64,000 nt of DNA, taken from contig NZ_FOUG01000004.1 in the NCBI RefSeq assembly GCF_900114785.1, forward strand, positions 1 to 64,000. Direction: 5' to 3'. Source of the stretch: Variovorax sp. OV329. Its GTDB lineage: Bacteria; Pseudomonadota; Gammaproteobacteria; Burkholderiales; Burkholderiaceae_C. Position 1 is the first letter of the stretch, and every line of letters starts with the position of its first letter. The notes below the pieces were generated by a model. It saw only the letters and a list, made by a program, of their open reading frames with translations. It made no database searches and was not told where the DNA came from. Of the stretch, positions 1 through 64,000 are shown piece by piece. The position numbers and the translations under genes were made by a program.

Positions 1-2
1 CA

Positions 3-1331
3 AGAACTTATCCACACCGTGAGCCACCAGGCTCGCAAAGAGGGTGGGTCAATATTGGATGGAAATGCCGGGTCAGGATTGCATGGAACTCAACAGTCTC
101 GCTCTCGCACCGTCGATCGAGATCGCTCGATCGTTGCGACCATTGCGGCGCCCACTACATTCAAGAATCACGCAGAGCTTACCGCGTGTCACCATGGCGT
201 ACAGGCGACCCTGCGTTTGCAGAAGCCAAGCACTTTCCGATTGCGCTCGCATATCCGCATCTGTGGTGGGATGGCATACGGGTATTGATCCAAGTGCTCT
301 CACGCCGCCGAGTAGCGAAGAAACTATTGAACGCAGAACTTCCGCAAGTGGCGCGCGACGCGCTCGAACTGAGTTCTGCCAGTCGGTGTGAATTTGATTC
401 GCAAGGAATTCAATATCGTCATGGGATGCTCGCTGCGATTGACTCGTTGCTCAATGAATGGCCCAAGCGCTTCGTCTCAGTGATGTCGAATGCTCGAATT
501 ACATTGTCCGACTTTCATGCCTGCGAAGTGTCCAGCCCCTACTGGTTGAGTGTGGTCTGCCGCACCGCGCTTGACCGAAAGGCATACCGCGTCAGCGCAA
601 TCGAAGTTGATGCAGCTGCTCGCGTTGCTACCGTGGGTGATTCCAATCCGTCGAAAGTTGCCGTCAAACGAGTATTGGGCGTTACTGAAGCCGTGACTCT
701 GGACCGCGCGTTTCCGAGCTCGAACCGCCAACTGACCGACGCCCAGCTCATGACGATCGCGGAGATGCTTGATGCGGACATCGGATGCGCATCGGAGCGG
801 CGCGATCATCGCGCAAGTCTTGTTCGCGATGCAGTTGTTATCGCTGCCGCAACCCAGCTACAGATCTCTTTCAGAAGAGCATGTCAACTCGAACTCAAAG
901 ACGGCAGTACTCTCTTGGCAAACTGGCGCGCGAGTGCTCCGATAGGGTGTTCGCGAGCCACTCTCTACGCAAATTGGTTGGACGAATACATTGACCGCAC
1001 CCGAGTTCGCTTTGAAAGATTTGGCCGTCCGCAGAGAGCCTTGTTTCTCTCTAGGTTTGGCGAGCCCCTCCGCGGATCTAGTGTCGTGCCACGATTTGCA
1101 GATCTTCTTCGCCGCACGGGCGTGCAGCAGTGGGGGCGGGGGGCGAGGTTGCTGCAACCGCCCATCGGGACACAGGGTCGACGCATCGTAGGCTCTGAAT
1201 TCAATCTATGTGGGCCGCAAGGAGGCGCGGATGGCAAAGACTTCAGTTTCCAAGGACAAGAGGGCCAAGCTCATCATGAGCGGAAGCAGCCAAGCCGTGC
1301 GCTTGCCCAAACAGTTTCAATTCGATGTTGA
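3..1331 (+). CDS. TnsF/TniQ-like target-site selector, 3' part only
   Basis: The frame is open from the window edge, so the 5' end is missing. The first in-window part has a TniQ-like zinc-ribbon remnant (CDHCGAH, Cys codons at 135 and 144) followed by a helical region of TniQ style ending around SKVAVKRVLGV. From about codon 740 the protein resembles a tyrosine recombinase catalytic domain: a helix like T-G-L-R-V-S but reading TQLQIS, so the first catalytic Arg is Gln (codon 861-863), then an LFLSRFGEPL segment. No HxxR box or tyrosine is visible after that. TnsF of Tn6022-like transposons is described as an inactivated tyrosine recombinase that directs insertion to comM, and this element does end in comM. 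The last 100 bases overlap the next gene and may reflect a frameshift or decay near the G-rich run at 1131-1145. Confidence 0.62.
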   Translation, partial: RTYPHREPPGSQRGWVNIGWKCRVRIAWNSTVSLSHRRSRSLDRCDHCGAHYIQESRRAYRVSPWRTGDPAFAEAKHFPIALAYPHLWWDGIRVLIQVLSRRRVAKKLLNAELPQVARDALELSSASRCEFDSQGIQYRHGMLAAIDSLLNEWPKRFVSVMSNARITLSDFHACEVSSPYWLSVVCRTALDRKAYRVSAIEVDAAARVATVGDSNPSKVAVKRVLGVTEAVTLDRAFPSSNRQLTDAQLMTIAEMLDADIGCASERRDHRASLVRDAVVIAAATQLQISFRRACQLELKDGSTLLANWRASAPIGCSRATLYANWLDEYIDRTRVRFERFGRPQRALFLSRFGEPLRGSSVVPRFADLLRRTGVQQWGRGARLLQPPIGTQGRRIVGSEFNLCGPQGGADGKDFSFQGQEGQAHHERKQPSRALAQTVSIRC

Positions 1332-1926
1332 TGAGATCTACGTCCGTCGCGACAAGAGCACAGGCGATGTCATTCTCTCTACTCGACCCGGTAGCAGCTG
1401 GCGTAGGTTCATGGAGCTTCGAGCAAAGCTCGGAGAGGCACCCCAGGACTTCGGAAGCGATCGCAAGCAAGGGGAAGCGCTACGCGACCCATTCGAGGGC
1501 TGGAAGGACCGTCTAGATGCTGAAGACATCTCCGCCAGCGCGAGCCCGTACGTCGCGGCACGCAGTTCGAATCTGCATCATCGCCGCGAACGGATTGAAG
1601 CGAACGACATGATCACGCCTCCCGAAGCGGCGCAACTCATCGGCACAAGCAGCGCCATGGTCAGATCATGGATCGACGTTGGCCGTTGCATCGGTGTGCC
1701 AAGTCTTGGTGGCGCCTTCAAGTTGCCTCGTTGGCAATTCGACCCGGCAATCTGGTCTGTCGTCGCACTCCTTGCGAAGGTCCTAGGTACTACTGACGGA
1801 TGGCAGCTGCTGACGTTCTTCGAGTCACCCGCACCTGCGCTAGGCGGCGAGGCGCCCCGTGTCGCGTTGGAGCGCGGCGTGCCGGTCGAACGCATATTGG
1901 CATTGGCTGCTGCTTGGGCGCACTGA
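1231..1926 (+). CDS. Fused VapB-like antitoxin and MbcA/ParS-like domain protein
   Basis: ATG at 1231 is chosen over the upstream GTG at 1210 because AAGGAGG (1219-1225) precedes it by five bases. Residues 1-91 look like a VapB antitoxin: an AbrB-type DNA-binding segment (SGSSQAVRLPKQF), the VYIRRD-like strand IYVRRD, and a C-terminal RDPFEGW toxin-binding tail. Residues from about 118 to 231 look like a second family, an HTH-bearing antitoxin/regulator of Xre-MbcA-ParS type (ITPPEAAQLIGTS, LPRWQFDPAIW, LGTTDGWQLLTFFESP). An in-frame ATG at 1609 could give the second half separately, but the family's N-terminal helix starts before it. No toxin gene follows either half. It looks like two antitoxin remnants joined in frame after loss of a toxin gene, or a new two-domain regulator. 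Confidence 0.68.
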   Translation: MAKTSVSKDKRAKLIMSGSSQAVRLPKQFQFDVDEIYVRRDKSTGDVILSTRPGSSWRRFMELRAKLGEAPQDFGSDRKQGEALRDPFEGWKDRLDAEDISASASPYVAARSSNLHHRRERIEANDMITPPEAAQLIGTSSAMVRSWIDVGRCIGVPSLGGAFKLPRWQFDPAIWSVVALLAKVLGTTDGWQLLTFFESPAPALGGEAPRVALERGVPVERILALAAAWAH

Positions 1927-2136
1927 GTTCCAAGTTGTCGGCTTTGGCCCAGTCCTTGGCTCTTTCTCTCATGAGCTGTCGTTTCCCCTTGCGCCTGCAG
2001 ACTGAGCGATTTGACGTTTTGACGCGCCGAGCATGCGGCGGTCTCTGTCGGCCTGAAGCAGCCGCTCCTTACCGACGGAATTCGTCGTCCGTTGAGCTAG
2101 TTTGACGGAAGTAGGCCGTGTGTTGCACGCTGAGGC

Positions 2137-2772
2137 ATGTACCCACGAAAGCCCCTCCCGCACCGCGAGCAGCTAGCGCGCCTGAAAACCTACCTGGGAC
2201 GCGCACGTACTGAACTGCGACGAAAGTACGACGAGTTTTTCAGCGCCACCAAAGGACGCCGCGACTGCCCGCTCGAGGTGCAGATCAGAAATCGCGCGAT
2301 CGACAACGCTCTGATCACAGTGAAACTCCTGGAGGCCTGCGTTCAGGAAGTGCAGCGGCAGGAGGCGATGTTCTACGCCCCGTTCAAGCCTGGCGACCGC
2401 ATCGAGGTCGAGCGTCATGAAGGAGGAGCATTTGAGGCCTATCTTGTCGTCGACGTTCTGCCAGACAAGAAGACCCTGTACTCCTACGAATGTGTCGCGT
2501 TGACGAAGAACGGCGCCATGTACAAGAGGGGCGGCAGCGCCAGGATCTGGCCAAGAGCATCTTCGACGATCCGAGCCTCAGAGGCGCCGCTGAATGCCGA
2601 GGGCATGTGGGAATCCGAGTATTTTCGGAGGTGCGCTGAAACGTCTCGCATCCTTGCCATGCGCAGGGGGGACGTGAGCCTTTTTGAAGCCCGAAAAACG
2701 CCTTTAGGGGTGATTCAGTATAGGAGGAAGGACTTCTTGGATCCGCCTCCTTCAGATTTTGGGGGCGAGTAG
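2137..2772 (+). CDS. Hypothetical protein of the island, 211 aa
   Basis: I do not recognise the family. The first 80 residues are charged and predicted helical, possibly coiled coil (REQLARLKTYLGRARTELRRKYDEFF). A central part starting KPGDRIEV and running through AYLVVDVLPDKKTLYSYECVAL reads like a small beta-barrel, as in SH3 or KOW folds. The C-terminus is basic, then acidic. There is no signal peptide and no membrane segment. It starts at ATG 2137 after a weak TGAGG. It sits in the cargo between the fused antitoxin and the oppositely oriented DUF2441 gene. A cytosolic nucleic-acid-linked or defence role is possible but nothing shown proves it. Confidence 0.6.
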   Translation: MYPRKPLPHREQLARLKTYLGRARTELRRKYDEFFSATKGRRDCPLEVQIRNRAIDNALITVKLLEACVQEVQRQEAMFYAPFKPGDRIEVERHEGGAFEAYLVVDVLPDKKTLYSYECVALTKNGAMYKRGGSARIWPRASSTIRASEAPLNAEGMWESEYFRRCAETSRILAMRRGDVSLFEARKTPLGVIQYRRKDFLDPPPSDFGGE

Positions 2773-2950
2773 GTGAGAGCTCTGCCCCGTGGATGCTGGA
2801 TCCATTGATAAAACGGTGTCCCGTCACTAGGCTGAGCAAACATTCCATGTGCGACGAGTGCGCGCTCTTCGTGTCATCGTTGTAGGGAAGGAAGTGCTGC
2901 AGTTATTCCTGTCATGGCGGTTGAGCCTTTGCAGGCCGATCGAGCGGAGC

Positions 2951-3505
2951 CTATTTGCAACCCTCGTGCGGAAGCACTTGGCCTATCACTTGCACCGGCC
3001 CGTGCAGAAGCACCTCCCACACGGGGTTGCCGAGCCCGGGTAGATCCGTGGGACCCGACTCGCCACGCCAGTAGTAGTGCACGAGCTGCGAGATGCGCAC
3101 GCCCGAGGAGTCGCAGTGCAGCAAGCTCATGTTCGCCACGAACGCGTCGTGGGCCTGCACTTCGTAGATGGGCATCGAGGTGACGCCGCCGGGTTGAGCC
3201 GCGGCAAAGGTGCGCGCCTCCTCCAAGGTGCGCCAAGCGAAGGTGGACACTAGGCGCGAGGGTTGGTCGGGAAAGCAGCTGCGCCGCGCGAATTCCCAAA
3301 TGAGCTCTTTCACGCGATCGGCCCATGGCGTGTTCGATCCCGGCGCAGTGAAATAGCGATGGCCATGGTCTGACAAGCCTGCGGGAAAGAGTTCGTCCAG
3401 GTGCGTGGCCAGGTCGACGGGCAGCTGCGACGCGGGCGGCAGGAGCCCGAGACGCTGCCCTGCTTCAAGGCGTTTGCGCCGATCGACGTGGAAGAACGTA
3501 GGCAT
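2951..3505 (-). CDS. DUF2441-like protein
   Basis: The 184-residue protein begins with FFHVDRRKRLEAGQ and has DELFPAGLSDHG and FPDQPSRLVSTFAW segments, a pattern I associate with DUF2441. The Arg plus S-T-F-A arrangement and the later YEVQAHD strand recall ADP-ribosyltransferase folds, but that is only a resemblance; no catalytic activity can be claimed. It is the last gene before the island's right end and points inward. There is no signal peptide. No partner gene is visible on its strand. As cargo of a Tn7-like element it may act in defence or toxicity. Confidence 0.6.
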   Translation of the reverse strand: MPTFFHVDRRKRLEAGQRLGLLPPASQLPVDLATHLDELFPAGLSDHGHRYFTAPGSNTPWADRVKELIWEFARRSCFPDQPSRLVSTFAWRTLEEARTFAAAQPGGVTSMPIYEVQAHDAFVANMSLLHCDSSGVRISQLVHYYWRGESGPTDLPGLGNPVWEVLLHGPVQVIGQVLPHEGCK

Positions 3506-3866
3506 AAGAAGGCTGGCAGTGAGATTGCAGCGATCCTACTCAATAGCTATGCAAAAAAATCTCGCGTCTCCGGGCGACGGCCTCCGGCGCACGCACGCGA
3601 CGCATGCGCTCCTGGGACGTTCTTCAACCGAGACGTTTGGCCTTAAGGGTAACGCCGAGATGTTCGCAGAGTGGAGATGGACGGGTAATCTCAATTGGGC
3701 CGAATGTAGCCGGTCACCGCGATGCTGTCTGGTTCAGCAACTTTGATTGAAGGTGGGGGTCCGCGCAACAATTTTGATCAGCTCCGCCCAACTTCGGGTC
3801 AGAGTTGGTGCCCAAGTGCGTGATGGAGTTGAGGACACGCGATCAACAAATTTGACTCCCCACACA
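3506..3866. other. Non-coding terminal segment of the island with transposase-site-like repeats
   Basis: No convincing gene lies here. What it holds is the element end: three copies of a motif near CAACAA(A/T)TTTGA and a terminal CACACA against comM. An outward sequence read from the end begins TGTGTGGGGAGTCAAATTTG. Nothing else is recognised. Confidence 0.55.
3731..3857 (-). repeat. Three same-orientation terminal repeats, candidate transposase binding sites
   Basis: Copies are at 3731-3751, 3762-3781 and 3838-3857. All share an AACAA(A/T)TTTGA-like core (the first reads AGCAACTTTGA), with TTTGA at 3742, 3773 and 3851. Arrays of about 20-bp sites near the ends are typical of Tn7-family elements. 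The third copy lies about 10 bases inside the proposed end at 3866. Confidence 0.5.
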
Positions 3867-3867
3867 G

Positions 3868-4275
3868 GTCGCGCGCTACCAAGGGCGGCTGAGCGGCCCG
3901 CTGCTGGACCGCATCGACCTGCACATCGAAGTGCCCGCGATCCCCCCGCAGGAACTGCTGGAGGCGCCTGCGGGCGAGGCCAGCGCCGCCGTGCGCGAAC
4001 GGGTAGCACGCGCGCGCCAGCGGGCCATCGAACGGCAGGGCCAGGCCAACCATGGCCTGGCCGGCTCGCAGATCGACCGCCATGCCGCGCTGGATGCGGC
4101 GGCAAGCCAACTGCTGCACAAGGCCGCATCCAAATTCGGCTGGTCGGCGCGAAGCACGCATCGCACGCTCAAGGTGGCGCGCACGATCGCCGACATGGCG
4201 GACAGCCCGGCCGTGGGCGCGACTCATGTGGCAGAGGCGATGCAGTACCGGCGTGCGCTGGCGGCCACGGCCTGA
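3868..4275 (+). pseudogene. comM: comM/yifB 3' remnant (Mg-chelatase-like AAA ATPase, competence)
   Basis: The frame from 3868 reads VARYQGRLSGPLLDRIDLHI and continues to a normal C-terminus ending at 4275, which is the C-terminal third of ComM. ComM is a hexameric helicase that aids branch migration during natural transformation. The AAA core with Walker motifs is absent: it lies on the far side of the island. The join is abrupt at codon V of the conserved VARYQG motif. The fragment has no start of its own near the junction, so it should not make a functional protein. Confidence 0.88.
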
Positions 4276-4311
4276 ACGGCGATCCGGGCGGGCGCTGCAG
4301 GCGGCCCCGAC

Positions 4312-4731
4312 TCAAAGCAGCTTTACCAGCCCCACGCAGACCGCGAGCAGCAGCACGACGTTGAGCACCATGCCCAGGATGTGGAGCTGGCGGAAGCGGT
4401 GGATCTGGTCGGCATCCGTGGCCGTCATCGTCGCGCGCAGCGCGTCCATGCGCGAAAGGATGTTGCGCCGGCTGAAGAAGGTGATCAGCACGATGGCCGC
4501 CATGCTGATGGCGATGCCCGGCCGGCCCGCCACGGCATTGGCCAGCGCGCCGGCCGACGCAGTGACCAGCACCGCCTTGTAGTAGATGTCGAACAGCCCG
4601 CGGATGAAGCGCGCGTCCAGCGGCGTGTCGTGCTTGAGGATCATCAGCGGCAGCGAGCTGAACATGAAGAAGCCCATCCATACCAGCAGGATCACGATGG
4701 TGGCGAAGGGGGCGATGACGTTGGTGAACAT
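4312..4731 (-). CDS. Small integral membrane protein, function unknown
   Basis: 139 residues with about four hydrophobic segments: residues 7-32, 50-67, 70-86 and a last one at 117-136, separated by a charged helix with RRNILSRMDALR. The N-terminus starts at ATG 4731 behind a weak purine-rich stretch. It follows the comM remnant tail to tail. I do not recognise a characterised family; short four-helix proteins of this kind are common in Burkholderiales. The 253 bases between it and the next gene hold only a divergent promoter region, with nothing specific recognised. Confidence 0.7.
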   Translation of the reverse strand: MFTNVIAPFATIVILLVWMGFFMFSSLPLMILKHDTPLDARFIRGLFDIYYKAVLVTASAGALANAVAGRPGIAISMAAIVLITFFSRRNILSRMDALRATMTATDADQIHRFRQLHILGMVLNVVLLLAVCVGLVKLL

Positions 4732-4984
4732 GGGCTTTTCTTTTTGATGGCCTGGCCCGGATCGATGCCGGTCGATCGCGCGGCAGGGCGAATGGTGTCA
4801 CGCCGTCAGACGTCCTCCAATGGGGGTCAACCTGAGCGTCCGACCGCAGCCGCGGGAGGCCCGTCACACGGCCGTCATGCGCAGGCGCAAGGATCTTGCC
4901 GCGCCGGGCCCGCACGGGGCCTGAACACGGCCGACCGACCAGGCAGCCGCGCGCGAAAAAAACAGAAACGTACGGGGAGAAATC

Positions 4985-6190
4985 ATGTCGACCCATCTCC
5001 GGTCCCTACAGGGCCTGGCTGCGTGCGCTTGCGCGCTTTTCATCTCCGCCTGCGGTGGCGGCTCGGACGCACCGGCGGCGCCGCCCGCCAGCCCGGCTTC
5101 CATGCCGACGGCGGCAGCCGCACCGCCGCCGCCAACACCTTTGCGCAAGGTGCTGGTCATCGGCCATCGGGGCGAGCCGGCAGCGCGGCCCGAACACACC
5201 CTGGCGTCCTATCGGCAGGCCATCGAGAGCGGCGCGGACTTCGTCGAACCCGACTTGGTGCCGACCAAGGACGGCGCCCTCGTCGCCAGGCACGAGAACG
5301 CCATCGCCATCGTCGACGCGAATGGCTTGGTCACCGAGGCCACCACCAACGTCGCCGAGGTGGCGAAGTTCGCGGACCGCAAGACCACCAGGACGATCGA
5401 CGGCCGCTCGATCACCGGCTGGTTCACCGAGGACTTCACGCTGGCCGAGCTCAAGGAACTGCGGGCACGCGAACGCATACCCAGGATTCGACCGGCCAAC
5501 GTCGCCTACGACGATCAGTTCGAGGTGCCGACCCTGGACGAGATCCTCCAGTTGGTCCAGGACGAATCGGGCCGAAGGGGCCGCGTGATCGGCATCTATC
5601 CCGAGACCAAGCACCCCACGTACTTCAAGTCGATCGGCCTGGCACTTGAAGACCGCCTGCTCGACACCCTGCAGAAGTGGGGGATGAACAGCGCCGAGTC
5701 ACCGGTGTTCGTGCAGTCCTTCGAAACGGGCAATCTCCAGGAGATCCGCCGCAAGAGCCAGGTCCGGATCATCCAGCTGATCGACGGACAGGGCGCGCCC
5801 TACGACCTCGTCGTGCAGGGCGACAAGCGAAGCTATGCGGACCTGGTCAAGCCCGAGGGCCTGGCGCAGATCGCCACCTACGCGCAGGGCATCGGTCCGG
5901 CCAAGGGGCGCGTGGTGCCGGTGGCCGACGGCAAGCTGGCGGCACCGACCCCGCTGGTCCAGGACGCGCATGCCAAGAAGCTCCTCGTCCACGTCTTCAC
6001 GCTGCGGCCCGAGAACAACTTCCTGCCCGACAGCCTGAAAAAGCCGCCCGTCACCGATCCGACCGTCCGCGGCGACACCGCGGCGGAAATCCGGGCCTTC
6101 CTGGACGCCGGCATCGACGGCTTCTTCGCAGACAGCGCCACCACCGCGGTGCCCGTCGTGCGCGACTACCTGGCCGCTGCTTCGCGCTGA
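4985..6190 (+). CDS. glpQ: Glycerophosphodiester phosphodiesterase lipoprotein
   Basis: A lipoprotein signal ends in LFISAC, so the mature enzyme should be lipid-anchored in the periplasm or outer membrane. A proline/alanine linker follows, then the GDPD barrel: VIGHRGEPAARPEHTLASY with the catalytic His and Glu, and EPDLVPTKDGALVARHE with metal ligands and the second His. Such enzymes release glycerol 3-phosphate from glycerophosphodiesters. 401 residues fits the periplasmic GlpQ size. The 3' end overlaps the convergent LysR gene by 25 bases. Confidence 0.9.
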   Translation: MSTHLRSLQGLAACACALFISACGGGSDAPAAPPASPASMPTAAAAPPPPTPLRKVLVIGHRGEPAARPEHTLASYRQAIESGADFVEPDLVPTKDGALVARHENAIAIVDANGLVTEATTNVAEVAKFADRKTTRTIDGRSITGWFTEDFTLAELKELRARERIPRIRPANVAYDDQFEVPTLDEILQLVQDESGRRGRVIGIYPETKHPTYFKSIGLALEDRLLDTLQKWGMNSAESPVFVQSFETGNLQEIRRKSQVRIIQLIDGQGAPYDLVVQGDKRSYADLVKPEGLAQIATYAQGIGPAKGRVVPVADGKLAAPTPLVQDAHAKKLLVHVFTLRPENNFLPDSLKKPPVTDPTVRGDTAAEIRAFLDAGIDGFFADSATTAVPVVRDYLAAASR

Positions 6191-7095
6191 GGCGGCTGCG
6201 ACTGCAGCGTCGGCACTACCAGCTGCGCGAGCCAGTTCAGCATCGCCTGCACCCGCGGCGGCAGTTGGTGCCGGTGCGCGTACAGCAGCGACACGGGCAG
6301 CGCCGGTGCCTGGTAGCCGGGCAGCACCGCCACCAGCGCGCCCGCGTCGATCAGCGGCTGCACGCCGCGCAACGGCGCCTGGATGATGCCCAGCCCTGCC
6401 ACGCAGGCGGCCTGGAAGGCGTCGGCGCTGTTGACGACGAGGGCGCTGCGCATCGGGTGCACCCGGCGCTCGCCGTCCTGCACGTACTCCAGCCCCGCGC
6501 CCTGCGTGTTTAAGCGTCCGGAGTAGTGCACGACGCGGTGCTGCGCCAGGTCGGCCAGCGTCAGCGGCGTGCCGTGCGCCTGCAGGTAGGCCGGGCTGGC
6601 CACGTTGGCCATCGCCATCTGCCCGAGCGGCCGCACGATCAGTTCCGAATCGGCCAGCGCACCCACGCGCAGCACGCAGTCGAAGCCCTCCTGCACGATG
6701 TCGACGAAGCGGTCGGTGGTGCTGATGGCCACCTCCAGCTGCGGATGGGCCGAGAGGAATTCCGGCAGCCGGGGAATGACCAGCTCGCGCGCCAGCGTGT
6801 TGGGCAGGTCGATGCGCAGGCGCCCGCGCAGGCCGCTGGCGGCCGGCTGGAACATGGACTGCAGCTGCTCGGCATCGGCCAGCAGCTCCCTGGCGCGGGC
6901 CAGGAACTGCTCGCCGTCGGAGGTGAGACGCACGCTGCGTGTGGTGCGCTGCAGAAGGCGCGTGCCCAACCGCGCTTCCAGCTGCTGGACGGCCGCCGAG
7001 ACCCGGCCTTTCATCAGGCCCAGCTGCTCGGCTGCACGGGTGAAGCTGGCCAGCTCGGCGACGCGGACGAAGATGCGCAGGTCTTCCAGTTGCAT
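6166..7095 (-). CDS. LysR-family transcriptional regulator
   Basis: An N-terminal winged helix (LRIFVRVAELASFTRAAEQL, then VSAAVQQLEARLGTRLLQR) is followed by the two-lobed effector domain (LRIDLPNTLARELVIPRL; DCVLRVGALADSELIVRPLG). 309 residues is usual. It is transcribed divergently from the SDR gene at 7207, with 111 bases between, the classical arrangement in which such a regulator controls its neighbour. The effector is unknown. The subgroup is the CrgA/DsdC-like clade common in Proteobacteria. Confidence 0.92.
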   Translation of the reverse strand: MQLEDLRIFVRVAELASFTRAAEQLGLMKGRVSAAVQQLEARLGTRLLQRTTRSVRLTSDGEQFLARARELLADAEQLQSMFQPAASGLRGRLRIDLPNTLARELVIPRLPEFLSAHPQLEVAISTTDRFVDIVQEGFDCVLRVGALADSELIVRPLGQMAMANVASPAYLQAHGTPLTLADLAQHRVVHYSGRLNTQGAGLEYVQDGERRVHPMRSALVVNSADAFQAACVAGLGIIQAPLRGVQPLIDAGALVAVLPGYQAPALPVSLLYAHRHQLPPRVQAMLNWLAQLVVPTLQSQPPQREAAAR

Positions 7096-7206
7096 GGGGG
7101 CATTGTCCGATCAGAAAGAACAGTTCGGATGATTCTCGGTGATTTATCTCCAACGCGAGAACAAACAAACTCCAGCCATCCCATCCAGACACGCAAGGAG
7201 TTCCCC

Positions 7207-7980
7207 ATGACCGCCACCGCATCCCGCAACCGCATCGCCCTCGTTACCGGCGCCAGCCGGGGCCTCGGACGCCACAGCGCCCTGAAGCTGGCCGAAGAAG
7301 GCATCGACCTCATCCTCACCTACCAGCGCGGCGAAGCGCAGGCGCAGGAGGTGGTCCGCCAGGCCGAGGCCCTGGGCCGCCGCGCCCTCGCCCTGCAGTT
7401 GGACGTGGGCGACAGCCGCAGCTTCGACGCCTTCGCCGCCCGCGTGAAGAGCGCGCTCGCCAGCCACTGGCAGCGCCAGCAGTTCGACTACCTGGTGAAC
7501 AACGCCGGCACCGGCCTGCATGCCAGCATCGCCGAGACCACCGAAGAACAATTCGACGCGCTGTTGAACATCCACCTCAAGGGCACCTTCTTCCTCACGC
7601 AGAAGCTGCTGCCGCTCATTGCCGACGGCGGCCGCATCCTCAACACCTCGTCCGGCCTGGCGCGCTTCAGCTTCCCGGGCTATGCGGCCTATGCCGCGAT
7701 GAAGGGCGGCGTGGAAGTGCTGACCCGCTACCTGGCCAAGGAACTGGGCCCGCGCGGCATCAGCGTGAACACCGTGGCCCCGGGCGCCATCGCGACCGAC
7801 TTCAACGGCGGCGCGGTGCGCGACACGGCGCAGGTCAATGCGCAGATTGCCGGCGTCACGGCGCTGGGCCGCGTGGGCCTGCCCGACGACATCGGCGCGG
7901 CGGTGGCTTCGCTGCTGGCCGAAGGCAACGGCTGGATCAACGGCCAGCGTATCGAGGTGTCCGGCGGGATGATGCTCTAG
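7207..7980 (+). CDS. Short-chain dehydrogenase/reductase
   Basis: The start at 7207 follows AAGGAG at 7195-7200. Residues near the start give the cofactor loop TGASRGLG, then NNAG, and the catalytic Y-A-A-M-K preceded by Ser in LNTSSGLARF. 257 residues matches a classical NAD(P)H-dependent SDR. The His replacing usual residues at GRHSALKLAEEG does not affect the motif. It is divergent from the LysR gene and is probably its target. The substrate cannot be told. The 3' end overlaps the DUF502 gene by four bases, tail to tail. Confidence 0.92.
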   Translation: MTATASRNRIALVTGASRGLGRHSALKLAEEGIDLILTYQRGEAQAQEVVRQAEALGRRALALQLDVGDSRSFDAFAARVKSALASHWQRQQFDYLVNNAGTGLHASIAETTEEQFDALLNIHLKGTFFLTQKLLPLIADGGRILNTSSGLARFSFPGYAAYAAMKGGVEVLTRYLAKELGPRGISVNTVAPGAIATDFNGGAVRDTAQVNAQIAGVTALGRVGLPDDIGAAVASLLAEGNGWINGQRIEVSGGMML

Positions 7981-8597
7981 GCGGCCGCCTTGGCCGCAGC
8001 CGCGCCGGCGGCGGCGCGCTGCTGGTTCATCACCTGTGCGATGTCGCGCACGCCGGTGCCCCACTTGGCCATGGCGCTGAAGGCCTGCGTGAAGGGCACG
8101 TCGACGATGTGCACGCGCTGCGGCGGCATCAGCAGCACCGTGCCCGAGAAGGGCGTGGGCGAAGACGGCATGAAGACGGTGTAGTTGCCGTCCGCGTGCT
8201 CCTCCACCACGTAGCCCAGCGCGGTGTTGTCGTCGAACTCGATAAAGGCGACCTTGAACTCGGCCGACTTGTCGCCGAAGGTGCGCCCCAGCAGGCTGCG
8301 CATGAAGGTGTAGCCGGGGATGCGGTCCAGCAGGCCCTTGTCCAGCCAGCGCCCGAGCGGACGGCCGGGCCAGGTCTGCACCGCCAGGCCCACGACGAAG
8401 CAGGCGATGACCACCAGCGCCAGCGCGACGATGGCCTGGTGCTCCAGCCCCACCGGCAGCATGGCCACCAAGGGCTTGACCAACTGCGTCAGGCCCTTGA
8501 TGCCCTTGGCGATCAGCAGGATCGCCAGGTAGGCCGGCAGCAGCACCAGAAGGCCGCCGATGAGGGTGCTCGAGATGAATTTCCAGATCGCCTTCAT
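7977..8597 (-). CDS. DUF502 family inner membrane protein
   Basis: Two hydrophobic segments occur (about residues 10-32 and 55-76), with the conserved PGYTFMRSLLGRTFGD region and GYVVEEHADGNYTVFMPSSPTP, hallmarks of DUF502. 206 residues is typical. The C-terminus is an Ala-rich tail (AAAGAAAAKAAA). An AGGAGAGG ribosome site precedes the ATG. It lies just downstream of the FAH-family gene on the same strand (39 bases). Function unknown; the related plant proteins are membrane factors. Confidence 0.88.
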   Translation of the reverse strand: MKAIWKFISSTLIGGLLVLLPAYLAILLIAKGIKGLTQLVKPLVAMLPVGLEHQAIVALALVVIACFVVGLAVQTWPGRPLGRWLDKGLLDRIPGYTFMRSLLGRTFGDKSAEFKVAFIEFDDNTALGYVVEEHADGNYTVFMPSSPTPFSGTVLLMPPQRVHIVDVPFTQAFSAMAKWGTGVRDIAQVMNQQRAAAGAAAAKAAA

Positions 8598-8636
8598 GTC
8601 GCCTCTCCTCCCGCAATGAACGAAAGACCCGGGTGG

Positions 8637-9827
8637 CTAGCTCAGCAGGCCCCGCTGCGCCAGGTTGCGCATCAGCGCGCCGATGCCGAAGCTCCAGCGC
8701 GCGGCCTGGTCCGAATGCAGCACGCGGTTGACCAGCGCCCCCAGTTCGGGCGCGGCGATCAGCACCTCGTCGCCCACCTCGTGGGTGAAGCCCTGGCCGG
8801 GGCCGTGGCGGTCCTGCGTGGGCGCGAACATGGTGCCCAGGAAGAGCATCAGCCCGTCCGGATAGTCGTGGTGCGCGCCGATGGCATGCGAGACGATGTC
8901 CAGCGGATCGCGGCTGATCTTGGTGAGCGAACTGGCGCCCTGCAGCGTGAAGCCATCGGTGCCGCGCACCGTCAGGCCCACCGTGATGCGCCGCACCTGG
9001 TCGATGCCGAAGTGCTCGTCGAACAGGCGGATGAAGGGGCCGATGGCGCACGAGGCGTTGTTGTCCTTCGCCTTGCCCAGCAGCAGCGCGCTGCGGCCCT
9101 CGAAGTCGCGCAGGTTGACGTCGTTGCCCAGCGCCGCGCCCACCGTCTTCCCACGGCTGTTCACGGCCAGCACCACCTCGGGCTCGGGGTTGTTCCACAC
9201 CGACTTGGCATGGATGCCGATGTCCGCGCCCGTGCCCACGGACGAGAGCACCGGGCACTTGGTGAAGATCTCGGCGTCGGGGCCGATGCCCACCTCCAGG
9301 TACTGCGACCAGGCGCCCTGGGCGATCAGCACCTCCTTGACCTTCGTCGCCTGCGGCGAGCCGGGCACGATGCCCGCGAGGTTGTCGCCCAGCACGCCAG
9401 AGAGAGCCGCGCGGATCGACTCGGCCTTGGAGGCGTCGCCGCGGGCCTGCTCCTCGATCACCCGCTCCAGCAGGCTCTCGACGAAGGTGACGCCGCTGGC
9501 CTTGATGGCCTGCAGGTCGCAGGGCGCCAGCAGCCAGGCCTTGGCCTCGTCGCGGATGTCCTCCTGGCTGTTGGCCAGTGCGGCATCGAGCGCAGCGATG
9601 CGCGGTGCGCTGCCGTCGGCCAGCGCGGCACGCACGCGCGCTGCGACGTCGTCCAGTTCGAGCAGCTCGCTCGCGGTGGGCGCCATGCGCGACAGGTCGT
9701 GCAGGCCGCCGTGGTGCACAGCCACCAGCGTGGGGCCCACGCCCGGCTGCCACAGGCGTCCGACGAGGGTGGCGCGCTCGGCGTCGCGCGGAAGGGTCTT
9801 GGCAGGCGTGAGAAGGGTCGCGTCCAT
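8637..9827 (-). CDS. Fumarylacetoacetate hydrolase (FAH) family protein
   Basis: 396 residues, with the FAH fold in the C-terminal two thirds: VGIGPDAEIFTKCPVLSSVG, PEPEVVLAVN, GNDVNLRDFEGRSALLLGKAKDNNAS and GTMFAP. The metal-binding acidic residues appear in the EPE and ND motifs. The longer N-terminus and these motifs are like the 2-keto-3-deoxy sugar acid dehydratase branch rather than fumarylacetoacetase itself. The reaction therefore is C-C or C-O bond cleavage of a 2-keto acid, of unknown substrate. GGAG precedes the ATG. It is divergent from the GFA gene across a palindrome at 9933-9952. Confidence 0.85.
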   Translation of the reverse strand: MDATLLTPAKTLPRDAERATLVGRLWQPGVGPTLVAVHHGGLHDLSRMAPTASELLELDDVAARVRAALADGSAPRIAALDAALANSQEDIRDEAKAWLLAPCDLQAIKASGVTFVESLLERVIEEQARGDASKAESIRAALSGVLGDNLAGIVPGSPQATKVKEVLIAQGAWSQYLEVGIGPDAEIFTKCPVLSSVGTGADIGIHAKSVWNNPEPEVVLAVNSRGKTVGAALGNDVNLRDFEGRSALLLGKAKDNNASCAIGPFIRLFDEHFGIDQVRRITVGLTVRGTDGFTLQGASSLTKISRDPLDIVSHAIGAHHDYPDGLMLFLGTMFAPTQDRHGPGQGFTHEVGDEVLIAAPELGALVNRVLHSDQAARWSFGIGALMRNLAQRGLLS

Positions 9828-9932
9828 GGTGTCTCCGATGAAGGTCCGGCAGCGCGCATGGATCCACGGCGCGCCGCGAGCGAGGCGCCATCGTACGGGA
9901 TGGCCGTGACGGCGTCCGGGGCGACGGGCGTT

Positions 9933-9952
9933 GCTGACACCACGTTGTCAGC
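9933..9952. promoter_or_regulatory. 20-bp palindrome between divergent genes
   Basis: GCTGACA-N6-TGTCAGC is a perfect 7-bp inverted repeat. It lies in the 176-base region between the FAH-family gene and the GFA gene, consistent with an operator for a dimeric regulator. No regulator gene adjoins it. Confidence 0.45.
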
Positions 9953-10003
9953 AGCTGGCAACCATCATCCGTGCCACTCCTTGCCGACGAAAGAGGCGAC
10001 CCC

Positions 10004-10420
10004 ATGCCCGAATCCACCACCCCGGCCTACGAAGGCGGCTGCCAATGCGGCGCGGTGCGCTACCGGGCCAGCGGCGCGCCGCTGATGACCGCCATCTGCC
10101 ACTGCCGCATGTGCCGCCGCGCGCACGCGGCGCCGGCCGTGGCCTGGGCCATGTTTTCCGAGGAGCAGGTGCGCATGGGCGGCGAGACCCAGGTCTATCC
10201 CTCGTCGGCCGAAGGGCGTCGCGGCTTCTGCCCGCGATGCGGCACGCAGATCTTCTTCCGGGCCGACTACATCCCGGGGCTGGTGGACCTCACCATCGGC
10301 AGCCTGGACCAGCCCGACACGCTGCCGCCGCAGTTCCACTACTGGCATGCGGAGCATCTGTCGTGGGTGGAATTCGCGGACGGCTTGCCGCGGCATGCGG
10401 CGTTCCCGCCGCAGGGCTGA
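10004..10420 (+). CDS. GFA-family (CENP-V/GFA) zinc protein
   Basis: The fold is marked by its cysteines: GGCQCGAVRY near the N-terminus, CHCRMCRR in the middle and FCPRCGTQIFFR later, which bind zinc in glutathione-dependent formaldehyde-activating enzyme relatives. Most members lack proven Gfa activity. ATG 10004 is chosen after AAAGAGG (9988-9994); an upstream in-frame start at 9971 would lie in the promoter region. 138 residues is normal. It ends six bases from the stop of the convergent dehydrogenase gene. Confidence 0.88.
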   Translation: MPESTTPAYEGGCQCGAVRYRASGAPLMTAICHCRMCRRAHAAPAVAWAMFSEEQVRMGGETQVYPSSAEGRRGFCPRCGTQIFFRADYIPGLVDLTIGSLDQPDTLPPQFHYWHAEHLSWVEFADGLPRHAAFPPQG

Positions 10421-10426
10421 CGCGGC

Positions 10427-13400
10427 TCAGCGCGCCGCGTTCGCCGAATGCGAGCGCGCCTCGCGCACCTTCTGCGGCAGGTCCGTCCATGCCGGCTCCT
10501 GCGGCGCGAAGCGTGCGCGCATGTACTGCGCCAGCTCGGCGATCTGCCGGTCGTCCAGTGCATCGGCGAAAGACGGCATGAAGCCGATGTCCTTCGATGC
10601 CGGTTCGCGCACGCCTTCGAGGATGGTGCGCAGCAGGTTGTCGGGCCGGGCGCTCGTCAACTGGCTGTTGAGGGCCAGCGGCGTGTTCACGCCCAGCAGC
10701 GTGGGTCCGTTGCCGTCGTGGTGGCAGGCGGCGCAGGCGCCGTCGAAAAGGCGCTGCGCCATGCCGGGCTGCGGCTGCTTGAGTTGGGCGTGCGCGACGA
10801 CGCGGCGCGCCTGCTCGTCGGCCTGCGCCTCGCTGGTCTCGCCCTGGAAGGACGAGAGATAGCGGGCCATGGCGCGGATGTCCGCGTCCGGCACCTGCCC
10901 CAGTTCGCGCACCACCTCCGCCATGGGTCCGCCGGCGATGCCGTGGCGCGGGCTGTGGCCGTTGCGCAGGTATTGGTAGAGCGACTCGGCGGTCCACGGC
11001 ACGGCTGACTTGGCTGCTAGACCCGTGAGCGCCGGCGCTTCCCAGCCTTCGACCATCGCGCCCGACAGGTAGGCCGGCCCGCCCTGCTCCGCGCCCAGCG
11101 CATTGCGCGGCGTGTGGCAGGCGCCGCAATGACCCAGGCCATTGACCAGGTAGGCGCCGCGGTTCCATTCGGCGCTGCGCGCGGCGTCAGGCTGGTAGGG
11201 CACGGGATCGTGGAAGAGCGCGTTCCAGCCGGCCATGAGAGGACGCAGGCCGAAGGGGAACTTCATCTGCGGCTCTGGTGTGGCCGCATGCACCGCGGGC
11301 TGCGACATCAGGTAGGCGTAGAGCGCGTTCAGGTCGTCGTCGCTCACCTTGGCGAAGGCGGTGTACGGAAAGGCCGGGTACAGCCGATGCCCGTCGCGCG
11401 AGATGCCCTCGCGCATGGCGCGCTGGAAGGCGCTGAATGACCAGCGGCCCAGGCCAGTTTCCGCATCAGGGGTGAGATTGGTCGTGTAGACCGTGCCGAA
11501 GGGCGTCTCCATGGCCAGGCCGCCGGCATTGCGCGCGCCGCCCGGCGCGGTGTGGCACACGGCGCAGTCGCCCAGCGCAGCCAGTTGCCGGCCGCGCTCG
11601 ATGGTGGCTTCGCTGTAGACCGGCGCGCTGCTGAGGTTCACCGGCGCGATGGCGGACCTCGCACCCATCAGCCCCGCGACGGCGCCGAGGCCACCGACCA
11701 GCAGCGCCGCGCCGGTCGCCCACAGCCCGCGGCGCCGCCGGGGCCACGGTGCGTCGGGCGGCGGGCGGCGCATGGCCAGGTCGCCGGCTCCCGCAGCGCC
11801 ACCGGCATCGGCATCGGCAACGCCAGCCAACCCGCTAGGCGGCGGCAGCGGATTCAGCGCCGCCCGCACCACCTCCGGCGTGAAGGGCGGCGCGCGAAAG
11901 CGCACGCCCGTCGCATCGAAGATCGCGTTGGCGATGGCCGCGGTGCCGGGCACCGAGGCCGACTCGCCCGCGCCCATCGGCGCCTCGCCGGGGCGCGGCA
12001 TCTGCAGCACCTCGATCACCGGCACTTCGCGGAAGTTGAGGATGGGGTAGCTGCCCCATTCGCGGCTGGCCACCACGCCGGCCGGACGCACGCCGGGCAG
12101 GTTCTGCGCCTGTTCCGCCTGCATCTGCGGCTGCGGCGCGAACTGCACCTTCTCCTTCAACGCCCGGCTGGTGGCCTGCAGAACGTTGCCGTGCACCTGG
12201 TGCGCCACGCCCGCCGGGTTGATGACCAGGCCGGCGTCATGCCCCACCACCACGCGGCGCACATGCACCTCGCCGGTCTTCGTGTTGACCTCTACGTCGG
12301 CCACCCACGCGGCCCAGGCGGCCCCGAAGCCCGGCCACTTGCTGTGCACGTAGCGGGCGTAGGCGAAGCCCTGGCCGAAGAGGATGTCGCCGCCCGGTCC
12401 CAGGCCGCCGTCCGCGTTCTCCTGCGGACCGCTGCGCATGCGCCAGCCGGCCTTCTGCGCGGTGGCCTGCACCAGTTCGACGGCACGCGGGTCGTGCAGG
12501 TGGCGCAGGCGGAAGGCGACCGGGTCTTCGCCGGCAGCGGTGGCCAGTTCGTCGATGTAGGACTCGTGCGCGAAGGCGTTGGGCAGCGCCGACACGCCGC
12601 GCAGCCACGAGGCGCGCACGATGGGCGCCATGTCGTTGACCTTGACCCGCAGGTTGTCGAAGTCGTAGGGCGGTCGCGCGGTGCGGTCGCCCATCTCGTA
12701 GGCCTGGGCGGAAGGCTCCACCGTTCGCGTCAGCAGCAGCGCCAGCGTGGGCGCGCCGTTGGACGGATAGGAGGTCTCGAAGTCGTAGGCGGCGACACTC
12801 CCGTCGGCCTGCAGCCCGCCCTGCACCTGCATCAGCTGCGCGGCGCCCTTGGGCTCCCAGGCGTGTTCCTGCTCGCGCGTGAGCTGCACCCGCACAGGCG
12901 CGCCGACGGCGCGCGAGAGCAGTGCGGCATCTGCCGCCACGTCGTCCGCGCCGTTGCGGCCGTAGCAGCCGGCGGCTTCCATGCGGACCACATCGACGGC
13001 CAGCTCGTCCAGCTCGGTCAGTTGCGCCAGGTCGCGGCGCAGGACGTGCGGGTTCTGCGTGCCGGCCCAGACGCGTAGTCGTGTGCCCCCACGCTCCCCC
13101 ACTTCGTGTGGGTCGCTGCCCCCCGAGGGGGCGCTCGCCCTGGACCCCGGCGAAGCCGGGGCGGCCGGCCCCTCGGGCCGGGGGCTCGGAGCGGGGCTTT
13201 CATCCGGCGCCCAATGCGCCACCGCGCACGATGGCCCGATGGACGCATGCATCTGGTAGGGCCACACATAGGTGCGCGGCATGGGCTGGGCCATGGCCTG
13301 CAGCGCGCCGTCGACATCGCCCTCGTCCACCAGCAGGCGCTGCGTGGCGGGGTTGTCGCGCAGCGCGCCTTCCAGGTCCTCGACCGAGGGCATGCCGGGC

Positions 13401-14278
13401 CAGGGCTTCCAGCGCACGCGCAGTGCGCGCATGGCCTGCTCTGCCTCTTCCTCGCGCTCGGCCACCACGCCGACGAAGTCGCGCAGCACCACCACTGCGC
13501 GCACGCCGGGGATGTGGGCGATGGAGCTTTCATCCACCGATTCCAGCGTGTTGCCGATGAACTCGCCATGGTCCGCGCCCGCATAGGGCGGGCGCACCAC
13601 TCGGCCATGCAGCATGCCGGGCAGGCGCATGTCGTGCACGAAGACCAGCTCGCCCGAGAGCTTGGCCGGAATGTCCACCCGCGGCACCGACTGGCCGACG
13701 ATGCGGTAGTCCTGCGATGCCTTCAGAGGCGCATCGTGCGCCAGCTGCAGCACGGTGCGCGCACCGGCCACCAGGCGACCGAACTCGATCGAATGGCCCT
13801 CCCCCGCATGGATGCGCCCGTCGCGCACCTCCAGTAGCGAAGGCACCACGCCGAAGTGTTCCGCCGCCTGCGCCACCAGCCAGGCGCGCGCCTGCGCCGC
13901 CGCCCGGCGCAGCGGCGCCGAATGGATCTGGATGGAAGCGCTGGCGATGGTCGCGCCCTGGTTGGGCACGCGTGCGGTGTCGCCCAGCACCATGCGCACC
14001 TGCGACAGCGGCGCGTCCAGTTCCTCGGCCACGATCTGCGAGAGCGCGGTCGCCAGGCCGGTGCCCAGGTCCACGTGGCCGTTGAGGCCGGTGACGCCGC
14101 CGTCGTCCCACACCGCCAGCAGGATTTCCGAGCCTTCCGCAGGATTGCCCGGGACGGCCGCCGGCTGGCCCGGCACCGGGGGCGCCGCGGGCGGCGTTTC
14201 GCGCACCACCAGCAGCACGCCGTCGGCCGCGAGGAAGTCGGCGCGGGTCAGGGTCGCGTGGTCGCGGCGCGTGCTCAC
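10427..14278 (-). CDS. nicB: Nicotinate dehydrogenase large subunit: molybdopterin domain fused to a triheme cytochrome c
   Basis: GTG 14278 overlaps the stop of the small-subunit gene (GTGA). About residues 1-800 form the xanthine dehydrogenase-type molybdenum domain (GLNGHVDLGTG; RNGADDVAADAALLSRAVGAPVRVQLTREQEHAWEPKG; PMGAGESASVPG with the catalytic Glu). A basic patch and one membrane segment follow at about 845-870, then three heme c sites: CAVCH near 905, CGACH near 1050, CAACH near 1180. This is the architecture of Pseudomonas NicB, which hydroxylates nicotinate at C6 and passes electrons to the respiratory chain. Nicotinamidase and 6-hydroxynicotinate reductase in the same array support the substrate. 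A proline-rich insert (residues about 359-400) is encoded by a repeat element. Other N-heterocycle hydroxylases share the fold. Confidence 0.85.
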   Translation of the reverse strand: MSTRRDHATLTRADFLAADGVLLVVRETPPAAPPVPGQPAAVPGNPAEGSEILLAVWDDGGVTGLNGHVDLGTGLATALSQIVAEELDAPLSQVRMVLGDTARVPNQGATIASASIQIHSAPLRRAAAQARAWLVAQAAEHFGVVPSLLEVRDGRIHAGEGHSIEFGRLVAGARTVLQLAHDAPLKASQDYRIVGQSVPRVDIPAKLSGELVFVHDMRLPGMLHGRVVRPPYAGADHGEFIGNTLESVDESSIAHIPGVRAVVVLRDFVGVVAEREEEAEQAMRALRVRWKPWPGMPSVEDLEGALRDNPATQRLLVDEGDVDGALQAMAQPMPRTYVWPYQMHASIGPSCAVAHWAPDESPAPSPRPEGPAAPASPGSRASAPSGGSDPHEVGERGGTRLRVWAGTQNPHVLRRDLAQLTELDELAVDVVRMEAAGCYGRNGADDVAADAALLSRAVGAPVRVQLTREQEHAWEPKGAAQLMQVQGGLQADGSVAAYDFETSYPSNGAPTLALLLTRTVEPSAQAYEMGDRTARPPYDFDNLRVKVNDMAPIVRASWLRGVSALPNAFAHESYIDELATAAGEDPVAFRLRHLHDPRAVELVQATAQKAGWRMRSGPQENADGGLGPGGDILFGQGFAYARYVHSKWPGFGAAWAAWVADVEVNTKTGEVHVRRVVVGHDAGLVINPAGVAHQVHGNVLQATSRALKEKVQFAPQPQMQAEQAQNLPGVRPAGVVASREWGSYPILNFREVPVIEVLQMPRPGEAPMGAGESASVPGTAAIANAIFDATGVRFRAPPFTPEVVRAALNPLPPPSGLAGVADADAGGAAGAGDLAMRRPPPDAPWPRRRRGLWATGAALLVGGLGAVAGLMGARSAIAPVNLSSAPVYSEATIERGRQLAALGDCAVCHTAPGGARNAGGLAMETPFGTVYTTNLTPDAETGLGRWSFSAFQRAMREGISRDGHRLYPAFPYTAFAKVSDDDLNALYAYLMSQPAVHAATPEPQMKFPFGLRPLMAGWNALFHDPVPYQPDAARSAEWNRGAYLVNGLGHCGACHTPRNALGAEQGGPAYLSGAMVEGWEAPALTGLAAKSAVPWTAESLYQYLRNGHSPRHGIAGGPMAEVVRELGQVPDADIRAMARYLSSFQGETSEAQADEQARRVVAHAQLKQPQPGMAQRLFDGACAACHHDGNGPTLLGVNTPLALNSQLTSARPDNLLRTILEGVREPASKDIGFMPSFADALDDRQIAELAQYMRARFAPQEPAWTDLPQKVREARSHSANAAR
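13081..13205 (-). repeat. GC-rich palindromic repeat inserted in frame in the molybdenum subunit gene
   Basis: Contains several nested hairpins: GCCCCCCGAGGGGGC (13118-13132), CCCCGGC-GAA-GCCGGGG (13145-13161) and CCAC-TTCG-TGTGG. It encodes a Pro/Ala/Gly/Ser-rich stretch including RPEGPAAP, absent from the conserved core. The same peptide is made by the second copy in the next gene upstream. Confidence 0.65.
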
Positions 14279-14838
14279 GCCGCCTCGTCCTTCCCGGTCG
14301 CCTGCGATGCGGCCAGCCGCACGGCTTCCAGGATCTCCACGTGCGTGCCGCAACGGCAGAGGTTGCCCGAGAGCTCGTCGCGGATGCGTTCTTCCGATGG
14401 ATGCGGCTCGCGCGCCAGCAGCGCCGCGGCCTGCATCACCATGCCATTGAGGCAATAGCCGCACTGCGCCGCCTGCGCCTGCGCGAAGGCCTTCTGAACC
14501 GGATGCCAGCGCTCTCGCGGCGGCGCTGGGCCGCCCCGAGGCGCAGCAGGGCCCTCGGGGCGAAGCGAGGACACGAACGTGCCGAGCGCGGGGGCCACGT
14601 CCGCCAGCCCTTCGAGCGTGGTGATGCTGCGGCCGGCCACGCCATGCGCGGGAATCACGCAGGCCCGTGCCGCCATGCCATCCACCCACACGGTGCAGGC
14701 ACCGCACTGGCCCAGGCCGCAGCCGTACTTGGGGCCGTTGAGCTGCAGGTCGTTGCGCAGCAGGTGCAGCAGGCTCGCCTCGCGCGGAATGTCGAGCTGG
14801 ACTTCTCGCGCGTTGACGGTGAGCGCCAGTGCCGGCAT
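14275..14838 (-). CDS. nicA: Nicotinate dehydrogenase [2Fe-2S] small subunit
   Basis: 187 residues with a plant-type ferredoxin cluster (C40, C45, C48 in GCGLGQCGAC, and C60) and an all-helical second cluster domain (AQCGYCLNGM ... CRCGTH). This is the small subunit of two-component molybdenum hydroxylases, passing electrons from the Mo site. ATG 14838 is the start; longer frames run into the preceding gene. A 20-residue insert at about 89-108 (RPEGPAAPRGG) separates the domains and comes from a repeat element. The stop overlaps the start of the large subunit, so the two are translationally coupled. Confidence 0.9.
   Translation of the reverse strand: MPALALTVNAREVQLDIPREASLLHLLRNDLQLNGPKYGCGLGQCGACTVWVDGMAARACVIPAHGVAGRSITTLEGLADVAPALGTFVSSLRPEGPAAPRGGPAPPRERWHPVQKAFAQAQAAQCGYCLNGMVMQAAALLAREPHPSEERIRDELSGNLCRCGTHVEILEAVRLAASQATGKDEAA
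14515..14575 (-). repeat. Second copy of the GC-rich repeat, in the small subunit gene
   Basis: On the minus strand it carries CGCCCCGAGGGCCCTGCTGC and codes RPEGPAAPRGG, matching the motif in the copy at 13081-13205. CCCCGAGG and CCTCGGGG arms form an inverted repeat. It is in frame and does not interrupt the gene. Confidence 0.6.
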
Positions 14839-14858
14839 CTGTGCGGTCGTGTGCCAGC

Positions 14859-15584
14859 TCAGGCGATGTCGGAGGACTGGATGCGCTTGACGCCCTTGGC
14901 GCTCATCTGCTTCCAGGCGGCGGCCAGCGAGCCGTTGAGGTCGATGGCGCGGGTGGCGTCCTCGATCACGTAGACCTGGAAGCCCAGCTTGCGCGCGTCC
15001 ATTGCGGTCCAGGCCACGCAGAAGTCGGTGGCCAGGCCAGTGACATACACGGTGTTGATGCCGCGCTGCTTGAGGTAGCCCGCCAGGCCCGTGGGCGTCT
15101 TGCGGTCGGCTTCCTCGAAGGCCGAGTAGCTGTCGACGTCCTTGTGGAAGCCCTTGCGGATGATGACCTGCGCGGTGGGCAGCTTCAGGTCCTTGTGCAG
15201 GGCCGCGTCGTCCGAGCCCTGCACGCAGTGGTCGGGCCACAGCACCTGGTTGCCGTACTTCAGCTTGGTGGTCTCGAAGGGCTTCTTGCCGGCGTAGGTG
15301 CTGGCGAAGGAAGCATGGCCGGCCGTGTGCCAGTCCTGCGTGACCACGATGTTCTCGAAGGCGCCGGCCAGCTTGTTGATGACCGGCACCACGTCGGCGC
15401 CGCCCTTCACCGGCAGCGTGCCGCCGTCGATGAAGCAGTTCTGCACGTCCACCACGATGAGCGCCGACTTGGCGCCCGGCTTGACCTTGGCCTGCGCGAA
15501 GGCGCTGGGCGTGAGGCCCAGGCCGCCCATCATTCCCAGGGCGGCGCTGGCTTGGAGGAGGGAACGGCGTTGCAGTTGGCGCAT
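14859..15584 (-). CDS. pncA: Exported nicotinamidase (isochorismatase fold)
   Basis: A twin-arginine-like leader (QRRSLLQASAALG, then cleavage near AFA-QA at residue 30) suggests Tat export. The catalytic triad is D46 (VVDVQNCF), K144 (IRKGFH) and C189 (TGLATDFCV), with metal ligands D84, H86 and H90 in DWHTAGH. These match PncA nicotinamidases, which hydrolyse nicotinamide to nicotinate and ammonia. It lies between the ABC importer and the nicotinate dehydrogenase genes, 20 bases from the latter, so it probably makes the pathway's nicotinate outside the cytoplasm. Cytosolic PncA lacks such a leader. Confidence 0.88.
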   Translation of the reverse strand: MRQLQRRSLLQASAALGMMGGLGLTPSAFAQAKVKPGAKSALIVVDVQNCFIDGGTLPVKGGADVVPVINKLAGAFENIVVTQDWHTAGHASFASTYAGKKPFETTKLKYGNQVLWPDHCVQGSDDAALHKDLKLPTAQVIIRKGFHKDVDSYSAFEEADRKTPTGLAGYLKQRGINTVYVTGLATDFCVAWTAMDARKLGFQVYVIEDATRAIDLNGSLAAAWKQMSAKGVKRIQSSDIA

Positions 15585-15621
15585 GGTGGACTCCAGGTTT
15601 TGATTGAAAGAGTGAAAGGAA

Positions 15622-16365
15622 TCAGACGCTCAGGTAGTTGCGGCGAACTTCGTCGTTGGCGGCCAGTTCGGCCATCGAGGCCTGGTAGCGGATCTGGCCT
15701 TTTTCCAGCACATAGGCGCGGTCCGACACCAGCTCGGCGAAGTGCATGTTCTGCTCCGACAGCAGGATGCTCACGCCCTGCGCCTTGAGCTCGATGATCA
15801 TGTTGGCCATCTGCTCGACGATGACCGGCGCCACGCCCTCGGAGGGCTCGTCCAGCAGCACCAGGTAGGGGTTGCCCATCAGCGTGCGGGCCACCGTCAG
15901 CATCTGCTGCTCGCCGCCGCTCATGCGGCCGCCCGTCCGGTTGGGCATCTCGCCCAGGTTGGGAAAGAGCTTGTAGAGGCGCTCGGCCGTCCACAGCGGC
16001 GCGTCGCTGCCGTCGCTCCACTTGCGCGCGGCCTGGCGGCCCACTTCCAGGTTCTCGGTGACGGTCAGGTCGGTGAACACGCGCCGGTCCTCGGGCACGA
16101 AGCCCAGGCCCAGGCGCGCGGCCACGTGCGGCTCGCTTTTGCTGATGTCGTGGCCCAGGAAGCGCACCGCGCCGCGGCGCTTGGTGAGCATGCCGATGAT
16201 GGCCTTGAGCGTGGTGGACTTGCCCGCGCCGTTGCGGCCCATCAGCGCCACCACCTCGCCGCGCCGCACCTGCAGGTCCACGTCATAGAGGATCTGCGCT
16301 GCGCCGTACCAGGCGCACAGGGCCTTGGTTTCCAGGAGGGTGTCCTGCTGCATCGTGCTGCTCAT
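15622..16365 (-). CDS. livF: Branched-chain-amino-acid-type ABC transporter ATPase
   Basis: Walker A GRNGAGKST, signature MSGGEQQML, Walker B YLVLLDEPSEG and the LivF-style ending EVRRNYLSV. 247 residues fits LivF. The start overlaps the stop of the LivG gene (ATGA). With LivG it powers the LivHM permease. The location between nicotinamidase and LivG in a nicotinate operon suggests the cargo is a pyridine carboxylate or carboxamide rather than an amino acid; this is inference. Confidence 0.93.
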   Translation of the reverse strand: MSSTMQQDTLLETKALCAWYGAAQILYDVDLQVRRGEVVALMGRNGAGKSTTLKAIIGMLTKRRGAVRFLGHDISKSEPHVAARLGLGFVPEDRRVFTDLTVTENLEVGRQAARKWSDGSDAPLWTAERLYKLFPNLGEMPNRTGGRMSGGEQQMLTVARTLMGNPYLVLLDEPSEGVAPVIVEQMANMIIELKAQGVSILLSEQNMHFAELVSDRAYVLEKGQIRYQASMAELAANDEVRRNYLSV

Positions 16366-17156
16366 GCGGCGGCTCCTGCCTTTTCCTTGTCTTTCTCGAA
16401 AGTCTTGCCGGTGCCGAAGTAGACCTCCTGCACCTTGGGATGGTCGCGGATCTCCAGCGGCTTGCCCTGCGCGATGAGACGGCCGCGGGCCAGCACGATC
16501 ATGCGGTCGGCATAGGCGAAGACCACGTCCATGCTGTGCTCGGTGAAGAGCACCGCCATGCCGCGGTCGATGACCAGCTGCTTGGTCAGCGCCATCAGCG
16601 AATTGCGCTCCTTGGGCGCCATGCCGGCGGTGGGCTCGTCCATGAGCAGCAGCTTGGGGCTGTTGGCCATGGCGATGGCCAGTTCCACCCGCTTGACGTC
16701 GCCGTAGGCCAGCACGCTGCAGGGCCGGTCGGCCTGCGACTTCATGCCGACCTGGTCGAGCAGCGCCAGTGCTTCGTCGCGCTTGTGGTCGGCCGCGCGG
16801 CGCCAGGTCGAGAACAGCAGGTGATCGTGCGAGAGCAGCGCCATCTGCACGTTCTCCACCACGGTAAGCGAAGCGAAGGTCTCGGCGATCTGGAAGGTGC
16901 GGCCCACGCCCTTGCGCCAGATCTCGCGCGGCTTCCTGCCGATGAGCTCGTCGCCCGAGAGCCTGATCGATCCCTGGTCCGCCCTCAGCTGGCCGTTGAC
17001 CATGTTGAAGGTGGTGGACTTGCCCGCGCCGTTGGGCCCGATGAGGGCCAGCAGTTCGCCGGGCGCGAGGTCGAAGCTGATGCCGTCCACGGCCTTCACG
17101 CCGCCGAAGGACTTGCCCAGGTTGCTGACCTGCAAGAGAGGCGCACTAACGCTCAT
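16362..17156 (-). CDS. livG: Branched-chain-amino-acid-type ABC transporter ATPase
   Basis: 264 residues with GPNGAGKST (Walker A), LLLMDEPTAGM (Walker B) and the LivG-style ending KVQEVYFGTG. The canonical LSGGQ signature is replaced by LAYGDVKRVELA, seen in many LivG proteins. ATG 17156 overlaps the permease stop. Partner of LivF in the same inner-membrane importer. Confidence 0.93.
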   Translation of the reverse strand: MSVSAPLLQVSNLGKSFGGVKAVDGISFDLAPGELLALIGPNGAGKSTTFNMVNGQLRADQGSIRLSGDELIGRKPREIWRKGVGRTFQIAETFASLTVVENVQMALLSHDHLLFSTWRRAADHKRDEALALLDQVGMKSQADRPCSVLAYGDVKRVELAIAMANSPKLLLMDEPTAGMAPKERNSLMALTKQLVIDRGMAVLFTEHSMDVVFAYADRMIVLARGRLIAQGKPLEIRDHPKVQEVYFGTGKTFEKDKEKAGAAA

Positions 17157-19096
17157 GGCGTCACCTCCTTCTGCGCGGCAGCGACGGCAGGCACGGCCGT
17201 GGTCTCCTTCAAATCGCGCTTGTAGCGCCGGTCGAAGAGCTGCTTGACGAAGCCGGCGATGCCCTGCGGGAACAGCAGCACCAGGATCAGGATGATGGCG
17301 CCCAGCATGGCGCGCCAGTAGTCGGTGTTGCGCGCTACCGCGTCGTGCAGCCAGGTGAAGGTGACCGCACCCACCACCGGGCCGGCCAGGGTCTGGATGC
17401 CGCCCAGCAGCACCATCACCAGGCCGTCGACCGACTTGCCCACGCTCAGCGACTCGGGCGAGATGCTGCCCTTGGAGAATGCGAAGAGCGCACCCGCCAG
17501 ACCCGCCGCGATGCCGGCGATGACGAAGGCGGCCCACTGCATGCGCTTGACGTCGATGCCGATCGCGTCCGCGCGCAGGAAGGAATCGCGCCCCGCCCGC
17601 AGCGTGTAGCCGAAGGGCGAGAACAGGATGCGCCGCAGCCAAACGATGCCCACGATGACCAGCACCAGCGTCAGGTAGTAGTAGTTGGCCTTGTCCGAAA
17701 GCCACTGCGCGGGCCACACACCGGTGAGGCCGTTGCTGCCGCCGGTGAAGCTGTCCCACTGGTAGGTGACGGCCCAGGTGATCTGAGCGAAGGCCAGCGT
17801 GAGCATGGCCAGGTACACGCCCGAGAGCCGCACCGCGAACCAGCCGAAGACGATGGCGCCCACGGCCGCCACCAGCGGCGCCACGATGAGCGACAGCTCC
17901 ATCGGCACCCCGGCGGCGCGCACCAGCAGCGCCGCGCCGTAGGCCCCCAGCCCGAAGTACGCCGCGTGGCCGAAGGAATGCATGCCCGCCGGGCCCATGA
18001 TGAAGTGCAGGCTGGCGGCGAACAAGGCCGCGATCATCAGGTCGATGGCCAGCACCACGGTGTAGGGCGAATCGGCGGTGAAGGTCGGCAGCGCCACCAG
18101 CACCAGGGCCAGCACGGCGGCGGCGATGACATAGCCCCGGCTGGCCTTGCGCAACGGCTCCTCCTGCATGCCGACATACCGGCTGGGCGCCTGCGGCTTG
18201 CCGAACAGGCCCCAGGGCCGCACCACCAGCACCACCGCCATCACCAGGAATTCGACCACCAGCGTGAGCTTGGAAAAGGAGATGGCGATGCCGAAGACCT
18301 CCACCACGCCCAGCCAGATGCACAGCGCCTTGATCTCGGCGATGAGCAGCGCGGCCGCATACGCGCCGGGAATGGAGCCCATGCCGCCCACCACCACCAC
18401 CACGAAGGCGGCGCCGATGGTGTTGAGGTCCATCTCCAGCGTGGCGGGTTCCCGCGGCAGCTGCAGCGCGCCGCCCAGTCCCGCCAGCAGCGCGCCCAGC
18501 GCGAACACCGCCGTGAAGAGCCAGGCCTGGTTCACGCCCAGGGCGCTGACCATTTCGCGGTCCTGCGTGGCGGCACGCACCAGGGTGCCGAAGCGGGTGC
18601 GCGTGAGCAGCATCCACAACAGGCCCAGCACCACCGGGCCCACCACGATCAGGAACAGGTCGTAGGCCGGGAACTGCCGCCCCAGGATCAGCACCGAGCC
18701 CGACAGCCCGGGCGCGCGCGGGCCCAGCAGCTCGTCCGGGCCCCAGAAATAAAGCACCCCGTCCTTGATGACCAGGACCAGCGCGAAGGTGGCCAGCAGC
18801 TGGAACAGCTCCGGCGCCTTGTAGATGCGGCGCAGCAGCACCATCTCGATCAGCGCACCCAGCACGCCCACCGCCACCGCCGCCAGCAGCAGGGCGGGCC
18901 AGAAGCCCAGCCCCGTGCCCAGCCGCTCGACCAGCGAGTAGGCGACGTAGATGCCGACCATGAAGAAGGAGCCGTGCGCGAAGTTGACGATGCGCGTCAC
19001 GCCGAAGATCAGCGACAGCCCCGCCGCCACCAGGAACATCGACGATGCGCCGGCCAGCCCGTTGAGCAGCTGAACGATAAAGCCCGAGAAACTCAC
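17153..19096 (-). CDS. livHM: Fused ABC permease LivH-LivM
   Basis: 647 residues joining two permeases in one chain. The first 300 residues are LivH-like (GLAGASSMFLVAAGLSLIFG, RIVNFAHGSFFMVG). From about residue 325 the LivM-like part begins (IDLMIAALFAASLHFIMGPAGMHSFGHAAYFGLGAY). Both halves carry many membrane segments. GTG 19096 is selected because GAAGGA precedes it; the frame extends upstream without a ribosome site. Fused LivHM is found in some Burkholderiales. The stop overlaps livG. Confidence 0.9.
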   Translation of the reverse strand: MSFSGFIVQLLNGLAGASSMFLVAAGLSLIFGVTRIVNFAHGSFFMVGIYVAYSLVERLGTGLGFWPALLLAAVAVGVLGALIEMVLLRRIYKAPELFQLLATFALVLVIKDGVLYFWGPDELLGPRAPGLSGSVLILGRQFPAYDLFLIVVGPVVLGLLWMLLTRTRFGTLVRAATQDREMVSALGVNQAWLFTAVFALGALLAGLGGALQLPREPATLEMDLNTIGAAFVVVVVGGMGSIPGAYAAALLIAEIKALCIWLGVVEVFGIAISFSKLTLVVEFLVMAVVLVVRPWGLFGKPQAPSRYVGMQEEPLRKASRGYVIAAAVLALVLVALPTFTADSPYTVVLAIDLMIAALFAASLHFIMGPAGMHSFGHAAYFGLGAYGAALLVRAAGVPMELSLIVAPLVAAVGAIVFGWFAVRLSGVYLAMLTLAFAQITWAVTYQWDSFTGGSNGLTGVWPAQWLSDKANYYYLTLVLVIVGIVWLRRILFSPFGYTLRAGRDSFLRADAIGIDVKRMQWAAFVIAGIAAGLAGALFAFSKGSISPESLSVGKSVDGLVMVLLGGIQTLAGPVVGAVTFTWLHDAVARNTDYWRAMLGAIILILVLLFPQGIAGFVKQLFDRRYKRDLKETTAVPAVAAAQKEVTP

Positions 19097-19210
19097 TGAC
19101 GATCCTTCAAGAAAAGTGCGGCGCTGCGTTCGAAGGCGTGGCACGCGCAGCAAGCAGCGCGGCCAGATCGTGGGCACCCGCGGCACCGGCCCTGCCGGCC
19201 CGCCGGATGC

Positions 19211-19226
19211 GCCCCGGTATCGGGGC
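19211..19226 (-). terminator. Intercistronic hairpin after livK
   Basis: GCCCCG-GTAT-CGGGGC, 16 bases, in the 206-base gap between the binding-protein and permease genes. No T run follows, so it is more likely a partial terminator or a 3' stabiliser that keeps binding-protein mRNA in excess, as in many ABC operons. Confidence 0.4.
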
Positions 19227-19302
19227 CAGAGGCTGCGGTTCGAGGTCCATGCCTTTCACCGCAGCGCAGGAGCTACATGAATGAAGAGAGCAGCGGCCGG
19301 AC

Positions 19303-20511
19303 TCAGTCCGCGCGGCCCTTCTTGATCTCGGCTTCGCTCGGCTGGAACTTGGCGCCGTCCAGGTAGACGTAGTCGACCATCACGCCCTTGCCGTTGTCGT
19401 TCTTGGTCTTGCCCACGAAGGCGCCCATGGTGGACTGGTGGTCCTGGGCGCGGTATGTGATCTTGCCGAAGGGGGTGTCGACCTGCAGGCCCTTGAAGGC
19501 TTCGACCAGCTTGGCCGTGTCGGTGCTCTTGGCCTTGGCCGCGCCGGCGGCCACCGACTTGATCATGCTGTAGCCCACCACCGAGCCCAGGCGCGGGTAG
19601 TCCTTGAACTTCTCGTGGTAGGCCAGGAAGAAGGCCTTGTGCTCGGGCGTCTGGATGCCGTACCAGGGGTAGCCGGTCACGATCCAGCCGTTGGGCGTCT
19701 CGTCCTTGAGCGGGTCCAGGTACTCGGGCTCGCCGGTCAGCACGCTCACCACGGCGCGGTCCTTGAAGAGGCCCCGGGTGTTGCCTTCGCGCACGAACTT
19801 GGACAGGTCGGCGCCGAAGAGCACGTTGAAGATCGCGTCGGGCTTGGCATCGGCCAGGGCCTGCGCCACCGCGCCGGCATCGACCTTGCCCAGCGGCGGC
19901 GCCTGCTCCGCGACGAACTCCACGTCGGGCTGCGCCTGCTTGAGCAGCTGCTTGAAGGCCGCCACGGCCGACTGGCCGTATTCGTAGTTGGGGTACACGA
20001 TCGCCCAGCGCTTGGCCTTGAGCTTGGCCGCCTCGGGCACCAGCATGGCGGCCTGCATGTAGGTGCCGGGGCGCAGGCGGTAGGTGTAGGCGTTGCCGCC
20101 CTGCCAGGTCATCTTGTCGGTGAGCGGCTCGCCGGCCAGGAAGAAGAACTTCTTCTGCTTGGCGAAGTCGGCCACCGCCAGGCCGGTGTTCGAGAGGAAG
20201 GTGCCGGTGAGCACGTCGATCTTCTCGCGCGCCACCAGCTCCTCGGCCACGCGCACCGCGTCGCCGGGGTTGGCGTTGTCGTCGCGCGTGATGAGCTCGA
20301 GCTTCTTGCCGTTGATGCCGCCCTTGGCGTTGATCTCCTCGACCGCCAGCTCCATGCCCTTCTTGTAGGGCTCCAGGAAGGCGGGCTGCGCCTTGTAGCT
20401 GTTGATCTCGCCGATCTTGATGACGCCCTGCGCATGGGCGACGGGCACGAGGGCGGCGGAAAGCGATGCGAGCGCGGCCGCACTGTAGACGACTTGACGC
20501 AGGTGCTTCAT
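19303..20511 (-). CDS. livK: Periplasmic substrate-binding protein, Liv type
   Basis: A 28-residue signal peptide (cleavage after VAHA-Q) is followed by a type I periplasmic-binding fold (IKIGEINSYKAQPAFLEPYKKGMELAVEEINAKGG). 402 residues is normal. AGGAG stands before ATG 20511. Binding proteins of this clade often bind aromatic acids or amides rather than leucine. Given its place in the locus, nicotinamide, nicotinate or 6-hydroxynicotinate is the likely ligand. Confidence 0.9.
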   Translation of the reverse strand: MKHLRQVVYSAAALASLSAALVPVAHAQGVIKIGEINSYKAQPAFLEPYKKGMELAVEEINAKGGINGKKLELITRDDNANPGDAVRVAEELVAREKIDVLTGTFLSNTGLAVADFAKQKKFFFLAGEPLTDKMTWQGGNAYTYRLRPGTYMQAAMLVPEAAKLKAKRWAIVYPNYEYGQSAVAAFKQLLKQAQPDVEFVAEQAPPLGKVDAGAVAQALADAKPDAIFNVLFGADLSKFVREGNTRGLFKDRAVVSVLTGEPEYLDPLKDETPNGWIVTGYPWYGIQTPEHKAFFLAYHEKFKDYPRLGSVVGYSMIKSVAAGAAKAKSTDTAKLVEAFKGLQVDTPFGKITYRAQDHQSTMGAFVGKTKNDNGKGVMVDYVYLDGAKFQPSEAEIKKGRAD

Positions 20512-20586
20512 CGAAGGACTCCTAGGGTTCGAACTGGAAGAGTGGATCGGGGGTTTTTCAACGCGTGGCGGCGAAGAGGGCCATTG

Positions 20587-21171
20587 TCAGCGCAAGCCGT
20601 CTTCGCCCTTGATCTCGGAAACCTGCAGGCCGCCGATGCGCGGCAGCGGCCGGCCGCTGTCGGTGACGGCCACGGCCACGACGATCTCGTTGGCGCGCGG
20701 CGCGTCGGACACGCGGGCCTCGACGGCGTCGAAGTGGCTGCGCACGAAGGCGGCGTCCTTGTGGCCCAGCGGCACGTCGATGGCGGTGCCCAGCGTGCCG
20801 CGCTTCTTGGCCGAAGGCACCAGCGCGGCGCCCCTCTCCACCGCCACGCGCAGCGGCGCGCCCAGCTTGGGGTGCAGGATGGCGGCGGCATGCTCCAGCT
20901 CGCCGGCCTCGCCTACGATGGCGGCCTTGCCGTAGCTCTGTGCCTGGCCGGGCTCGATGCCGAGCGCAGCCACGCACTTCTGGCCGAGCAGGCCGCCGAG
21001 TTCCTCGCCGATGGCGATGAGATCGTCCAGCGACTCGCTGTAGCGGCCCGCGTAGGGGTTCTCGATGACCGCGATGGCCACCGCGCGGCGGGTGGGCGGA
21101 TCGATGGCCTTACCCATTTCCTTGCGGGTCTCGTCGACCTGCACGATCAGCTTGCGGATGTTGGCGCTCAT
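20587..21171 (-). CDS. DUF1185 (amino acid synthesis family) protein, copy 2
   Basis: 194 residues. Conserved stretches RAVAIAVIENPYAGRYSE, SYGKAAIVGEAGELEHAAAILHPKLGAPLR and KRGTLGTAIDVPLGHKDAAFVRSHFDA define the family. A second copy lies directly upstream. No cofactor motif is visible. No member I know of has a proven role. The consistent company of 6-hydroxynicotinate reductase suggests a step, or cofactor supply, in ring reduction or cleavage. Confidence 0.85.
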   Translation of the reverse strand: MSANIRKLIVQVDETRKEMGKAIDPPTRRAVAIAVIENPYAGRYSESLDDLIAIGEELGGLLGQKCVAALGIEPGQAQSYGKAAIVGEAGELEHAAAILHPKLGAPLRVAVERGAALVPSAKKRGTLGTAIDVPLGHKDAAFVRSHFDAVEARVSDAPRANEIVVAVAVTDSGRPLPRIGGLQVSEIKGEDGLR

Positions 21172-21215
21172 GGTGTGTGTTCCGTTGTCGATTCGTCGTT
21201 TTTGGATGCGCCAGA

Positions 21216-21857
21216 TCAACGCAGCCCGTCCCACTTGGAAATGTTCTCGGCGCGCAGGCCGCCCACGCGCTCGTGCACGCGGTAGCCGGTGCTCATGGCG
21301 AGGATGAACACGATCTCGTCCGCGGCCGGTGCGCCGGGCACGCGCACCTCGATGGCATCGAACTGGCCGCGCACGTAGCTGGCGTTGATGTTGGTGAGCG
21401 GCACGTCCAGCGTGCTGCCCGCCGCGCCCACCTTCTTGGTGGAGGGCACGATGGACAGCGCATTGCCGGGCTGCCCCGTCTTCTCCTCGGCCTTGCCCTG
21501 GCGGTAGGCGTTGCGGTCGCCCTTCCAGCCCAGCAGCTCGCGCATGGCGTAGCCGCCCGGCACGTGCCACAGCGCACCGTGCTCCAGCTCGCCGGCGGCG
21601 CCGACGATGGCGCCCTTGCCGTAGGTGCTGATGTCTTCCACCGGCACGTCCATGGCGGCGCGCAGGCGCTGTGCCATCTCCAGGCCCACCGGGTCGAGCA
21701 GCGACATCATCGGAAGGATGTCGGCTTCGTAGCGGCCCGCGAAGGGATTGGTGAGCACCGCGCCGATGGCGCCGCGCACCAGCGGCTTCTCCGGCCGCGG
21801 CCCGAACTCGTGAAAGATGTGTTCGACCTGGGTGAACACGCGGCGTATGTCGATCAT
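21216..21857 (-). CDS. DUF1185 (amino acid synthesis family) protein, copy 1
   Basis: 213 residues, a diverged paralogue of its neighbour. The shared frame is GAIGAVLTNPFAGRYEAD, STYGKGAIVGAAGELEHGALWHVPGGYAMRELLG and GSTLDVPLTNINASYVRGQFDAIEVRVPGAP. The two copies keep the GELEH motif and the aspartate-rich end, so they may form a hetero-oligomer. It lies 27 bases after the UPF0280 gene and 44 bases before copy 2. Function unknown; predicted cytosolic. Confidence 0.85.
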   Translation of the reverse strand: MIDIRRVFTQVEHIFHEFGPRPEKPLVRGAIGAVLTNPFAGRYEADILPMMSLLDPVGLEMAQRLRAAMDVPVEDISTYGKGAIVGAAGELEHGALWHVPGGYAMRELLGWKGDRNAYRQGKAEEKTGQPGNALSIVPSTKKVGAAGSTLDVPLTNINASYVRGQFDAIEVRVPGAPAADEIVFILAMSTGYRVHERVGGLRAENISKWDGLR

Positions 21858-21884
21858 GGACTCTTCTTGCCTTGCTGCGTTTCG

Positions 21885-22826
21885 TTAAGCAAATACTGAA
21901 CCAGTTGCGTGGCCCTGCATAGGCCTGGGCGGCAATGCCGCGCGATCGGCCGCAGGCAGGGAGCTTAGCGGCTGGACGATGCGCCATTGCCCCTGGCAAA
22001 CGAGGGCCACAGACCAGATGAGGCCGGCGCGCTGCAGCACGCCGGCACGCAACGCGCCCGCGGCCAGTGCGTGCTGCACCTGCGTTGGCGCGAGCACTGC
22101 GACGTCGACGGTGACGGGCAGATCGCCCAGGTCGCTGTCGTCCTTGCATTCGCTTGCCGGCCGGCGCTGGATGGCCGCGTCTTCCACGTTGACCGCGTTG
22201 GCGATCAGCGTGGCGGCAGCGTCGGCCTGCGCGGCCGTTTGCGCCAGCACGGTGACGCTGTCGGCAATGCCCAGCGAGAAGCTGCGGCCGCGCCAGCCGC
22301 TGGTGGCGATGCCGCGCACGGGCGTCGATGCATGCACATCGAACTGGCCGTCGGTTTCCAGCGGGGCCTCGTGCTGCATCGGGTCGAAGCGCGCGAGGTC
22401 GGCGAACACGCCCACGCGCGCCGAGCGGCCGGGCGCCAGGTGCAGCGCGATGTCGCCGCCGTTGTTGACCCAGGCGCGCTCGATGCCGGGGCGCCTGTAG
22501 AAAGCAATGAGTTCCTGCGCCACCGAGCCGGCCACCGCCGCCATCGGCGTGATGAAGGGCGATCCGCAGGCGAGGCTGGCCTGCTCGCAGGCATTCCGCA
22601 TGCGCTGCGCGATCTGCCCCTTCAATGTGTGCGCCGCCGAGACCGGCTGGCGCAGTCCGCGCAACTCGCCCACCAGCTCGTCGAGGATGCCGGCAAAGCG
22701 CTGCCAGGCGGCCTCGTGCGCCTGCGCGAGCACCGATGCATCGCCCTCGGCCTGCACCACGATGTCGATCGGGCCGTGCTGGAAATGCCAGCGGCCGCCG
22801 TCGAGTGGGGTGCGTTGTGCCGCCAT
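21885..22826 (-). CDS. UPF0280 family protein
   Basis: 313 residues. The central part has SPFITPMAAVAGSVAQELI, AWVNNGGDIALHLAPG and GIATSGWRGRSFSLGIADSVTVLA, typical of UPF0280, which is related to the ApbE flavin transferase fold. ATG 22826 begins eight bases after the reductase stop. If it is ApbE-like, a flavin- or substrate-transfer role next to an Fe-S reductase would make sense, but the key ApbE metal-site residues were not traced. Members commonly neighbour DUF1185 genes. Confidence 0.85.
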   Translation of the reverse strand: MAAQRTPLDGGRWHFQHGPIDIVVQAEGDASVLAQAHEAAWQRFAGILDELVGELRGLRQPVSAAHTLKGQIAQRMRNACEQASLACGSPFITPMAAVAGSVAQELIAFYRRPGIERAWVNNGGDIALHLAPGRSARVGVFADLARFDPMQHEAPLETDGQFDVHASTPVRGIATSGWRGRSFSLGIADSVTVLAQTAAQADAAATLIANAVNVEDAAIQRRPASECKDDSDLGDLPVTVDVAVLAPTQVQHALAAGALRAGVLQRAGLIWSVALVCQGQWRIVQPLSSLPAADRAALPPRPMQGHATGSVFA

Positions 22827-22834
22827 GGTGGTGC

Positions 22835-24451
22835 TCAGCCCAGCATGGGCGCGTGGCCGATGGGCCAGGGATTGGCCGGGTCCAAGGCTTCCCAGCGGCG
22901 TGCCTGAGGCGCGCCGTCGTTGTGCCACGCGCCACGCTTGAGTGCCTCTTCCAGCGAGAAGACCTGCTCCGTGTGGCCGCCCAGCGCCGCGAAGTCGCTG
23001 GCCCGCATCGTGAACTCGATGGGCGCGACGATCGCCGGCGTGGGCACGGTGCCGAAGCTCATGTCGGGCATGCGCATGACGTCGGCCATCACCGTGATGC
23101 CGCCGCCCGGCCACACGTAGGCCGGCGCACCGCCCAGCGTGACGTTGACCAGCGCATTCTTGATGGCGCGCGTGAGCAGCACCGGGTTCTCGGTGACGCC
23201 GGCGCGCAGCGAGCCGCCCGCACCACCGAGGAACAGCACCGTGCACAGCGAGGGCTCGCAGTTCTCGCCGATGCGCTCGACCACGCGGCGCACCTCGGCG
23301 GGCATGTCCTGCTCCACCGGCTGCAGCGAATCGTCGAGCACGAACCACTGCGCGTGCTCGCCGGTGGTGGAGGTCATCAGCATGCGCAGGCCGGGCCGGG
23401 CCACGCCCTCTTCCCAGCCCTCGATGATCGACAGCGGATCGGCGATGTCGGTGCCACCCCAGCCGGTACCGGGGTTGGCCACCTGGAAGTAGCGCCCCGG
23501 CGTGGACTTGCGCCCGCGCATCTGGATGCCCGAGGGGCCCATGCCCAGGCAGCGGCCAGCCTGGTGCTCGGTGAGCACGCCGGTGATGTGGTCGTCCACC
23601 ACCACCACCTCGTCGCACAGGTCGCGCAGCTGGCGCGCGAAGATGCCGATGGTCGCCGAGCCGCAGCCCACGCGCATGCGTTGCTCTTCCACGCCGCCGA
23701 CGATGGGCGCCTTGCCGGCTTGCACCACCACGGTGGAGCCGCCGTCGATGGTGCATTCGGCCGGCTTCTTGTTGCCCAGGAGCTGCATCACCTCCAGCGT
23801 CATGCGCCCTTCCTTCTTGCTGCCGCCGGTGAGGTGGTGCACGCCGCCCAGCGAGAGCATCTGCGAACCGTACTCGGCCGTGGTGACGTGGCCCACCACC
23901 TCGCCCTTGTAGCGCACGTTGGCCTGCTCGGGGCCCAGGAAGCGGTCGGTGTCGATCTTCACCTTCAGGCTGCAGTAGCTGAAGATGCCCTCGGTGACCA
24001 CGGTGACCATGTCCACGCCCTGCGCCTTGGAAGCCACGATGAAGGGCGCGGGCTTGTAGTCGGGGTAGGTGGTGGAGGCGCCCAGGCCGGTGACGAAGAC
24101 CTCGTCGGCCAGCAGCAGGTCGCCGTTCCAGTCGGGCTGGGGCTCGGCCGCCGCTTCGGCGCCCGCGTCGGCGCCCTTGTCCGCGAAGGCCACCAGCGCA
24201 GGCTGTCCACCGGCCAGCTCGCGGCGCAGCAGCACCACCGGGTCGACGCGCACCAGCGCGCCGTTGCGGTTGGCGTAGCGGTCGCACGCGCCCGTGCGGC
24301 CGTCGGAGATCTGGCACAGCACCGGGCAGGCGTTGCACTCGATCTTGGCGGTGCTCATGCGCTCGCTGCGCGGCGCGCTTCGCAATTGCGCGTCGGCCAG
24401 CACCGGCATGTCGATGCCAGGCAGGCCGTCCGTCTTGGTGTGTTCGGTCAT
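22835..24451 (-). CDS. hnr: 6-hydroxynicotinate reductase
   Basis: From ATG 24451 the chain is 538 residues. An N-terminal cluster motif CNACPVLC with a further Cys (C39, C42, C46, C56) should bind [4Fe-4S]. The rest matches the reductase known from Eubacterium barkeri (RMRVGCGSATIGIFARQL, GPSGIQMRGRKSTPGRYF). It reduces 6-hydroxynicotinate to 1,4,5,6-tetrahydro-6-oxonicotinate with reduced ferredoxin. First gene of the leftward arm; the two operators are directly upstream. Upstream in-frame ATG 24508 would overlap an operator, so it is less likely. Ferredoxin reductase and enamidase on the other arm support the assignment. Confidence 0.88.
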   Translation of the reverse strand: MTEHTKTDGLPGIDMPVLADAQLRSAPRSERMSTAKIECNACPVLCQISDGRTGACDRYANRNGALVRVDPVVLLRRELAGGQPALVAFADKGADAGAEAAAEPQPDWNGDLLLADEVFVTGLGASTTYPDYKPAPFIVASKAQGVDMVTVVTEGIFSYCSLKVKIDTDRFLGPEQANVRYKGEVVGHVTTAEYGSQMLSLGGVHHLTGGSKKEGRMTLEVMQLLGNKKPAECTIDGGSTVVVQAGKAPIVGGVEEQRMRVGCGSATIGIFARQLRDLCDEVVVVDDHITGVLTEHQAGRCLGMGPSGIQMRGRKSTPGRYFQVANPGTGWGGTDIADPLSIIEGWEEGVARPGLRMLMTSTTGEHAQWFVLDDSLQPVEQDMPAEVRRVVERIGENCEPSLCTVLFLGGAGGSLRAGVTENPVLLTRAIKNALVNVTLGGAPAYVWPGGGITVMADVMRMPDMSFGTVPTPAIVAPIEFTMRASDFAALGGHTEQVFSLEEALKRGAWHNDGAPQARRWEALDPANPWPIGHAPMLG

Positions 24452-24507
24452 CGGGGCGATCTCGAAAAGGAACTCGATCCGCAGGCTTGCAAGAAGCAGG
24501 CCTCGCA

Positions 24508-24523
24508 TGTAGCATTCGCTACA
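24508..24523. promoter_or_regulatory. Palindromic operator 1 of the nicotinate divergon
   Basis: TGTAGC-ATTC-GCTACA is a perfect inverted repeat 57 bases upstream of the hnr start. It shares the ATGTAGC half-site with operator 2. A dimer of the TetR-type product encoded at 25547 is the likely ligand. Confidence 0.65.
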
Positions 24524-24540
24524 CTTTCATGTTGCGTTCA

Positions 24541-24559
24541 CTACATGAAATCAATGTAG
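24541..24559. promoter_or_regulatory. Palindromic operator 2 of the nicotinate divergon
   Basis: CTACAT-N7-ATGTAG, a perfect 6-bp inverted repeat. An overlapping TTCATG...CATGAA pair (24526-24549) adds symmetry. The centre is about 35 bases from operator 1. The 302-base region 24452-24753 contains these operators and no gene. Confidence 0.65.
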
Positions 24560-24753
24560 CAAAGGGAGCGAGGCCTTGCAATGGTGTTTTTCCGACCTGT
24601 GGGCGAAGCGGCGACAATAGAGGGCTGGGGCCCGGTTCTCCGGGCGCCGGATGCGCTTCGCAGCCCACCGCCAGTCGAGCGCACCTTTTGCGGGCACGCA
24701 GCACGCGGCATGCGTCTTGCACCCGCCCATCCACCAACCGAATCGAGTTTCGT

Positions 24754-25527
24754 ATGAGTGCATTCAGCGAAGAGCGTGTTCTCTCCGTCCACCACTGGAC
24801 GGACCGCCTGTTCACCTTTACCACCACGCGCGACCCGGCGCTGCGTTTTTCCAACGGCCACTTCACCATGATCGGGCTGAAGGTCAACAACAAGCCATTG
24901 CTGCGCGCCTACAGCATCGTCAGCCCCAACTACGAGGAACACCTGGAATTCCTCTCGATCAAGGTGGAGGAAGGCCCCCTCACCTCGAGGCTGCAGCACA
25001 TCCAGGTGGGCGACACCATCATCGTGGGCCGCAAGCCCACCGGCACGCTGCTCATCGACTACCTGCTGCCGGCCAAGCGCCTGTACCTGTTCGGCACCGG
25101 CACCGGCATGGCGCCCTTCATGAGCATCATCCGCGACCCGGAAACGTACGAGAAGTACGAGCAGGTCATCCTCGCGCACGGCGTGCGCCAGGTGGACGAG
25201 CTGGCCTACCACGACCTGGTGGTGGACCACCTGCCCAAGCACGAGATCCTGGGCGAGATGATCGAGAAGCAGCTGCTGTACTACCCCACGGTCACGCGTG
25301 AGGAGTTCCGCAACATGGGCCGCATCACCGACCTCATCTCCACCGACAAGCTCACCAACGACCTGGGCCTGCCCCCCATCAATCCCGAGGAAGACCGCGT
25401 GATGCTGTGCGGCAGCCCGGGGCTGCTGGTGGACCTGAAGCACATCCTGGAGGCGCGCGGCTTCAAGGAAGGCAACACGAGCACGCCAGGCGAATTTGTC
25501 GTAGAGCGCGCCTTCGCCGAAAAGTAA
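24754..25527 (+). CDS. fpr: Ferredoxin-NADP reductase
   Basis: 257 residues with the FAD site RAYSIVSPNYEEHLEFLSI, the phosphate-binding GRKPTGTL, and the NADP site LFGTGTGMAPFMSI plus VMLCGSPGLL. The C-terminus VERAFAEK is that of bacterial Fpr. ATG 24754 is the start; the frame runs open further upstream through the operators. As first gene of the rightward arm beside a ferredoxin-dependent reductase, it likely draws electrons from NADPH to ferredoxin for 6-hydroxynicotinate reduction. It may also serve general redox needs, as Fpr is usually housekeeping. Confidence 0.92.
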   Translation: MSAFSEERVLSVHHWTDRLFTFTTTRDPALRFSNGHFTMIGLKVNNKPLLRAYSIVSPNYEEHLEFLSIKVEEGPLTSRLQHIQVGDTIIVGRKPTGTLLIDYLLPAKRLYLFGTGTGMAPFMSIIRDPETYEKYEQVILAHGVRQVDELAYHDLVVDHLPKHEILGEMIEKQLLYYPTVTREEFRNMGRITDLISTDKLTNDLGLPPINPEEDRVMLCGSPGLLVDLKHILEARGFKEGNTSTPGEFVVERAFAEK

Positions 25528-25546
25528 GCGGGGCATCCAGCACAAG

Positions 25547-26329
25547 ATGGCCGAGGGCAAGTCCTCACGCGGCACGACGACCAAGGCGCCCACGCGCCGC
25601 ACCGGCGTGCGCGAGGCGGCTGCCCAGGCCACCCGCGACAGCATCCTCAAGGCGGCGACCAAGGTGTTCGCCCGCTACGGCTACGACGGCGGCAGCGTCG
25701 AGAAGATCTCGAAGGCGGCCAACTCGTACGACCGGATGATCTACTACTACTTCGGCAGCAAGGAAGGCCTGTTCATCGCGGTGCTGGAAGGCATCTACCG
25801 CCGCATGGACGAGGCCGAGGCCGCCATCGAGCTGGACGAGACGCGGCCGGTGGAAGCGCTCACCGCCGTGATCCGCTTCGTGCTGGGCTACTACAGGCGC
25901 AACCCCGAGTTCGTCACGCTGCTCAACAGCGAGAACCTGCACAAGGGCAAGCACATCTCCAAGTCGCTGCGGGCGCGCGAGTATTCGTCGCATGCCATCG
26001 AGATCCTGCAGCGCATCGTCGAGGCCGGCGTCCAGCAGGGCCTGTTCCGCCCCGACGTGTCGGCGCGCGATCTCTACTTGCTGATCGCGGCCACCGGTTA
26101 CTTCTACACCTCGAACCGCTACACGCTCAGTGCATTCCTGGGCGAGCCGCTCGAGAACCAGGACGCCGTCGCGCACTGGGAAGACTTCGTGATCGAGACG
26201 GTGCTGCGCACGGTGGACGTGGCCGGCAGCGCCGCCAACGACCCGCCACACAAAGACAGCAGATCCACCCACGAGGAACAGAAGTCATGGCAGAAGCAGC
26301 AGCAGCCGGCGGCAAGTCGGGCAAGGTAG
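25547..26329 (+). CDS. TetR-family regulator of the nicotinate locus
   Basis: A TetR DNA-binding head (AAQATRDSILKAATKVFARYGYDGGSVEKISKAAN, then YYYFGSKEGLF) occupies residues about 20-75. The ligand domain follows with the NSENLHKGKHI segment. It sits between fpr and enamidase, 19 bases after fpr. Its 3' end overlaps the enamidase start by 43 bases. It is the only local regulator and probably binds the palindromes at 24508 and 24541, with a pathway intermediate as inducer. Confidence 0.9.
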   Translation: MAEGKSSRGTTTKAPTRRTGVREAAAQATRDSILKAATKVFARYGYDGGSVEKISKAANSYDRMIYYYFGSKEGLFIAVLEGIYRRMDEAEAAIELDETRPVEALTAVIRFVLGYYRRNPEFVTLLNSENLHKGKHISKSLRAREYSSHAIEILQRIVEAGVQQGLFRPDVSARDLYLLIAATGYFYTSNRYTLSAFLGEPLENQDAVAHWEDFVIETVLRTVDVAGSAANDPPHKDSRSTHEEQKSWQKQQQPAASRAR

Positions 26330-27492
26330 TCATCCGCAACATCGGTCTTCTTCTTTCGGGCGACATCGACAAGCCCATCCTGGAAGCCGACACCATCGTG
26401 GTGAACGACGGGCTGATCGTGCAGGTCGGCAAGGAGAAGGACTGCAACACCGAGGGCGCCAAGACCGTCATCGACGCGAAGAAGACCTGCGTCGCCCCCG
26501 GCCTGATCGACAGCCACGTGCACCCGGTGGCCGGCGACTGGACGCCGCGCCAGAGCCAGCTCAACTGGATCGAGTCCAGCATGAACGGCGGCGTGACCAC
26601 CATGATCTCCGCCGGCGAGGTGCACTACCCCGGCCGGCCCAAGGACATCGTGGGCCTGAAGGCGCTGGCCATCACCGCGCAGCGGGCCTTCGACGCCTTC
26701 CGTCCTGGCGGCGTGAAGGTGCTGGCAGGCGCGCCGGTGATCGAGAAGGGCATGGTCGAGAACGACTTCAAGGAGCTGGCCGAGGCCGGCGTGGGCCTGC
26801 TGGGCGAGGTGGGCCTGGGCTCGGTAAAGGCCGGCTACGAGGCCAAGGAGATGGTGGCCTGGGCACGCAAGTACGGCATCCAGAGCACCATCCACACTGG
26901 CGGCCCGTCGGTGCCGGGCTCGGGCTACATCGACAAGGACACGGTGCTGGAGGCGGACGCCGACATCATCGGCCACATCAACGGCGGCCACACCTCGCTG
27001 CCGCTCAAGCACGTGTGCGAGTTGTGCGAGCAGAGCACGCGCGGCATCGAGATCGTGCACAACGGCAACGAGAAGGTCGCGATCGGCGCGGCGCGCGCGG
27101 CGATCGAGCTCAAGTGCCCGCACCGCGTGATCCTGGGCACCGACGGGCCGGCCGGCTCGGGCGTGCAGCCGCTGGGCATCCTGCGCATGGTCTCGCTGAT
27201 CTCGGCGCTGGCGGACATCCCGGCCGAGACCGTGTTCTGCTTCGCCACCGGCAACACGGCGCGCCTGCGCAAGCTCAACTGCGGCTTGATCGAAGCGGGC
27301 CGCGACGCCGACTTCGTCTTCATGGACAAGGCGCAGCACACGGCCGGCAAGACGCTGCTGGAGAGCGTGCAGTTGGGCGACATCCCCGGCGTGGGCATGG
27401 TGATGATCGACGGCATCGTGCGCTGCGGGCGCAGCAGGAATACGCCGCCGGCGACGGAGGTGGCGGTGGTGGTTTCGGGCGCGGCGCATTGA
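26287..27492 (+). CDS. ena: Enamidase (1,4,5,6-tetrahydro-6-oxonicotinate amidohydrolase)
   Basis: 401 residues of the amidohydrolase superfamily. Metal ligands appear as HVH (H77, H79 in DSHVHP), later HTGG, HINGGHTS and GTDGP. This is the pattern of Eubacterium barkeri enamidase, which opens 1,4,5,6-tetrahydro-6-oxonicotinate to 2-formylglutarate and ammonium. The start is ATG 26287 after GAGGA, within the end of the TetR gene, so translation is coupled. Product of the neighbouring reductase is its substrate. A dihydropyrimidinase-like role is a weaker alternative. Confidence 0.87.
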   Translation: MAEAAAAGGKSGKVVIRNIGLLLSGDIDKPILEADTIVVNDGLIVQVGKEKDCNTEGAKTVIDAKKTCVAPGLIDSHVHPVAGDWTPRQSQLNWIESSMNGGVTTMISAGEVHYPGRPKDIVGLKALAITAQRAFDAFRPGGVKVLAGAPVIEKGMVENDFKELAEAGVGLLGEVGLGSVKAGYEAKEMVAWARKYGIQSTIHTGGPSVPGSGYIDKDTVLEADADIIGHINGGHTSLPLKHVCELCEQSTRGIEIVHNGNEKVAIGAARAAIELKCPHRVILGTDGPAGSGVQPLGILRMVSLISALADIPAETVFCFATGNTARLRKLNCGLIEAGRDADFVFMDKAQHTAGKTLLESVQLGDIPGVGMVMIDGIVRCGRSRNTPPATEVAVVVSGAAH

Positions 27493-27508
27493 CGCGCGCG
27501 CCAGCGCC

Positions 27509-28219
27509 CTACTTCGCCGCCGCCGCCTCCAGCTTCGCCACCATCGCCCCATAGCCGCGCGAGCGTGCGAGCTGCAGGGGCGTCTTGCCGTCCCGGTCGG
27601 CCAGTTGCGTGTTCGCCTTCGCATCCACCAGCAGCGCCAGCGTCTGCTGGTGCCGCGTGCCACCGTCGCCCAGCACGATGGATTCGATCAGCGCCGTCCA
27701 GTGCAGGTTGTTCACGTGGTCCAGCGGCGCACCGGCGGCGATCAGCTGGCGCACCACCTCGACATGGCCCAGGTGGGCGGCTGCGATGAGCGCGGTTCCG
27801 TCGTACGGGCTGGTGGTTTGCTTGGCACTGGCGCCGAGGGACAGGAGCAACGCCAGCGTTTCCGGATCGTCGGCCACCGAGGCGATGGTGACGGCGTCGT
27901 AGCGCTGCGAATCCATGGCGTCGAGCTTGGCGCCCGCACGCGCCAGCCGGCGGATCGCCTCGCGCTGCTTCGCATAGGTGGCGATCTGCAGGGGCGTGCG
28001 GCCGTGCGGATCGCGCACTTCCAGGTCCGCTTTGCTGCCTTGGGTCAGCAGCTTGTCCAGTGCCGGCAGGTCGCCGCGCCAGGCGGCCTGCTGCAGGCCT
28101 ATGTAAGCGCGTTGCTCCGAAGCTGAAGGCATCTGCTGGGCGGATGCACCGTGAGCGCACAGAGCGGCAAGCGCCAATGCAGCGACGGCACCAAGCGGAT
28201 GACGAAGAAGACGAGGCAT
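27509..28219 (-). CDS. Exported ankyrin-repeat protein
   Basis: 236 residues. The ATG at 28219 follows AGGAG and opens a signal peptide (LGAVAALALAALCAHGASA-Q). Five ankyrin-type repeats follow: AAWRGDLPALDKLLTQG, DPHGRTPLQIATYAKQREAIRRLARAG, then others ending with GKTPLQLARSRGYGAMVAKL. Such proteins are protein-binding scaffolds in the periplasm. It ends 16 bases from the enamidase stop, tail to tail. It is divergent from the sirtuin gene; a palindrome at 28312 separates them. Partner unknown. Confidence 0.85.
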   Translation of the reverse strand: MPRLLRHPLGAVAALALAALCAHGASAQQMPSASEQRAYIGLQQAAWRGDLPALDKLLTQGSKADLEVRDPHGRTPLQIATYAKQREAIRRLARAGAKLDAMDSQRYDAVTIASVADDPETLALLLSLGASAKQTTSPYDGTALIAAAHLGHVEVVRQLIAAGAPLDHVNNLHWTALIESIVLGDGGTRHQQTLALLVDAKANTQLADRDGKTPLQLARSRGYGAMVAKLEAAAAK

Positions 28220-28311
28220 GGCAAGGGCTCCTGCAGGTCGCACGGGCGGCGACTCTCTTGCCTGCACTCTAGGGCGCCGGCGGTCTTCGAACCATCCGGT
28301 CGATTGCGGCG

Positions 28312-28331
28312 GCACTCCGTAGTCCTACGGA
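28312..28331. promoter_or_regulatory. 20-bp palindrome upstream of sirtuin gene
   Basis: ACTCCGTA-GTCC-TACGGAGT is a perfect 8-bp inverted repeat, 23 bases before the sirtuin start. It could bind a LuxR/NarL-type or other dimeric regulator, or be the 5' hairpin of the mRNA. Confidence 0.45.
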
Positions 28332-28354
28332 GTCCGGCGCCCGACAATGCGCCG

Positions 28355-29134
28355 ATGAGCATCGATGTCCCTGCCCCGCTGCTGGAAGCCCTGCGCTCCG
28401 CCCGCCGCATCGTCGCCTTCACCGGCGCCGGCATGTCGGCCGAGAGCGGCATCCCCACTTTCCGCGACCGAGGCACGGGCCTGTGGTCACGCTTCGACCC
28501 ACAGACGCTGGCGACGCCCGAGGCCTTCATGCGCGACCCGGAGATGGTCTGGGCCTGGTACGAATGGCGGCGCAGGAAGGTCGCGCACGCCCGGCCGAAC
28601 GCCGGGCACGAGGCACTGGCCCAACTCGCGGCCGCGCCACAGGTCGAGCGCCTGTCGATCGTGACCCAGAACGTGGATAACCTGCACGAGCGCGCCGGCT
28701 CGGCTTCAGTCGTGCACCTGCACGGCAGCATCTTCTCGCCGCGCTGCTTCGATTGCTCGGCCCCCTTTACCTTGCAGTCCGTTGGCGACTTCGACCCGCA
28801 ACAACCGCCGGTCGAACGACTGGCACCACCACGCTGCCCGCATTGCGGCGGCCCCATCCGCCCCGGCGTGGTGTGGTTCGGCGAAATGCTCCCGGAGCAG
28901 GCCTGGACTGAGGCGCTTCAACTGGCGGCTGAGGCCGACCTGATGCTGGTGATCGGCACCTCCGGCCTGGTGCAGCCCGCGGCGAGCCTGCCAGCGGCGA
29001 CGCGCGCGGAAGGGGGGCGCGTGGCGGTGATCAATCCCGATCCGGACGCACATGCCCATGCATCGGACCTGTACTGGCCAGTGACGGCCGCGACGGGCCT
29101 GCCGGCCCTGCTCACGCCAGCAGCTTCCCATTGA
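28355..29134 (+). CDS. cobB: NAD-dependent protein deacylase (sirtuin)
   Basis: 259 residues. The NAD pocket is GAGMSAESGIPTFRD, the active-site loop TQNVDNLHERAGS, and HLHG has the catalytic His. A zinc ribbon is formed by CFDC and CPHC. The NAD-binding GTSGLVQPA completes the set. It removes acyl groups from lysines, releasing nicotinamide, so in principle it feeds the adjacent nicotinamide pathway, though this is only positional. Start ATG 28355. The C-terminus overlaps the next gene by 23 bases on the other strand. Confidence 0.93.
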   Translation: MSIDVPAPLLEALRSARRIVAFTGAGMSAESGIPTFRDRGTGLWSRFDPQTLATPEAFMRDPEMVWAWYEWRRRKVAHARPNAGHEALAQLAAAPQVERLSIVTQNVDNLHERAGSASVVHLHGSIFSPRCFDCSAPFTLQSVGDFDPQQPPVERLAPPRCPHCGGPIRPGVVWFGEMLPEQAWTEALQLAAEADLMLVIGTSGLVQPAASLPAATRAEGGRVAVINPDPDAHAHASDLYWPVTAATGLPALLTPAASH

Positions 29135-30107
29135 GCGCAATTTGCAGGGTGCGCAGCGTCAGCACCGCAAGCGCCAGGCTCAGCAGGCCCAGAAGCACCG
29201 CCGCGAGGCCCAGAAGCACCGCACTCTGCCGGAACTGCGCGTACTTCAGCGCGGCATTGACCAGTGCAGCCATGGGAAAGCCGATCGCCCACCACGCCGC
29301 AGAAAAGCTGGCGCCCCGGCGGAACACCTTCGGGGCGACCACTGCGAACATGAAGAGCGCAAAGTAGAAAAGCAATGCGGCGAAGCGATCGATACCGCCG
29401 GCGATGTTGACGTACGCGAGGAAGCCCACGGCAAATGGCGCGACGAGGATCATCAGGGACGGGGTCATCGCAGGCGCGAGCGGATCGCGATGCACCAGCC
29501 GGCTCACGATCATGGCGAACAGCACCAGTGCCAGCACCGCGCCGACCGCGCCCGCGAACAGGTTGATTTCCATGGCCCATTGCATCGGCATGTGGCCGCC
29601 GGTCACGGCGATGTCGAATGTCGCAACGCCCGGGATGAGCCACGCCGGCACCGCATGCGACGCATCCACCTGGCCCTTGAGCAGGCGCGAGACGGCGACG
29701 AAGCTGAGCGGGAAGGTCGTTGCCACGCCCAGCGTCCAGAGGGCGCGTGCCGCAGGCGCGCTATAGGGCTCGACGACGGCAGACAGCAGAAGCAGCGAGA
29801 TCACGATGGTGCCGAAGAAGTTGCCGGCCACCGGATGAAGGAACTCCGCGCGCACGGCCTGCGGGTGCTTCGCCAGCTTCGCGAGATAGCCCAGTGAGAC
29901 GAGCACGAAGACGGCCAGCGCGAACGCGGCGATCGCCTCGCCGACAAGAGAGGGTGCGCCCAGGCTGCCATGTGCAAGGCGCCACGCCAGTGCCAGCCCC
30001 GAAAGGCCCATGACCGAGGCGAACAGATTGACGGGCAGGTTGCGGATGGATGCTTGTGCGCGATGAGGCGCCCTCGAGGGGGACGGGGTCAGGGAAAGGC
30101 TTTGCAT
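29112..30107 (-). CDS. TehA/SLAC1-type channel or exporter
   Basis: 331 residues with about ten membrane segments in the tellurite-resistance/malate transporter (SLAC1) style: GNFFGTIVISLLLLSAV, WTLGVATTFPLSFVAVSR, WLIPGVATFDIAVTGG. ATG 30107 is taken as start; an upstream in-frame ATG at 30191 lies among the repeats of the intergenic region. Members conduct anions or export C4-dicarboxylates; the substrate here is unknown. It is divergent from the GlxA-type regulator, likely its controller. Confidence 0.86.
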   Translation of the reverse strand: MQSLSLTPSPSRAPHRAQASIRNLPVNLFASVMGLSGLALAWRLAHGSLGAPSLVGEAIAAFALAVFVLVSLGYLAKLAKHPQAVRAEFLHPVAGNFFGTIVISLLLLSAVVEPYSAPAARALWTLGVATTFPLSFVAVSRLLKGQVDASHAVPAWLIPGVATFDIAVTGGHMPMQWAMEINLFAGAVGAVLALVLFAMIVSRLVHRDPLAPAMTPSLMILVAPFAVGFLAYVNIAGGIDRFAALLFYFALFMFAVVAPKVFRRGASFSAAWWAIGFPMAALVNAALKYAQFRQSAVLLGLAAVLLGLLSLALAVLTLRTLQIALNGKLLA

Positions 30108-30112
30108 CGGTT

Positions 30113-30191
30113 TTGGCAGAATTTGCAGCTCGGGATAGTTTCTGCCAAGCTCGCCATCCTGTCTGCGACTCCTTGCGGCGATTTCTGCCAA
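30113..30191. promoter_or_regulatory. Three copies of TTCTGCCAA between divergent genes
   Basis: One inverted copy TTGGCAGAA (30113-30121) and two direct copies TTCTGCCAA (30140-30148, 30183-30191). Both outer sites border the start of one of the flanking genes. They look like binding sites for the AraC-type activator at 30211. Confidence 0.6.
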
Positions 30192-30210
30192 CTATCGGAT
30201 CTTGTCAGCC

Positions 30211-31164
30211 ATGCGCATCGCCATCCTCGCCTTCCCCCGCGTCCAGTCGCTCGACGTGGCCGGCCCCGCTGATGTGTTTGCCGAGGCATCACGCCAGCTG
30301 GGCGACCGGCGTGCGTACACGGTGCAGCTCGTCGGCACCCAGGAAGGCCTGCTCAAGTGCAGCAACGGCTTGTGCCTGGCGGTCGACACGACGATAGCGG
30401 CCTGCAGGGGTCCGATCGACACCCTGCTCGTGGCCGGCAGCCCCGGCATCGACAGGATGGCGATCGATGGAACGGTGCACGACTGGCTGCGACGCCAGGC
30501 TGGCAAGGTGCGGCGCTACGGCTCGGTGTGCAGCGGGGCCTTCGTGCTGGCGGCCGCCGGGCTTCTGGACGGAAAACGGGTGACCACGCACTGGAATTCC
30601 ACCGGCCGCCTCGCGGCGTCGTATCCGAGTGCGTGCGTCGAGCCCGATGCCATCTACGTGAAGGACGGCAAGCTCTTCACTTCGGCCGGCGTCACTGCGG
30701 GCATGGACCTGGCCCTCGCGATGGTGGAGGAAGACCACGGCCGCGAACTCGCGCTGCGGGTGGCGCGCGAACTGGTCATGTTCCTCAAGCGTCCCGGCGG
30801 CCAGAGCCAGTTCAGTGCCCACCTGGCGGCGCAGACGGCCGATCGCTCCAGCATGCGCCTGGTTCAGGACCATGTCCTGGCGCATCTCAAGGACGACCTG
30901 TCGGTGCCGGCGCTGGCGTCGCGCGCCGGCATGAGTGAAAGAAGTTTTGCCCGGATCTTCCGCGGCGAGACTGGCACGACGCCTGCGGAGTTCGTCGAGA
31001 ACGCGAGGATCGACGCCGCCCGACGCCTGGCCGAAGAGTCGGAGCTACCGGCCAAGCGGCTGGCCGATGCAGTGGGCTATGCCAGCGTGGACGGCTTCCG
31101 CCGTGCGTTCGCCCGCCGCCTCGGAGTCAGCCTGGTGGAGTACCGGCGCCGCTTCGCGCGCTAG
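30211..31164 (+). CDS. GlxA-type AraC-family regulator
   Basis: 317 residues: an N-terminal DJ-1/PfpI-like domain (MRIAILAFPRVQSLDVAGPADVF, GSVCSGAFVLAAAG) followed from about residue 210 by an AraC helix-turn-helix pair (VPALASRAGMSERSFARIFRGETGTTPAEF; LADAVGYASVDGFRRAFARRLG). ATG 30211 is selected; a TTG nine bases earlier is possible. The pairing with the TehA-like gene and the repeated sites suggests local control. Other members sense choline derivatives or small amides. Confidence 0.9.
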   Translation: MRIAILAFPRVQSLDVAGPADVFAEASRQLGDRRAYTVQLVGTQEGLLKCSNGLCLAVDTTIAACRGPIDTLLVAGSPGIDRMAIDGTVHDWLRRQAGKVRRYGSVCSGAFVLAAAGLLDGKRVTTHWNSTGRLAASYPSACVEPDAIYVKDGKLFTSAGVTAGMDLALAMVEEDHGRELALRVARELVMFLKRPGGQSQFSAHLAAQTADRSSMRLVQDHVLAHLKDDLSVPALASRAGMSERSFARIFRGETGTTPAEFVENARIDAARRLAEESELPAKRLADAVGYASVDGFRRAFARRLGVSLVEYRRRFAR

Positions 31165-31202
31165 GGCTTGGGACTTCGCGCGCCGCGACCGGCGTTCGTT
31201 GA

Positions 31203-33947
<2,745 letters not shown>

Positions 33948-33975
33948 GGGCTCACCTGCGAAGGCACGTACAGGC

Positions 33976-34063
33976 GAGCGTCGTTGCAAAAAAGCTGAGG
34001 CCCCAAGCCTGACGCTGCGCCGCCAGATGTGTGTGGCGGCGAGCGCTGCAACGCTCCTTGGGG
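33976..34063 (-). ncRNA. S-adenosylhomocysteine (SAH) riboswitch
   Basis: On the minus strand the order is CCCCAAG, GAGCGTTGC, a GC-rich hairpin, then AGGCTTGGGG and GCAACGACGCTC. GAGCG/CGCTC and TTGC/GCAA form P1; CCCCAAG pairs with CTTGGGG (plus 34057-34063 with 34001-34007) as the pseudoknot. This is the layout of SAH riboswitches, which turn on SAH recycling genes. It ends 28 bases before the metH start and its ribosome site. Confidence 0.88.
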
Positions 34064-34118
34064 AGGAGAATTTTACTCGACCAGCTATTCCCTGACAGGT
34101 CTCCAGCCAGACCGCAGG

Positions 34119-34391
34119 CTATTGCCGCTTGAGGTTCTTCAGCTTGGCTTCGGCGAGCAGGACGAGCTGTGAAGTCTGCATTCCCAACGCGGCGGCGAGT
34201 TTCGCAGCGCTGTACACGGTCAGGTTCCGCTGCCCCCGCTCAAGCAGGCTGACGTAGCTCACGCTCAGGTCGCAGGCTTCCGCCAGCATTTCCTGGCTGA
34301 CCGCGAGTTCGTTGCGACGCTCGACGATCGCCTCGGCGAACGCACGCCTCAAGTCCTTCTGGGCGGGAGGATTAAGGCGGGAACTCTGCAT
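34119..34391 (-). CDS. XRE-family small repressor
   Basis: 90 residues with one helix-turn-helix: FAEAIVERRNELAVSQEMLAEACDLSVSYVSLLERGQRNLTVYSAAKLAAALG. The N-terminal arm and a basic tail (AEAKLKNLKRQ) complete it. A perfect palindrome (34391-34409) touches its start codon, so autorepression is likely. It is divergent from the small gene at 34438. It lies between the metH halves, in what may be an acquired stretch. Confidence 0.85.
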   Translation of the reverse strand: MQSSRLNPPAQKDLRRAFAEAIVERRNELAVSQEMLAEACDLSVSYVSLLERGQRNLTVYSAAKLAAALGMQTSQLVLLAEAKLKNLKRQ

Positions 34392-34409
34392 CCACGAAGT
34401 GTTCGTGGA
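34391..34409. promoter_or_regulatory. Operator-like palindrome at the XRE start
   Basis: TCCACGAA-GTG-TTCGTGGA is a perfect 8-bp inverted repeat. Its first base is the last base of the start codon on the minus strand, and it lies 29 bases before ATG 34438. It probably binds the XRE protein and controls both genes. Confidence 0.6.
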
Positions 34410-34437
34410 CGTACCATAGTACGTCAGAGACTATAGT

Positions 34438-34713
34438 ATGTGCATGCATCAATGTCGAAGCCAGCCTATGCGTCCGATGCGCGGCCTACTGAATCACCTG
34501 GGCCGCCTTTCCTTGGATGGGCAAGGCCAGTTCGACCTGAGTGCGTGCGAGGCGCCAGTTCTCGAGGCGATCGTTGAGGACGCCGAAACGACTCTGGCCG
34601 CCATCCACTCAGGCCTGAGCGCTATTGGTCATCTCCTCGCCCACTCTGCGGTCGTCATCGAAGATGGAACCGTCGGTGCGGACAGTCTGGAGAGCCTGGG
34701 CTTCCGTCCGTAA
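34438..34713 (+). CDS. Small hypothetical protein
   Basis: Up to 91 residues, not recognised. It reads GLLNHLGRLSLDGQGQFDLS, then an acidic helix (VLEAIVEDAETTLAAIHSGLSAIGHLLAHSA). Later in-frame ATGs at 34468 and 34477 could be the real start, since a TATAGT box at 34433 overlaps the first one. It is divergent from the XRE gene and may be under its control. No membrane segment. Confidence 0.5.
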   Translation: MCMHQCRSQPMRPMRGLLNHLGRLSLDGQGQFDLSACEAPVLEAIVEDAETTLAAIHSGLSAIGHLLAHSAVVIEDGTVGADSLESLGFRP

Positions 34714-34892
34714 ACGCGGTCGCACCTCACTATTGAAGAACGAAGGTGTAGACAAGGACACAGTGCAGCGGACCAAGCCAAGACCGGCCCAATGACACCC
34801 TCAGAGAAATCGGTCTTTGGCTGCTCGGGCCCCGTCGTGTCAAATCCCGGTGTCTGCTACTTCCAGGTTGCACTGCGCGAACGGTGCCTCTG

Positions 34893-35168
34893 ATGAAACG
34901 CCTCTTGAAATCTTTGACGTGGTCGCTCGCTGCATTGACTGCGGCCGCGTGGCTCACGCGACTGGGAATGCAATCGATCATTCCCTTGCCGGTCAGCGAT
35001 TCAATGCTCGAATGGGCGCTTGTCTTCTATCGCGCGCAGGACCAGGAAGAGGTCACCGACCTGCTCGCCGTGCTCGGGTTGCTGGTCTGGACACCAGTCG
35101 TGGCGCTCCTCCTGTGGGGCCTTCTGCGAGTCCGGCATGCGCGCTGCCGGGGCAGCGCTTCAAGCTAG
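34893..35168 (+). CDS. Small membrane protein
   Basis: 91 residues with two hydrophobic segments: SLTWSLAALTAAAWLTRLG and LLAVLGLLVWTPVVALLLWGLL, with an acidic loop between (RAQDQEEVTD). ATG 34893 is chosen over GTG 34884. The family is not recognised. The end overlaps the PACE gene by four bases, tail to tail. Confidence 0.55.
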   Translation: MKRLLKSLTWSLAALTAAAWLTRLGMQSIIPLPVSDSMLEWALVFYRAQDQEEVTDLLAVLGLLVWTPVVALLLWGLLRVRHARCRGSASS

Positions 35169-35593
35169 GCCGGCTTCAGCGACGACGCCGGCAGCCCGAA
35201 AACAGCGTCGAACACCCAGTTGAACACGAAGGTGTAGACCAGGAAGAACACCACCAGGCCCAGGTCCATCAGCAGCGCGGCCCACAGCGACACGTCCAGC
35301 CACCAGGCCACCAGTGGCACCAGCATCAGCACCAGGCCGCCCTCGAAGCCCATGGCATGCGCCACGCGGCGGCCGACGCTGCGGCCCTTGACCGCCTGGC
35401 GCGACTCCCACATCTCGAACAGGTTGTTGAAGATCAGGTTCCAGCCCACCGCGATGACCGAGGCGGCCACCGACAGCGGCGCAGCGTGGCTGAGTTCCTG
35501 GCCCGACATGGCGGCAAAGCCGAAGCTGGCCACAACGATGGCGATGGCTTCGTACAGACCGACGTAGACGACTTTGCGCTTGATACCTTGCAT
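35165..35593 (-). CDS. PACE-type efflux transporter
   Basis: 142 residues with four membrane segments in a tandem two-helix layout. Conserved stretches are GLYEAIAIVVAS, NLIFNNLFEMWESRQ and AHAMGFEGGLVLML; the last two mark proteobacterial antimicrobial compound efflux (AceI-like) proteins, which export biocides such as chlorhexidine by proton exchange. The glutamate in the first helix (YEA) is the key acidic residue. It is divergent from a LysR regulator, as in the known aceI/aceR pairs. Confidence 0.92.
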   Translation of the reverse strand: MQGIKRKVVYVGLYEAIAIVVASFGFAAMSGQELSHAAPLSVAASVIAVGWNLIFNNLFEMWESRQAVKGRSVGRRVAHAMGFEGGLVLMLVPLVAWWLDVSLWAALLMDLGLVVFFLVYTFVFNWVFDAVFGLPASSLKPA

Positions 35594-35631
35594 GACCTTC
35601 CTTGGGGAGCCAAAACTGATTGCTTGACCTG

Positions 35632-35664
35632 GACTTTATGTGTTGTTGTCTGATATATAAAGTC
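35632..35664. promoter_or_regulatory. Inverted repeat between PACE and LysR genes
   Basis: GACTTTAT-N17-ATAAAGTC, a perfect 8-bp inverted repeat in an AT-rich stretch, 39 bases upstream of the PACE start and 36 bases before the regulator. Likely the LysR binding site. Confidence 0.55.
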
Positions 35665-35699
35665 ATCTTCTTTCAGTTTTATTGAAAGGTCGGTCGCCC

Positions 35700-36584
35700 A
35701 TGGGCCTTTCCAGCGACAACCTGCAGGTCTTCCTGGCCGTTCTTGATCACGGCTCCTTCTCGGCCGCCGCGCGGGCGCTCCGGCGCGTGCCGTCGGCGGT
35801 GAGCATGGCCATCGCCAACCTGGAAGCGGACCTGGACCTGCCGCTCTTCGACCGCAGCGGGCGCGAGCCCAAGCCGACCGCTGCCGCGCGCTCGCTGGAG
35901 CCACAGGCTCGGCTGGTGGATGCACAACTCAAGGCCCTGCAGGTGCAGGCGCTGGGACTCACGCAGGGCCTGGAATCGCGCCTGACGCTGGCGGTGGCGC
36001 CGGAACTGCTGGCGGCACCCTGGAGCAATGTGCTGGCCACCCTGGCGGCCGAGCATCCACTGCTGGAGTGCGAGGTGCTGGCCGCGCCGCAGGCCGACGC
36101 GCTGAGCATGCTGCACACCGGCCGGGCCCAACTCGCGCTGGTCTTCGAACGGCCCAGCCTGGACGGGCGCGAGGGCTTCCAGGAGGTAACGACCGAGACC
36201 CTGGCGATGATGGTCGCGCCCACGCACCCGGTGCTCCAGTCGGCGCGAAACGGCAAGCTGCGCGAGGAACACCTGCACAACACGCGGCAGATCGTGGTGG
36301 CCGGCCGCGACCGGGCCACCACCGACTCGCGCCTGGTCTTCGGCCGCCACACCTGGCGCACCGACAACGCGCTGGCGGCCCTGAGCATGATCAGCGCCGG
36401 CCTGGGCTGGGGCTGGCTGCCACGCAACCTGGCGCGGCCGCACGTTGCGGCCGGCACGCTGGTGGAGATCGTGTTCGAGAACCTCTCGAACGAACTGGAC
36501 CTGTGGGTGGACGTGGTCTGGTCGAAGGAGCGCCCCCTGGGACTGGGGGCGCAGCGCTTCGTGGCGCTGATGGGCCGTCGCTAG
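35700..36584 (+). CDS. LysR-family regulator of the PACE pump
   Basis: 294 residues. Winged helix NLQVFLAVLDHGSFSAAARALRRVPSAVSMAIANLEADLDLPLF, then the effector domain (RLTLAVAPELLAAPW). ATG 35700 is preferred to a TTG six codons upstream because GAAAGG stands ten bases before it. Divergent arrangement and the palindrome at 35632 suggest it controls the efflux gene. It ends four bases into the convergent SH3-domain gene. Confidence 0.9.
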   Translation: MGLSSDNLQVFLAVLDHGSFSAAARALRRVPSAVSMAIANLEADLDLPLFDRSGREPKPTAAARSLEPQARLVDAQLKALQVQALGLTQGLESRLTLAVAPELLAAPWSNVLATLAAEHPLLECEVLAAPQADALSMLHTGRAQLALVFERPSLDGREGFQEVTTETLAMMVAPTHPVLQSARNGKLREEHLHNTRQIVVAGRDRATTDSRLVFGRHTWRTDNALAALSMISAGLGWGWLPRNLARPHVAAGTLVEIVFENLSNELDLWVDVVWSKERPLGLGAQRFVALMGRR

Positions 36585-37549
36585 CTGCGGCCGCCTGGTC
36601 CGCCCTGGCCGCCCTGCCCACCGGGCCCGCCACCGCCGCCGCCACCGCCACCCCGGTCCCCGCCACCTCCGCCACCGTGGTTGCCGCGATCGCCTCCGTG
36701 ATTGCCGCGGTCACCCCCGTGGCTTCCGCGATCGCCCTGCGGGCCCTGCGGCCCGCCTGGCCCGCGACCGCCAGGATGCGCCTGCGGTCCGCCGCCAGGA
36801 CCCCGGTCGCCCGGGCGCCCCTGGGGACCGCCCTGTCCGCGGCCGCCATGACTGTCCCACTGCCGCCCCTCGCCCAGGTTGGCCGGACGGCTGCTCATCG
36901 GTGGTCCTCCCGGAGGCCCGCCAGGCCCCGGCCGCGGTGGCCGCACGCCCGGGTCGTGCGGGGGCCGGACGTTGTTGTCGGGCCAGCCCGGCTGCTGCCA
37001 GGCCGGCGGGCGCGGCGGCCGGAAGTTCGGTGGCGGAGGTCCGGGGTGCGGCTGCCATGCGGGCCGTCCCGGGGGCGGCGGCCGCCAGCCCGGCGGCGGT
37101 GGTGGGGGCGGCCTTCCGCCCCACCAGCGGGGCTCGCCATACCAGGGCCGATCGCGGTAGTAGCGGCCCCAGTAGTTGCCCACGCTGAAGGTGATGATGG
37201 GCACGCCGATCACCGCGCCGTAGCCTGCCAGCGGCACCGGTGTGCCCTGGTAGGGGTACGCCAGTGCGTTGGCAAAGACCCAGCCGCGCAAGCCATCGGG
37301 CAGCATCACGTCGCACCAGCCATAGCCTTGGGTGCAGCCCATGACGTCCACCGGCTGGCCCTGGCCCAGCTCGGCCACGGCCGGGTAGCTGTTGCCGGGC
37401 CCGGCCATGAGCGTCACGCCGGCGCGGGTGACCGCCTGCTGGGCCATGGCGGCCAGAGGCAGCGCCAGCAGGCCGGCGACGACGGCTTGCCGGATGCGCC
37501 AGCGCAGCCACATTCGCGGACCTGCTTGTTGTTCTGTGTTGTTCATCAA
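36581..37549 (-). CDS. Exported SH3-domain protein with Pro/Gly-rich tail
   Basis: 322 residues. A signal peptide follows a basic start (VVAGLLALPLAAMAQQ). Residues about 40-100 form a bacterial SH3 domain (VTRAGVTLMAGPGNSYPAVAEL, GWCDVMLPDGLRGWVFANAL). The remaining two thirds is low complexity, first PPPPPPPGWRPPPPG then Gly-rich GGDRG repeats, presumably disordered. It resembles small envelope proteins of unknown role that stick to the cell wall. It sits downstream of the metH N-terminal half on the same strand, beyond a terminator. Confidence 0.8.
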   Translation of the reverse strand: MMNNTEQQAGPRMWLRWRIRQAVVAGLLALPLAAMAQQAVTRAGVTLMAGPGNSYPAVAELGQGQPVDVMGCTQGYGWCDVMLPDGLRGWVFANALAYPYQGTPVPLAGYGAVIGVPIITFSVGNYWGRYYRDRPWYGEPRWWGGRPPPPPPPGWRPPPPGRPAWQPHPGPPPPNFRPPRPPAWQQPGWPDNNVRPPHDPGVRPPRPGPGGPPGGPPMSSRPANLGEGRQWDSHGGRGQGGPQGRPGDRGPGGGPQAHPGGRGPGGPQGPQGDRGSHGGDRGNHGGDRGNHGGGGGGDRGGGGGGGGGPGGQGGQGGPGGRS

Positions 37550-37689
37550 TGGCTCCGTGTTGTGCTCGACCCATGAGGCCGGCTGGCGCCGCGGCTGTCA
37601 ATCAGCCAACGTCGCGTGCTCACCCAACGGCGGTGCGGGCTGCCCGGTGCACGGCCCTTACATCGGGTGGTCCGCTTTACCCGGCCTTC

Positions 37690-37720
37690 ATCAAAGCAAA
37701 AGGGCGCCGCGGCGCCCCTT
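37690..37720 (-). terminator. Intrinsic terminator of the metH N-terminal gene
   Basis: GGGCGCC-GC-GGCGCCC (37702-37717) followed on the minus strand by CTTTTGCTTTG. The stem begins 27 bases after the metH N-terminal stop. It should end that transcript before the SH3-domain gene. Confidence 0.75.
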
Positions 37721-37743
37721 CGCACTTCATTGCAAGCACTCAC

Positions 37744-38793
37744 TCAGGCAGCTTCGCGATAGAAGGCCTGGCGCTGCTGCACGCCGCGCGCCGCCACCGG
37801 CGACACCGCCGCGCCGATGGCCGCGATGTGGTCCGGCGTGGTGCCGCAGCAGCCGCCCACGATGTTCACGAGTCCTTCGGCCGCGAACTCGTACAGCAGG
37901 CGCGAGGTGACGTCAGGCGTCTCGTCGAAGCCCGTGTCGCTCATCGGGTTGGGCAGACCGGCGTTGGGGTAGCAGCTGATGAAGGTGTCTTCCGCCACCT
38001 TGGCCAGCTCCTGGATGTAGGGCCGCATCAGCGCCGCGCCCAGCGCGCAGTTCAGGCCAATGGCCAGCGGCTGCGCATGCCGCACGCTGTGCCAGAAGGC
38101 AGTGACGGTCTGCCCGCTCAGGATGCGGCCCGAGGCATCGGTGACGGTGCCGCTGATGATGATGGGCAGGCGCTCGCCGCTGTTCTCGAAGTACTCGTCG
38201 ATGGCGAAGAGCGCAGCCTTGGCGTTGAGGGTGTCGAAGATGGTCTCGACCAGCAGCAGGTCGGCGCCGCCTTCCACCAGGGCTTCCACCTGCTCGTAGT
38301 ACGAGGCACGCAGCTCCTCGAAGCCCACGTTGCGCGCGCCTGGGTCGTTCACGTCGGGGCTGATGCTGGCCGTCTTGGGCGTCGGGCCCAGGGCGCCGGC
38401 CACGAAGCGCGGCTTGTCGGGCGTGCTGTACTTGTCGCAGGCCTCGCGCGCAAGCCTGGCCGATTCGACGTTCATCTCGCGCGCCAGGTCGGCCATCTTG
38501 TAGTCCTCCTGCGCGATGCGGGTGGCGCCGAAGGTGTTGGTCTCGACGATGTCGGCGCCGGCCGCGAGGTAGCCCTCATGGATGTCGCGGATCACGTCGG
38601 GCCGCGTGAGCGAGAGCAGCTCGTTGTTGCCCTTGACGTCGCGTTCGAAGTCCTTGAAGCGCTCGCCGCGGTACTGCGCTTCGCCCAGCTTGAAGCGCTG
38701 GATCATGGTGCCCATGGCGCCATCGAGGATGGCGATGCGATTCGCGAGGATGCCGGGCAGGGCCTGGCCACGGGTGTAGGCGGTGGGCTTCAT
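37744..38793 (-). CDS. metH: Methionine synthase N-terminal half (homocysteine S-methyltransferase domain)
   Basis: 349 residues. The domain begins [15 protein letters not shown] and holds the zinc-binding motif GCCGTT near residue 320, with an earlier ligand in GLNCALGA. It binds and activates homocysteine for methylation by the C-terminal half, 3.8 kb away at 31203. ATG 38793 is the start; the longer frame has no ribosome site. Full-length MetH would have both in one chain; here each half has its own signals. Confidence 0.95.
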
Positions 38794-38903
38794 AAGGCTC
38801 GATTCTATGGACCGGCACTCGCGCGCGTTGTGTGCCTGCCTGAACCGCGGCCGACCTTCGGGTCGGTCTGATGCGTCCTCACAGCGCTCAGGGTGTCCTC
38901 GCA

Positions 38904-38932
38904 TTGACGAGTGTTAGTAACGTGACTAACAT
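38904..38932 (+). promoter_or_regulatory. Promoter of the toxin-antitoxin pair with internal operator
   Basis: TTGACG (38904-38909), a 17-base spacer and TAACAT (38927-38932) make a good sigma-70 promoter. A palindrome TGTTAGT-AACGTG-ACTAACA (38912-38931) lies over the spacer and -10, so an antitoxin bound there would repress. Confidence 0.7.
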
Positions 38933-38975
38933 ACAGTTCAGGATCGGATTCCAGCCGATTGAAAGGGAACCAATC

Positions 38976-39239
38976 ATGGGACACGCACAAATCAAAACCG
39001 TCACGAGCCGAGAGTTCGTGCACAACGTCAGCGCGGCGAAGCGCGTCGCCAGCGAAGGCGGCACAGTGATCATCACCGACCGCGGTGAGCCGTCCTTGGC
39101 GCTCATCCCGATCGCCGAGTACCGCCGCCTCACAAAGACAGACAAGAGCCTGGTCGAGCTGCTGCGCATGCCCGACGCCGACGCCATCGAATTCGACTTC
39201 GAACCGGTCGCCATCAAGGCAAGAGACATTGACGAATGA
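38976..39239 (+). CDS. Phd/YefM-family antitoxin
   Basis: 87 residues. The N-terminal domain is of Phd type (TVTSREFVHNVSAAKRVASEGGTVIITDRGEPSLALI), which dimerises and binds DNA. The acidic end (DADAIEFDFEPVAIKARDIDE) should neutralise the toxin. GAAAGGGA precedes the ATG. The toxin follows after an unusual gap of about 135 bases. Confidence 0.9.
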   Translation: MGHAQIKTVTSREFVHNVSAAKRVASEGGTVIITDRGEPSLALIPIAEYRRLTKTDKSLVELLRMPDADAIEFDFEPVAIKARDIDE

Positions 39240-39377
39240 GCCCACCGCAGCAGGCAACCGCCAACGTTTTCGCTGTATCGCCAGGCATGGCAGGCGCGTC
39301 GTTGATTGGGCCGACTCGTCGGCGCATTGCCCTCATGTGATGAGCGGCGTACTCGTCGGACAGTGCGAGACATCATG

Positions 39378-39794
39378 ATGTTCGTCCTGGACACGAACGT
39401 CGTTTCTGAAGCGCGCAAGAGCGCGTGCGACCCGAACGTGAAAGCCTGGCTCAGGGCGCAGGCGACCGACGCCCTCTGTATCTCCTCTATCACCGTACTG
39501 GAGCTGCAGCGTGGCATCACCCAGCTGGCGCAACGCGGTGACGAACCGCAGGCGGCGATTCTTGGCCGGTGGCTCGATGAGATGGTGCTGCCAGCGTTCG
39601 CAGGGCGAATCCTGCCAGTCGACCACCTGGTAGCACGCAAGGCCGCGAGCTTGCCGTGGTCAGATGCGCGTGACTACCGCGACCCTCTGATCGCTGCCAC
39701 TTGCCTTGTCCATGGCGCCGCCGTGGTGACGCGCAACGTGCGGCACTTCGAACCGACGGGGGTGCCTTGCATCAACCCCTGGATGGCAAGCTAG
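39378..39794 (+). CDS. vapC: VapC-type PIN-domain toxin
   Basis: 138 residues. The PIN active site has FVLDTNVVSE with the first Asp, ELQRGI with the Glu, and the later acidic residues in WSDARDYRDPLIAATC, so the four-acidic-residue nuclease centre is intact. PIN toxins usually cut tRNA or rRNA. Two ATGs (39375, 39378) are adjacent. Antitoxin and toxin normally overlap or nearly touch; here 135 bases lie between, containing a 34-codon frame from ATG 39236 that overlaps the antitoxin stop. Confidence 0.92.
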   Translation: MFVLDTNVVSEARKSACDPNVKAWLRAQATDALCISSITVLELQRGITQLAQRGDEPQAAILGRWLDEMVLPAFAGRILPVDHLVARKAASLPWSDARDYRDPLIAATCLVHGAAVVTRNVRHFEPTGVPCINPWMAS

Positions 39795-39877
39795 TAGAGA
39801 AAGACTAGCGAGCTTGCATGGCCTGGTGTCCGACGATGCGCGGCTGATTCGCCGGTTTCAAGTGTTGGGAGCGCTGC

Positions 39878-40693
39878 TCATTTGCGCTCGACGAATTCCA
39901 GCACCGCCTCCAGCATGCGCCGCACATGCGGCTTCACGCCGGCGGCCACTTCGGGCAGGTAGTCGAAGGGCAAGGCCTCCTGCATGTAGCTGCTCTGGGT
40001 CATTTCCAGCTGCACCGCGTGCACGCCGGCGGCAGGATTGCCGTGCTGCCGCGTGATGTGGCCGCCCTTGAAGCGGCCGTTGAGCACGCCCGTGTAGCCA
40101 GTGGCGTCCTTCGCGATGCCCAGCAGCGTCTGCGCCAACTCCGGGTCGCAGCTGGCACCGTTGGCGGTACCCAGGTTCAGGTCGGGCAGCTTGCCTTCGA
40201 AGAAGCGCGGCAGCACCGAGCGGATGGAGTGCGCATCCCACAGCGCAGCGACACCGTGCGCTGCCTTGATGCGCGCCAATTCCTCGGCGAGCTTCGCGTG
40301 ATAGGGCCGCCAGATGGCATCGCGCCGCCCGGCGATCTCTTCGTCTACCGGCAGGTCCTTTGGATCGGCGTACAGCGGCGTGTCGTCGAAGGTGTCGACG
40401 GGGCACAGGCCGGTCACGCTTTGGCCGGGGTACAGGCTCGCGCCATCCGGCGGGCGGTTCAGGTCGATGACGTAGCGCGAATGCGTGGCCACCAGCACCG
40501 AGGCGCCCAGTTCGTCGGCGAAGTCGTAGAGCTGCTCCAGGTGCCAGTCAGTGTCGGGCACGTGGCGCGCTTCTTCCGTCAGGCGCGCGGCCAGCGCGGG
40601 GGGCACGTGCGTGCCCACGTGCGGCATGGAGATGAGCAGCGGGCGCGTACCCTGGCGAAAGCGGAACGGCGGCTCGGTGGTGCTGAAGGCCAT
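39878..40693 (-). CDS. hutG: N-formylglutamate deformylase
   Basis: 271 residues of the N-formylglutamate amidohydrolase family: LISMPHVGTHVP, DTDWHLEQLYDFADELGASVLVATHSRYVIDLNRPP, LWDAHSIRS, GGHITRQHG. Histidines and Asp/Glu for zinc are in place. It hydrolyses formylglutamate to glutamate and formate, the last step of the histidine route begun by HutF. It lies eight bases after hutF and closes the array. Confidence 0.93.
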   Translation of the reverse strand: MAFSTTEPPFRFRQGTRPLLISMPHVGTHVPPALAARLTEEARHVPDTDWHLEQLYDFADELGASVLVATHSRYVIDLNRPPDGASLYPGQSVTGLCPVDTFDDTPLYADPKDLPVDEEIAGRRDAIWRPYHAKLAEELARIKAAHGVAALWDAHSIRSVLPRFFEGKLPDLNLGTANGASCDPELAQTLLGIAKDATGYTGVLNGRFKGGHITRQHGNPAAGVHAVQLEMTQSSYMQEALPFDYLPEVAAGVKPHVRRMLEAVLEFVERK

Positions 40694-40701
40694 GGTGAAG
40701 A

Positions 40702-42087
40702 TCAATCCTTGAGAAGTTGGCTGCGCGCCTGCACGAAGCCGCGCGCAGCCTCGTCGTGCAGTGCGTGGCGGCCGGCCGCGACGCGCGGCTTTCCGCCCAC
40801 CCACACGGCGTCGATGGCCGAAGTGCGGTGGCTGGCGAAGACGTGGGCCGAGAGCATCTCGGGTGCGCCCAACCCCTGCAGCGCCAGGTGGTCTGCGTCG
40901 AGTATCACGAAGTCCGCCTGCTGCCCCGCTTCGAGTCCGCCGACGGCACGGCCGGATGCCTGCGCCCCGCCCTGCACCGCCGCAAGCGTGAGGGCCGTGG
41001 CCACCTGCGGCTGCGCGGCGCTCGCGCCCACGTTGCGCTGGCGCGTGGCCAGGCGCTGGCTGTATTCCAGCATCAGCAGTTCCTCGGCCGCATTCACCGT
41101 CGCGTGGCTGTCGGAGCCCAAGCCCCACGCGCCATGGTGGCGGCGCCAGCGCGGCAGGTCGAAGATGCCGTCACCCAGGTTGGCCTCGGTGGTGGGGCAC
41201 AGGCCCGCCACCGCGCCGCTGGCCGCCGCGCGCTGGTATTCGGCGTCGCTCATGTGCGTGGCATGCACCAGGCACCAGCGCGCATCGACGGGCGCATGGT
41301 CCAGCAGCCATTCGACCGGGCGGCTGCCGCTCCAGGCGATGCAGTCCTCGACCTCCCGGGTCTGCTCGGCGATGTGGATGTGGATGGGCGCGCTGCGGTC
41401 GATGGCGTCGAGCCCGGCGATCGCCTCGCGCAGCGCATCGGGCGGCACGGCGCGCAGCGAATGCGGCGCCAGGCCCAGGCAGGCGCCCTGCGCGTCGCAG
41501 CGGGGCTTGAGCGATTCGAGCAGCGCCAGCATCGACTCGGTGGAGCGGATGAAGCGGCGCTGTCCCTCGTTGGGCGGCAGGCCACCGAAGCCGCTGGTTT
41601 GATAGAGCACCGGCAGCAGCGTGAAGCCGATGCCCACCTTCTGCGCGGCGCGCAGCAGCGCCAGGCTCAGCGTGGCATCGTCGGCATAGGGCCGGCCATC
41701 GTCCTGGTGGTGCACGTACTGGAACTCGCACACGCTGGTGTAGCCCGCCTCCAGCATCTCGGCATAGAGCCAGGTGGCGATGGCTTCCATGTGCTGCGGC
41801 GCGAGGCGTCCGGCGAAGCGGTACATCAGCGTTCGCCAGCTCCAGAAGCTGTCCTGCTCGCCGGCGCGGAATTCGGTGAGGCCGGCAAAGCCGCGCTGGA
41901 AGGCATGCGAATGCAGGTTGGGCATGCCGGGGACCAGCGGGCCCTTGGCGCTCTGCACGCCGGCAGGCGCGTGCGTACCGGCTTCGATCCGCGTCAGCTG
42001 CCCCGCATCGTTCCAGGCCAGCAGTACGTTCTTCGCCCAGCCCTCGGGCAGCAGCGCGTCGGCGGCGAAGAGGCGGCCTGCGGTCAT
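40702..42087 (-). CDS. hutF: Formimidoylglutamate deiminase
   Basis: 461 residues of the amidohydrolase superfamily. Metal site NLHSHAFQRGF, then CLVHATHMSD, HIAEQTREVEDC and GLGSDSHATVNA. It converts N-formimino-L-glutamate to N-formyl-L-glutamate and ammonia, and so defines the five-step hut pathway (with HutG) rather than the HutG formiminoglutamase route. Located between hutI and hutG on the same strand. Confidence 0.93.
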   Translation of the reverse strand: MTAGRLFAADALLPEGWAKNVLLAWNDAGQLTRIEAGTHAPAGVQSAKGPLVPGMPNLHSHAFQRGFAGLTEFRAGEQDSFWSWRTLMYRFAGRLAPQHMEAIATWLYAEMLEAGYTSVCEFQYVHHQDDGRPYADDATLSLALLRAAQKVGIGFTLLPVLYQTSGFGGLPPNEGQRRFIRSTESMLALLESLKPRCDAQGACLGLAPHSLRAVPPDALREAIAGLDAIDRSAPIHIHIAEQTREVEDCIAWSGSRPVEWLLDHAPVDARWCLVHATHMSDAEYQRAAASGAVAGLCPTTEANLGDGIFDLPRWRRHHGAWGLGSDSHATVNAAEELLMLEYSQRLATRQRNVGASAAQPQVATALTLAAVQGGAQASGRAVGGLEAGQQADFVILDADHLALQGLGAPEMLSAHVFASHRTSAIDAVWVGGKPRVAAGRHALHDEAARGFVQARSQLLKD

Positions 42088-42148
42088 TGGAGTTCCTTCG
42101 TGCTTCGCACCGCGGTGCGAGCTTGCTTGGGGCGGCCTGGCGCTGCGA

Positions 42149-43402
42149 TCATGCGGCGGCCCCTGATGCGATGCGGCCCTGGCGGACCACGGTGCGCAGC
42201 GGCCGCTGGCCGAACCAGTAGGCCAGCTCGGCGCCCTCGCTCACGTCCCACAGCACGAAGTTCGCGGGCATGCCCGCAGCGATGCGTCCGTGCGTGTCCT
42301 GCAGGCCGAGCGCGCGAGCGGCATGCTGCGTGACGCCGGCCAGCGCCTCGGGCACGGTGAGCCTGAACAGCGTGCAAGCCATGTTGACCATCAGCAGCAG
42401 GCTCAGCGCGGGCGAGGTGCCCGGGTTGTGGTCGGTGGACACGGCCATCGGCACGCCCGCGGCGCGCAGTGCCTCGATGGGCGGCAGGTGCGTGTCGCGC
42501 AGCGTGTAGTAGGCGCCGGGCAGCAGCACGGCCACAGTGCCCGATTGCTTCATCGCGGCGATGCCCTTGGCCGACAGATGCTCGATGTGGTCGCAGGACA
42601 GCGCTCCGTAGCGTGCGGCCAGCGCGGCACCGTCCATGTCCGACAGTTGCTCGGCATGCAGCTTCACCGGAAGGCCCAGCGCCTGCGCCGCCTGGAAGAC
42701 GCGCTCGGTCTCTTCCAGCGTGAAGGCGATGCGCTCGCAGAAGACGTCGACTGCGTCCACCAGGCCTTCGTCGGCGAGCGCGGGCAGCATCTCCTTGCAG
42801 ACGAGGTCGATGTACTCGCTGTTGCGGCCCGCGTACTCGGGCGGCAGCGCGTGCGCGCCCAGGAAGGTGGTCTTGACTGTGACGCCGAAGGCCTCGCCCA
42901 GGCGGCGCGCCACGCGCAGCTGCTTGCGCTCATGCTCCAGCGACAGGCCATAGCCCGACTTGATCTCGATGGCGCATACGCCATCGGCCAGCAGGCTCTG
43001 CAGGCGTGCGGCGCCCGATTCGAAGAGTTCGTCCTCGCTGGCTTCGCGCGTGGCCCGCACGGTGGAGACGATGCCGCCGCCCGCCTTGGCCACTTCCTCA
43101 TAACTCGCGCCGGCCAGGCGCATCGCGAACTCGTTGGCACGACGGCCGCCGTAGACCAGGTGCGTGTGGCAATCGACCAGGCCGGGCGTGACGAGCGCGC
43201 CACCGCCCTCGTGCACGTGCAAGCCGGCGAAGGCCGCGGGCACCTCGCTGCGCGCACCCACCCAGCGGATGGTGCCCTGCTGGACCACGATCGCGGCCTC
43301 GGCGTGCTCGGAAAGCGAAAGGTCGGGGGCAGCGCCGGAAGCGAGGCGCAAGCCGATCCACAGTCCATCGGCCGGAGGCAATTGCTTTGCGGGTTTCAAC
43401 AT
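42149..43402 (-). CDS. hutI: Imidazolonepropionase
   Basis: 417 residues. Metal motif [42 protein letters not shown] and [10 protein letters not shown]. The start ATG 43402 follows AGGAG; an upstream in-frame ATG lacks it. It hydrolyses 4-imidazolone-5-propionate to formimidoylglutamate. Neighbours are hutD upstream and hutF downstream. Confidence 0.95.
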
Positions 43403-43429
43403 CTCTTCGTTTCTCCTGCGGCTCACGGG

Positions 43430-43999
43430 TCAGGCCGGCACGATGCGCACGGCGGCCAGCCGCGCTTGCGGGCCGTCCGGCACCGCCTGCCACGCGTGCG
43501 GTTCGCCGGCCCAGCAGCGGCCCTCGCCCTCGCGGCAAAGCCCGTCATTGAGCCGCCAAGCACCGCGCAGCGCAAGCAGCACGCCGTGGGGCGCCGCGTC
43601 GATGCTCGTGGCATGCGACAGCACCTGCACGTCGGCGCGCCACTTGCCGCGCCGGGTCATCACGTTGAAGTCGTGCGATGCGCCGCCGAGCAGCGTGCAG
43701 TCGATGGCCTGGTCGCCGCTGAACGCAAAAGGCTGGTGCGCCACGTCAAGCTGGTGGTCGATGTCGCCATCTGCCGCAAACAGGCGTACACCGTCGCCTT
43801 CCAGCAGCATGATGCTCCGATCCACACCCGGGAACGCCGAGAAAGGCCCGGCCGCCGCGATGCAGGCAATGCTCACGCGCCAGCCGAAAGTCTCGATCCC
43901 TGCGCCGGGCGGCCAGCTCATGATCTGCTGCGTGGTGCCGCCGCCGTTCTTCCAGGGCGTGACCGGCAACGCGGCGCGCGAGAAGTCCGTCAGGCTCAT
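43430..43999 (-). CDS. hutD: HutD family protein
   Basis: 189 residues with the HutD signature (LPVTPWKNGGGTTQQI, FGWRVSIACIAAAGPFSAFPGVDRSIMLLEGDG). It is a cupin-like protein; in Pseudomonas it is proposed to limit histidine pathway activity, perhaps by sensing formylglutamate. Its start overlaps the permease stop (ATGA). 27 bases separate it from hutI. Confidence 0.9.
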   Translation of the reverse strand: MSLTDFSRAALPVTPWKNGGGTTQQIMSWPPGAGIETFGWRVSIACIAAAGPFSAFPGVDRSIMLLEGDGVRLFAADGDIDHQLDVAHQPFAFSGDQAIDCTLLGGASHDFNVMTRRGKWRADVQVLSHATSIDAAPHGVLLALRGAWRLNDGLCREGEGRCWAGEPHAWQAVPDGPQARLAAVRIVPA

Positions 44000-44664
44000 C
44001 GCACCAGCCCGCCTTGGCGCAGCCGTTGCTCGAAGTGGCGCAGCACCAGCGTCATGGTTCCGGTGAGCACGAAGTACACGAGCGCGATGGCCAGGTACAC
44101 CTCGAGCGAGCGGTACGAGACGCTGATGATCTTCTGGCCCTCGTGCATCACGTCGTGAATGGTCAGCAGGGAGACCAGTGCCGAGTTCTTGATGAGCGCG
44201 ATGAACTCGTTGCCCAGCGGAGGAATCATCCGCACCACCGCCTGCGGCAGCACGATCTGGCGCATGGCCACCGCCGGCGTCATGCCCAGCGACAACGCGG
44301 CCATGGTCTGCCCCTTGTCGATGGACTGGATCGAGCCGCGCACGATCTCCGACACGTAGGCGCCCGAGTACACGCCCAGGCCCAGCACTCCGCAAAGGAA
44401 GGCCGGCAGCAGGATGCCGAAGTGCGGCAGCCCGAAGAACAGGATGAACAACTGCACCAGAAGCGGCGTGCCGCGGATGACCGCCACGTAGGCGGTGCAG
44501 ATCCCGTAGAGCCAGCGCCGCTTGGGATTCAGCCGGCCGATGCCCACCAGCAGGCCAAGCACGCAGCCCAGCGCCAGGGCGCAGGCCGTGATCTCCACCG
44601 TGACCAGTGCGCCACGCAGCAGCGCGGACCAGCCGTCCCAGACGGGCGAGAAATCGAGGTCCAT
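43996..44664 (-). CDS. Polar amino acid ABC transporter permease
   Basis: 222 residues with about five membrane segments. The early part is LLRGALVTVEITACALALG and a permease EAA-like loop follows: GALVSLLT upstream of NEFIALIKNSALVS. HisM/GltK-like. Only one permease gene and no ATPase gene is in the array, so the partner ATPase may be elsewhere. It sits between the binding protein gene and hutD. Cargo is presumably histidine or urocanate; that is inference from the context. Confidence 0.9.
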   Translation of the reverse strand: MDLDFSPVWDGWSALLRGALVTVEITACALALGCVLGLLVGIGRLNPKRRWLYGICTAYVAVIRGTPLLVQLFILFFGLPHFGILLPAFLCGVLGLGVYSGAYVSEIVRGSIQSIDKGQTMAALSLGMTPAVAMRQIVLPQAVVRMIPPLGNEFIALIKNSALVSLLTIHDVMHEGQKIISVSYRSLEVYLAIALVYFVLTGTMTLVLRHFEQRLRQGGLVR

Positions 44665-44738
44665 CCGTCAGTCCGTCCGGCGGCCGGTCGCCGGGCCGAG
44701 CCAAGCCAGTCGCGCCAGCCTGCTGCGTGATGGAGTTC

Positions 44739-44755
44739 CACGCGCGCAGCGCGTG
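44739..44755 (-). terminator. Hairpin after the amino acid binding protein gene
   Basis: CACGCGC-GCA-GCGCGTG in the gap between the binding protein and permease genes. There is no T run. It probably stabilises the binding-protein mRNA or limits read-through. Confidence 0.4.
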
Positions 44756-44771
44756 AAAGGCCGGGGGGTCA

Positions 44772-45518
44772 TCATTGCTTGAACCACTTGCTCACGATCT
44801 GGGCGTAGGTGCCGTCGGCCTTGAGCTTCTCGATGGCGCCATTGACTGCCTTGGTCAGTTCGGGCGTGTCCTTGCGGATGGCCATGCCGTATTCCTCCGT
44901 GGTGAGCTGCTCGGGCAGCACCTTGAGCCCGCCACGCGTGCGCACGTACTGGTAGGCGGCAGGCTTGCCGGTGACAGCGGCGTCGGCACGGCCGATGTCC
45001 ACCAGGTTGAACATCTCCTGGTTCTTCTCGACCTCCAACAGTTGCACCTGCGGGAACTTCTCCTTGGTGAAGGCCACCGACTTGGTGCCCACCTGAACGC
45101 TGACCTTCTTGCCGTTGATGTCGGCCGGCGCCTTGATGGCGGTGTTGCCATCCTTGACCATGACCACCAGGCCCCCCGCGTAGTAGGGCACGGTGAAGTC
45201 CACCACCTTCTTGCGCTCGTCGGTGATGTAGATGCCCGAGACGGCCATGTCGAAGCGCTTGGACACCAGGCCCGGCACCAGGCCCTTGAAGTCGATGTCT
45301 ATCCACTCGATCTTGCGGCCCAGGGCCTTGCCGACGGCCTCGACCAACTCGACGTCGAAGCCGGTGCGCTTGCCGTTCTCGACGAACTCCATCGGCGGGA
45401 AGGTGGCATCGGTGGCAACGCGCAACGGCTCGCCTTGCTGTGCCTGCGCAGCACCGGCAAGACCGAGGAAGGCGAGGCCGGACAGTGCGGCGGCGACGAG
45501 GGTGCGACGGGTGGTCAT
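44772..45518 (-). CDS. Periplasmic amino acid-binding protein
   Basis: 248 residues. The signal peptide ends GAAQA-Q. The type 2 binding fold follows: GEPLRVATDATFPPMEFVENGKRTGFDVELVEAVG, AVSGIYITDERKKVVDFTVPYY, and the binding-loop region IGRADAAVTGKPAAYQYV. ArtJ/HisJ-like, with 33 bases of separation to the IclR gene end. It is followed by a hairpin and the permease. Confidence 0.92.
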   Translation of the reverse strand: MTTRRTLVAAALSGLAFLGLAGAAQAQQGEPLRVATDATFPPMEFVENGKRTGFDVELVEAVGKALGRKIEWIDIDFKGLVPGLVSKRFDMAVSGIYITDERKKVVDFTVPYYAGGLVVMVKDGNTAIKAPADINGKKVSVQVGTKSVAFTKEKFPQVQLLEVEKNQEMFNLVDIGRADAAVTGKPAAYQYVRTRGGLKVLPEQLTTEEYGMAIRKDTPELTKAVNGAIEKLKADGTYAQIVSKWFKQ

Positions 45519-45570
45519 GGGCTAAGGGTCTTCCTTGTGGGTGATTGAGAAGGGGAAAGAAGAAAGCGCG

Positions 45571-46302
45571 CTACTGCAGTGCGCGCGAGATGCGAGCCGC
45601 CGTGACGACGGTCATGTGGAGCAATGCAGCTTCCATGCCTTGGACGCGCGAGAGCGGCGCCATGAGCGTGATGGCGCCTCGCAGCCGGCGGCCGGTGCCG
45701 AGCAATGGCGCGCTCACGCCCCATACCCCGGCATCCACCTCGCCTTGCGTGATGGCATGGCCAGCGGCGCGGATGGCGTCGAGTTCGGCGGCACGCCTGG
45801 CGCGCAGCGTTGCACTCTCGCGCACGGCGTCGAGCAAGGCATCGCGTTGCTCGGCCGGCATGTGCGCAAGAAGGCACTTGGCGCTGGCACCGTCGCGCGC
45901 CGGCACGCTGCGGCCGCGGTCGAAGGAGCAGCGCAGGGACTGCTCGCTGTCGATCATCTCCAGGCACACCACGCGGTCGTTGACGGCAGTGACCAGGGCC
46001 ACGCTTTCGTGCGACTGCTCGGCCAGCGCGCGCATGTCGGGGCGCGCCGCCATCACCAGGTCGGAGTTGCCATCGAAGCCGCTGGCCAACTGCACGCTGA
46101 CCGGGCCGGGCGAGTAGCGCCCCTCGGCCTCCATCACGAAACCCCAGCGCCGCAAGGTGGCGATCTGCCGGTACAGCGTGCTCTGCGACAGACCGGTGGC
46201 CTCGAGCATCTCGGCTGCCGTCATCGCCGTGCGGCTTTGCGCGAGCACCGACAGCAAGTGCAGCGCACGGTCGTTGTGGGCGGCTTCGGGCGGGGGCGTC
46301 AT
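45571..46302 (-). CDS. IclR-family regulator inside the hut array
   Basis: 243 residues. The DNA-binding head is ALHLLSVLAQSRTAMTAAEMLEATGLSQSTLYRQIATLRRWGFVM. The effector domain has AEQSHESVALVTAVNDRVVCLEMIDSEQSLRCSF and GVWGVSAPLLG. It lies between hutU and the amino acid transporter genes, an uncommon position because HutC is already present. It may tune the downstream transporter and hutD-I-F-G part. Confidence 0.9.
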   Translation of the reverse strand: MTPPPEAAHNDRALHLLSVLAQSRTAMTAAEMLEATGLSQSTLYRQIATLRRWGFVMEAEGRYSPGPVSVQLASGFDGNSDLVMAARPDMRALAEQSHESVALVTAVNDRVVCLEMIDSEQSLRCSFDRGRSVPARDGASAKCLLAHMPAEQRDALLDAVRESATLRARRAAELDAIRAAGHAITQGEVDAGVWGVSAPLLGTGRRLRGAITLMAPLSRVQGMEAALLHMTVVTAARISRALQ

Positions 46303-46421
46303 CTGGGCGGTGGTTCGCGCGTCGGAAGGTGGGATTCGGCAGGCAGTATCTGGCCCGCCGTCCCGGTTTCCAAGCAATGATTCCCACTGGGTGGGAATCG
46401 CATCGCCTTTCTTCCTTGTTC

Positions 46422-48143
<1,722 letters not shown>

Positions 48144-48146
48144 GGG

Positions 48147-49694
48147 TCAGACCTCCGAGGTGTGGCTGGGCAGGATGTGGAGCAGGACGTCGGGCAGCTG
48201 GGCGTTCATGGCCCACTGCCGCATGGATTCGATGTCGGGTGCGAGGTAGCGGTCGCGCTCGACGAAGGCGACCTTCTGGCGGATGGCGGCGAACTCGGCT
48301 TCGACCAAGGGCGAGCTTTTCAGGCCGCGCTTGAGCTCGATGCCTTGCGCAGCCGCCATGGCCTCGATGCCGACGACCACCGCCGTGTTGCCCACCATGT
48401 CGCCCAGGCGGCGCGCCGCATAGGTGGCCATGGAGACATGGTCCTCCTGGTTGGCCGAGGTGGGCAGGCTGTCCACGCTGCCGGGGTGGGCCAGCGACTT
48501 GTTCTCCGAGGCGAGCGCCGCAGCTGTGACCTGCGCGATCATGAAGCCGGAATTGAGTCCACCGTCCTTCACCAGGAAAGGCGGCAGGCCCGACAGGCCC
48601 GTGTCCAGCAGCAGCGCGGTGCGGCGCTCCGAGATGGCGCCCACTTCGGAAACCGCCAGCGCGATGATGTCGGCAGCGAAGGCCACCGGCTCGGCGTGGA
48701 AGTTGCCGCCCGAGATCACCTCGCCCGTGTCGGTGAAGACCAGCGGGTTGTCCGATGCCGCATTCGCCTCGATCACCAGCACGCGCGCGGCATGCGAGAG
48801 GTTGTCCAGGCAGGCGCCCATCACTTGCGGAATGCAGCGCACCGAATACGGGTCCTGCACGCGGCCGCAGTCGGCATGCGAAGGCACGATCTCGCTGCCT
48901 TCGAGCAGCGTACGCACCGCGGCGGCCACGGCGATCTGGCCGGGCTGGCCGCGCGCGGCATGGATGCGCGCGTCGAAGGGCTTGATGGAACCCTGGATGG
49001 CTTCCAGCGAGAGCGCGCCGGACATCAGCGCCGCCGCGAACACGTTCTCGGCACCGAAGAGTCCAGCCAACGCCAGCGAGGTCGAGACCTGCGTACCGTT
49101 GAGCAGCGCCAGCCCTTCCTTGGGGCCGAGCACGAAGGGATCGAGGCCGATGAGCTTCATCGCCTGCGCACCGCTCACCTTTTCGCCTTGGGCCGTGAAA
49201 GCCTCGCCTTCGCCGATCAGCACGCAGGCCAGGTGCGCCAGCGGCGCCAGGTCGCCCGAGGCGCCCACCGAGCCCTTGCAGGGAATCGCCGGCGTGATGC
49301 CCGCGTTGAAGAGTTGCAGCAACGCATGCGCCAGCGCGGGCCGCACGCCCGAGTGGCCGCGCGCCAGGCTCACCGCCTTGGTGGCCAGCACCAGGCGCAC
49401 CACGGCGGCATCGAGCGGCGCCCCGGTGCCAACGCTGTGCGAGAGCACGAGGTTGCGCTGCAGTTCTGCCAGGTGGTCGTTGCCGATGCGCGTGCTGGCC
49501 AGCTTGCCGAAGCCGGTGTTGATGCCGTAGACCACCTCGTCGTGATCGACGATGCGCTGCACCGCGGCCCGCGCGGCGTCCATGCCGGCGGCGGTGCTGT
49601 CGGCCAGCTTCAATGCGATGCCGCCCGCGTGGATGCGGCGCAGCAGGGCCAGGTCCACCTGGCCCGGGTTCAGTGTGACAGTCTTTGTGTTCAT
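48147..49694 (-). CDS. hutH: Histidine ammonia-lyase
   Basis: 515 residues with the MIO-forming Ala-Ser-Gly in GSVGASGDLAPLAH. Other signatures are YGINTGFGKLASTRI and SANQEDHVSMATYAARRL. It deaminates histidine to urocanate. ATG 49694 is the start, downstream of a HutC-like operator at 49704. The next gene hutU is three bases away. Confidence 0.97.
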   Translation of the reverse strand: MNTKTVTLNPGQVDLALLRRIHAGGIALKLADSTAAGMDAARAAVQRIVDHDEVVYGINTGFGKLASTRIGNDHLAELQRNLVLSHSVGTGAPLDAAVVRLVLATKAVSLARGHSGVRPALAHALLQLFNAGITPAIPCKGSVGASGDLAPLAHLACVLIGEGEAFTAQGEKVSGAQAMKLIGLDPFVLGPKEGLALLNGTQVSTSLALAGLFGAENVFAAALMSGALSLEAIQGSIKPFDARIHAARGQPGQIAVAAAVRTLLEGSEIVPSHADCGRVQDPYSVRCIPQVMGACLDNLSHAARVLVIEANAASDNPLVFTDTGEVISGGNFHAEPVAFAADIIALAVSEVGAISERRTALLLDTGLSGLPPFLVKDGGLNSGFMIAQVTAAALASENKSLAHPGSVDSLPTSANQEDHVSMATYAARRLGDMVGNTAVVVGIEAMAAAQGIELKRGLKSSPLVEAEFAAIRQKVAFVERDRYLAPDIESMRQWAMNAQLPDVLLHILPSHTSEV

Positions 49695-49703
49695 GGTTGT
49701 AAG

Positions 49704-49715
49704 TTGTCTATACAA
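49704..49715. promoter_or_regulatory. HutC-like operator upstream of hutH
   Basis: TTGTCTATACAA ends 10 bases upstream of the hutH start. It shares the TGTCTATACA core with the two sites at 53269 and 53341. Confidence 0.65.
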
Positions 49716-49754
49716 GTAGTTTCGTGCGTACGCTGCGACGGATGTGCCGATTCG

Positions 49755-50552
49755 TCAGCCGAAGCTGGGGTTGCCGTCCGCGCGGAAGCGGCTGCCTAGC
49801 CGGTACCTGGAGGCAGGGTGCAGGCAGCGCACCAGCGTGACCGGCACGCTGCGCGACCAGGTGCGGCGCGTGAGCAGCAGGCAGGGCTCGGCCGCGGGCA
49901 TGGCCAGGCGCTGCGCCTGCTCGGCGGTCGGCAGCACCGCATCGACCAGGTGCTCGATCTGGTCGAAGGGCACGCTCTTCACGAGGTACTCGCTGGGCGG
50001 CGTGACTTTCAGGTTCTGCTCCAGAAAGTCCGGCACCACGCGGGGGTTCACGTAGCGGTCTTCCAGCTGCACCGGCACGCCGTCTTCCAGGTGCAGGCAC
50101 ACGCTGTGGAACACCGACTCGCCTGCGCGCAGGTCCAGCCAGGCGGCCACGTCGGCAGACGCCGCCACGCGCTCGCCCGACACCAGGCGGTAGCCGTAGT
50201 CGTGGCCGCGCGCGCGGATCTCGCTGGCGATGTTGGCGATCTGCAGCAGCGTGGACTGCGGCTTGTCCTCCGCCACGAAGCTGCCGACGCCGGCCACGCG
50301 CACGACGCGGCCCTGCTCCACCAGCTCGCGCAGCGCGCGGTTGACCGTCATGCGCGAGATGCCGAACTGCGCGACCAGCTCGTGCTCCGACGGCAGGCGG
50401 TGCCCCGCGGGCCAGGAGCCGTCCTGGATGCGGCGGGTGATGTGTTCCTTGACCTGCTCGTACAGCGCGAGCGCGGGCATGGCCGGCGCGGGGGCGGCGG
50501 CTTTTGCGGTGGTGCGCTTGTGCGGCTGGACGGGGCGGGTCTTGGACATCAT
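49755..50552 (-). CDS. hutC: Histidine utilization repressor HutC (GntR family)
   Basis: 265 residues: GntR head LYEQVKEHITRRIQDGSWPAGHRLPSEHELVAQFGISRMTVNRALREL, then a UTRA ligand domain (HSVCLHLEDGVPVQLEDRYVNP). The ligand of HutC is urocanate, which releases it from DNA. The three TGTCTATACA sites in this array would be its targets. It lies 19 bases after the ABC ATPase gene and reads into hutH. Confidence 0.95.
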   Translation of the reverse strand: MMSKTRPVQPHKRTTAKAAAPAPAMPALALYEQVKEHITRRIQDGSWPAGHRLPSEHELVAQFGISRMTVNRALRELVEQGRVVRVAGVGSFVAEDKPQSTLLQIANIASEIRARGHDYGYRLVSGERVAASADVAAWLDLRAGESVFHSVCLHLEDGVPVQLEDRYVNPRVVPDFLEQNLKVTPPSEYLVKSVPFDQIEHLVDAVLPTAEQAQRLAMPAAEPCLLLTRRTWSRSVPVTLVRCLHPASRYRLGSRFRADGNPSFG

Positions 50553-50571
50553 CGAGTTCTTCTTCTTCGCG

Positions 50572-51354
50572 TCAGTGTTCGGCGGCTGCCATGGATTCGG
50601 CGCGGATCTCTTCCGTGAGGCGTGCCTTCAGGTCCATGAATTCTGGCGAAGTCTTGATGGTGTAGTGGCGCGGGTGCGGCAGGTCCACCGCGATCTCGCT
50701 CTTGATGCGGCCCGGACGCGCACTGAACACCGCCACGCGATTGGCCATGAAGATGGCCTCGTCGATGTCGTGCGTGACGAAGAGCACCGTCTTGCGCTCG
50801 GCCTCCCAGATGCCCAGCAGCAGTTCCTGCATGAGCACGCGGGTCTGGTTGTCCAGCGCGCCGAAGGGCTCGTCCATGAGCAGCATCTTCGGGTCGTTGG
50901 CCAGCGCGCGGGCGATGGCGGTGCGCTGCTGCATGCCGCCCGAGAGCTGCTTGGGAAAGTGGTGCTCGAAGCCGCGCAGGCCCACCTTGGCGATGAAGTA
51001 GGCGGCGCGCTCCTTCTGCTGCGCTTCGCTCACGCCACGCTCGCGCAGGCCGAAGCGGATGTTCTGCTCGATGTTGAGCCAGGGGAACAGGGTGTAGCTC
51101 TGGAACACCATGCCGCGGTCGGCACCCGGGCCCTCGACGGCCTGCCCGTCCAGCAGCACCTGGCCACCGGTGGGGTAGTCCAGGCCGGCGACGATGCGCA
51201 GCAGCGTGGACTTGCCGCAGCCCGAGGGGCCGAGGATGGTGACGAAGTCGTTCTCGCGCACTTCGAAATCCACCGGCAGCAGGGCCTGGGTCTTCTGGCC
51301 GCGCGCGCCTTCGAAGGTGCGCGAGACGCCACGGATCGACAGTTGATTGTTCAT
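50572..51354 (-). CDS. NitT/TauT-type ABC transporter ATPase
   Basis: 260 residues: Walker A GPSGCGKST, signature LSGGMQQRT, Walker B MLLMDEPFGALD and a switch His in VTHDIDEA. Its start overlaps the permease stop (ATGA). It is the third gene of the importer and is followed by hutC, so its cargo likely belongs to the hut regulon. TauB/SsuB-like. Confidence 0.93.
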   Translation of the reverse strand: MNNQLSIRGVSRTFEGARGQKTQALLPVDFEVRENDFVTILGPSGCGKSTLLRIVAGLDYPTGGQVLLDGQAVEGPGADRGMVFQSYTLFPWLNIEQNIRFGLRERGVSEAQQKERAAYFIAKVGLRGFEHHFPKQLSGGMQQRTAIARALANDPKMLLMDEPFGALDNQTRVLMQELLLGIWEAERKTVLFVTHDIDEAIFMANRVAVFSARPGRIKSEIAVDLPHPRHYTIKTSPEFMDLKARLTEEIRAESMAAAEH

Positions 51355-52220
51355 AGCGATGCCCACGCGAAGAGACGCTTGTTGATCGCCTTGAAGACGA
51401 AGTCGGAGATCAGGCCGATGACGCCGATCACGATGATCCCGAAGATGATCTGGCCGGTGTTCAGCAGCGCCTGGCTGTCGGTGATCATGTGGCCGATGCC
51501 CGACGAAGAGCCGATCAGCTCGGCCACGATCACGTAGGTCCAGGCCCAGCCCAGCACCAGGCGCAGCGTCTCCGCGATGCCGGGCGCGGCACCTGGAATG
51601 AGCACGCGCCGCACGATGCCGCGGCTGTCGGCACCCAGGGTGTAGGCGGCCTCCACCAGGTCCTTGCGGGCGCTGCCCACGGTGACGGCCACCATCAGGA
51701 TGATCTGGAACACCGAGCCAATGAAGATCACCAGCAGCTTCTGCGTCTCGCCGATGCCCGCCCACAGGATCAGCAGCGGAATGAAGGCCGAGGCCGGCAG
51801 GTAGCGGCAGAAGGAGACGAAGGGCTCCAGGAAGGCCTCGACGGGCTTGTACGCGCCCATCGCGATGCCCAGGGGCACGGCGACGACGGCCGCCAGGATG
51901 AAGCCGCCGAACACCCGCCAAACGGTCATGCCGATGTCGTGGATGAAGTTGAACTCGGTGAAGAGCAGCCAGGCTTCCTTCACCATGGTGGCGGGGCTGG
52001 CCAGGAAGGTGGGCGACACCAGCCCGCCCAGCGTGACTGCGCCCCACACGAGAACGAAGAGCACGAAGAAGGCAACGCCCAGCACCCAGCGGCTGCGCGG
52101 GCTCACGGGCTCCAGCGGGGCCCAGGCGCGCGAGCGGCGCGCGGGCTTGGCAGCAACGGCCGGCAGGGGTGCCGGCGCGGCTGCATTGCGGATCGGGGAC
52201 GCGGCTTGCATCGTGCTCAT
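51351..52220 (-). CDS. NitT/TauT-type ABC transporter permease
   Basis: 289 residues with a proline/alanine N-terminal extension and about six membrane segments (VLGVAFFVLFVLVWGAVTLGG, then others). The EAA loop reads EAAYTLGADSRGIVRRVLIPGAAPGI. 24 bases separate it from the binding protein gene. Confidence 0.92.
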   Translation of the reverse strand: MSTMQAASPIRNAAAPAPLPAVAAKPARRSRAWAPLEPVSPRSRWVLGVAFFVLFVLVWGAVTLGGLVSPTFLASPATMVKEAWLLFTEFNFIHDIGMTVWRVFGGFILAAVVAVPLGIAMGAYKPVEAFLEPFVSFCRYLPASAFIPLLILWAGIGETQKLLVIFIGSVFQIILMVAVTVGSARKDLVEAAYTLGADSRGIVRRVLIPGAAPGIAETLRLVLGWAWTYVIVAELIGSSSGIGHMITDSQALLNTGQIIFGIIVIGVIGLISDFVFKAINKRLFAWASL

Positions 52221-52244
52221 CCTGTTGCGCTCTGTGCTGCTGCT

Positions 52245-53204
52245 TTACTTGATGAAAGAAGCGTCGAATGTCGCGTTCAGGTCATCGGGCGCCTTGCGGA
52301 TCACACCGGCCTCCAGCAGGATCGGCACCGACTCCCTCATGAACTGCATCAGCTCGCCCGCGAAGAACTTCTGGTTGGCCGCCTTGTCCTGCCAGCGCAG
52401 GTACTTCGACGATTCCGCGAACTTCTCGCCCGGCTGCTTCACCGCGGCGCCCATGATCTCGTTGGACTTGGCCGGGTCGGCCTTGATCATCTCCAGCGCC
52501 TCGAAGTAGGAGTTGGCCAGTGCCTGCGCGGCCTTGGCATTGGCCTTGAGCCAGGTGGGCGCGCAACCCACGGTGTCCATCACCATCGGGTAATCCAGCG
52601 TGGTGGCCAGGATCTTGCCGGCGGTGGGGTTGGAACGCACCGTCGACAGGTAGGGCTCGTAGGTCATGGCGGCGTCGTTCTGGCCGGCCACGAAGGCCTG
52701 GGCGGCGGGCTGCGGCTCCAGCGAGACCAGTTTCACGTCCTTCAGGCTCATGCCGTTCTTGCTGAGCATCCAGGCCAGGCCGAAATAGGGTGCGGTGCCT
52801 GGGGCGCTCACGCCGATGGCCTTGCCCTTGAGGTCGGCGAAGCCCTTGACGTCGTTGCGCACGGCCAGGCCGTCGGCGCCGTAGGACTTGTCCATCTGGA
52901 AGATCTGCGTGATGGGCACGCCGTTGGCGTTCCAGGCCACGTGCGTCTCCACCGTGGTGGCCGCGCACTGGATGGCGCCGGAGGCCAGGGCCAGGTGGCG
53001 GTCCTTCTGCGGAATCATCTTCAGTTCCACGTCCAGGCCGTTCTTCTTGAAGATGCCGGCCTTGTCGGCCAGCGTGAGCGGCGCGAACCCGGTCCAGCCG
53101 GACATGCCCAGCGCGAGCTTGGTTTCTTGCGCCTGCGCCGCGCCGCTGGCGAGGAGGCCTGCAGCGACGACGGTGGCAACTTGGACGACGAGCTTCTTGA
53201 CCAT
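52245..53204 (-). CDS. NitT/TauT-type periplasmic binding protein
   Basis: 319 residues. The signal peptide is AAGLLASGAAQA-Q. The fold is NMT1/ThiY/SsuA-like (GMSGWTGFAPLTLADKAGIFKKNGLDVEL). It is the first gene of the array; two HutC-like operators lie upstream. The substrate may be histidine, urocanate or another imidazole compound; the sequence alone does not show which. Confidence 0.9.
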   Translation of the reverse strand: MVKKLVVQVATVVAAGLLASGAAQAQETKLALGMSGWTGFAPLTLADKAGIFKKNGLDVELKMIPQKDRHLALASGAIQCAATTVETHVAWNANGVPITQIFQMDKSYGADGLAVRNDVKGFADLKGKAIGVSAPGTAPYFGLAWMLSKNGMSLKDVKLVSLEPQPAAQAFVAGQNDAAMTYEPYLSTVRSNPTAGKILATTLDYPMVMDTVGCAPTWLKANAKAAQALANSYFEALEMIKADPAKSNEIMGAAVKQPGEKFAESSKYLRWQDKAANQKFFAGELMQFMRESVPILLEAGVIRKAPDDLNATFDASFIK

Positions 53205-53268
53205 GGAGACTCCTGGAGGAACGACAAACGTTTTTGGAAAGTAGGCGAATTTTGTGCGGATGCCTGTG

Positions 53269-53282
53269 CCTGTCTATACAGG
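53269..53282. promoter_or_regulatory. HutC-like operator, proximal to the importer
   Basis: CCTGTCTATACAGG, a nearly perfect palindrome, 65 bases upstream of the binding protein start. Confidence 0.7.
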
Positions 53283-53340
53283 TCAAACCCTGACGAGGCC
53301 CATTTCGGTGCGTTTTCCTCGATGGTAGCGCACCAGAATG

Positions 53341-53352
53341 CTGTCTATACAG
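53341..53352. promoter_or_regulatory. HutC-like operator, distal to the importer
   Basis: CTGTCTATACAG, the same core as the site 72 bases nearer. Both precede the first gene of the hut array. They are also 160 to 250 bases upstream of recQ on the other strand. Confidence 0.7.
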
Positions 53353-53514
53353 GTCAGACTATCCGGGCGATATTGCTTGCAAGGGTCGTGCCAGTTGCTC
53401 GAGGGCGCGCTCCAGAAGCAATTCAGTGACGCTTCTGGCGGCGGTCTCGGCGAGGCTGAGACAATTGGAGCCCATGCGCCGCTCCAGGCGCATGCCTACC
53501 CTTGTAGCCCACCC

Positions 53515-55422
53515 GTGTCCGCCCTCCCCCAGCCCGACTCCGCCACCGCCATCCTCACGCACCAGATCCTGCAGGAGGTCTTCGGCTATACGGACTTTCG
53601 CGGTCCACAGGCCGGCATCGTCGAGCACGTGGGCGACGGCGGCGACGCGCTGGTGCTGATGCCCACCGGCGGCGGCAAGTCGCTGTGCTACCAGATCCCC
53701 GCCATCGCGCGCCAACGCACCGGGCATGGCGTGACGGTGGTGGTGTCGCCGCTCATCGCGCTCATGCACGACCAGGTGGGCGCGCTGCACGAAGCGGGCG
53801 TGGATGCGGCCTTCCTCAACTCCACCCTGGACTGGAACGAGACGCTCGACGTCGAGCGCCGCGTCGCGCGCGCCGAGATCACCCTGGTGTACGCAGCGCC
53901 CGAGCGCGTGACCACGCCGCGCTTCCTTGAAATGCTCGACGGCCTGCATGCACGCGGCAAGCTGAGCCTGTTCGCCATCGACGAGGCGCATTGCGTGAGC
54001 CAGTGGGGCCACGACTTCCGCCCCGAGTACCGCGCCCTCACCGTGCTGCACGAGCGCTTCAGCAGCGTGCCGCGCATCGCGCTCACCGCCACGGCCGATG
54101 CACTCACCCGCGCCGACATCGTCGAGCGGCTGCAGCTGCAGGAGGCGCGGCAGTTCGTCAGCAGCTTCGACCGGCCCAACATCCGCTACACCATCGTCGA
54201 GAAGAAGGACGCCACCACGCAGCTGCTGCGCTTCATCGAACGCGAGCACGAAGGCGAATCGGGCGTGGTGTACTGCCAGTCGCGCAAGCGCGTGGAAGAG
54301 GTGGCGAAGTTGCTGATGGACGCGGGCATCAACGCACTGCCCTACCACGCCGGCCTGGATGCGGCCGTGCGCCAGAAGCACCAGGACCGGTTCCTGCGCG
54401 ACGAAGAGAGCGCCATCGTGATGGTGGCCACCATCGCTTTCGGCATGGGCATCGACAAGCCCGACGTGCGCTTCGTGGCGCACCTGGACATGCCCAAGAA
54501 CATCGAAGGCTACTACCAGGAGACCGGCCGCGCCGGCCGCGACGGCCTGGCGGCCGATGCCTGGATGGCCTACGGCTTGCAGGACGTGGTGAACCAGCGC
54601 CGCATGATCGACGAGAGCCCCGCCACCGAGGATTTCAAGCAGGTGATGCGCGGCAAGCTCGATGCGCTGCTGGCGCTGGCCGAGGCCATCGATTGCCGGC
54701 GGGTGCGGCTGCTGGGCTACTTCGGCGAGAAGAGCACGCCCTGCGGCAACTGCGACAACTGCTTGAATCCACCGCAGGTGTGGGACGGCACGGATGCGGC
54801 GCGCAAGCTTCTCTCCACCATCTACCGCGTGCAGCAGCAAAGCGGCATCAGCTTCGGCGCCGGGCACATCATGGACATCCTGCGCGGCAAGAGCACCGAG
54901 AAGACCAAGCAGTACGGGCACGAGCGCCTCTCCACCTTCGGCCTGGGCGCGGAGTTCAGCGAGCCGCAGTTGCGTGGCGTGCTGCGCCAGCTCATCGCCA
55001 CCGGCGCGCTGAGCGTGGATGCGCAGGCTTTCAACACGCTGCAGCTCACCGAAGCTTCGCGCGGCGTGCTGCGTGGCGAGGTGTCGGTGCAGCTGCGCGA
55101 GTCGGTCTCGCAGCCGGCATCGTCGCGCAGCGGTTCACGCAAGCGCAGCGGCAGCGGCGGCAGCAGTTCCAAGCCGGCTGCGGCGGCCGCCACGCTGGAC
55201 GCCCACGGGCAGAAGCGCTTCGAGGCGCTCAAGGCCTGGCGCGCCGAGGTGGCGAAGGAGCACAACCTGCCGGCCTACGTGATCTTCCACGACGCCACGC
55301 TCGCCGCCATCGCCGAGCGCGCGCCGGCCACGCTGGACGACCTGCATGGCATCAGCGGCATCGGCGAGAAGAAGCTGCAGGCCTACGGCACCGAGGTGCT
55401 GCGGGTGTGCGCCGCCTTCTGA
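53515..55422 (+). CDS. recQ: ATP-dependent DNA helicase RecQ
   Basis: 635 residues. Helicase motifs: LMPTGGGKSLCYQIPA (Walker A), FAIDEAHCVSQWGHDFRPEY, motif VI QETGRAGRDG. The zinc site is CGNCDNC with an earlier Cys, and an HRDC domain ends the chain (ATLDDLHGISGIGEKKL). A serine/alanine linker (SGSRKRSGSGGSSSKPAAAA) precedes HRDC. GTG 53515 is taken as start; the ribosome site is weak, and the frame stays open to 53338. Confidence 0.95.
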   Translation: MSALPQPDSATAILTHQILQEVFGYTDFRGPQAGIVEHVGDGGDALVLMPTGGGKSLCYQIPAIARQRTGHGVTVVVSPLIALMHDQVGALHEAGVDAAFLNSTLDWNETLDVERRVARAEITLVYAAPERVTTPRFLEMLDGLHARGKLSLFAIDEAHCVSQWGHDFRPEYRALTVLHERFSSVPRIALTATADALTRADIVERLQLQEARQFVSSFDRPNIRYTIVEKKDATTQLLRFIEREHEGESGVVYCQSRKRVEEVAKLLMDAGINALPYHAGLDAAVRQKHQDRFLRDEESAIVMVATIAFGMGIDKPDVRFVAHLDMPKNIEGYYQETGRAGRDGLAADAWMAYGLQDVVNQRRMIDESPATEDFKQVMRGKLDALLALAEAIDCRRVRLLGYFGEKSTPCGNCDNCLNPPQVWDGTDAARKLLSTIYRVQQQSGISFGAGHIMDILRGKSTEKTKQYGHERLSTFGLGAEFSEPQLRGVLRQLIATGALSVDAQAFNTLQLTEASRGVLRGEVSVQLRESVSQPASSRSGSRKRSGSGGSSSKPAAAAATLDAHGQKRFEALKAWRAEVAKEHNLPAYVIFHDATLAAIAERAPATLDDLHGISGIGEKKLQAYGTEVLRVCAAF

Positions 55423-55446
55423 GCTCGACGCCGGCCCGGTGCCGTC

Positions 55447-56577
55447 TCAGCCTGCCGGCGGCAGCGCGACCGGCACCGGGCGCGTGAGCAGGTCCACGTA
55501 CAGGTCCAGGAAGCGCGCGTTGTCGAAGCGCTTGACCACCTTCATCTTCTGCAGCTTCACGCCTTCGGGTGGCTGCGCGTAGCCGACCGAGCGGCCGTTC
55601 TGCGGATCGCCGGGTTTGGCGATCACGTCCACGTACTCCTCGTCGACCTGGGTGGCATAGCTGGGGTCGAGCAGGTAGGCGATGACCAGCGTGTCCCAGA
55701 TGTTGCTGGTGTAGTTCGGGTCGCGGGCGAAGCGCCGGCTGAACCACTCCTGCGCATAGACGCGCGTCACGGCCGTGGGCGGGCTGGCCAGCGCGATGCG
55801 CTCGAAGGTGGCCTTGTTGAGCTGCACGGTGTTGGTCACGTCAAGCGGCACTACCACCTGCGGGATGGGCTGGCGCAGCACGAACTGCGCCGCCTCGGGG
55901 TCGAACCACCAGTTGAATTCCGCCGCCTTGGTGGTGTTGCCGGGCACGTGCACGGCACCGCCCATGTAGATGATCTGCTGGATGAGCGGCACGATCTCCG
56001 GGCTCTGGCGAATGGCGAGCGCGATGTTGGTCAGCGGGCCAACGGCCAGGAGGGTGATCTCGTGCGGATGGGCCTTGATGGTCTGGACGATGAAATCCAC
56101 GGCACCCGTGGGTTGGACCTGGGTGCGCGTCGCAAAACCGTCCGGCGGACGCACCAGGTCAGCCGCGGACCTGGGCTCGGGCGTCTTCCACGCGCCCAGG
56201 TAGCCATCACCTCCCGCACCGGCCTTCAGCTCGGCCTGGATGGTGACGTAGTCATGGTTGAGCGGCAGGTTCGCGCCTGCATACACGCCGATGCGATCGC
56301 CAGCGCCCAGGCGCTCCATCGACATCAGCGCCTCGGCCACGCCTTGCTGCAGCCACTTGTTGCCCGAGACCACGGTGATGCCCATGACCTGCAGACGGCC
56401 CTGCGCCTGCAGCTGCACCGCCATGGCGCCCAGCTGGCCGTCGTCGCTCATGGTGTTGTAGTCGCTGTCGATGATGACCTTGGGTCCGCCCTGCGCCCGG
56501 CGCACACCGGCGCAGGCCGCGAGCGCGGCGGCAGACGCGGCCGACAGGAGCCAGGCTCTTCTCTTCATGTTGTGCAT
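55447..56577 (-). CDS. Nucleoside hydrolase lipoprotein
   Basis: 376 residues. A lipoprotein signal ends LAACAG. The nucleoside hydrolase fold is marked by VIIDSDYNTMSDDGQLG, AVGPLTNIALAI and YMGGAV. The usual DxDxxxDD metal motif appears with two extra residues (DSDYNTMSDD). Such enzymes split the N-glycosidic bond of ribonucleosides; here the enzyme would act in the periplasm. Substrate range unknown. Ends 24 bases from recQ, tail to tail. Confidence 0.85.
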   Translation of the reverse strand: MHNMKRRAWLLSAASAAALAACAGVRRAQGGPKVIIDSDYNTMSDDGQLGAMAVQLQAQGRLQVMGITVVSGNKWLQQGVAEALMSMERLGAGDRIGVYAGANLPLNHDYVTIQAELKAGAGGDGYLGAWKTPEPRSAADLVRPPDGFATRTQVQPTGAVDFIVQTIKAHPHEITLLAVGPLTNIALAIRQSPEIVPLIQQIIYMGGAVHVPGNTTKAAEFNWWFDPEAAQFVLRQPIPQVVVPLDVTNTVQLNKATFERIALASPPTAVTRVYAQEWFSRRFARDPNYTSNIWDTLVIAYLLDPSYATQVDEEYVDVIAKPGDPQNGRSVGYAQPPEGVKLQKMKVVKRFDNARFLDLYVDLLTRPVPVALPPAG

Positions 56578-56654
56578 CTCCCTCGTGCTGCTTGCAGGAT
56601 TTCGGTGCGCGCATTGTCACGCACCGATCACGGGGAGTCGTCGGCAGGGGGCGT

Positions 56655-58220
56655 TCAGACGATGCGGCTGGCGTGCCCCTGCCAGTAGGCGTCGCGCAGG
56701 TGCCGCTTGTAGAGCTTGCCGGTGGGCAGGCGCGGCAGCTGCCCGGTGAAGTCGATGGAGCGCGGGCACTTGATGTGCGCCAGGTGCTCGCGGCAGAAGC
56801 CGATCAGCTCCGCCTCCAGTTCCGGCGTGTGCGCGATGCCCGGCAGGGGCTGCACCACGGCCTTCACCTCCTCGCCCAGGTCGGCGTTGGGAATGCCGAA
56901 CACCGCCGCGTCCGCCACCTTGGGATGCGTGATGAGCAGGTTCTCGCATTCCTGCGGGTAGATGTTCATGCCGCCCGAGATGATCATGAAGGTGGAGCGG
57001 TCGGTGAGGTGCAGGAAGCCGTCCTCGTCGAGGTAGCCCATGTCGCCCACCGTGGTCATGGTGCCGTCGGGCGAACGCGTGAGCGCGGTGCGCTCGGGGT
57101 CGTTGAAATACACGAAGGGCGAACCGGTCTTGAACCAGATCTCGCCGCTCTCGCCCTTGGGCACGGGCTGCATCTGCTCGTCGACGATGTGGATGTCGCC
57201 CAGCAGCACGCGGCCCACCGTGCCACGGTGCGCCAGCCACTCCTGGCTGTCGCAGGCGGTGAAGCCCAGGCCCTCGGTGGCGCCGTAGTACTCGTGGATG
57301 ATCGGGCCCCACCAGTCGATCATCTGCTCCTTGATCTGCACCGGGCATGGCGCGGCGGCATGGATGACGATCTTCAGGCTGGAGGTGTCCGCCTTCGCGC
57401 GCTCCTCCGGCTCCAGCTTGAGCATGCGCGTGAACATGGTGGGCACCAACTGCGTGTGCGTGATGCGGTGCCTGGGCAGCAGCGCCAGGTAGTGCTGAGG
57501 ATCGAAGTGCTCCATGATCACCGCCGTGCCGCCATTGCGGATGACCAGCGACACGTTGGCCAGCGGTGCCGAGTGGTACAGGGGCGCGGGCGAGAGGTAC
57601 ATCATCCCCTCCTCGCACTGCCACAGCTTGTTCAGGAAATGGAAGAGCGGCAGCGGCTCGCCGGGCGGGTTCTCCGGCAGGGGCCGCAGCACGCCCTTGG
57701 GGCGGCCGGTGGTGCCCGAGGAATAGAGCATGGCGGTGCCCAGCCACTCGTCGTCCACGGGCGTGTCCGCAAAGGCCGCCACGGCTTCATCGAAGTCGAC
57801 CAGGCGCGCGGCGCCCGCATGCGCCTCGCCATCGAAGCCACCTGCCACCAGGCACAGCGTCACCTTGGGACACTCGGCCAGCGCCTGCCTCGCCACGGGC
57901 AGCTTCGCGATCGAGGTGATGAGCACCTGCGCCTCGCTGTTGTTGATGACGTAGGCCAGTTCCTCGTGCGCGAGGTAGGCGTTGATGCAGGTGTAGTACA
58001 GGCCGGTGCGCTCGCCCGCCACGCAGGACTCGATGAAGTGGCGGTTGTTCTCCATGAACACCGCGTAGTGGTCCAGGCGCTTGAGGCCCCGGGCCCGCAG
58101 CAGGTGCGCCAGCCGGTTGCTGCGCGCCTCCAGCTGCGCATAGCTCAGGGATTCGCCGCTGGTCGCCATGATGAAGGCGGGGCGGTCGGCATGCTGCTGC
58201 GCGTACTTGCCTGGGTACAT
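56655..58220 (-). CDS. Acyl-CoA synthetase (AMP-binding family)
   Basis: 521 residues. The P-loop-like motif is YSSGTTGRPKG; others are EYYGATEG, GDMGYLDEDGFLHLTDR and the hinge/lysine end PRLPTGKLYKR. It activates a carboxylic acid via the acyl-adenylate. The chain-length class cannot be told from motif alone; it resembles FadD-type and crotonobetaine-type ligases. A single gene on its strand between the nucleoside hydrolase and MAPEG genes. Confidence 0.93.
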   Translation of the reverse strand: MYPGKYAQQHADRPAFIMATSGESLSYAQLEARSNRLAHLLRARGLKRLDHYAVFMENNRHFIESCVAGERTGLYYTCINAYLAHEELAYVINNSEAQVLITSIAKLPVARQALAECPKVTLCLVAGGFDGEAHAGAARLVDFDEAVAAFADTPVDDEWLGTAMLYSSGTTGRPKGVLRPLPENPPGEPLPLFHFLNKLWQCEEGMMYLSPAPLYHSAPLANVSLVIRNGGTAVIMEHFDPQHYLALLPRHRITHTQLVPTMFTRMLKLEPEERAKADTSSLKIVIHAAAPCPVQIKEQMIDWWGPIIHEYYGATEGLGFTACDSQEWLAHRGTVGRVLLGDIHIVDEQMQPVPKGESGEIWFKTGSPFVYFNDPERTALTRSPDGTMTTVGDMGYLDEDGFLHLTDRSTFMIISGGMNIYPQECENLLITHPKVADAAVFGIPNADLGEEVKAVVQPLPGIAHTPELEAELIGFCREHLAHIKCPRSIDFTGQLPRLPTGKLYKRHLRDAYWQGHASRIV

Positions 58221-58334
58221 GGCAGGTCTCCGGATGCTGCGGATGGGTGCTGCATTGTCCCGATTCGGCCCGCGCCGCCACGGCGGGTTTCTACCGGCGA
58301 CTCCTGGCCGCCGTCATGGCAAAAGACGGAAGCC

Positions 58335-58766
58335 TCAGGGCCGGTGCGCCAGCATCTGAACCATGAACGCCGCCCACAACCCGGCCAGCAGCACCAGCCC
58401 CAAACCATAGGCCGTGAAGCGGTGCAGCACCCGGTTGTAGCTGCAGTGGATGGCGCTGTGCACGTAGCGCAGCAGCACGAAGCACCACGATCCCGCCACC
58501 AGCCAATCCGGCACCGGCGCCGTGGCCAGGGCCACGGCGACCAGCGTGTAGAACAGCACCGGCAACTCGAACAGGTTCCTGAAGTTGTCCGCGGCCTGCA
58601 CCCTGTCCAGGCGCGACGCCACCTTCAGCGAGTCGGCGGCGGCCTGCGGATGGATGCGCTTGGCGCGCATCTCGTCCACGCGCACGGCGAACAGCCGCAG
58701 GCCGACGATGGCGACCAGCAGCACCATCGCGGCGCAGGCCGCGACCAGGTGCTGGGCGTTGCTCAT
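58335..58766 (-). CDS. MAPEG family membrane protein
   Basis: 143 residues with four membrane segments and the family motifs RVQAADNFRNLFELPVLFY and RYVHSAIHCSYNRVLHRF. MAPEG proteins are small membrane enzymes related to glutathione S-transferases. ATG 58766 is chosen; an upstream in-frame ATG would overlap the DUF4287 gene. It lies 10 bases after that gene. Confidence 0.9.
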   Translation of the reverse strand: MSNAQHLVAACAAMVLLVAIVGLRLFAVRVDEMRAKRIHPQAAADSLKVASRLDRVQAADNFRNLFELPVLFYTLVAVALATAPVPDWLVAGSWCFVLLRYVHSAIHCSYNRVLHRFTAYGLGLVLLAGLWAAFMVQMLAHRP

Positions 58767-58776
58767 CGTCCGCTCA

Positions 58777-58995
58777 TCAGCCGGTCTTGCCGCCGGCCAG
58801 GTGGTGAGCCACCAGCGCGTTCGCGTGGCCATGGCCCATGCCGTGCTCGTCCTTCAGCCGCGCCACCATCTCCATGTGCTTGAGGCCCTTCATGCTGCCC
58901 AGCAGGCCCAGCCAGTGGGCGATGGGCTGGCCGTACTTCTTCTCGATGGAGGGGAAGTACGAGGCGGGTCCTTTCACTTTTTCTGCATCAGCCAT
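58777..58995 (-). CDS. DUF4287 domain protein
   Basis: 72 residues. KVKGPASYFPSIEKKYGQPIAHWLGLL followed by KHMEMVARLKDEHGMGHGHANALVAHHL, the usual DUF4287 profile. The function is unknown. It probably shares a transcript with the MAPEG gene. Confidence 0.88.
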   Translation of the reverse strand: MADAEKVKGPASYFPSIEKKYGQPIAHWLGLLGSMKGLKHMEMVARLKDEHGMGHGHANALVAHHLAGGKTG

Positions 58996-59057
58996 GTCGC
59001 GGTTGTCTCCATGCGGTCGTTGTCGATCGAAGCGGAGGCCGACTTTAGAGCACGCGC

Positions 59058-60572
59058 TCAGGTCTGCGGCTGCATCAGCGGATCGATGCGCTTGATCTCG
59101 CGCATCGGATCGCGCCGCAGGTAGGGCGCTTCCACCAGCGTGCCGCCGGCCTTCTGCGAACCCGAGCCCGAGCCGGACGCCGCGGGGCAGGTGCCGCCGG
59201 CCCGCAGGTTCAGCGCCGCCGCCAGCCGCGCTTCCTGCGGATCGCCCAGCGCATGCTCGAAGTCGTCGGCCACAGCGCACTTGGGTGCCATGCCGTCGCC
59301 GTAGTCACCGAAGCCCTGCGCGTTCACCCCCTGGAAGTTGATGGCGAAATAGGTGGTGCCGCAGTTGCCTTGGGCGAAGAAGCCATAGGGCTTGCCGCAG
59401 GTGGTGTTGCCCACCAGGTCGACCTGCACGCCGACACCGCGCAGGCCGTTCACCACCGATTCGCTGGCCGAGCAGGTGTCGGGGCCGCTCAGCACCGTGA
59501 CCTTGTTCAGTCCCAGGAAGGGCAGCGGCTGGCCGGCCGCCGTCGAATAGCCCAGCGCGGTGGACTGGAAGGGGTAGGTGGACTGCGCCGCGCTCATGCC
59601 GTAGGGGTTCTTGTGGTTGGTGACCAGGCGCTCGAAAGTCTTGCCTTGCGTGACGACCGGGCCGGCCACCATGTAGGCCAGTTCGCTGGCGACGCCCAGC
59701 AGGCCGCCGCCGTTGTAGCGCATGTCCAGCACCAGGTCGGTGACGCCCAGGGTCTTCAGTTGCTGGAAGGCCGCGACCAGTTGCGATTCAGCCAGCTCGG
59801 TGTGGTCGTTGAACTGCAGGTAGCCCACCGTGCTGCCGGCCACCGGCAGCGCCTTCACGTTCATCACCGGCGGCGTGCTGACCGACGCGGCGGTGAGCGT
59901 CACGCCGCGCGTGCCGCTGGCCGCGCTGGAGGCGACCATGCTGTGCACCTCGCCGGCGCGCTGCGGTGCCAGGGCGGCGTTGAGCGTCGTGGCGGAACCG
60001 GCGGCCACGTCCGCACCGTCGAGCGTCAGCAGCCGGTCGCCACGCGCCAGGCCGGCGAGCGCGGCCGGGCCACCCGGCGTGACGAAGGCCACGCGCACCT
60101 CGCGCGGCGGAGCGCTGCGCAGCACCGCCACCTCCATGCCGTAGCCGATGGTGGTCGAATCCGAAACGAAGGACTGGTAGGAGGCGGTGTCCTGCGTGAA
60201 GTGGAAGCGGTCCTTGGGCTGGCCCGACGCGGTCTTCGACGGCGTCTTCAGGTCCGCGAAATAGGCCTGGGGCGTGCCGTAGTCGGAAGCCTTCAGATCC
60301 GCGGGCACTTCGTCGTACCAGAGGTAGGTGTCGTCGATCCAGGCTCGCACCCACGACTTCTCGGTGTCGAGGCTGCCGGCGCGGTCTGTGAAGGCCCGGC
60401 CGGTGGCGGGATCGAGGCCACTGCGCGGGTTGGCGCAGAGACCGGCAACGCTGGCGGCCGAGGCGCCGCCCGAAGGGTTGAGGGGCGAGTTGTCGCTCCC
60501 ACCGCCCCCGCCGCAGGCGGCGAGCACTGCGCTGGTCAGGGCAATGGAAAGAACACGGCAGGCGGATTTCAT
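59058..60572 (-). CDS. S41-family carboxyl-terminal protease lipoprotein
   Basis: 504 residues. The signal ends LAACGG, so lipidation is expected. A PDZ domain lies in the middle (PGGPAALAGLARGDRLLTLDG). The S41 catalytic Ser-Lys pair is seen in SGPDTCSASESVVNGLRG, and DLVLDMRYNGGG precedes it. Members cut C-terminal tails of envelope proteins. The C-terminus ends with a short Ser/Gly run, then a basic segment. Confidence 0.88.
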   Translation of the reverse strand: MKSACRVLSIALTSAVLAACGGGGGSDNSPLNPSGGASAASVAGLCANPRSGLDPATGRAFTDRAGSLDTEKSWVRAWIDDTYLWYDEVPADLKASDYGTPQAYFADLKTPSKTASGQPKDRFHFTQDTASYQSFVSDSTTIGYGMEVAVLRSAPPREVRVAFVTPGGPAALAGLARGDRLLTLDGADVAAGSATTLNAALAPQRAGEVHSMVASSAASGTRGVTLTAASVSTPPVMNVKALPVAGSTVGYLQFNDHTELAESQLVAAFQQLKTLGVTDLVLDMRYNGGGLLGVASELAYMVAGPVVTQGKTFERLVTNHKNPYGMSAAQSTYPFQSTALGYSTAAGQPLPFLGLNKVTVLSGPDTCSASESVVNGLRGVGVQVDLVGNTTCGKPYGFFAQGNCGTTYFAINFQGVNAQGFGDYGDGMAPKCAVADDFEHALGDPQEARLAAALNLRAGGTCPAASGSGSGSQKAGGTLVEAPYLRRDPMREIKRIDPLMQPQT

Positions 60573-60624
60573 GGCCGGGCAGCGTAACAGCCCGCGCCCC
60601 GGGCGGTCGTTGCGCCGGCGCGAC

Positions 60625-62949
60625 TCAGTGCATGAAGCCCATGCCGCGCGATTCCCGCACCTCGGGCTTCACGCGGTGCTCGGCCTCGAGCTGGTCCATG
60701 AATTCATCGGCCGAGAACTCTGCCGCGAGGATGTCGGTCTGCCGCTTCACCGCGGCGAAGTCGCCGGGGCAAAGCTGATCGAGCCGCGCCAGGCGCGTGC
60801 GCAACTCGGCGCCCATCTGCTGCGTGTCCCCCGCCAGGGCTTCGTTGACGAACATGCGCTCGCGCTGCGAGCCGGTGAGCGGCATGAATTTGATCTTGAA
60901 GGTGAAGCGGCGCAGCGCTGCCTGGTCGATGCGGTCCAGCAGGTTGGTGGTGCACACGAACACGCCGTTGAAATGCTCCATGCCCTGCAGCATCTCGTTG
61001 ACCTCGGTCACCTCGTAGGTGCGCTGGGCGCCGCGCCGGTCCTGCAGGAAGCTGTCGGCCTCGTCCAGCAGCAGCACGGCCTTCTCGGCCTCGGCCTCGC
61101 GGAACATGGCGGCCATGTTCTGCTCGGTCTCGCCGACGTACTTGCTCATCAGGTCGCTGGCCTGCTTGACCAGCAAGGGCCGGCCGATGGCGCGCGCGAT
61201 GTGCTCTGCCAATGCGGTCTTGCCGGTACCCGGTGGGCCGTAGAAGCACAGGGTGCCGTGGCCGCGCGCCTTGAGCGCGGTCACGACGCGCGGCACCTCG
61301 AAGCGCGTCTCCACGTTCAACATGTCCAGGTCGTAGGTGGTCACGCTTTGGCGCATGCCGCGCTCCTGCGCGAGATTGCCCAGCGCCTGGTCGGCATTGC
61401 GCAGCTGGCGCTCGATGAGGCTCTCGACCGAGGCCTCGCCCACTTGCGCCAGCCCTGCGAAGCGCACCGCGGTGCGGATCTGCGCCGGCGTGAGCCCCTT
61501 GCGCTCGGCCAGCTTGGCGGCGAAGGCGTCGGACACCGGCACGCCTTCCAGCGTCTTGCGCACCAGCTGCTCGCGCGCGCCGGGCGGCGGCGACTTCAAT
61601 TCCAGGTGATATGCGAAGCGCCGGCGGAAGGCCGGATCGATCTGCTCGATGCGATTGGTGACCCACAGCGTGGGCACCGCGTTGGATTCGAGGATCTGGT
61701 TGACCCAGGCCTTGCCGCTCACGCTGCCGCTGGGTGCGGCGGCGATCTGCTCGGCGCGGGCCATGTACTGCGCGGCCTCGGTGCTGATGGGCGGGAAGAC
61801 GTCTTCCACCTCGTCGAACAGCAAGGCCGCCTGCGCGCTGCCCTTGAGGAAGACCTGCGCGATCTGCAGCGAGCGATAGCGGTCGCGGCCACTGAGCGAG
61901 TTGCCGTCGCGGTCCGCGTATTCGACCTCGAACAGCTCCAGCCCCGCGGCCTGCGCCACCACCTTGGCCAGCTCGGTCTTGCCGGTGCCGGGCGGGCCGT
62001 ACATCAGCACGTTCACGCCCGGCTCCTTGCGCGCCACGGCGGCGCGCAGCAGGGCGATGAGCATGTCCGCGTCCTCGCGAACGAAGGCGAAGTCCTCCAC
62101 GCCCAGCGTGGACTTGGCCGAGGGCCGGGTGAACACCGCCATCAGCTCGTTGTGGTCGCGGTATTCGCGCATCAGCACCGGCGGCAGCTTCTCGCTGACC
62201 TTCATCAGGTCGGCCAGGTCGGTGATGTTGTGCTCGGAGATGAGGTTCTCCACCAGCCCGATGCGCTCCAGCCGCGAACCGGCGCGCAGCGCCTCGCCCA
62301 CGTCGGTGGCGCTGACGCCGGCCACCTCGGCGATGGCGGCATAGGCCTCGGGCGCGTTGTTGACCTTGAACTCCACCAGCAGCGAGCGCAGGTCGCGCTG
62401 GTAGCGCGCGAGCGTCCCGTACAGCAGCAGCGCGCGCTCGGCCTTGTTGAGCTGCAAGAGGCCCGCCAGCGCATCGATGTTCTTTTCCACCAGCGTGGAC
62501 TGCTTGCGCAGCGCGTGCGTGAGCCAGTCTCGCGTGACCGAGAGCACCGACAACAGGTCCTTGGGCTGGTCCTTGGCGTATTCGTCCAGGTAGAAGAAGA
62601 GCGTGCCTTCCTCATAAGGGCCGCGCCACACGCCGTGGCGCTCCAGCAGGGTGCGCGGCTCATAGCCCTCCACGCCGCTCCACACCTCGTTGCCCACGCA
62701 GCGGCGCGAGAGGAATTCACGCAGGCGCATCAGCACCGGCGCGGGCCACACCAGGTGGCGGCCGGTGAGCGAGAGCAGTCCGTTGAGGTCGCGACGCACG
62801 TTGAAGCGCGGGCCCTGCTTGGCCGCCAGGGTCAGCACGAAGTGCGAGCACATCAGTTCGAGCACCGGCGCCTCGCGCAGGCCAGGCGAGGGCAGCGACT
62901 GCGCCCGCGTGGCACCTGCGATGGGGTCGATCCCGGCGCGCCTGACCAT
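60625..62949 (-). CDS. Tandem AAA+ ATPase, function unknown
   Basis: 774 residues. Two AAA modules: the first has GPPGTGKTELAK and LLFDEVEDVFP, the second GPPGTGKTALAE and LLLDEADSFLQDRRGAQ. An N-terminal 300 residues is helical and unlike common AAA families. AGGAGG stands before ATG 62949. No protease domain or membrane segment. It has no clear operon partner, so a chaperone or remodelling role is possible but the target is unknown. Confidence 0.85.
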   Translation of the reverse strand: MVRRAGIDPIAGATRAQSLPSPGLREAPVLELMCSHFVLTLAAKQGPRFNVRRDLNGLLSLTGRHLVWPAPVLMRLREFLSRRCVGNEVWSGVEGYEPRTLLERHGVWRGPYEEGTLFFYLDEYAKDQPKDLLSVLSVTRDWLTHALRKQSTLVEKNIDALAGLLQLNKAERALLLYGTLARYQRDLRSLLVEFKVNNAPEAYAAIAEVAGVSATDVGEALRAGSRLERIGLVENLISEHNITDLADLMKVSEKLPPVLMREYRDHNELMAVFTRPSAKSTLGVEDFAFVREDADMLIALLRAAVARKEPGVNVLMYGPPGTGKTELAKVVAQAAGLELFEVEYADRDGNSLSGRDRYRSLQIAQVFLKGSAQAALLFDEVEDVFPPISTEAAQYMARAEQIAAAPSGSVSGKAWVNQILESNAVPTLWVTNRIEQIDPAFRRRFAYHLELKSPPPGAREQLVRKTLEGVPVSDAFAAKLAERKGLTPAQIRTAVRFAGLAQVGEASVESLIERQLRNADQALGNLAQERGMRQSVTTYDLDMLNVETRFEVPRVVTALKARGHGTLCFYGPPGTGKTALAEHIARAIGRPLLVKQASDLMSKYVGETEQNMAAMFREAEAEKAVLLLDEADSFLQDRRGAQRTYEVTEVNEMLQGMEHFNGVFVCTTNLLDRIDQAALRRFTFKIKFMPLTGSQRERMFVNEALAGDTQQMGAELRTRLARLDQLCPGDFAAVKRQTDILAAEFSADEFMDQLEAEHRVKPEVRESRGMGFMH

Positions 62950-63137
62950 GTTGAACTGCCTCCTCTCGATTGAGACGGCGCCGCATGGGCGCCAGTGGGT
63001 CGTATTGAGCGCGACCATAGCGCAGGTTTTTGGCTTCGTGAAGAGTTCGCCAGCGGATTAACCCTAGCGATCGCGCCGAAGCTGCTCCATTGCTGCGACA
63101 CCGCCACCGCAGCAGTGCATTGCCGCCACAATCCCGC

Positions 63138-64000
63138 ATGGTTTCCATCGAAGACATCCGCCTGGCGCAGGCGCGCATCGGCGGGCAGCTGCTGGCCACG
63201 CCCTTTCTCGAATCGCGCACGCTGTCGCAGATCGTGGGGGCGCAGGTCTTCCTCAAGTTCGAGAACCTGCAGTTCACCGCCTCTTTCAAGGAACGCGGCG
63301 CCTGCAACATGCTGATGCAACTGGCCCAGCAAGGGGTGCGCGGCGTGATTGCAATGTCGGCCGGCAACCATGCCCAGGGCGTGGCCTATCACGCGCAGCG
63401 GCTGGGGCTGGCGGCCACCATCGTCATGCCGCGCTTCACGCCGGCAGTGAAGATCGAGCGCACACGCAGCTTCGGTGCCGAGGTGGTGCTGCACGGCGAC
63501 ACCCTGGATGCCGCACGCGAGCACGCCTTCGAACTCGCGAAAAGCCGCGGCCTGAGCTTCGTGCATCCCTACGACGACGACGCCATCATCGCCGGCCAGG
63601 GCACCCTGGCGCTGGAGATGCTGGAAGAAGTCCCCGACCTCGACGCACTCGTGGTCGCGGTCGGCGGCGGGGGCCTGCTGGCCGGCATGGCCGTCGCGGC
63701 GCGCGCGATGGCGCCGACCCTGGAGATCGTGGGCGTGCAGACCACGCGCTTTCCGGCCATGTTCAACGCGGTCAAGAAGACGGCCCACGAGCCGGGCAGC
63801 AGCACCATTGCCGAAGGCATCGCGGTGGGCACGCCGGGCGTGCGCACGCTGGAAATCATCTCCGGCCTCGTCGACGACATGCTGCTGGTGGACGAGGGCG
63901 ACATCGAGCAGGCGGTGCTGATGCTGCTGGAGATCGAAAAAACCCTGGTAGAAGGCGCCGGTGCCGCCGGACTGGCCGCGCTCCTGCGCCACCCCGACCG
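63138..64000 (+). CDS. ilvA: Threonine dehydratase, truncated by window end
   Basis: About 287 codons are visible. The PLP lysine motif is FTASFKERGACNML (Lys in SFKERG), the phosphate loop VGGGGLLAG. It deaminates threonine to 2-oxobutanoate (or acts as a catabolic TdcB). The start ATG 63138 is the first in frame. The 3' end, where an ACT domain would tell the biosynthetic form, lies outside. Confidence 0.92.
   Translation, partial: MVSIEDIRLAQARIGGQLLATPFLESRTLSQIVGAQVFLKFENLQFTASFKERGACNMLMQLAQQGVRGVIAMSAGNHAQGVAYHAQRLGLAATIVMPRFTPAVKIERTRSFGAEVVLHGDTLDAAREHAFELAKSRGLSFVHPYDDDAIIAGQGTLALEMLEEVPDLDALVVAVGGGGLLAGMAVAARAMAPTLEIVGVQTTRFPAMFNAVKKTAHEPGSSTIAEGIAVGTPGVRTLEIISGLVDDMLLVDEGDIEQAVLMLLEIEKTLVEGAGAAGLAALLRHPD

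Follow-up and report, generated by a model that had tools for sequence, protein, structure and literature searches.

The window analysed here, a stretch of 64,000 nucleotides from the 6.3-Mb draft genome of Variovorax sp. OV329, carries a gene locus that we regard as one more example of the reductive nicotinate cluster already described. Four predicted steps would take nicotinamide to 2-formylglutarate, and a UPF0280 protein encoded in the locus likely matures the 6-hydroxynicotinate reductase Hnr; we give this reading a probability of about 70%. The pathway finding is real but ordinary, and the interest of the locus lies in the pairing of UPF0280 with hnr.

Organization of the nicotinamide locus

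A sequence-only reading of this DNA had placed a nicotinamidase, a molybdenum-dependent nicotinate dehydrogenase, Hnr, an enamidase, a ferredoxin reductase, an importer and a regulator together at one divergent locus. All of these genes were located within positions 10427-27492, where they form two divergent groups that turn at about 24.5 kb, and their identities were supported. In the order of the genes, first on the minus and then on the plus strand, the features are:

22835..24451, minus strand: hnr, predicted 6-hydroxynicotinate reductase, called from named relatives; start ATG 24451, alternative ATG 24508
21885..22826, minus strand: UPF0280/COG2122 protein with an ApbE-like fold; predicted Hnr maturation factor, possibly a flavin transferase
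21216..21857, minus strand: PF06684 (AA_synth/DUF1185) protein, type 1 by tree; Pfam 210 bits
20587..21171, minus strand: PF06684 (AA_synth/DUF1185) protein, type 2 by tree; start ATG 21171; Pfam 240.7 bits
19303..20511, minus strand: periplasmic substrate-binding protein of an ABC importer; PF13458, 234.6 bits; hydrophobic leader at residues 7-25
17153..19186, minus strand: fused double permease of the ABC importer; two PF02653 stretches, UrtB-like and UrtC-like halves below cut-offs
16362..17156, minus strand: LivG-like ABC ATP-binding protein; NF008449, 212 bits, below the cut-off of 362
15622..16365, minus strand: LivF-like ABC ATP-binding protein; PF00005; TIGR03410, 237 bits, below the cut-off of 285.8
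14859..15584, minus strand: nicotinamidase with a twin-arginine-like leader, predicted to be exported; NF008623, PDB 2wt9
14275..14838, minus strand: nicA-like [2Fe-2S] subunit; PF01799, 92.9 bits; PF00111, 28.8 bits
10427..14278, minus strand: nicB-like molybdenum subunit with three fused c-type cytochrome domains; PF20256, PF02738, PF00034
24487..25527, plus strand: ferredoxin-NADP+ reductase-like (Fpr-like) protein, family match from near 24757; PF00970, PF00175, NF008178
25547..26329, plus strand: TetR regulator, RutR-like; PF00440, PF17938; TIGR03613, 68 bits, below the cut-off of 368
26287..27492, plus strand: enamidase (amidohydrolase); PDB 2vun, 369 bits

Ten ORFs of the locus have the high third-position GC typical of coding frames, and the UPF0280, PF06684 type 2 and LivG genes, which lie inside longer open frames and outside that list, were called from family matches. 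The earlier reading had passed over the UPF0280 gene (21885-22826) and both PF06684 genes (20587-21171 and 21216-21857).

A cluster of this kind has been described in Azorhizobium, Bradyrhizobium, Rhodopseudomonas and strain SG-6C, where it was found by BLAST, according to the accessible parts of a 2012 paper (PMC3511419). With the Azorhizobium caulinodans/Bradyrhizobiaceae cluster, as far as those parts describe it, the window has in common hnr, genes for the first steps, an ABC importer and conserved unknown proteins; the window has in addition a nicotinamidase with a Tat-like leader and PF06684 proteins of both types, and its regulator is of the TetR family where the other has MarR. Many of the Bradyrhizobium loci that we surveyed hold hnr, UPF0280, PF06684 type 2, the importer, MarR, NicAB, enamidase and Fpr. 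The Pseudomonas nic cluster (NicAB, NicC, NicX) shares the NicAB-type first step, but a scan of 34 window ORFs recognised neither a 6-hydroxynicotinate monooxygenase nor a maleamate gene. With the cluster of Eubacterium barkeri the Hnr route is shared, and the window enamidase is close to 2vun, which we take to be the E. barkeri enzyme. That anaerobe reportedly has an FAD-containing selenium/molybdenum dehydrogenase, and its lower pathway is anaerobic, in contrast to the c-type cytochrome NicB of the window.

A predicted route from nicotinamide to 2-formylglutarate

The proposed route is built on observed gene content, homology, co-occurrence and a modelled fold, and its catalytic steps, their order and locations and the flavin step are predictions. 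In the first step a nicotinamidase, probably exported by the Tat system, would form nicotinate, which the four-gene ABC importer (15622-20511, minus strand) would take up. The nicotinamidase passes its NCBIfam family cut-off (NF008623, 186.5 bits against 174) and matches the nicotinamidase of PDB 2wt9 at 295.7 bits, and its leader, MRQLQRRSLLQASAALG..., was judged twin-arginine-like by eye. It is the nicotinamidase that sets the window locus apart from other hnr loci. The gene occurs in 16 hnr loci; a twin-arginine-like leader was seen by eye in the window, L124 and L125 and in none of the other 13.

In the second step NicAB would hydroxylate C6 on the cytoplasmic face of the membrane, handing the electrons to periplasmic c hemes. 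The nicA and nicB genes overlap by 4 bases; nicB starts at GTG 14278 within a 1426-residue ORF (10427-14707), and nicA occupies a separate frame. A dehydrogenase with c-type cytochromes had been proposed, and NicB does carry three CxxCH motifs, downstream of a single hydrophobic segment (residues 851-869), while its cytochrome part matches 8gy3_A at 337 bits. The segment is preceded by RRRRG, which by the positive-inside rule predicts a cytoplasmic molybdenum part and hemes outside.

Hnr would then reduce 6-hydroxynicotinate to 1,4,5,6-tetrahydro-6-oxonicotinate with low-potential electrons that NADPH would provide by way of Fpr and a ferredoxin whose gene lies elsewhere. Its identity as a 6-hydroxynicotinate reductase is predicted from the names of close relatives: proteins to which the sources give that name are 78-85% identical, the Variovorax proteins 84-85%, and the list of the 120 best relatives includes many from Variovorax. 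No Pfam match to Hnr reached its cut-off, and no solved structure related by sequence was found. The Fpr-like protein belongs to the FNR family (NF008178, 136 bits, below the cut-off of 390). In the last step, ring opening by the enamidase would yield 2-formylglutarate and ammonia. This protein aligns with the solved enamidase 2vun over residues 12-394 (369 bits, E 3.2e-109), keeping HVH, HTGG, HINGG and a late Asp, and its second-best PDB match scores 27 bits.

The pathway had been called complete-looking, and this stands for nicotinamide to 2-formylglutarate; for the later steps no genes were recognised in the 34 window ORFs scanned, a set that leaves out small ORFs and in which neither a ferredoxin nor a glutarate pathway was recognised. 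The reductive route and the Fpr/ferredoxin logic of electron supply, both of them predictions, are supported. By contrast, the combination of NicB-type heme electron transfer with the reductive route had been presented as special, and it is common: 45 of 115 hnr loci have a cytochrome-type NicAB, and the 2012 paper, in the parts accessible, reports a like cluster (PMC3511419).

The 115 loci comprise the window, 5 plasmid records, 80 named genome contigs, 28 neighbourhoods from a draw of the window's phylum, and L198, and they are not independent, many being from Bradyrhizobium. The 28 neighbourhoods remain from 31 after three duplicates (L127, L150, L153) were dropped by hand, and others may persist. 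Besides the 45 loci with NicAB, 56 have a Mo/FAD hydroxylase and 14 are unclassed by the tblastn bit scores used, the latter including L198, of Mo/FAD type on inspection, and loci that end early. The ring opener is an enamidase in 51 loci and HyuA (hydantoinase/oxoprolinase type) without enamidase in 17, the HyuA loci being called by HyuA alone and some lacking a visible HyuB in the available DNA; in 47 no ring opener was seen in the available DNA.

Since both ring opener and hydroxylase vary among hnr loci, substrates may vary as well, and the locus might serve another pyridine or lactam in place of nicotinamide and nicotinate. Although NicAB-type domains are found at the locus, nicotinate as their substrate cannot be read from the sequence, and the published cluster was, in the parts of the paper accessible, assigned by BLAST and not by mutants (PMC3511419). 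Against a different substrate stand the nicotinamidase, which passes its family cut-off and lies in the same gene group, and an enamidase very close to 2vun, and we consider that alternative very unlikely.

UPF0280 as a partner of Hnr

A single even draw of 398 genomes from the window's phylum, Pseudomonadota to judge by the Hnr relatives, took in the window's own genome and gave Hnr hits in 33, one of these hits being a 63-residue fragment of 19 bits (G311). A UPF0280 profile built from hnr-linked proteins, with up to 6 candidates scored per genome (up to 3 for Hnr), found the family in 32 genomes, the same 32 that carry Hnr when the fragment is set aside, and in none of the 366 genomes of the draw without hnr. 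This zero does not simply reflect low reach, because the same profile also detects a distant type of UPF0280 at 59-77 bits. Within the window's own family, hnr occurs in only 2 of the 11 other genomes drawn.

The two genes are also neighbours. UPF0280 follows hnr on the same strand in 113 of 116 loci (gaps of at most 579 bases), a count that includes the three duplicates and excludes L128, where hnr is in two pieces. It lies 8.3 kb away in L122 and is missing from two loci: L054 ends inside a cut UPF0280 gene, and in the genome of L115 UPF0280 is on another contig with no adjoining hnr. A weak Pfam ApbE match below cut-off in G399 is a further UPF0280 gene adjoining hnr (L198).

Among solved structures, a model of UPF0280 resembles one entry of its own family and, apart from it, flavin transferases of the ApbE type, which gives the protein a predicted ApbE fold. 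As in the ApbE/Ftp/FmnB flavin transferases, a TSG motif (51 of 53 UPF0280 sequences) and an AD...T/S motif (52/53, against 14/25 in ApbE) are present, the latter being the Mg site of ApbE. The H-x-x-D/N-P motif is lost, occurring in 1 of 53 UPF0280 proteins against 22 of 25 ApbE proteins, so flavin transfer is offered here as a candidate activity. From the co-occurrence in the same 32 of 398 genomes and the ApbE-type predicted fold, we conclude that UPF0280 likely prepares Hnr for work. Hnr is said to carry a covalent flavin, and the mechanism that we favour is that UPF0280 attaches it.

The one-to-one pairing in the draw and the adjacent genes would also suit a stable subunit or a substrate-handling partner of Hnr. 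Against this, the known proteins of the ApbE fold act on other proteins, and a subunit that also pairs with the homocysteine enzyme HcyBio (PF01837) would require two different complexes; we find a subunit role quite improbable.

The evidence for HcyBio comes from the phylum to which L106 belongs, taken to be Acidobacteriota because this record is titled as Acidobacteriaceae; 169 of its genomes were searched. One real Hnr was found there, in G434, the genome of L106, two other hits being fragments of 19-20 bits. UPF0280 was detected in G434 and, as the distant type (59-77 bits), in seven more genomes; one other genome gave a match of 20.8 bits. All seven distant genes adjoin HcyBio, five by Pfam and two by similarity to those; in L251 the UPF0280 and HcyBio genes face each other, and in L245 and L250 HcyBio is fused to Fer4. 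In the 398-genome draw HcyBio was found in no genome. Homocysteine synthesis in Desulfovibrio requires COG2122, and Rauch and colleagues suggested a persulfide modification, according to the accessible parts of one paper (Price 2018, PMC5764234). No accessible paper named UPF0280, or ApbE together with DUF375, and in the accessible portions of the COG2122 literature no link to Hnr was seen.

These observations bear on a rival view of maturation, in which UPF0280 has no flavin role and helps to build or sulfurate an iron-sulfur centre of Hnr, a role like the one suggested for COG2122 in the synthesis of homocysteine. The adjoining of HcyBio to 7 of 7 clear UPF0280 genes in Hnr-less Acidobacteriota fits this view, as do the suggested persulfide (PMC5764234, as far as accessible), the missing ApbE motif and seven Cys that are invariant in 41 of 41 aligned Hnr sequences. 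In the COG2122-HcyBio system of homocysteine synthesis (Price 2018, PMC5764234) a UPF0280 superfamily member likewise stands next to an enzyme with Fe-S ties, seen here in the Fer4 fusions of L245 and L250; its UPF0280 is of the more distant type, and its HcyBio is not detectably homologous to Hnr. An hhalign comparison of the two enzymes gave a probability of 0.2% and an E value of 0.25 with five HcyBio sequences, against 0.49-0.87 for three control pairs, and thus shows no evident cluster site common to both. A point against flavin attachment is that in Hnr the threonine of a G-C-G-S-A-T stretch is kept in 33 of 41 sequences and is not invariant. With a modelled fold that is that of the flavin transferases, and with TSG and AD...T kept, a purely iron-sulfur role seems somewhat unlikely.

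A bolder and doubtful extension of the flavin reading, which we offer tentatively, is that UPF0280/COG2122 is an overlooked second ApbE-type branch with two unrelated clients, Hnr and HcyBio, in which a covalent flavin would be the shared one-to-two-electron switch. In both enzymes, ferredoxin-type donors would deliver electrons one at a time to a two-electron reduction, and such a switch would explain the need for COG2122 in homocysteine synthesis in Desulfovibrio. HcyBio is not known to be a flavoprotein, a point against flavin attachment by UPF0280.

The PF06684 pair and the wider meaning of the locus

Both PF06684 proteins pass the Pfam gathering test, with 210 (type 1) and 240.7 bits (type 2) against a cut-off of 27. 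The family is present in 59 of 398 phylum genomes and covers 31 of the 32 with hnr. In a tree of 175 sequences the window proteins fall into two large clades, type 1 with 69 tips (support 1.0) and type 2 with 86 (0.91), each type being defined as the largest clade around the window protein. Members from settings without hnr lie mostly outside both clades; the hnr-less loci inside them are L210 and L211 (both types), L199, L203 and L213 (type 1) and L214 (type 2).

Type 2 accompanies the enamidase in 51 of 51 loci, against 5 of 17 HyuA-only loci (Fisher value 8.5e-10, uncorrected for kinship, with the 47 loci without a ring opener excluded), which points to ring opening. Type 1 is present in 16 of the 17 HyuA-only loci. 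L107 and L122 are both outside this comparison; their second copies are short matches, and their type 2 calls were made by hand. We think it likely that the pair acts at or just past ring opening, where the enamine or 2-formylglutarate could be its substrate, perhaps in the manner of RidA-type enamine hydrolases.

The pair might instead be regulators or scaffold proteins. The authors of PF06684 structures suggest a pH- or salt-dependent assembly, in the accessible part of their paper (PMC2954203), and for one relative, HcdD, no stimulating effect could be seen, as far as the available text goes (PMC7913881). Yet type 2 tracks the ring opener, and in L210 and L211, whose genomes have hnr elsewhere, types 1 and 2 stand with an enamidase and a MarR regulator and no adjoining hnr; L210 has in addition an isochorismatase-family protein and another ABC importer. 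In six hnr-less plasmid loci (L219-L224) PF06684 lies near an LLM monooxygenase, a flavin reductase, an aldehyde dehydrogenase and a hydrolase, clusters that we take to resemble the trigonelline (tgn) route and in which neither hnr nor UPF0280 is annotated; a seventh, L218 from Rhodococcus, lacks this arrangement. The trigonelline clusters share with the window a PF06684 homologue, TgnF, which reportedly stimulates a late step of that route, the oxidation of succinate semialdehyde, in the portion of the source available (PMC7913881). A regulatory or scaffold role is thus unlikely in our view.

The link of type 2 to the enamidase suggests a specific substrate for PF06684, a family whose structures have been solved. 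With this locus one more bacterium, probably a respiring one, joins those that have the reductive nicotinate route. The partner of UPF0280 is Hnr in one phylum and, elsewhere, HcyBio, which gives a family needed in homocysteine synthesis a second, simpler client. A covalent flavin of Hnr, if present, would be visible on a gel, and the role of COG2122 would then be directly testable.

Ring-opening genes and exceptional hnr loci

A hydantoinase/oxoprolinase of the HyuA/HyuB type adjoins the predicted 6-hydroxynicotinate reductase gene, hnr, and replaces the enamidase in several of the loci compared with the window (L010, L011, L013, L044, L045, L079, L088, L120 and others). At L210 and L211, enamidase and MarR genes occur with PF06684 types 1 and 2, two tree clades around two window proteins, and hnr is absent from the locus, being present at another place in both genomes. 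The genome of L115 (G430) has PF06684 type 2 with hnr, and UPF0280, the usual neighbour of hnr, on a different contig. The hnr of L128 (G016) is split over two overlapping frames, either by a frameshift or by a sequence error.

Nicotinamidase leaders and other window genes

Judged by eye, nicotinamidase carries a Tat-like leader at three loci, the window (14859-15584), L124 and L125, and none was seen on the nicotinamidases of 13 other loci.

At 8637-10420, next to nicB, lie a GFA-family gene and one whose FAA-hydrolase match is borderline with respect to the family cut-off. Urocanase, an aromatic amino acid lyase and two amidohydrolases form a histidine-utilisation-like group at 40702-49715. 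Methionine synthase is apparently split between two genes:

31203-33989, B12/pterin part
37744-38904, homocysteine S-methyltransferase part

UPF0280 in Acidobacteriota

The gene for HcyBio, a homocysteine-forming enzyme (PF01837), adjoins the UPF0280 gene at L245-L251, all from Acidobacteriota. L245 additionally holds aspartate-semialdehyde dehydrogenase and an aspartokinase-like protein near this pair.
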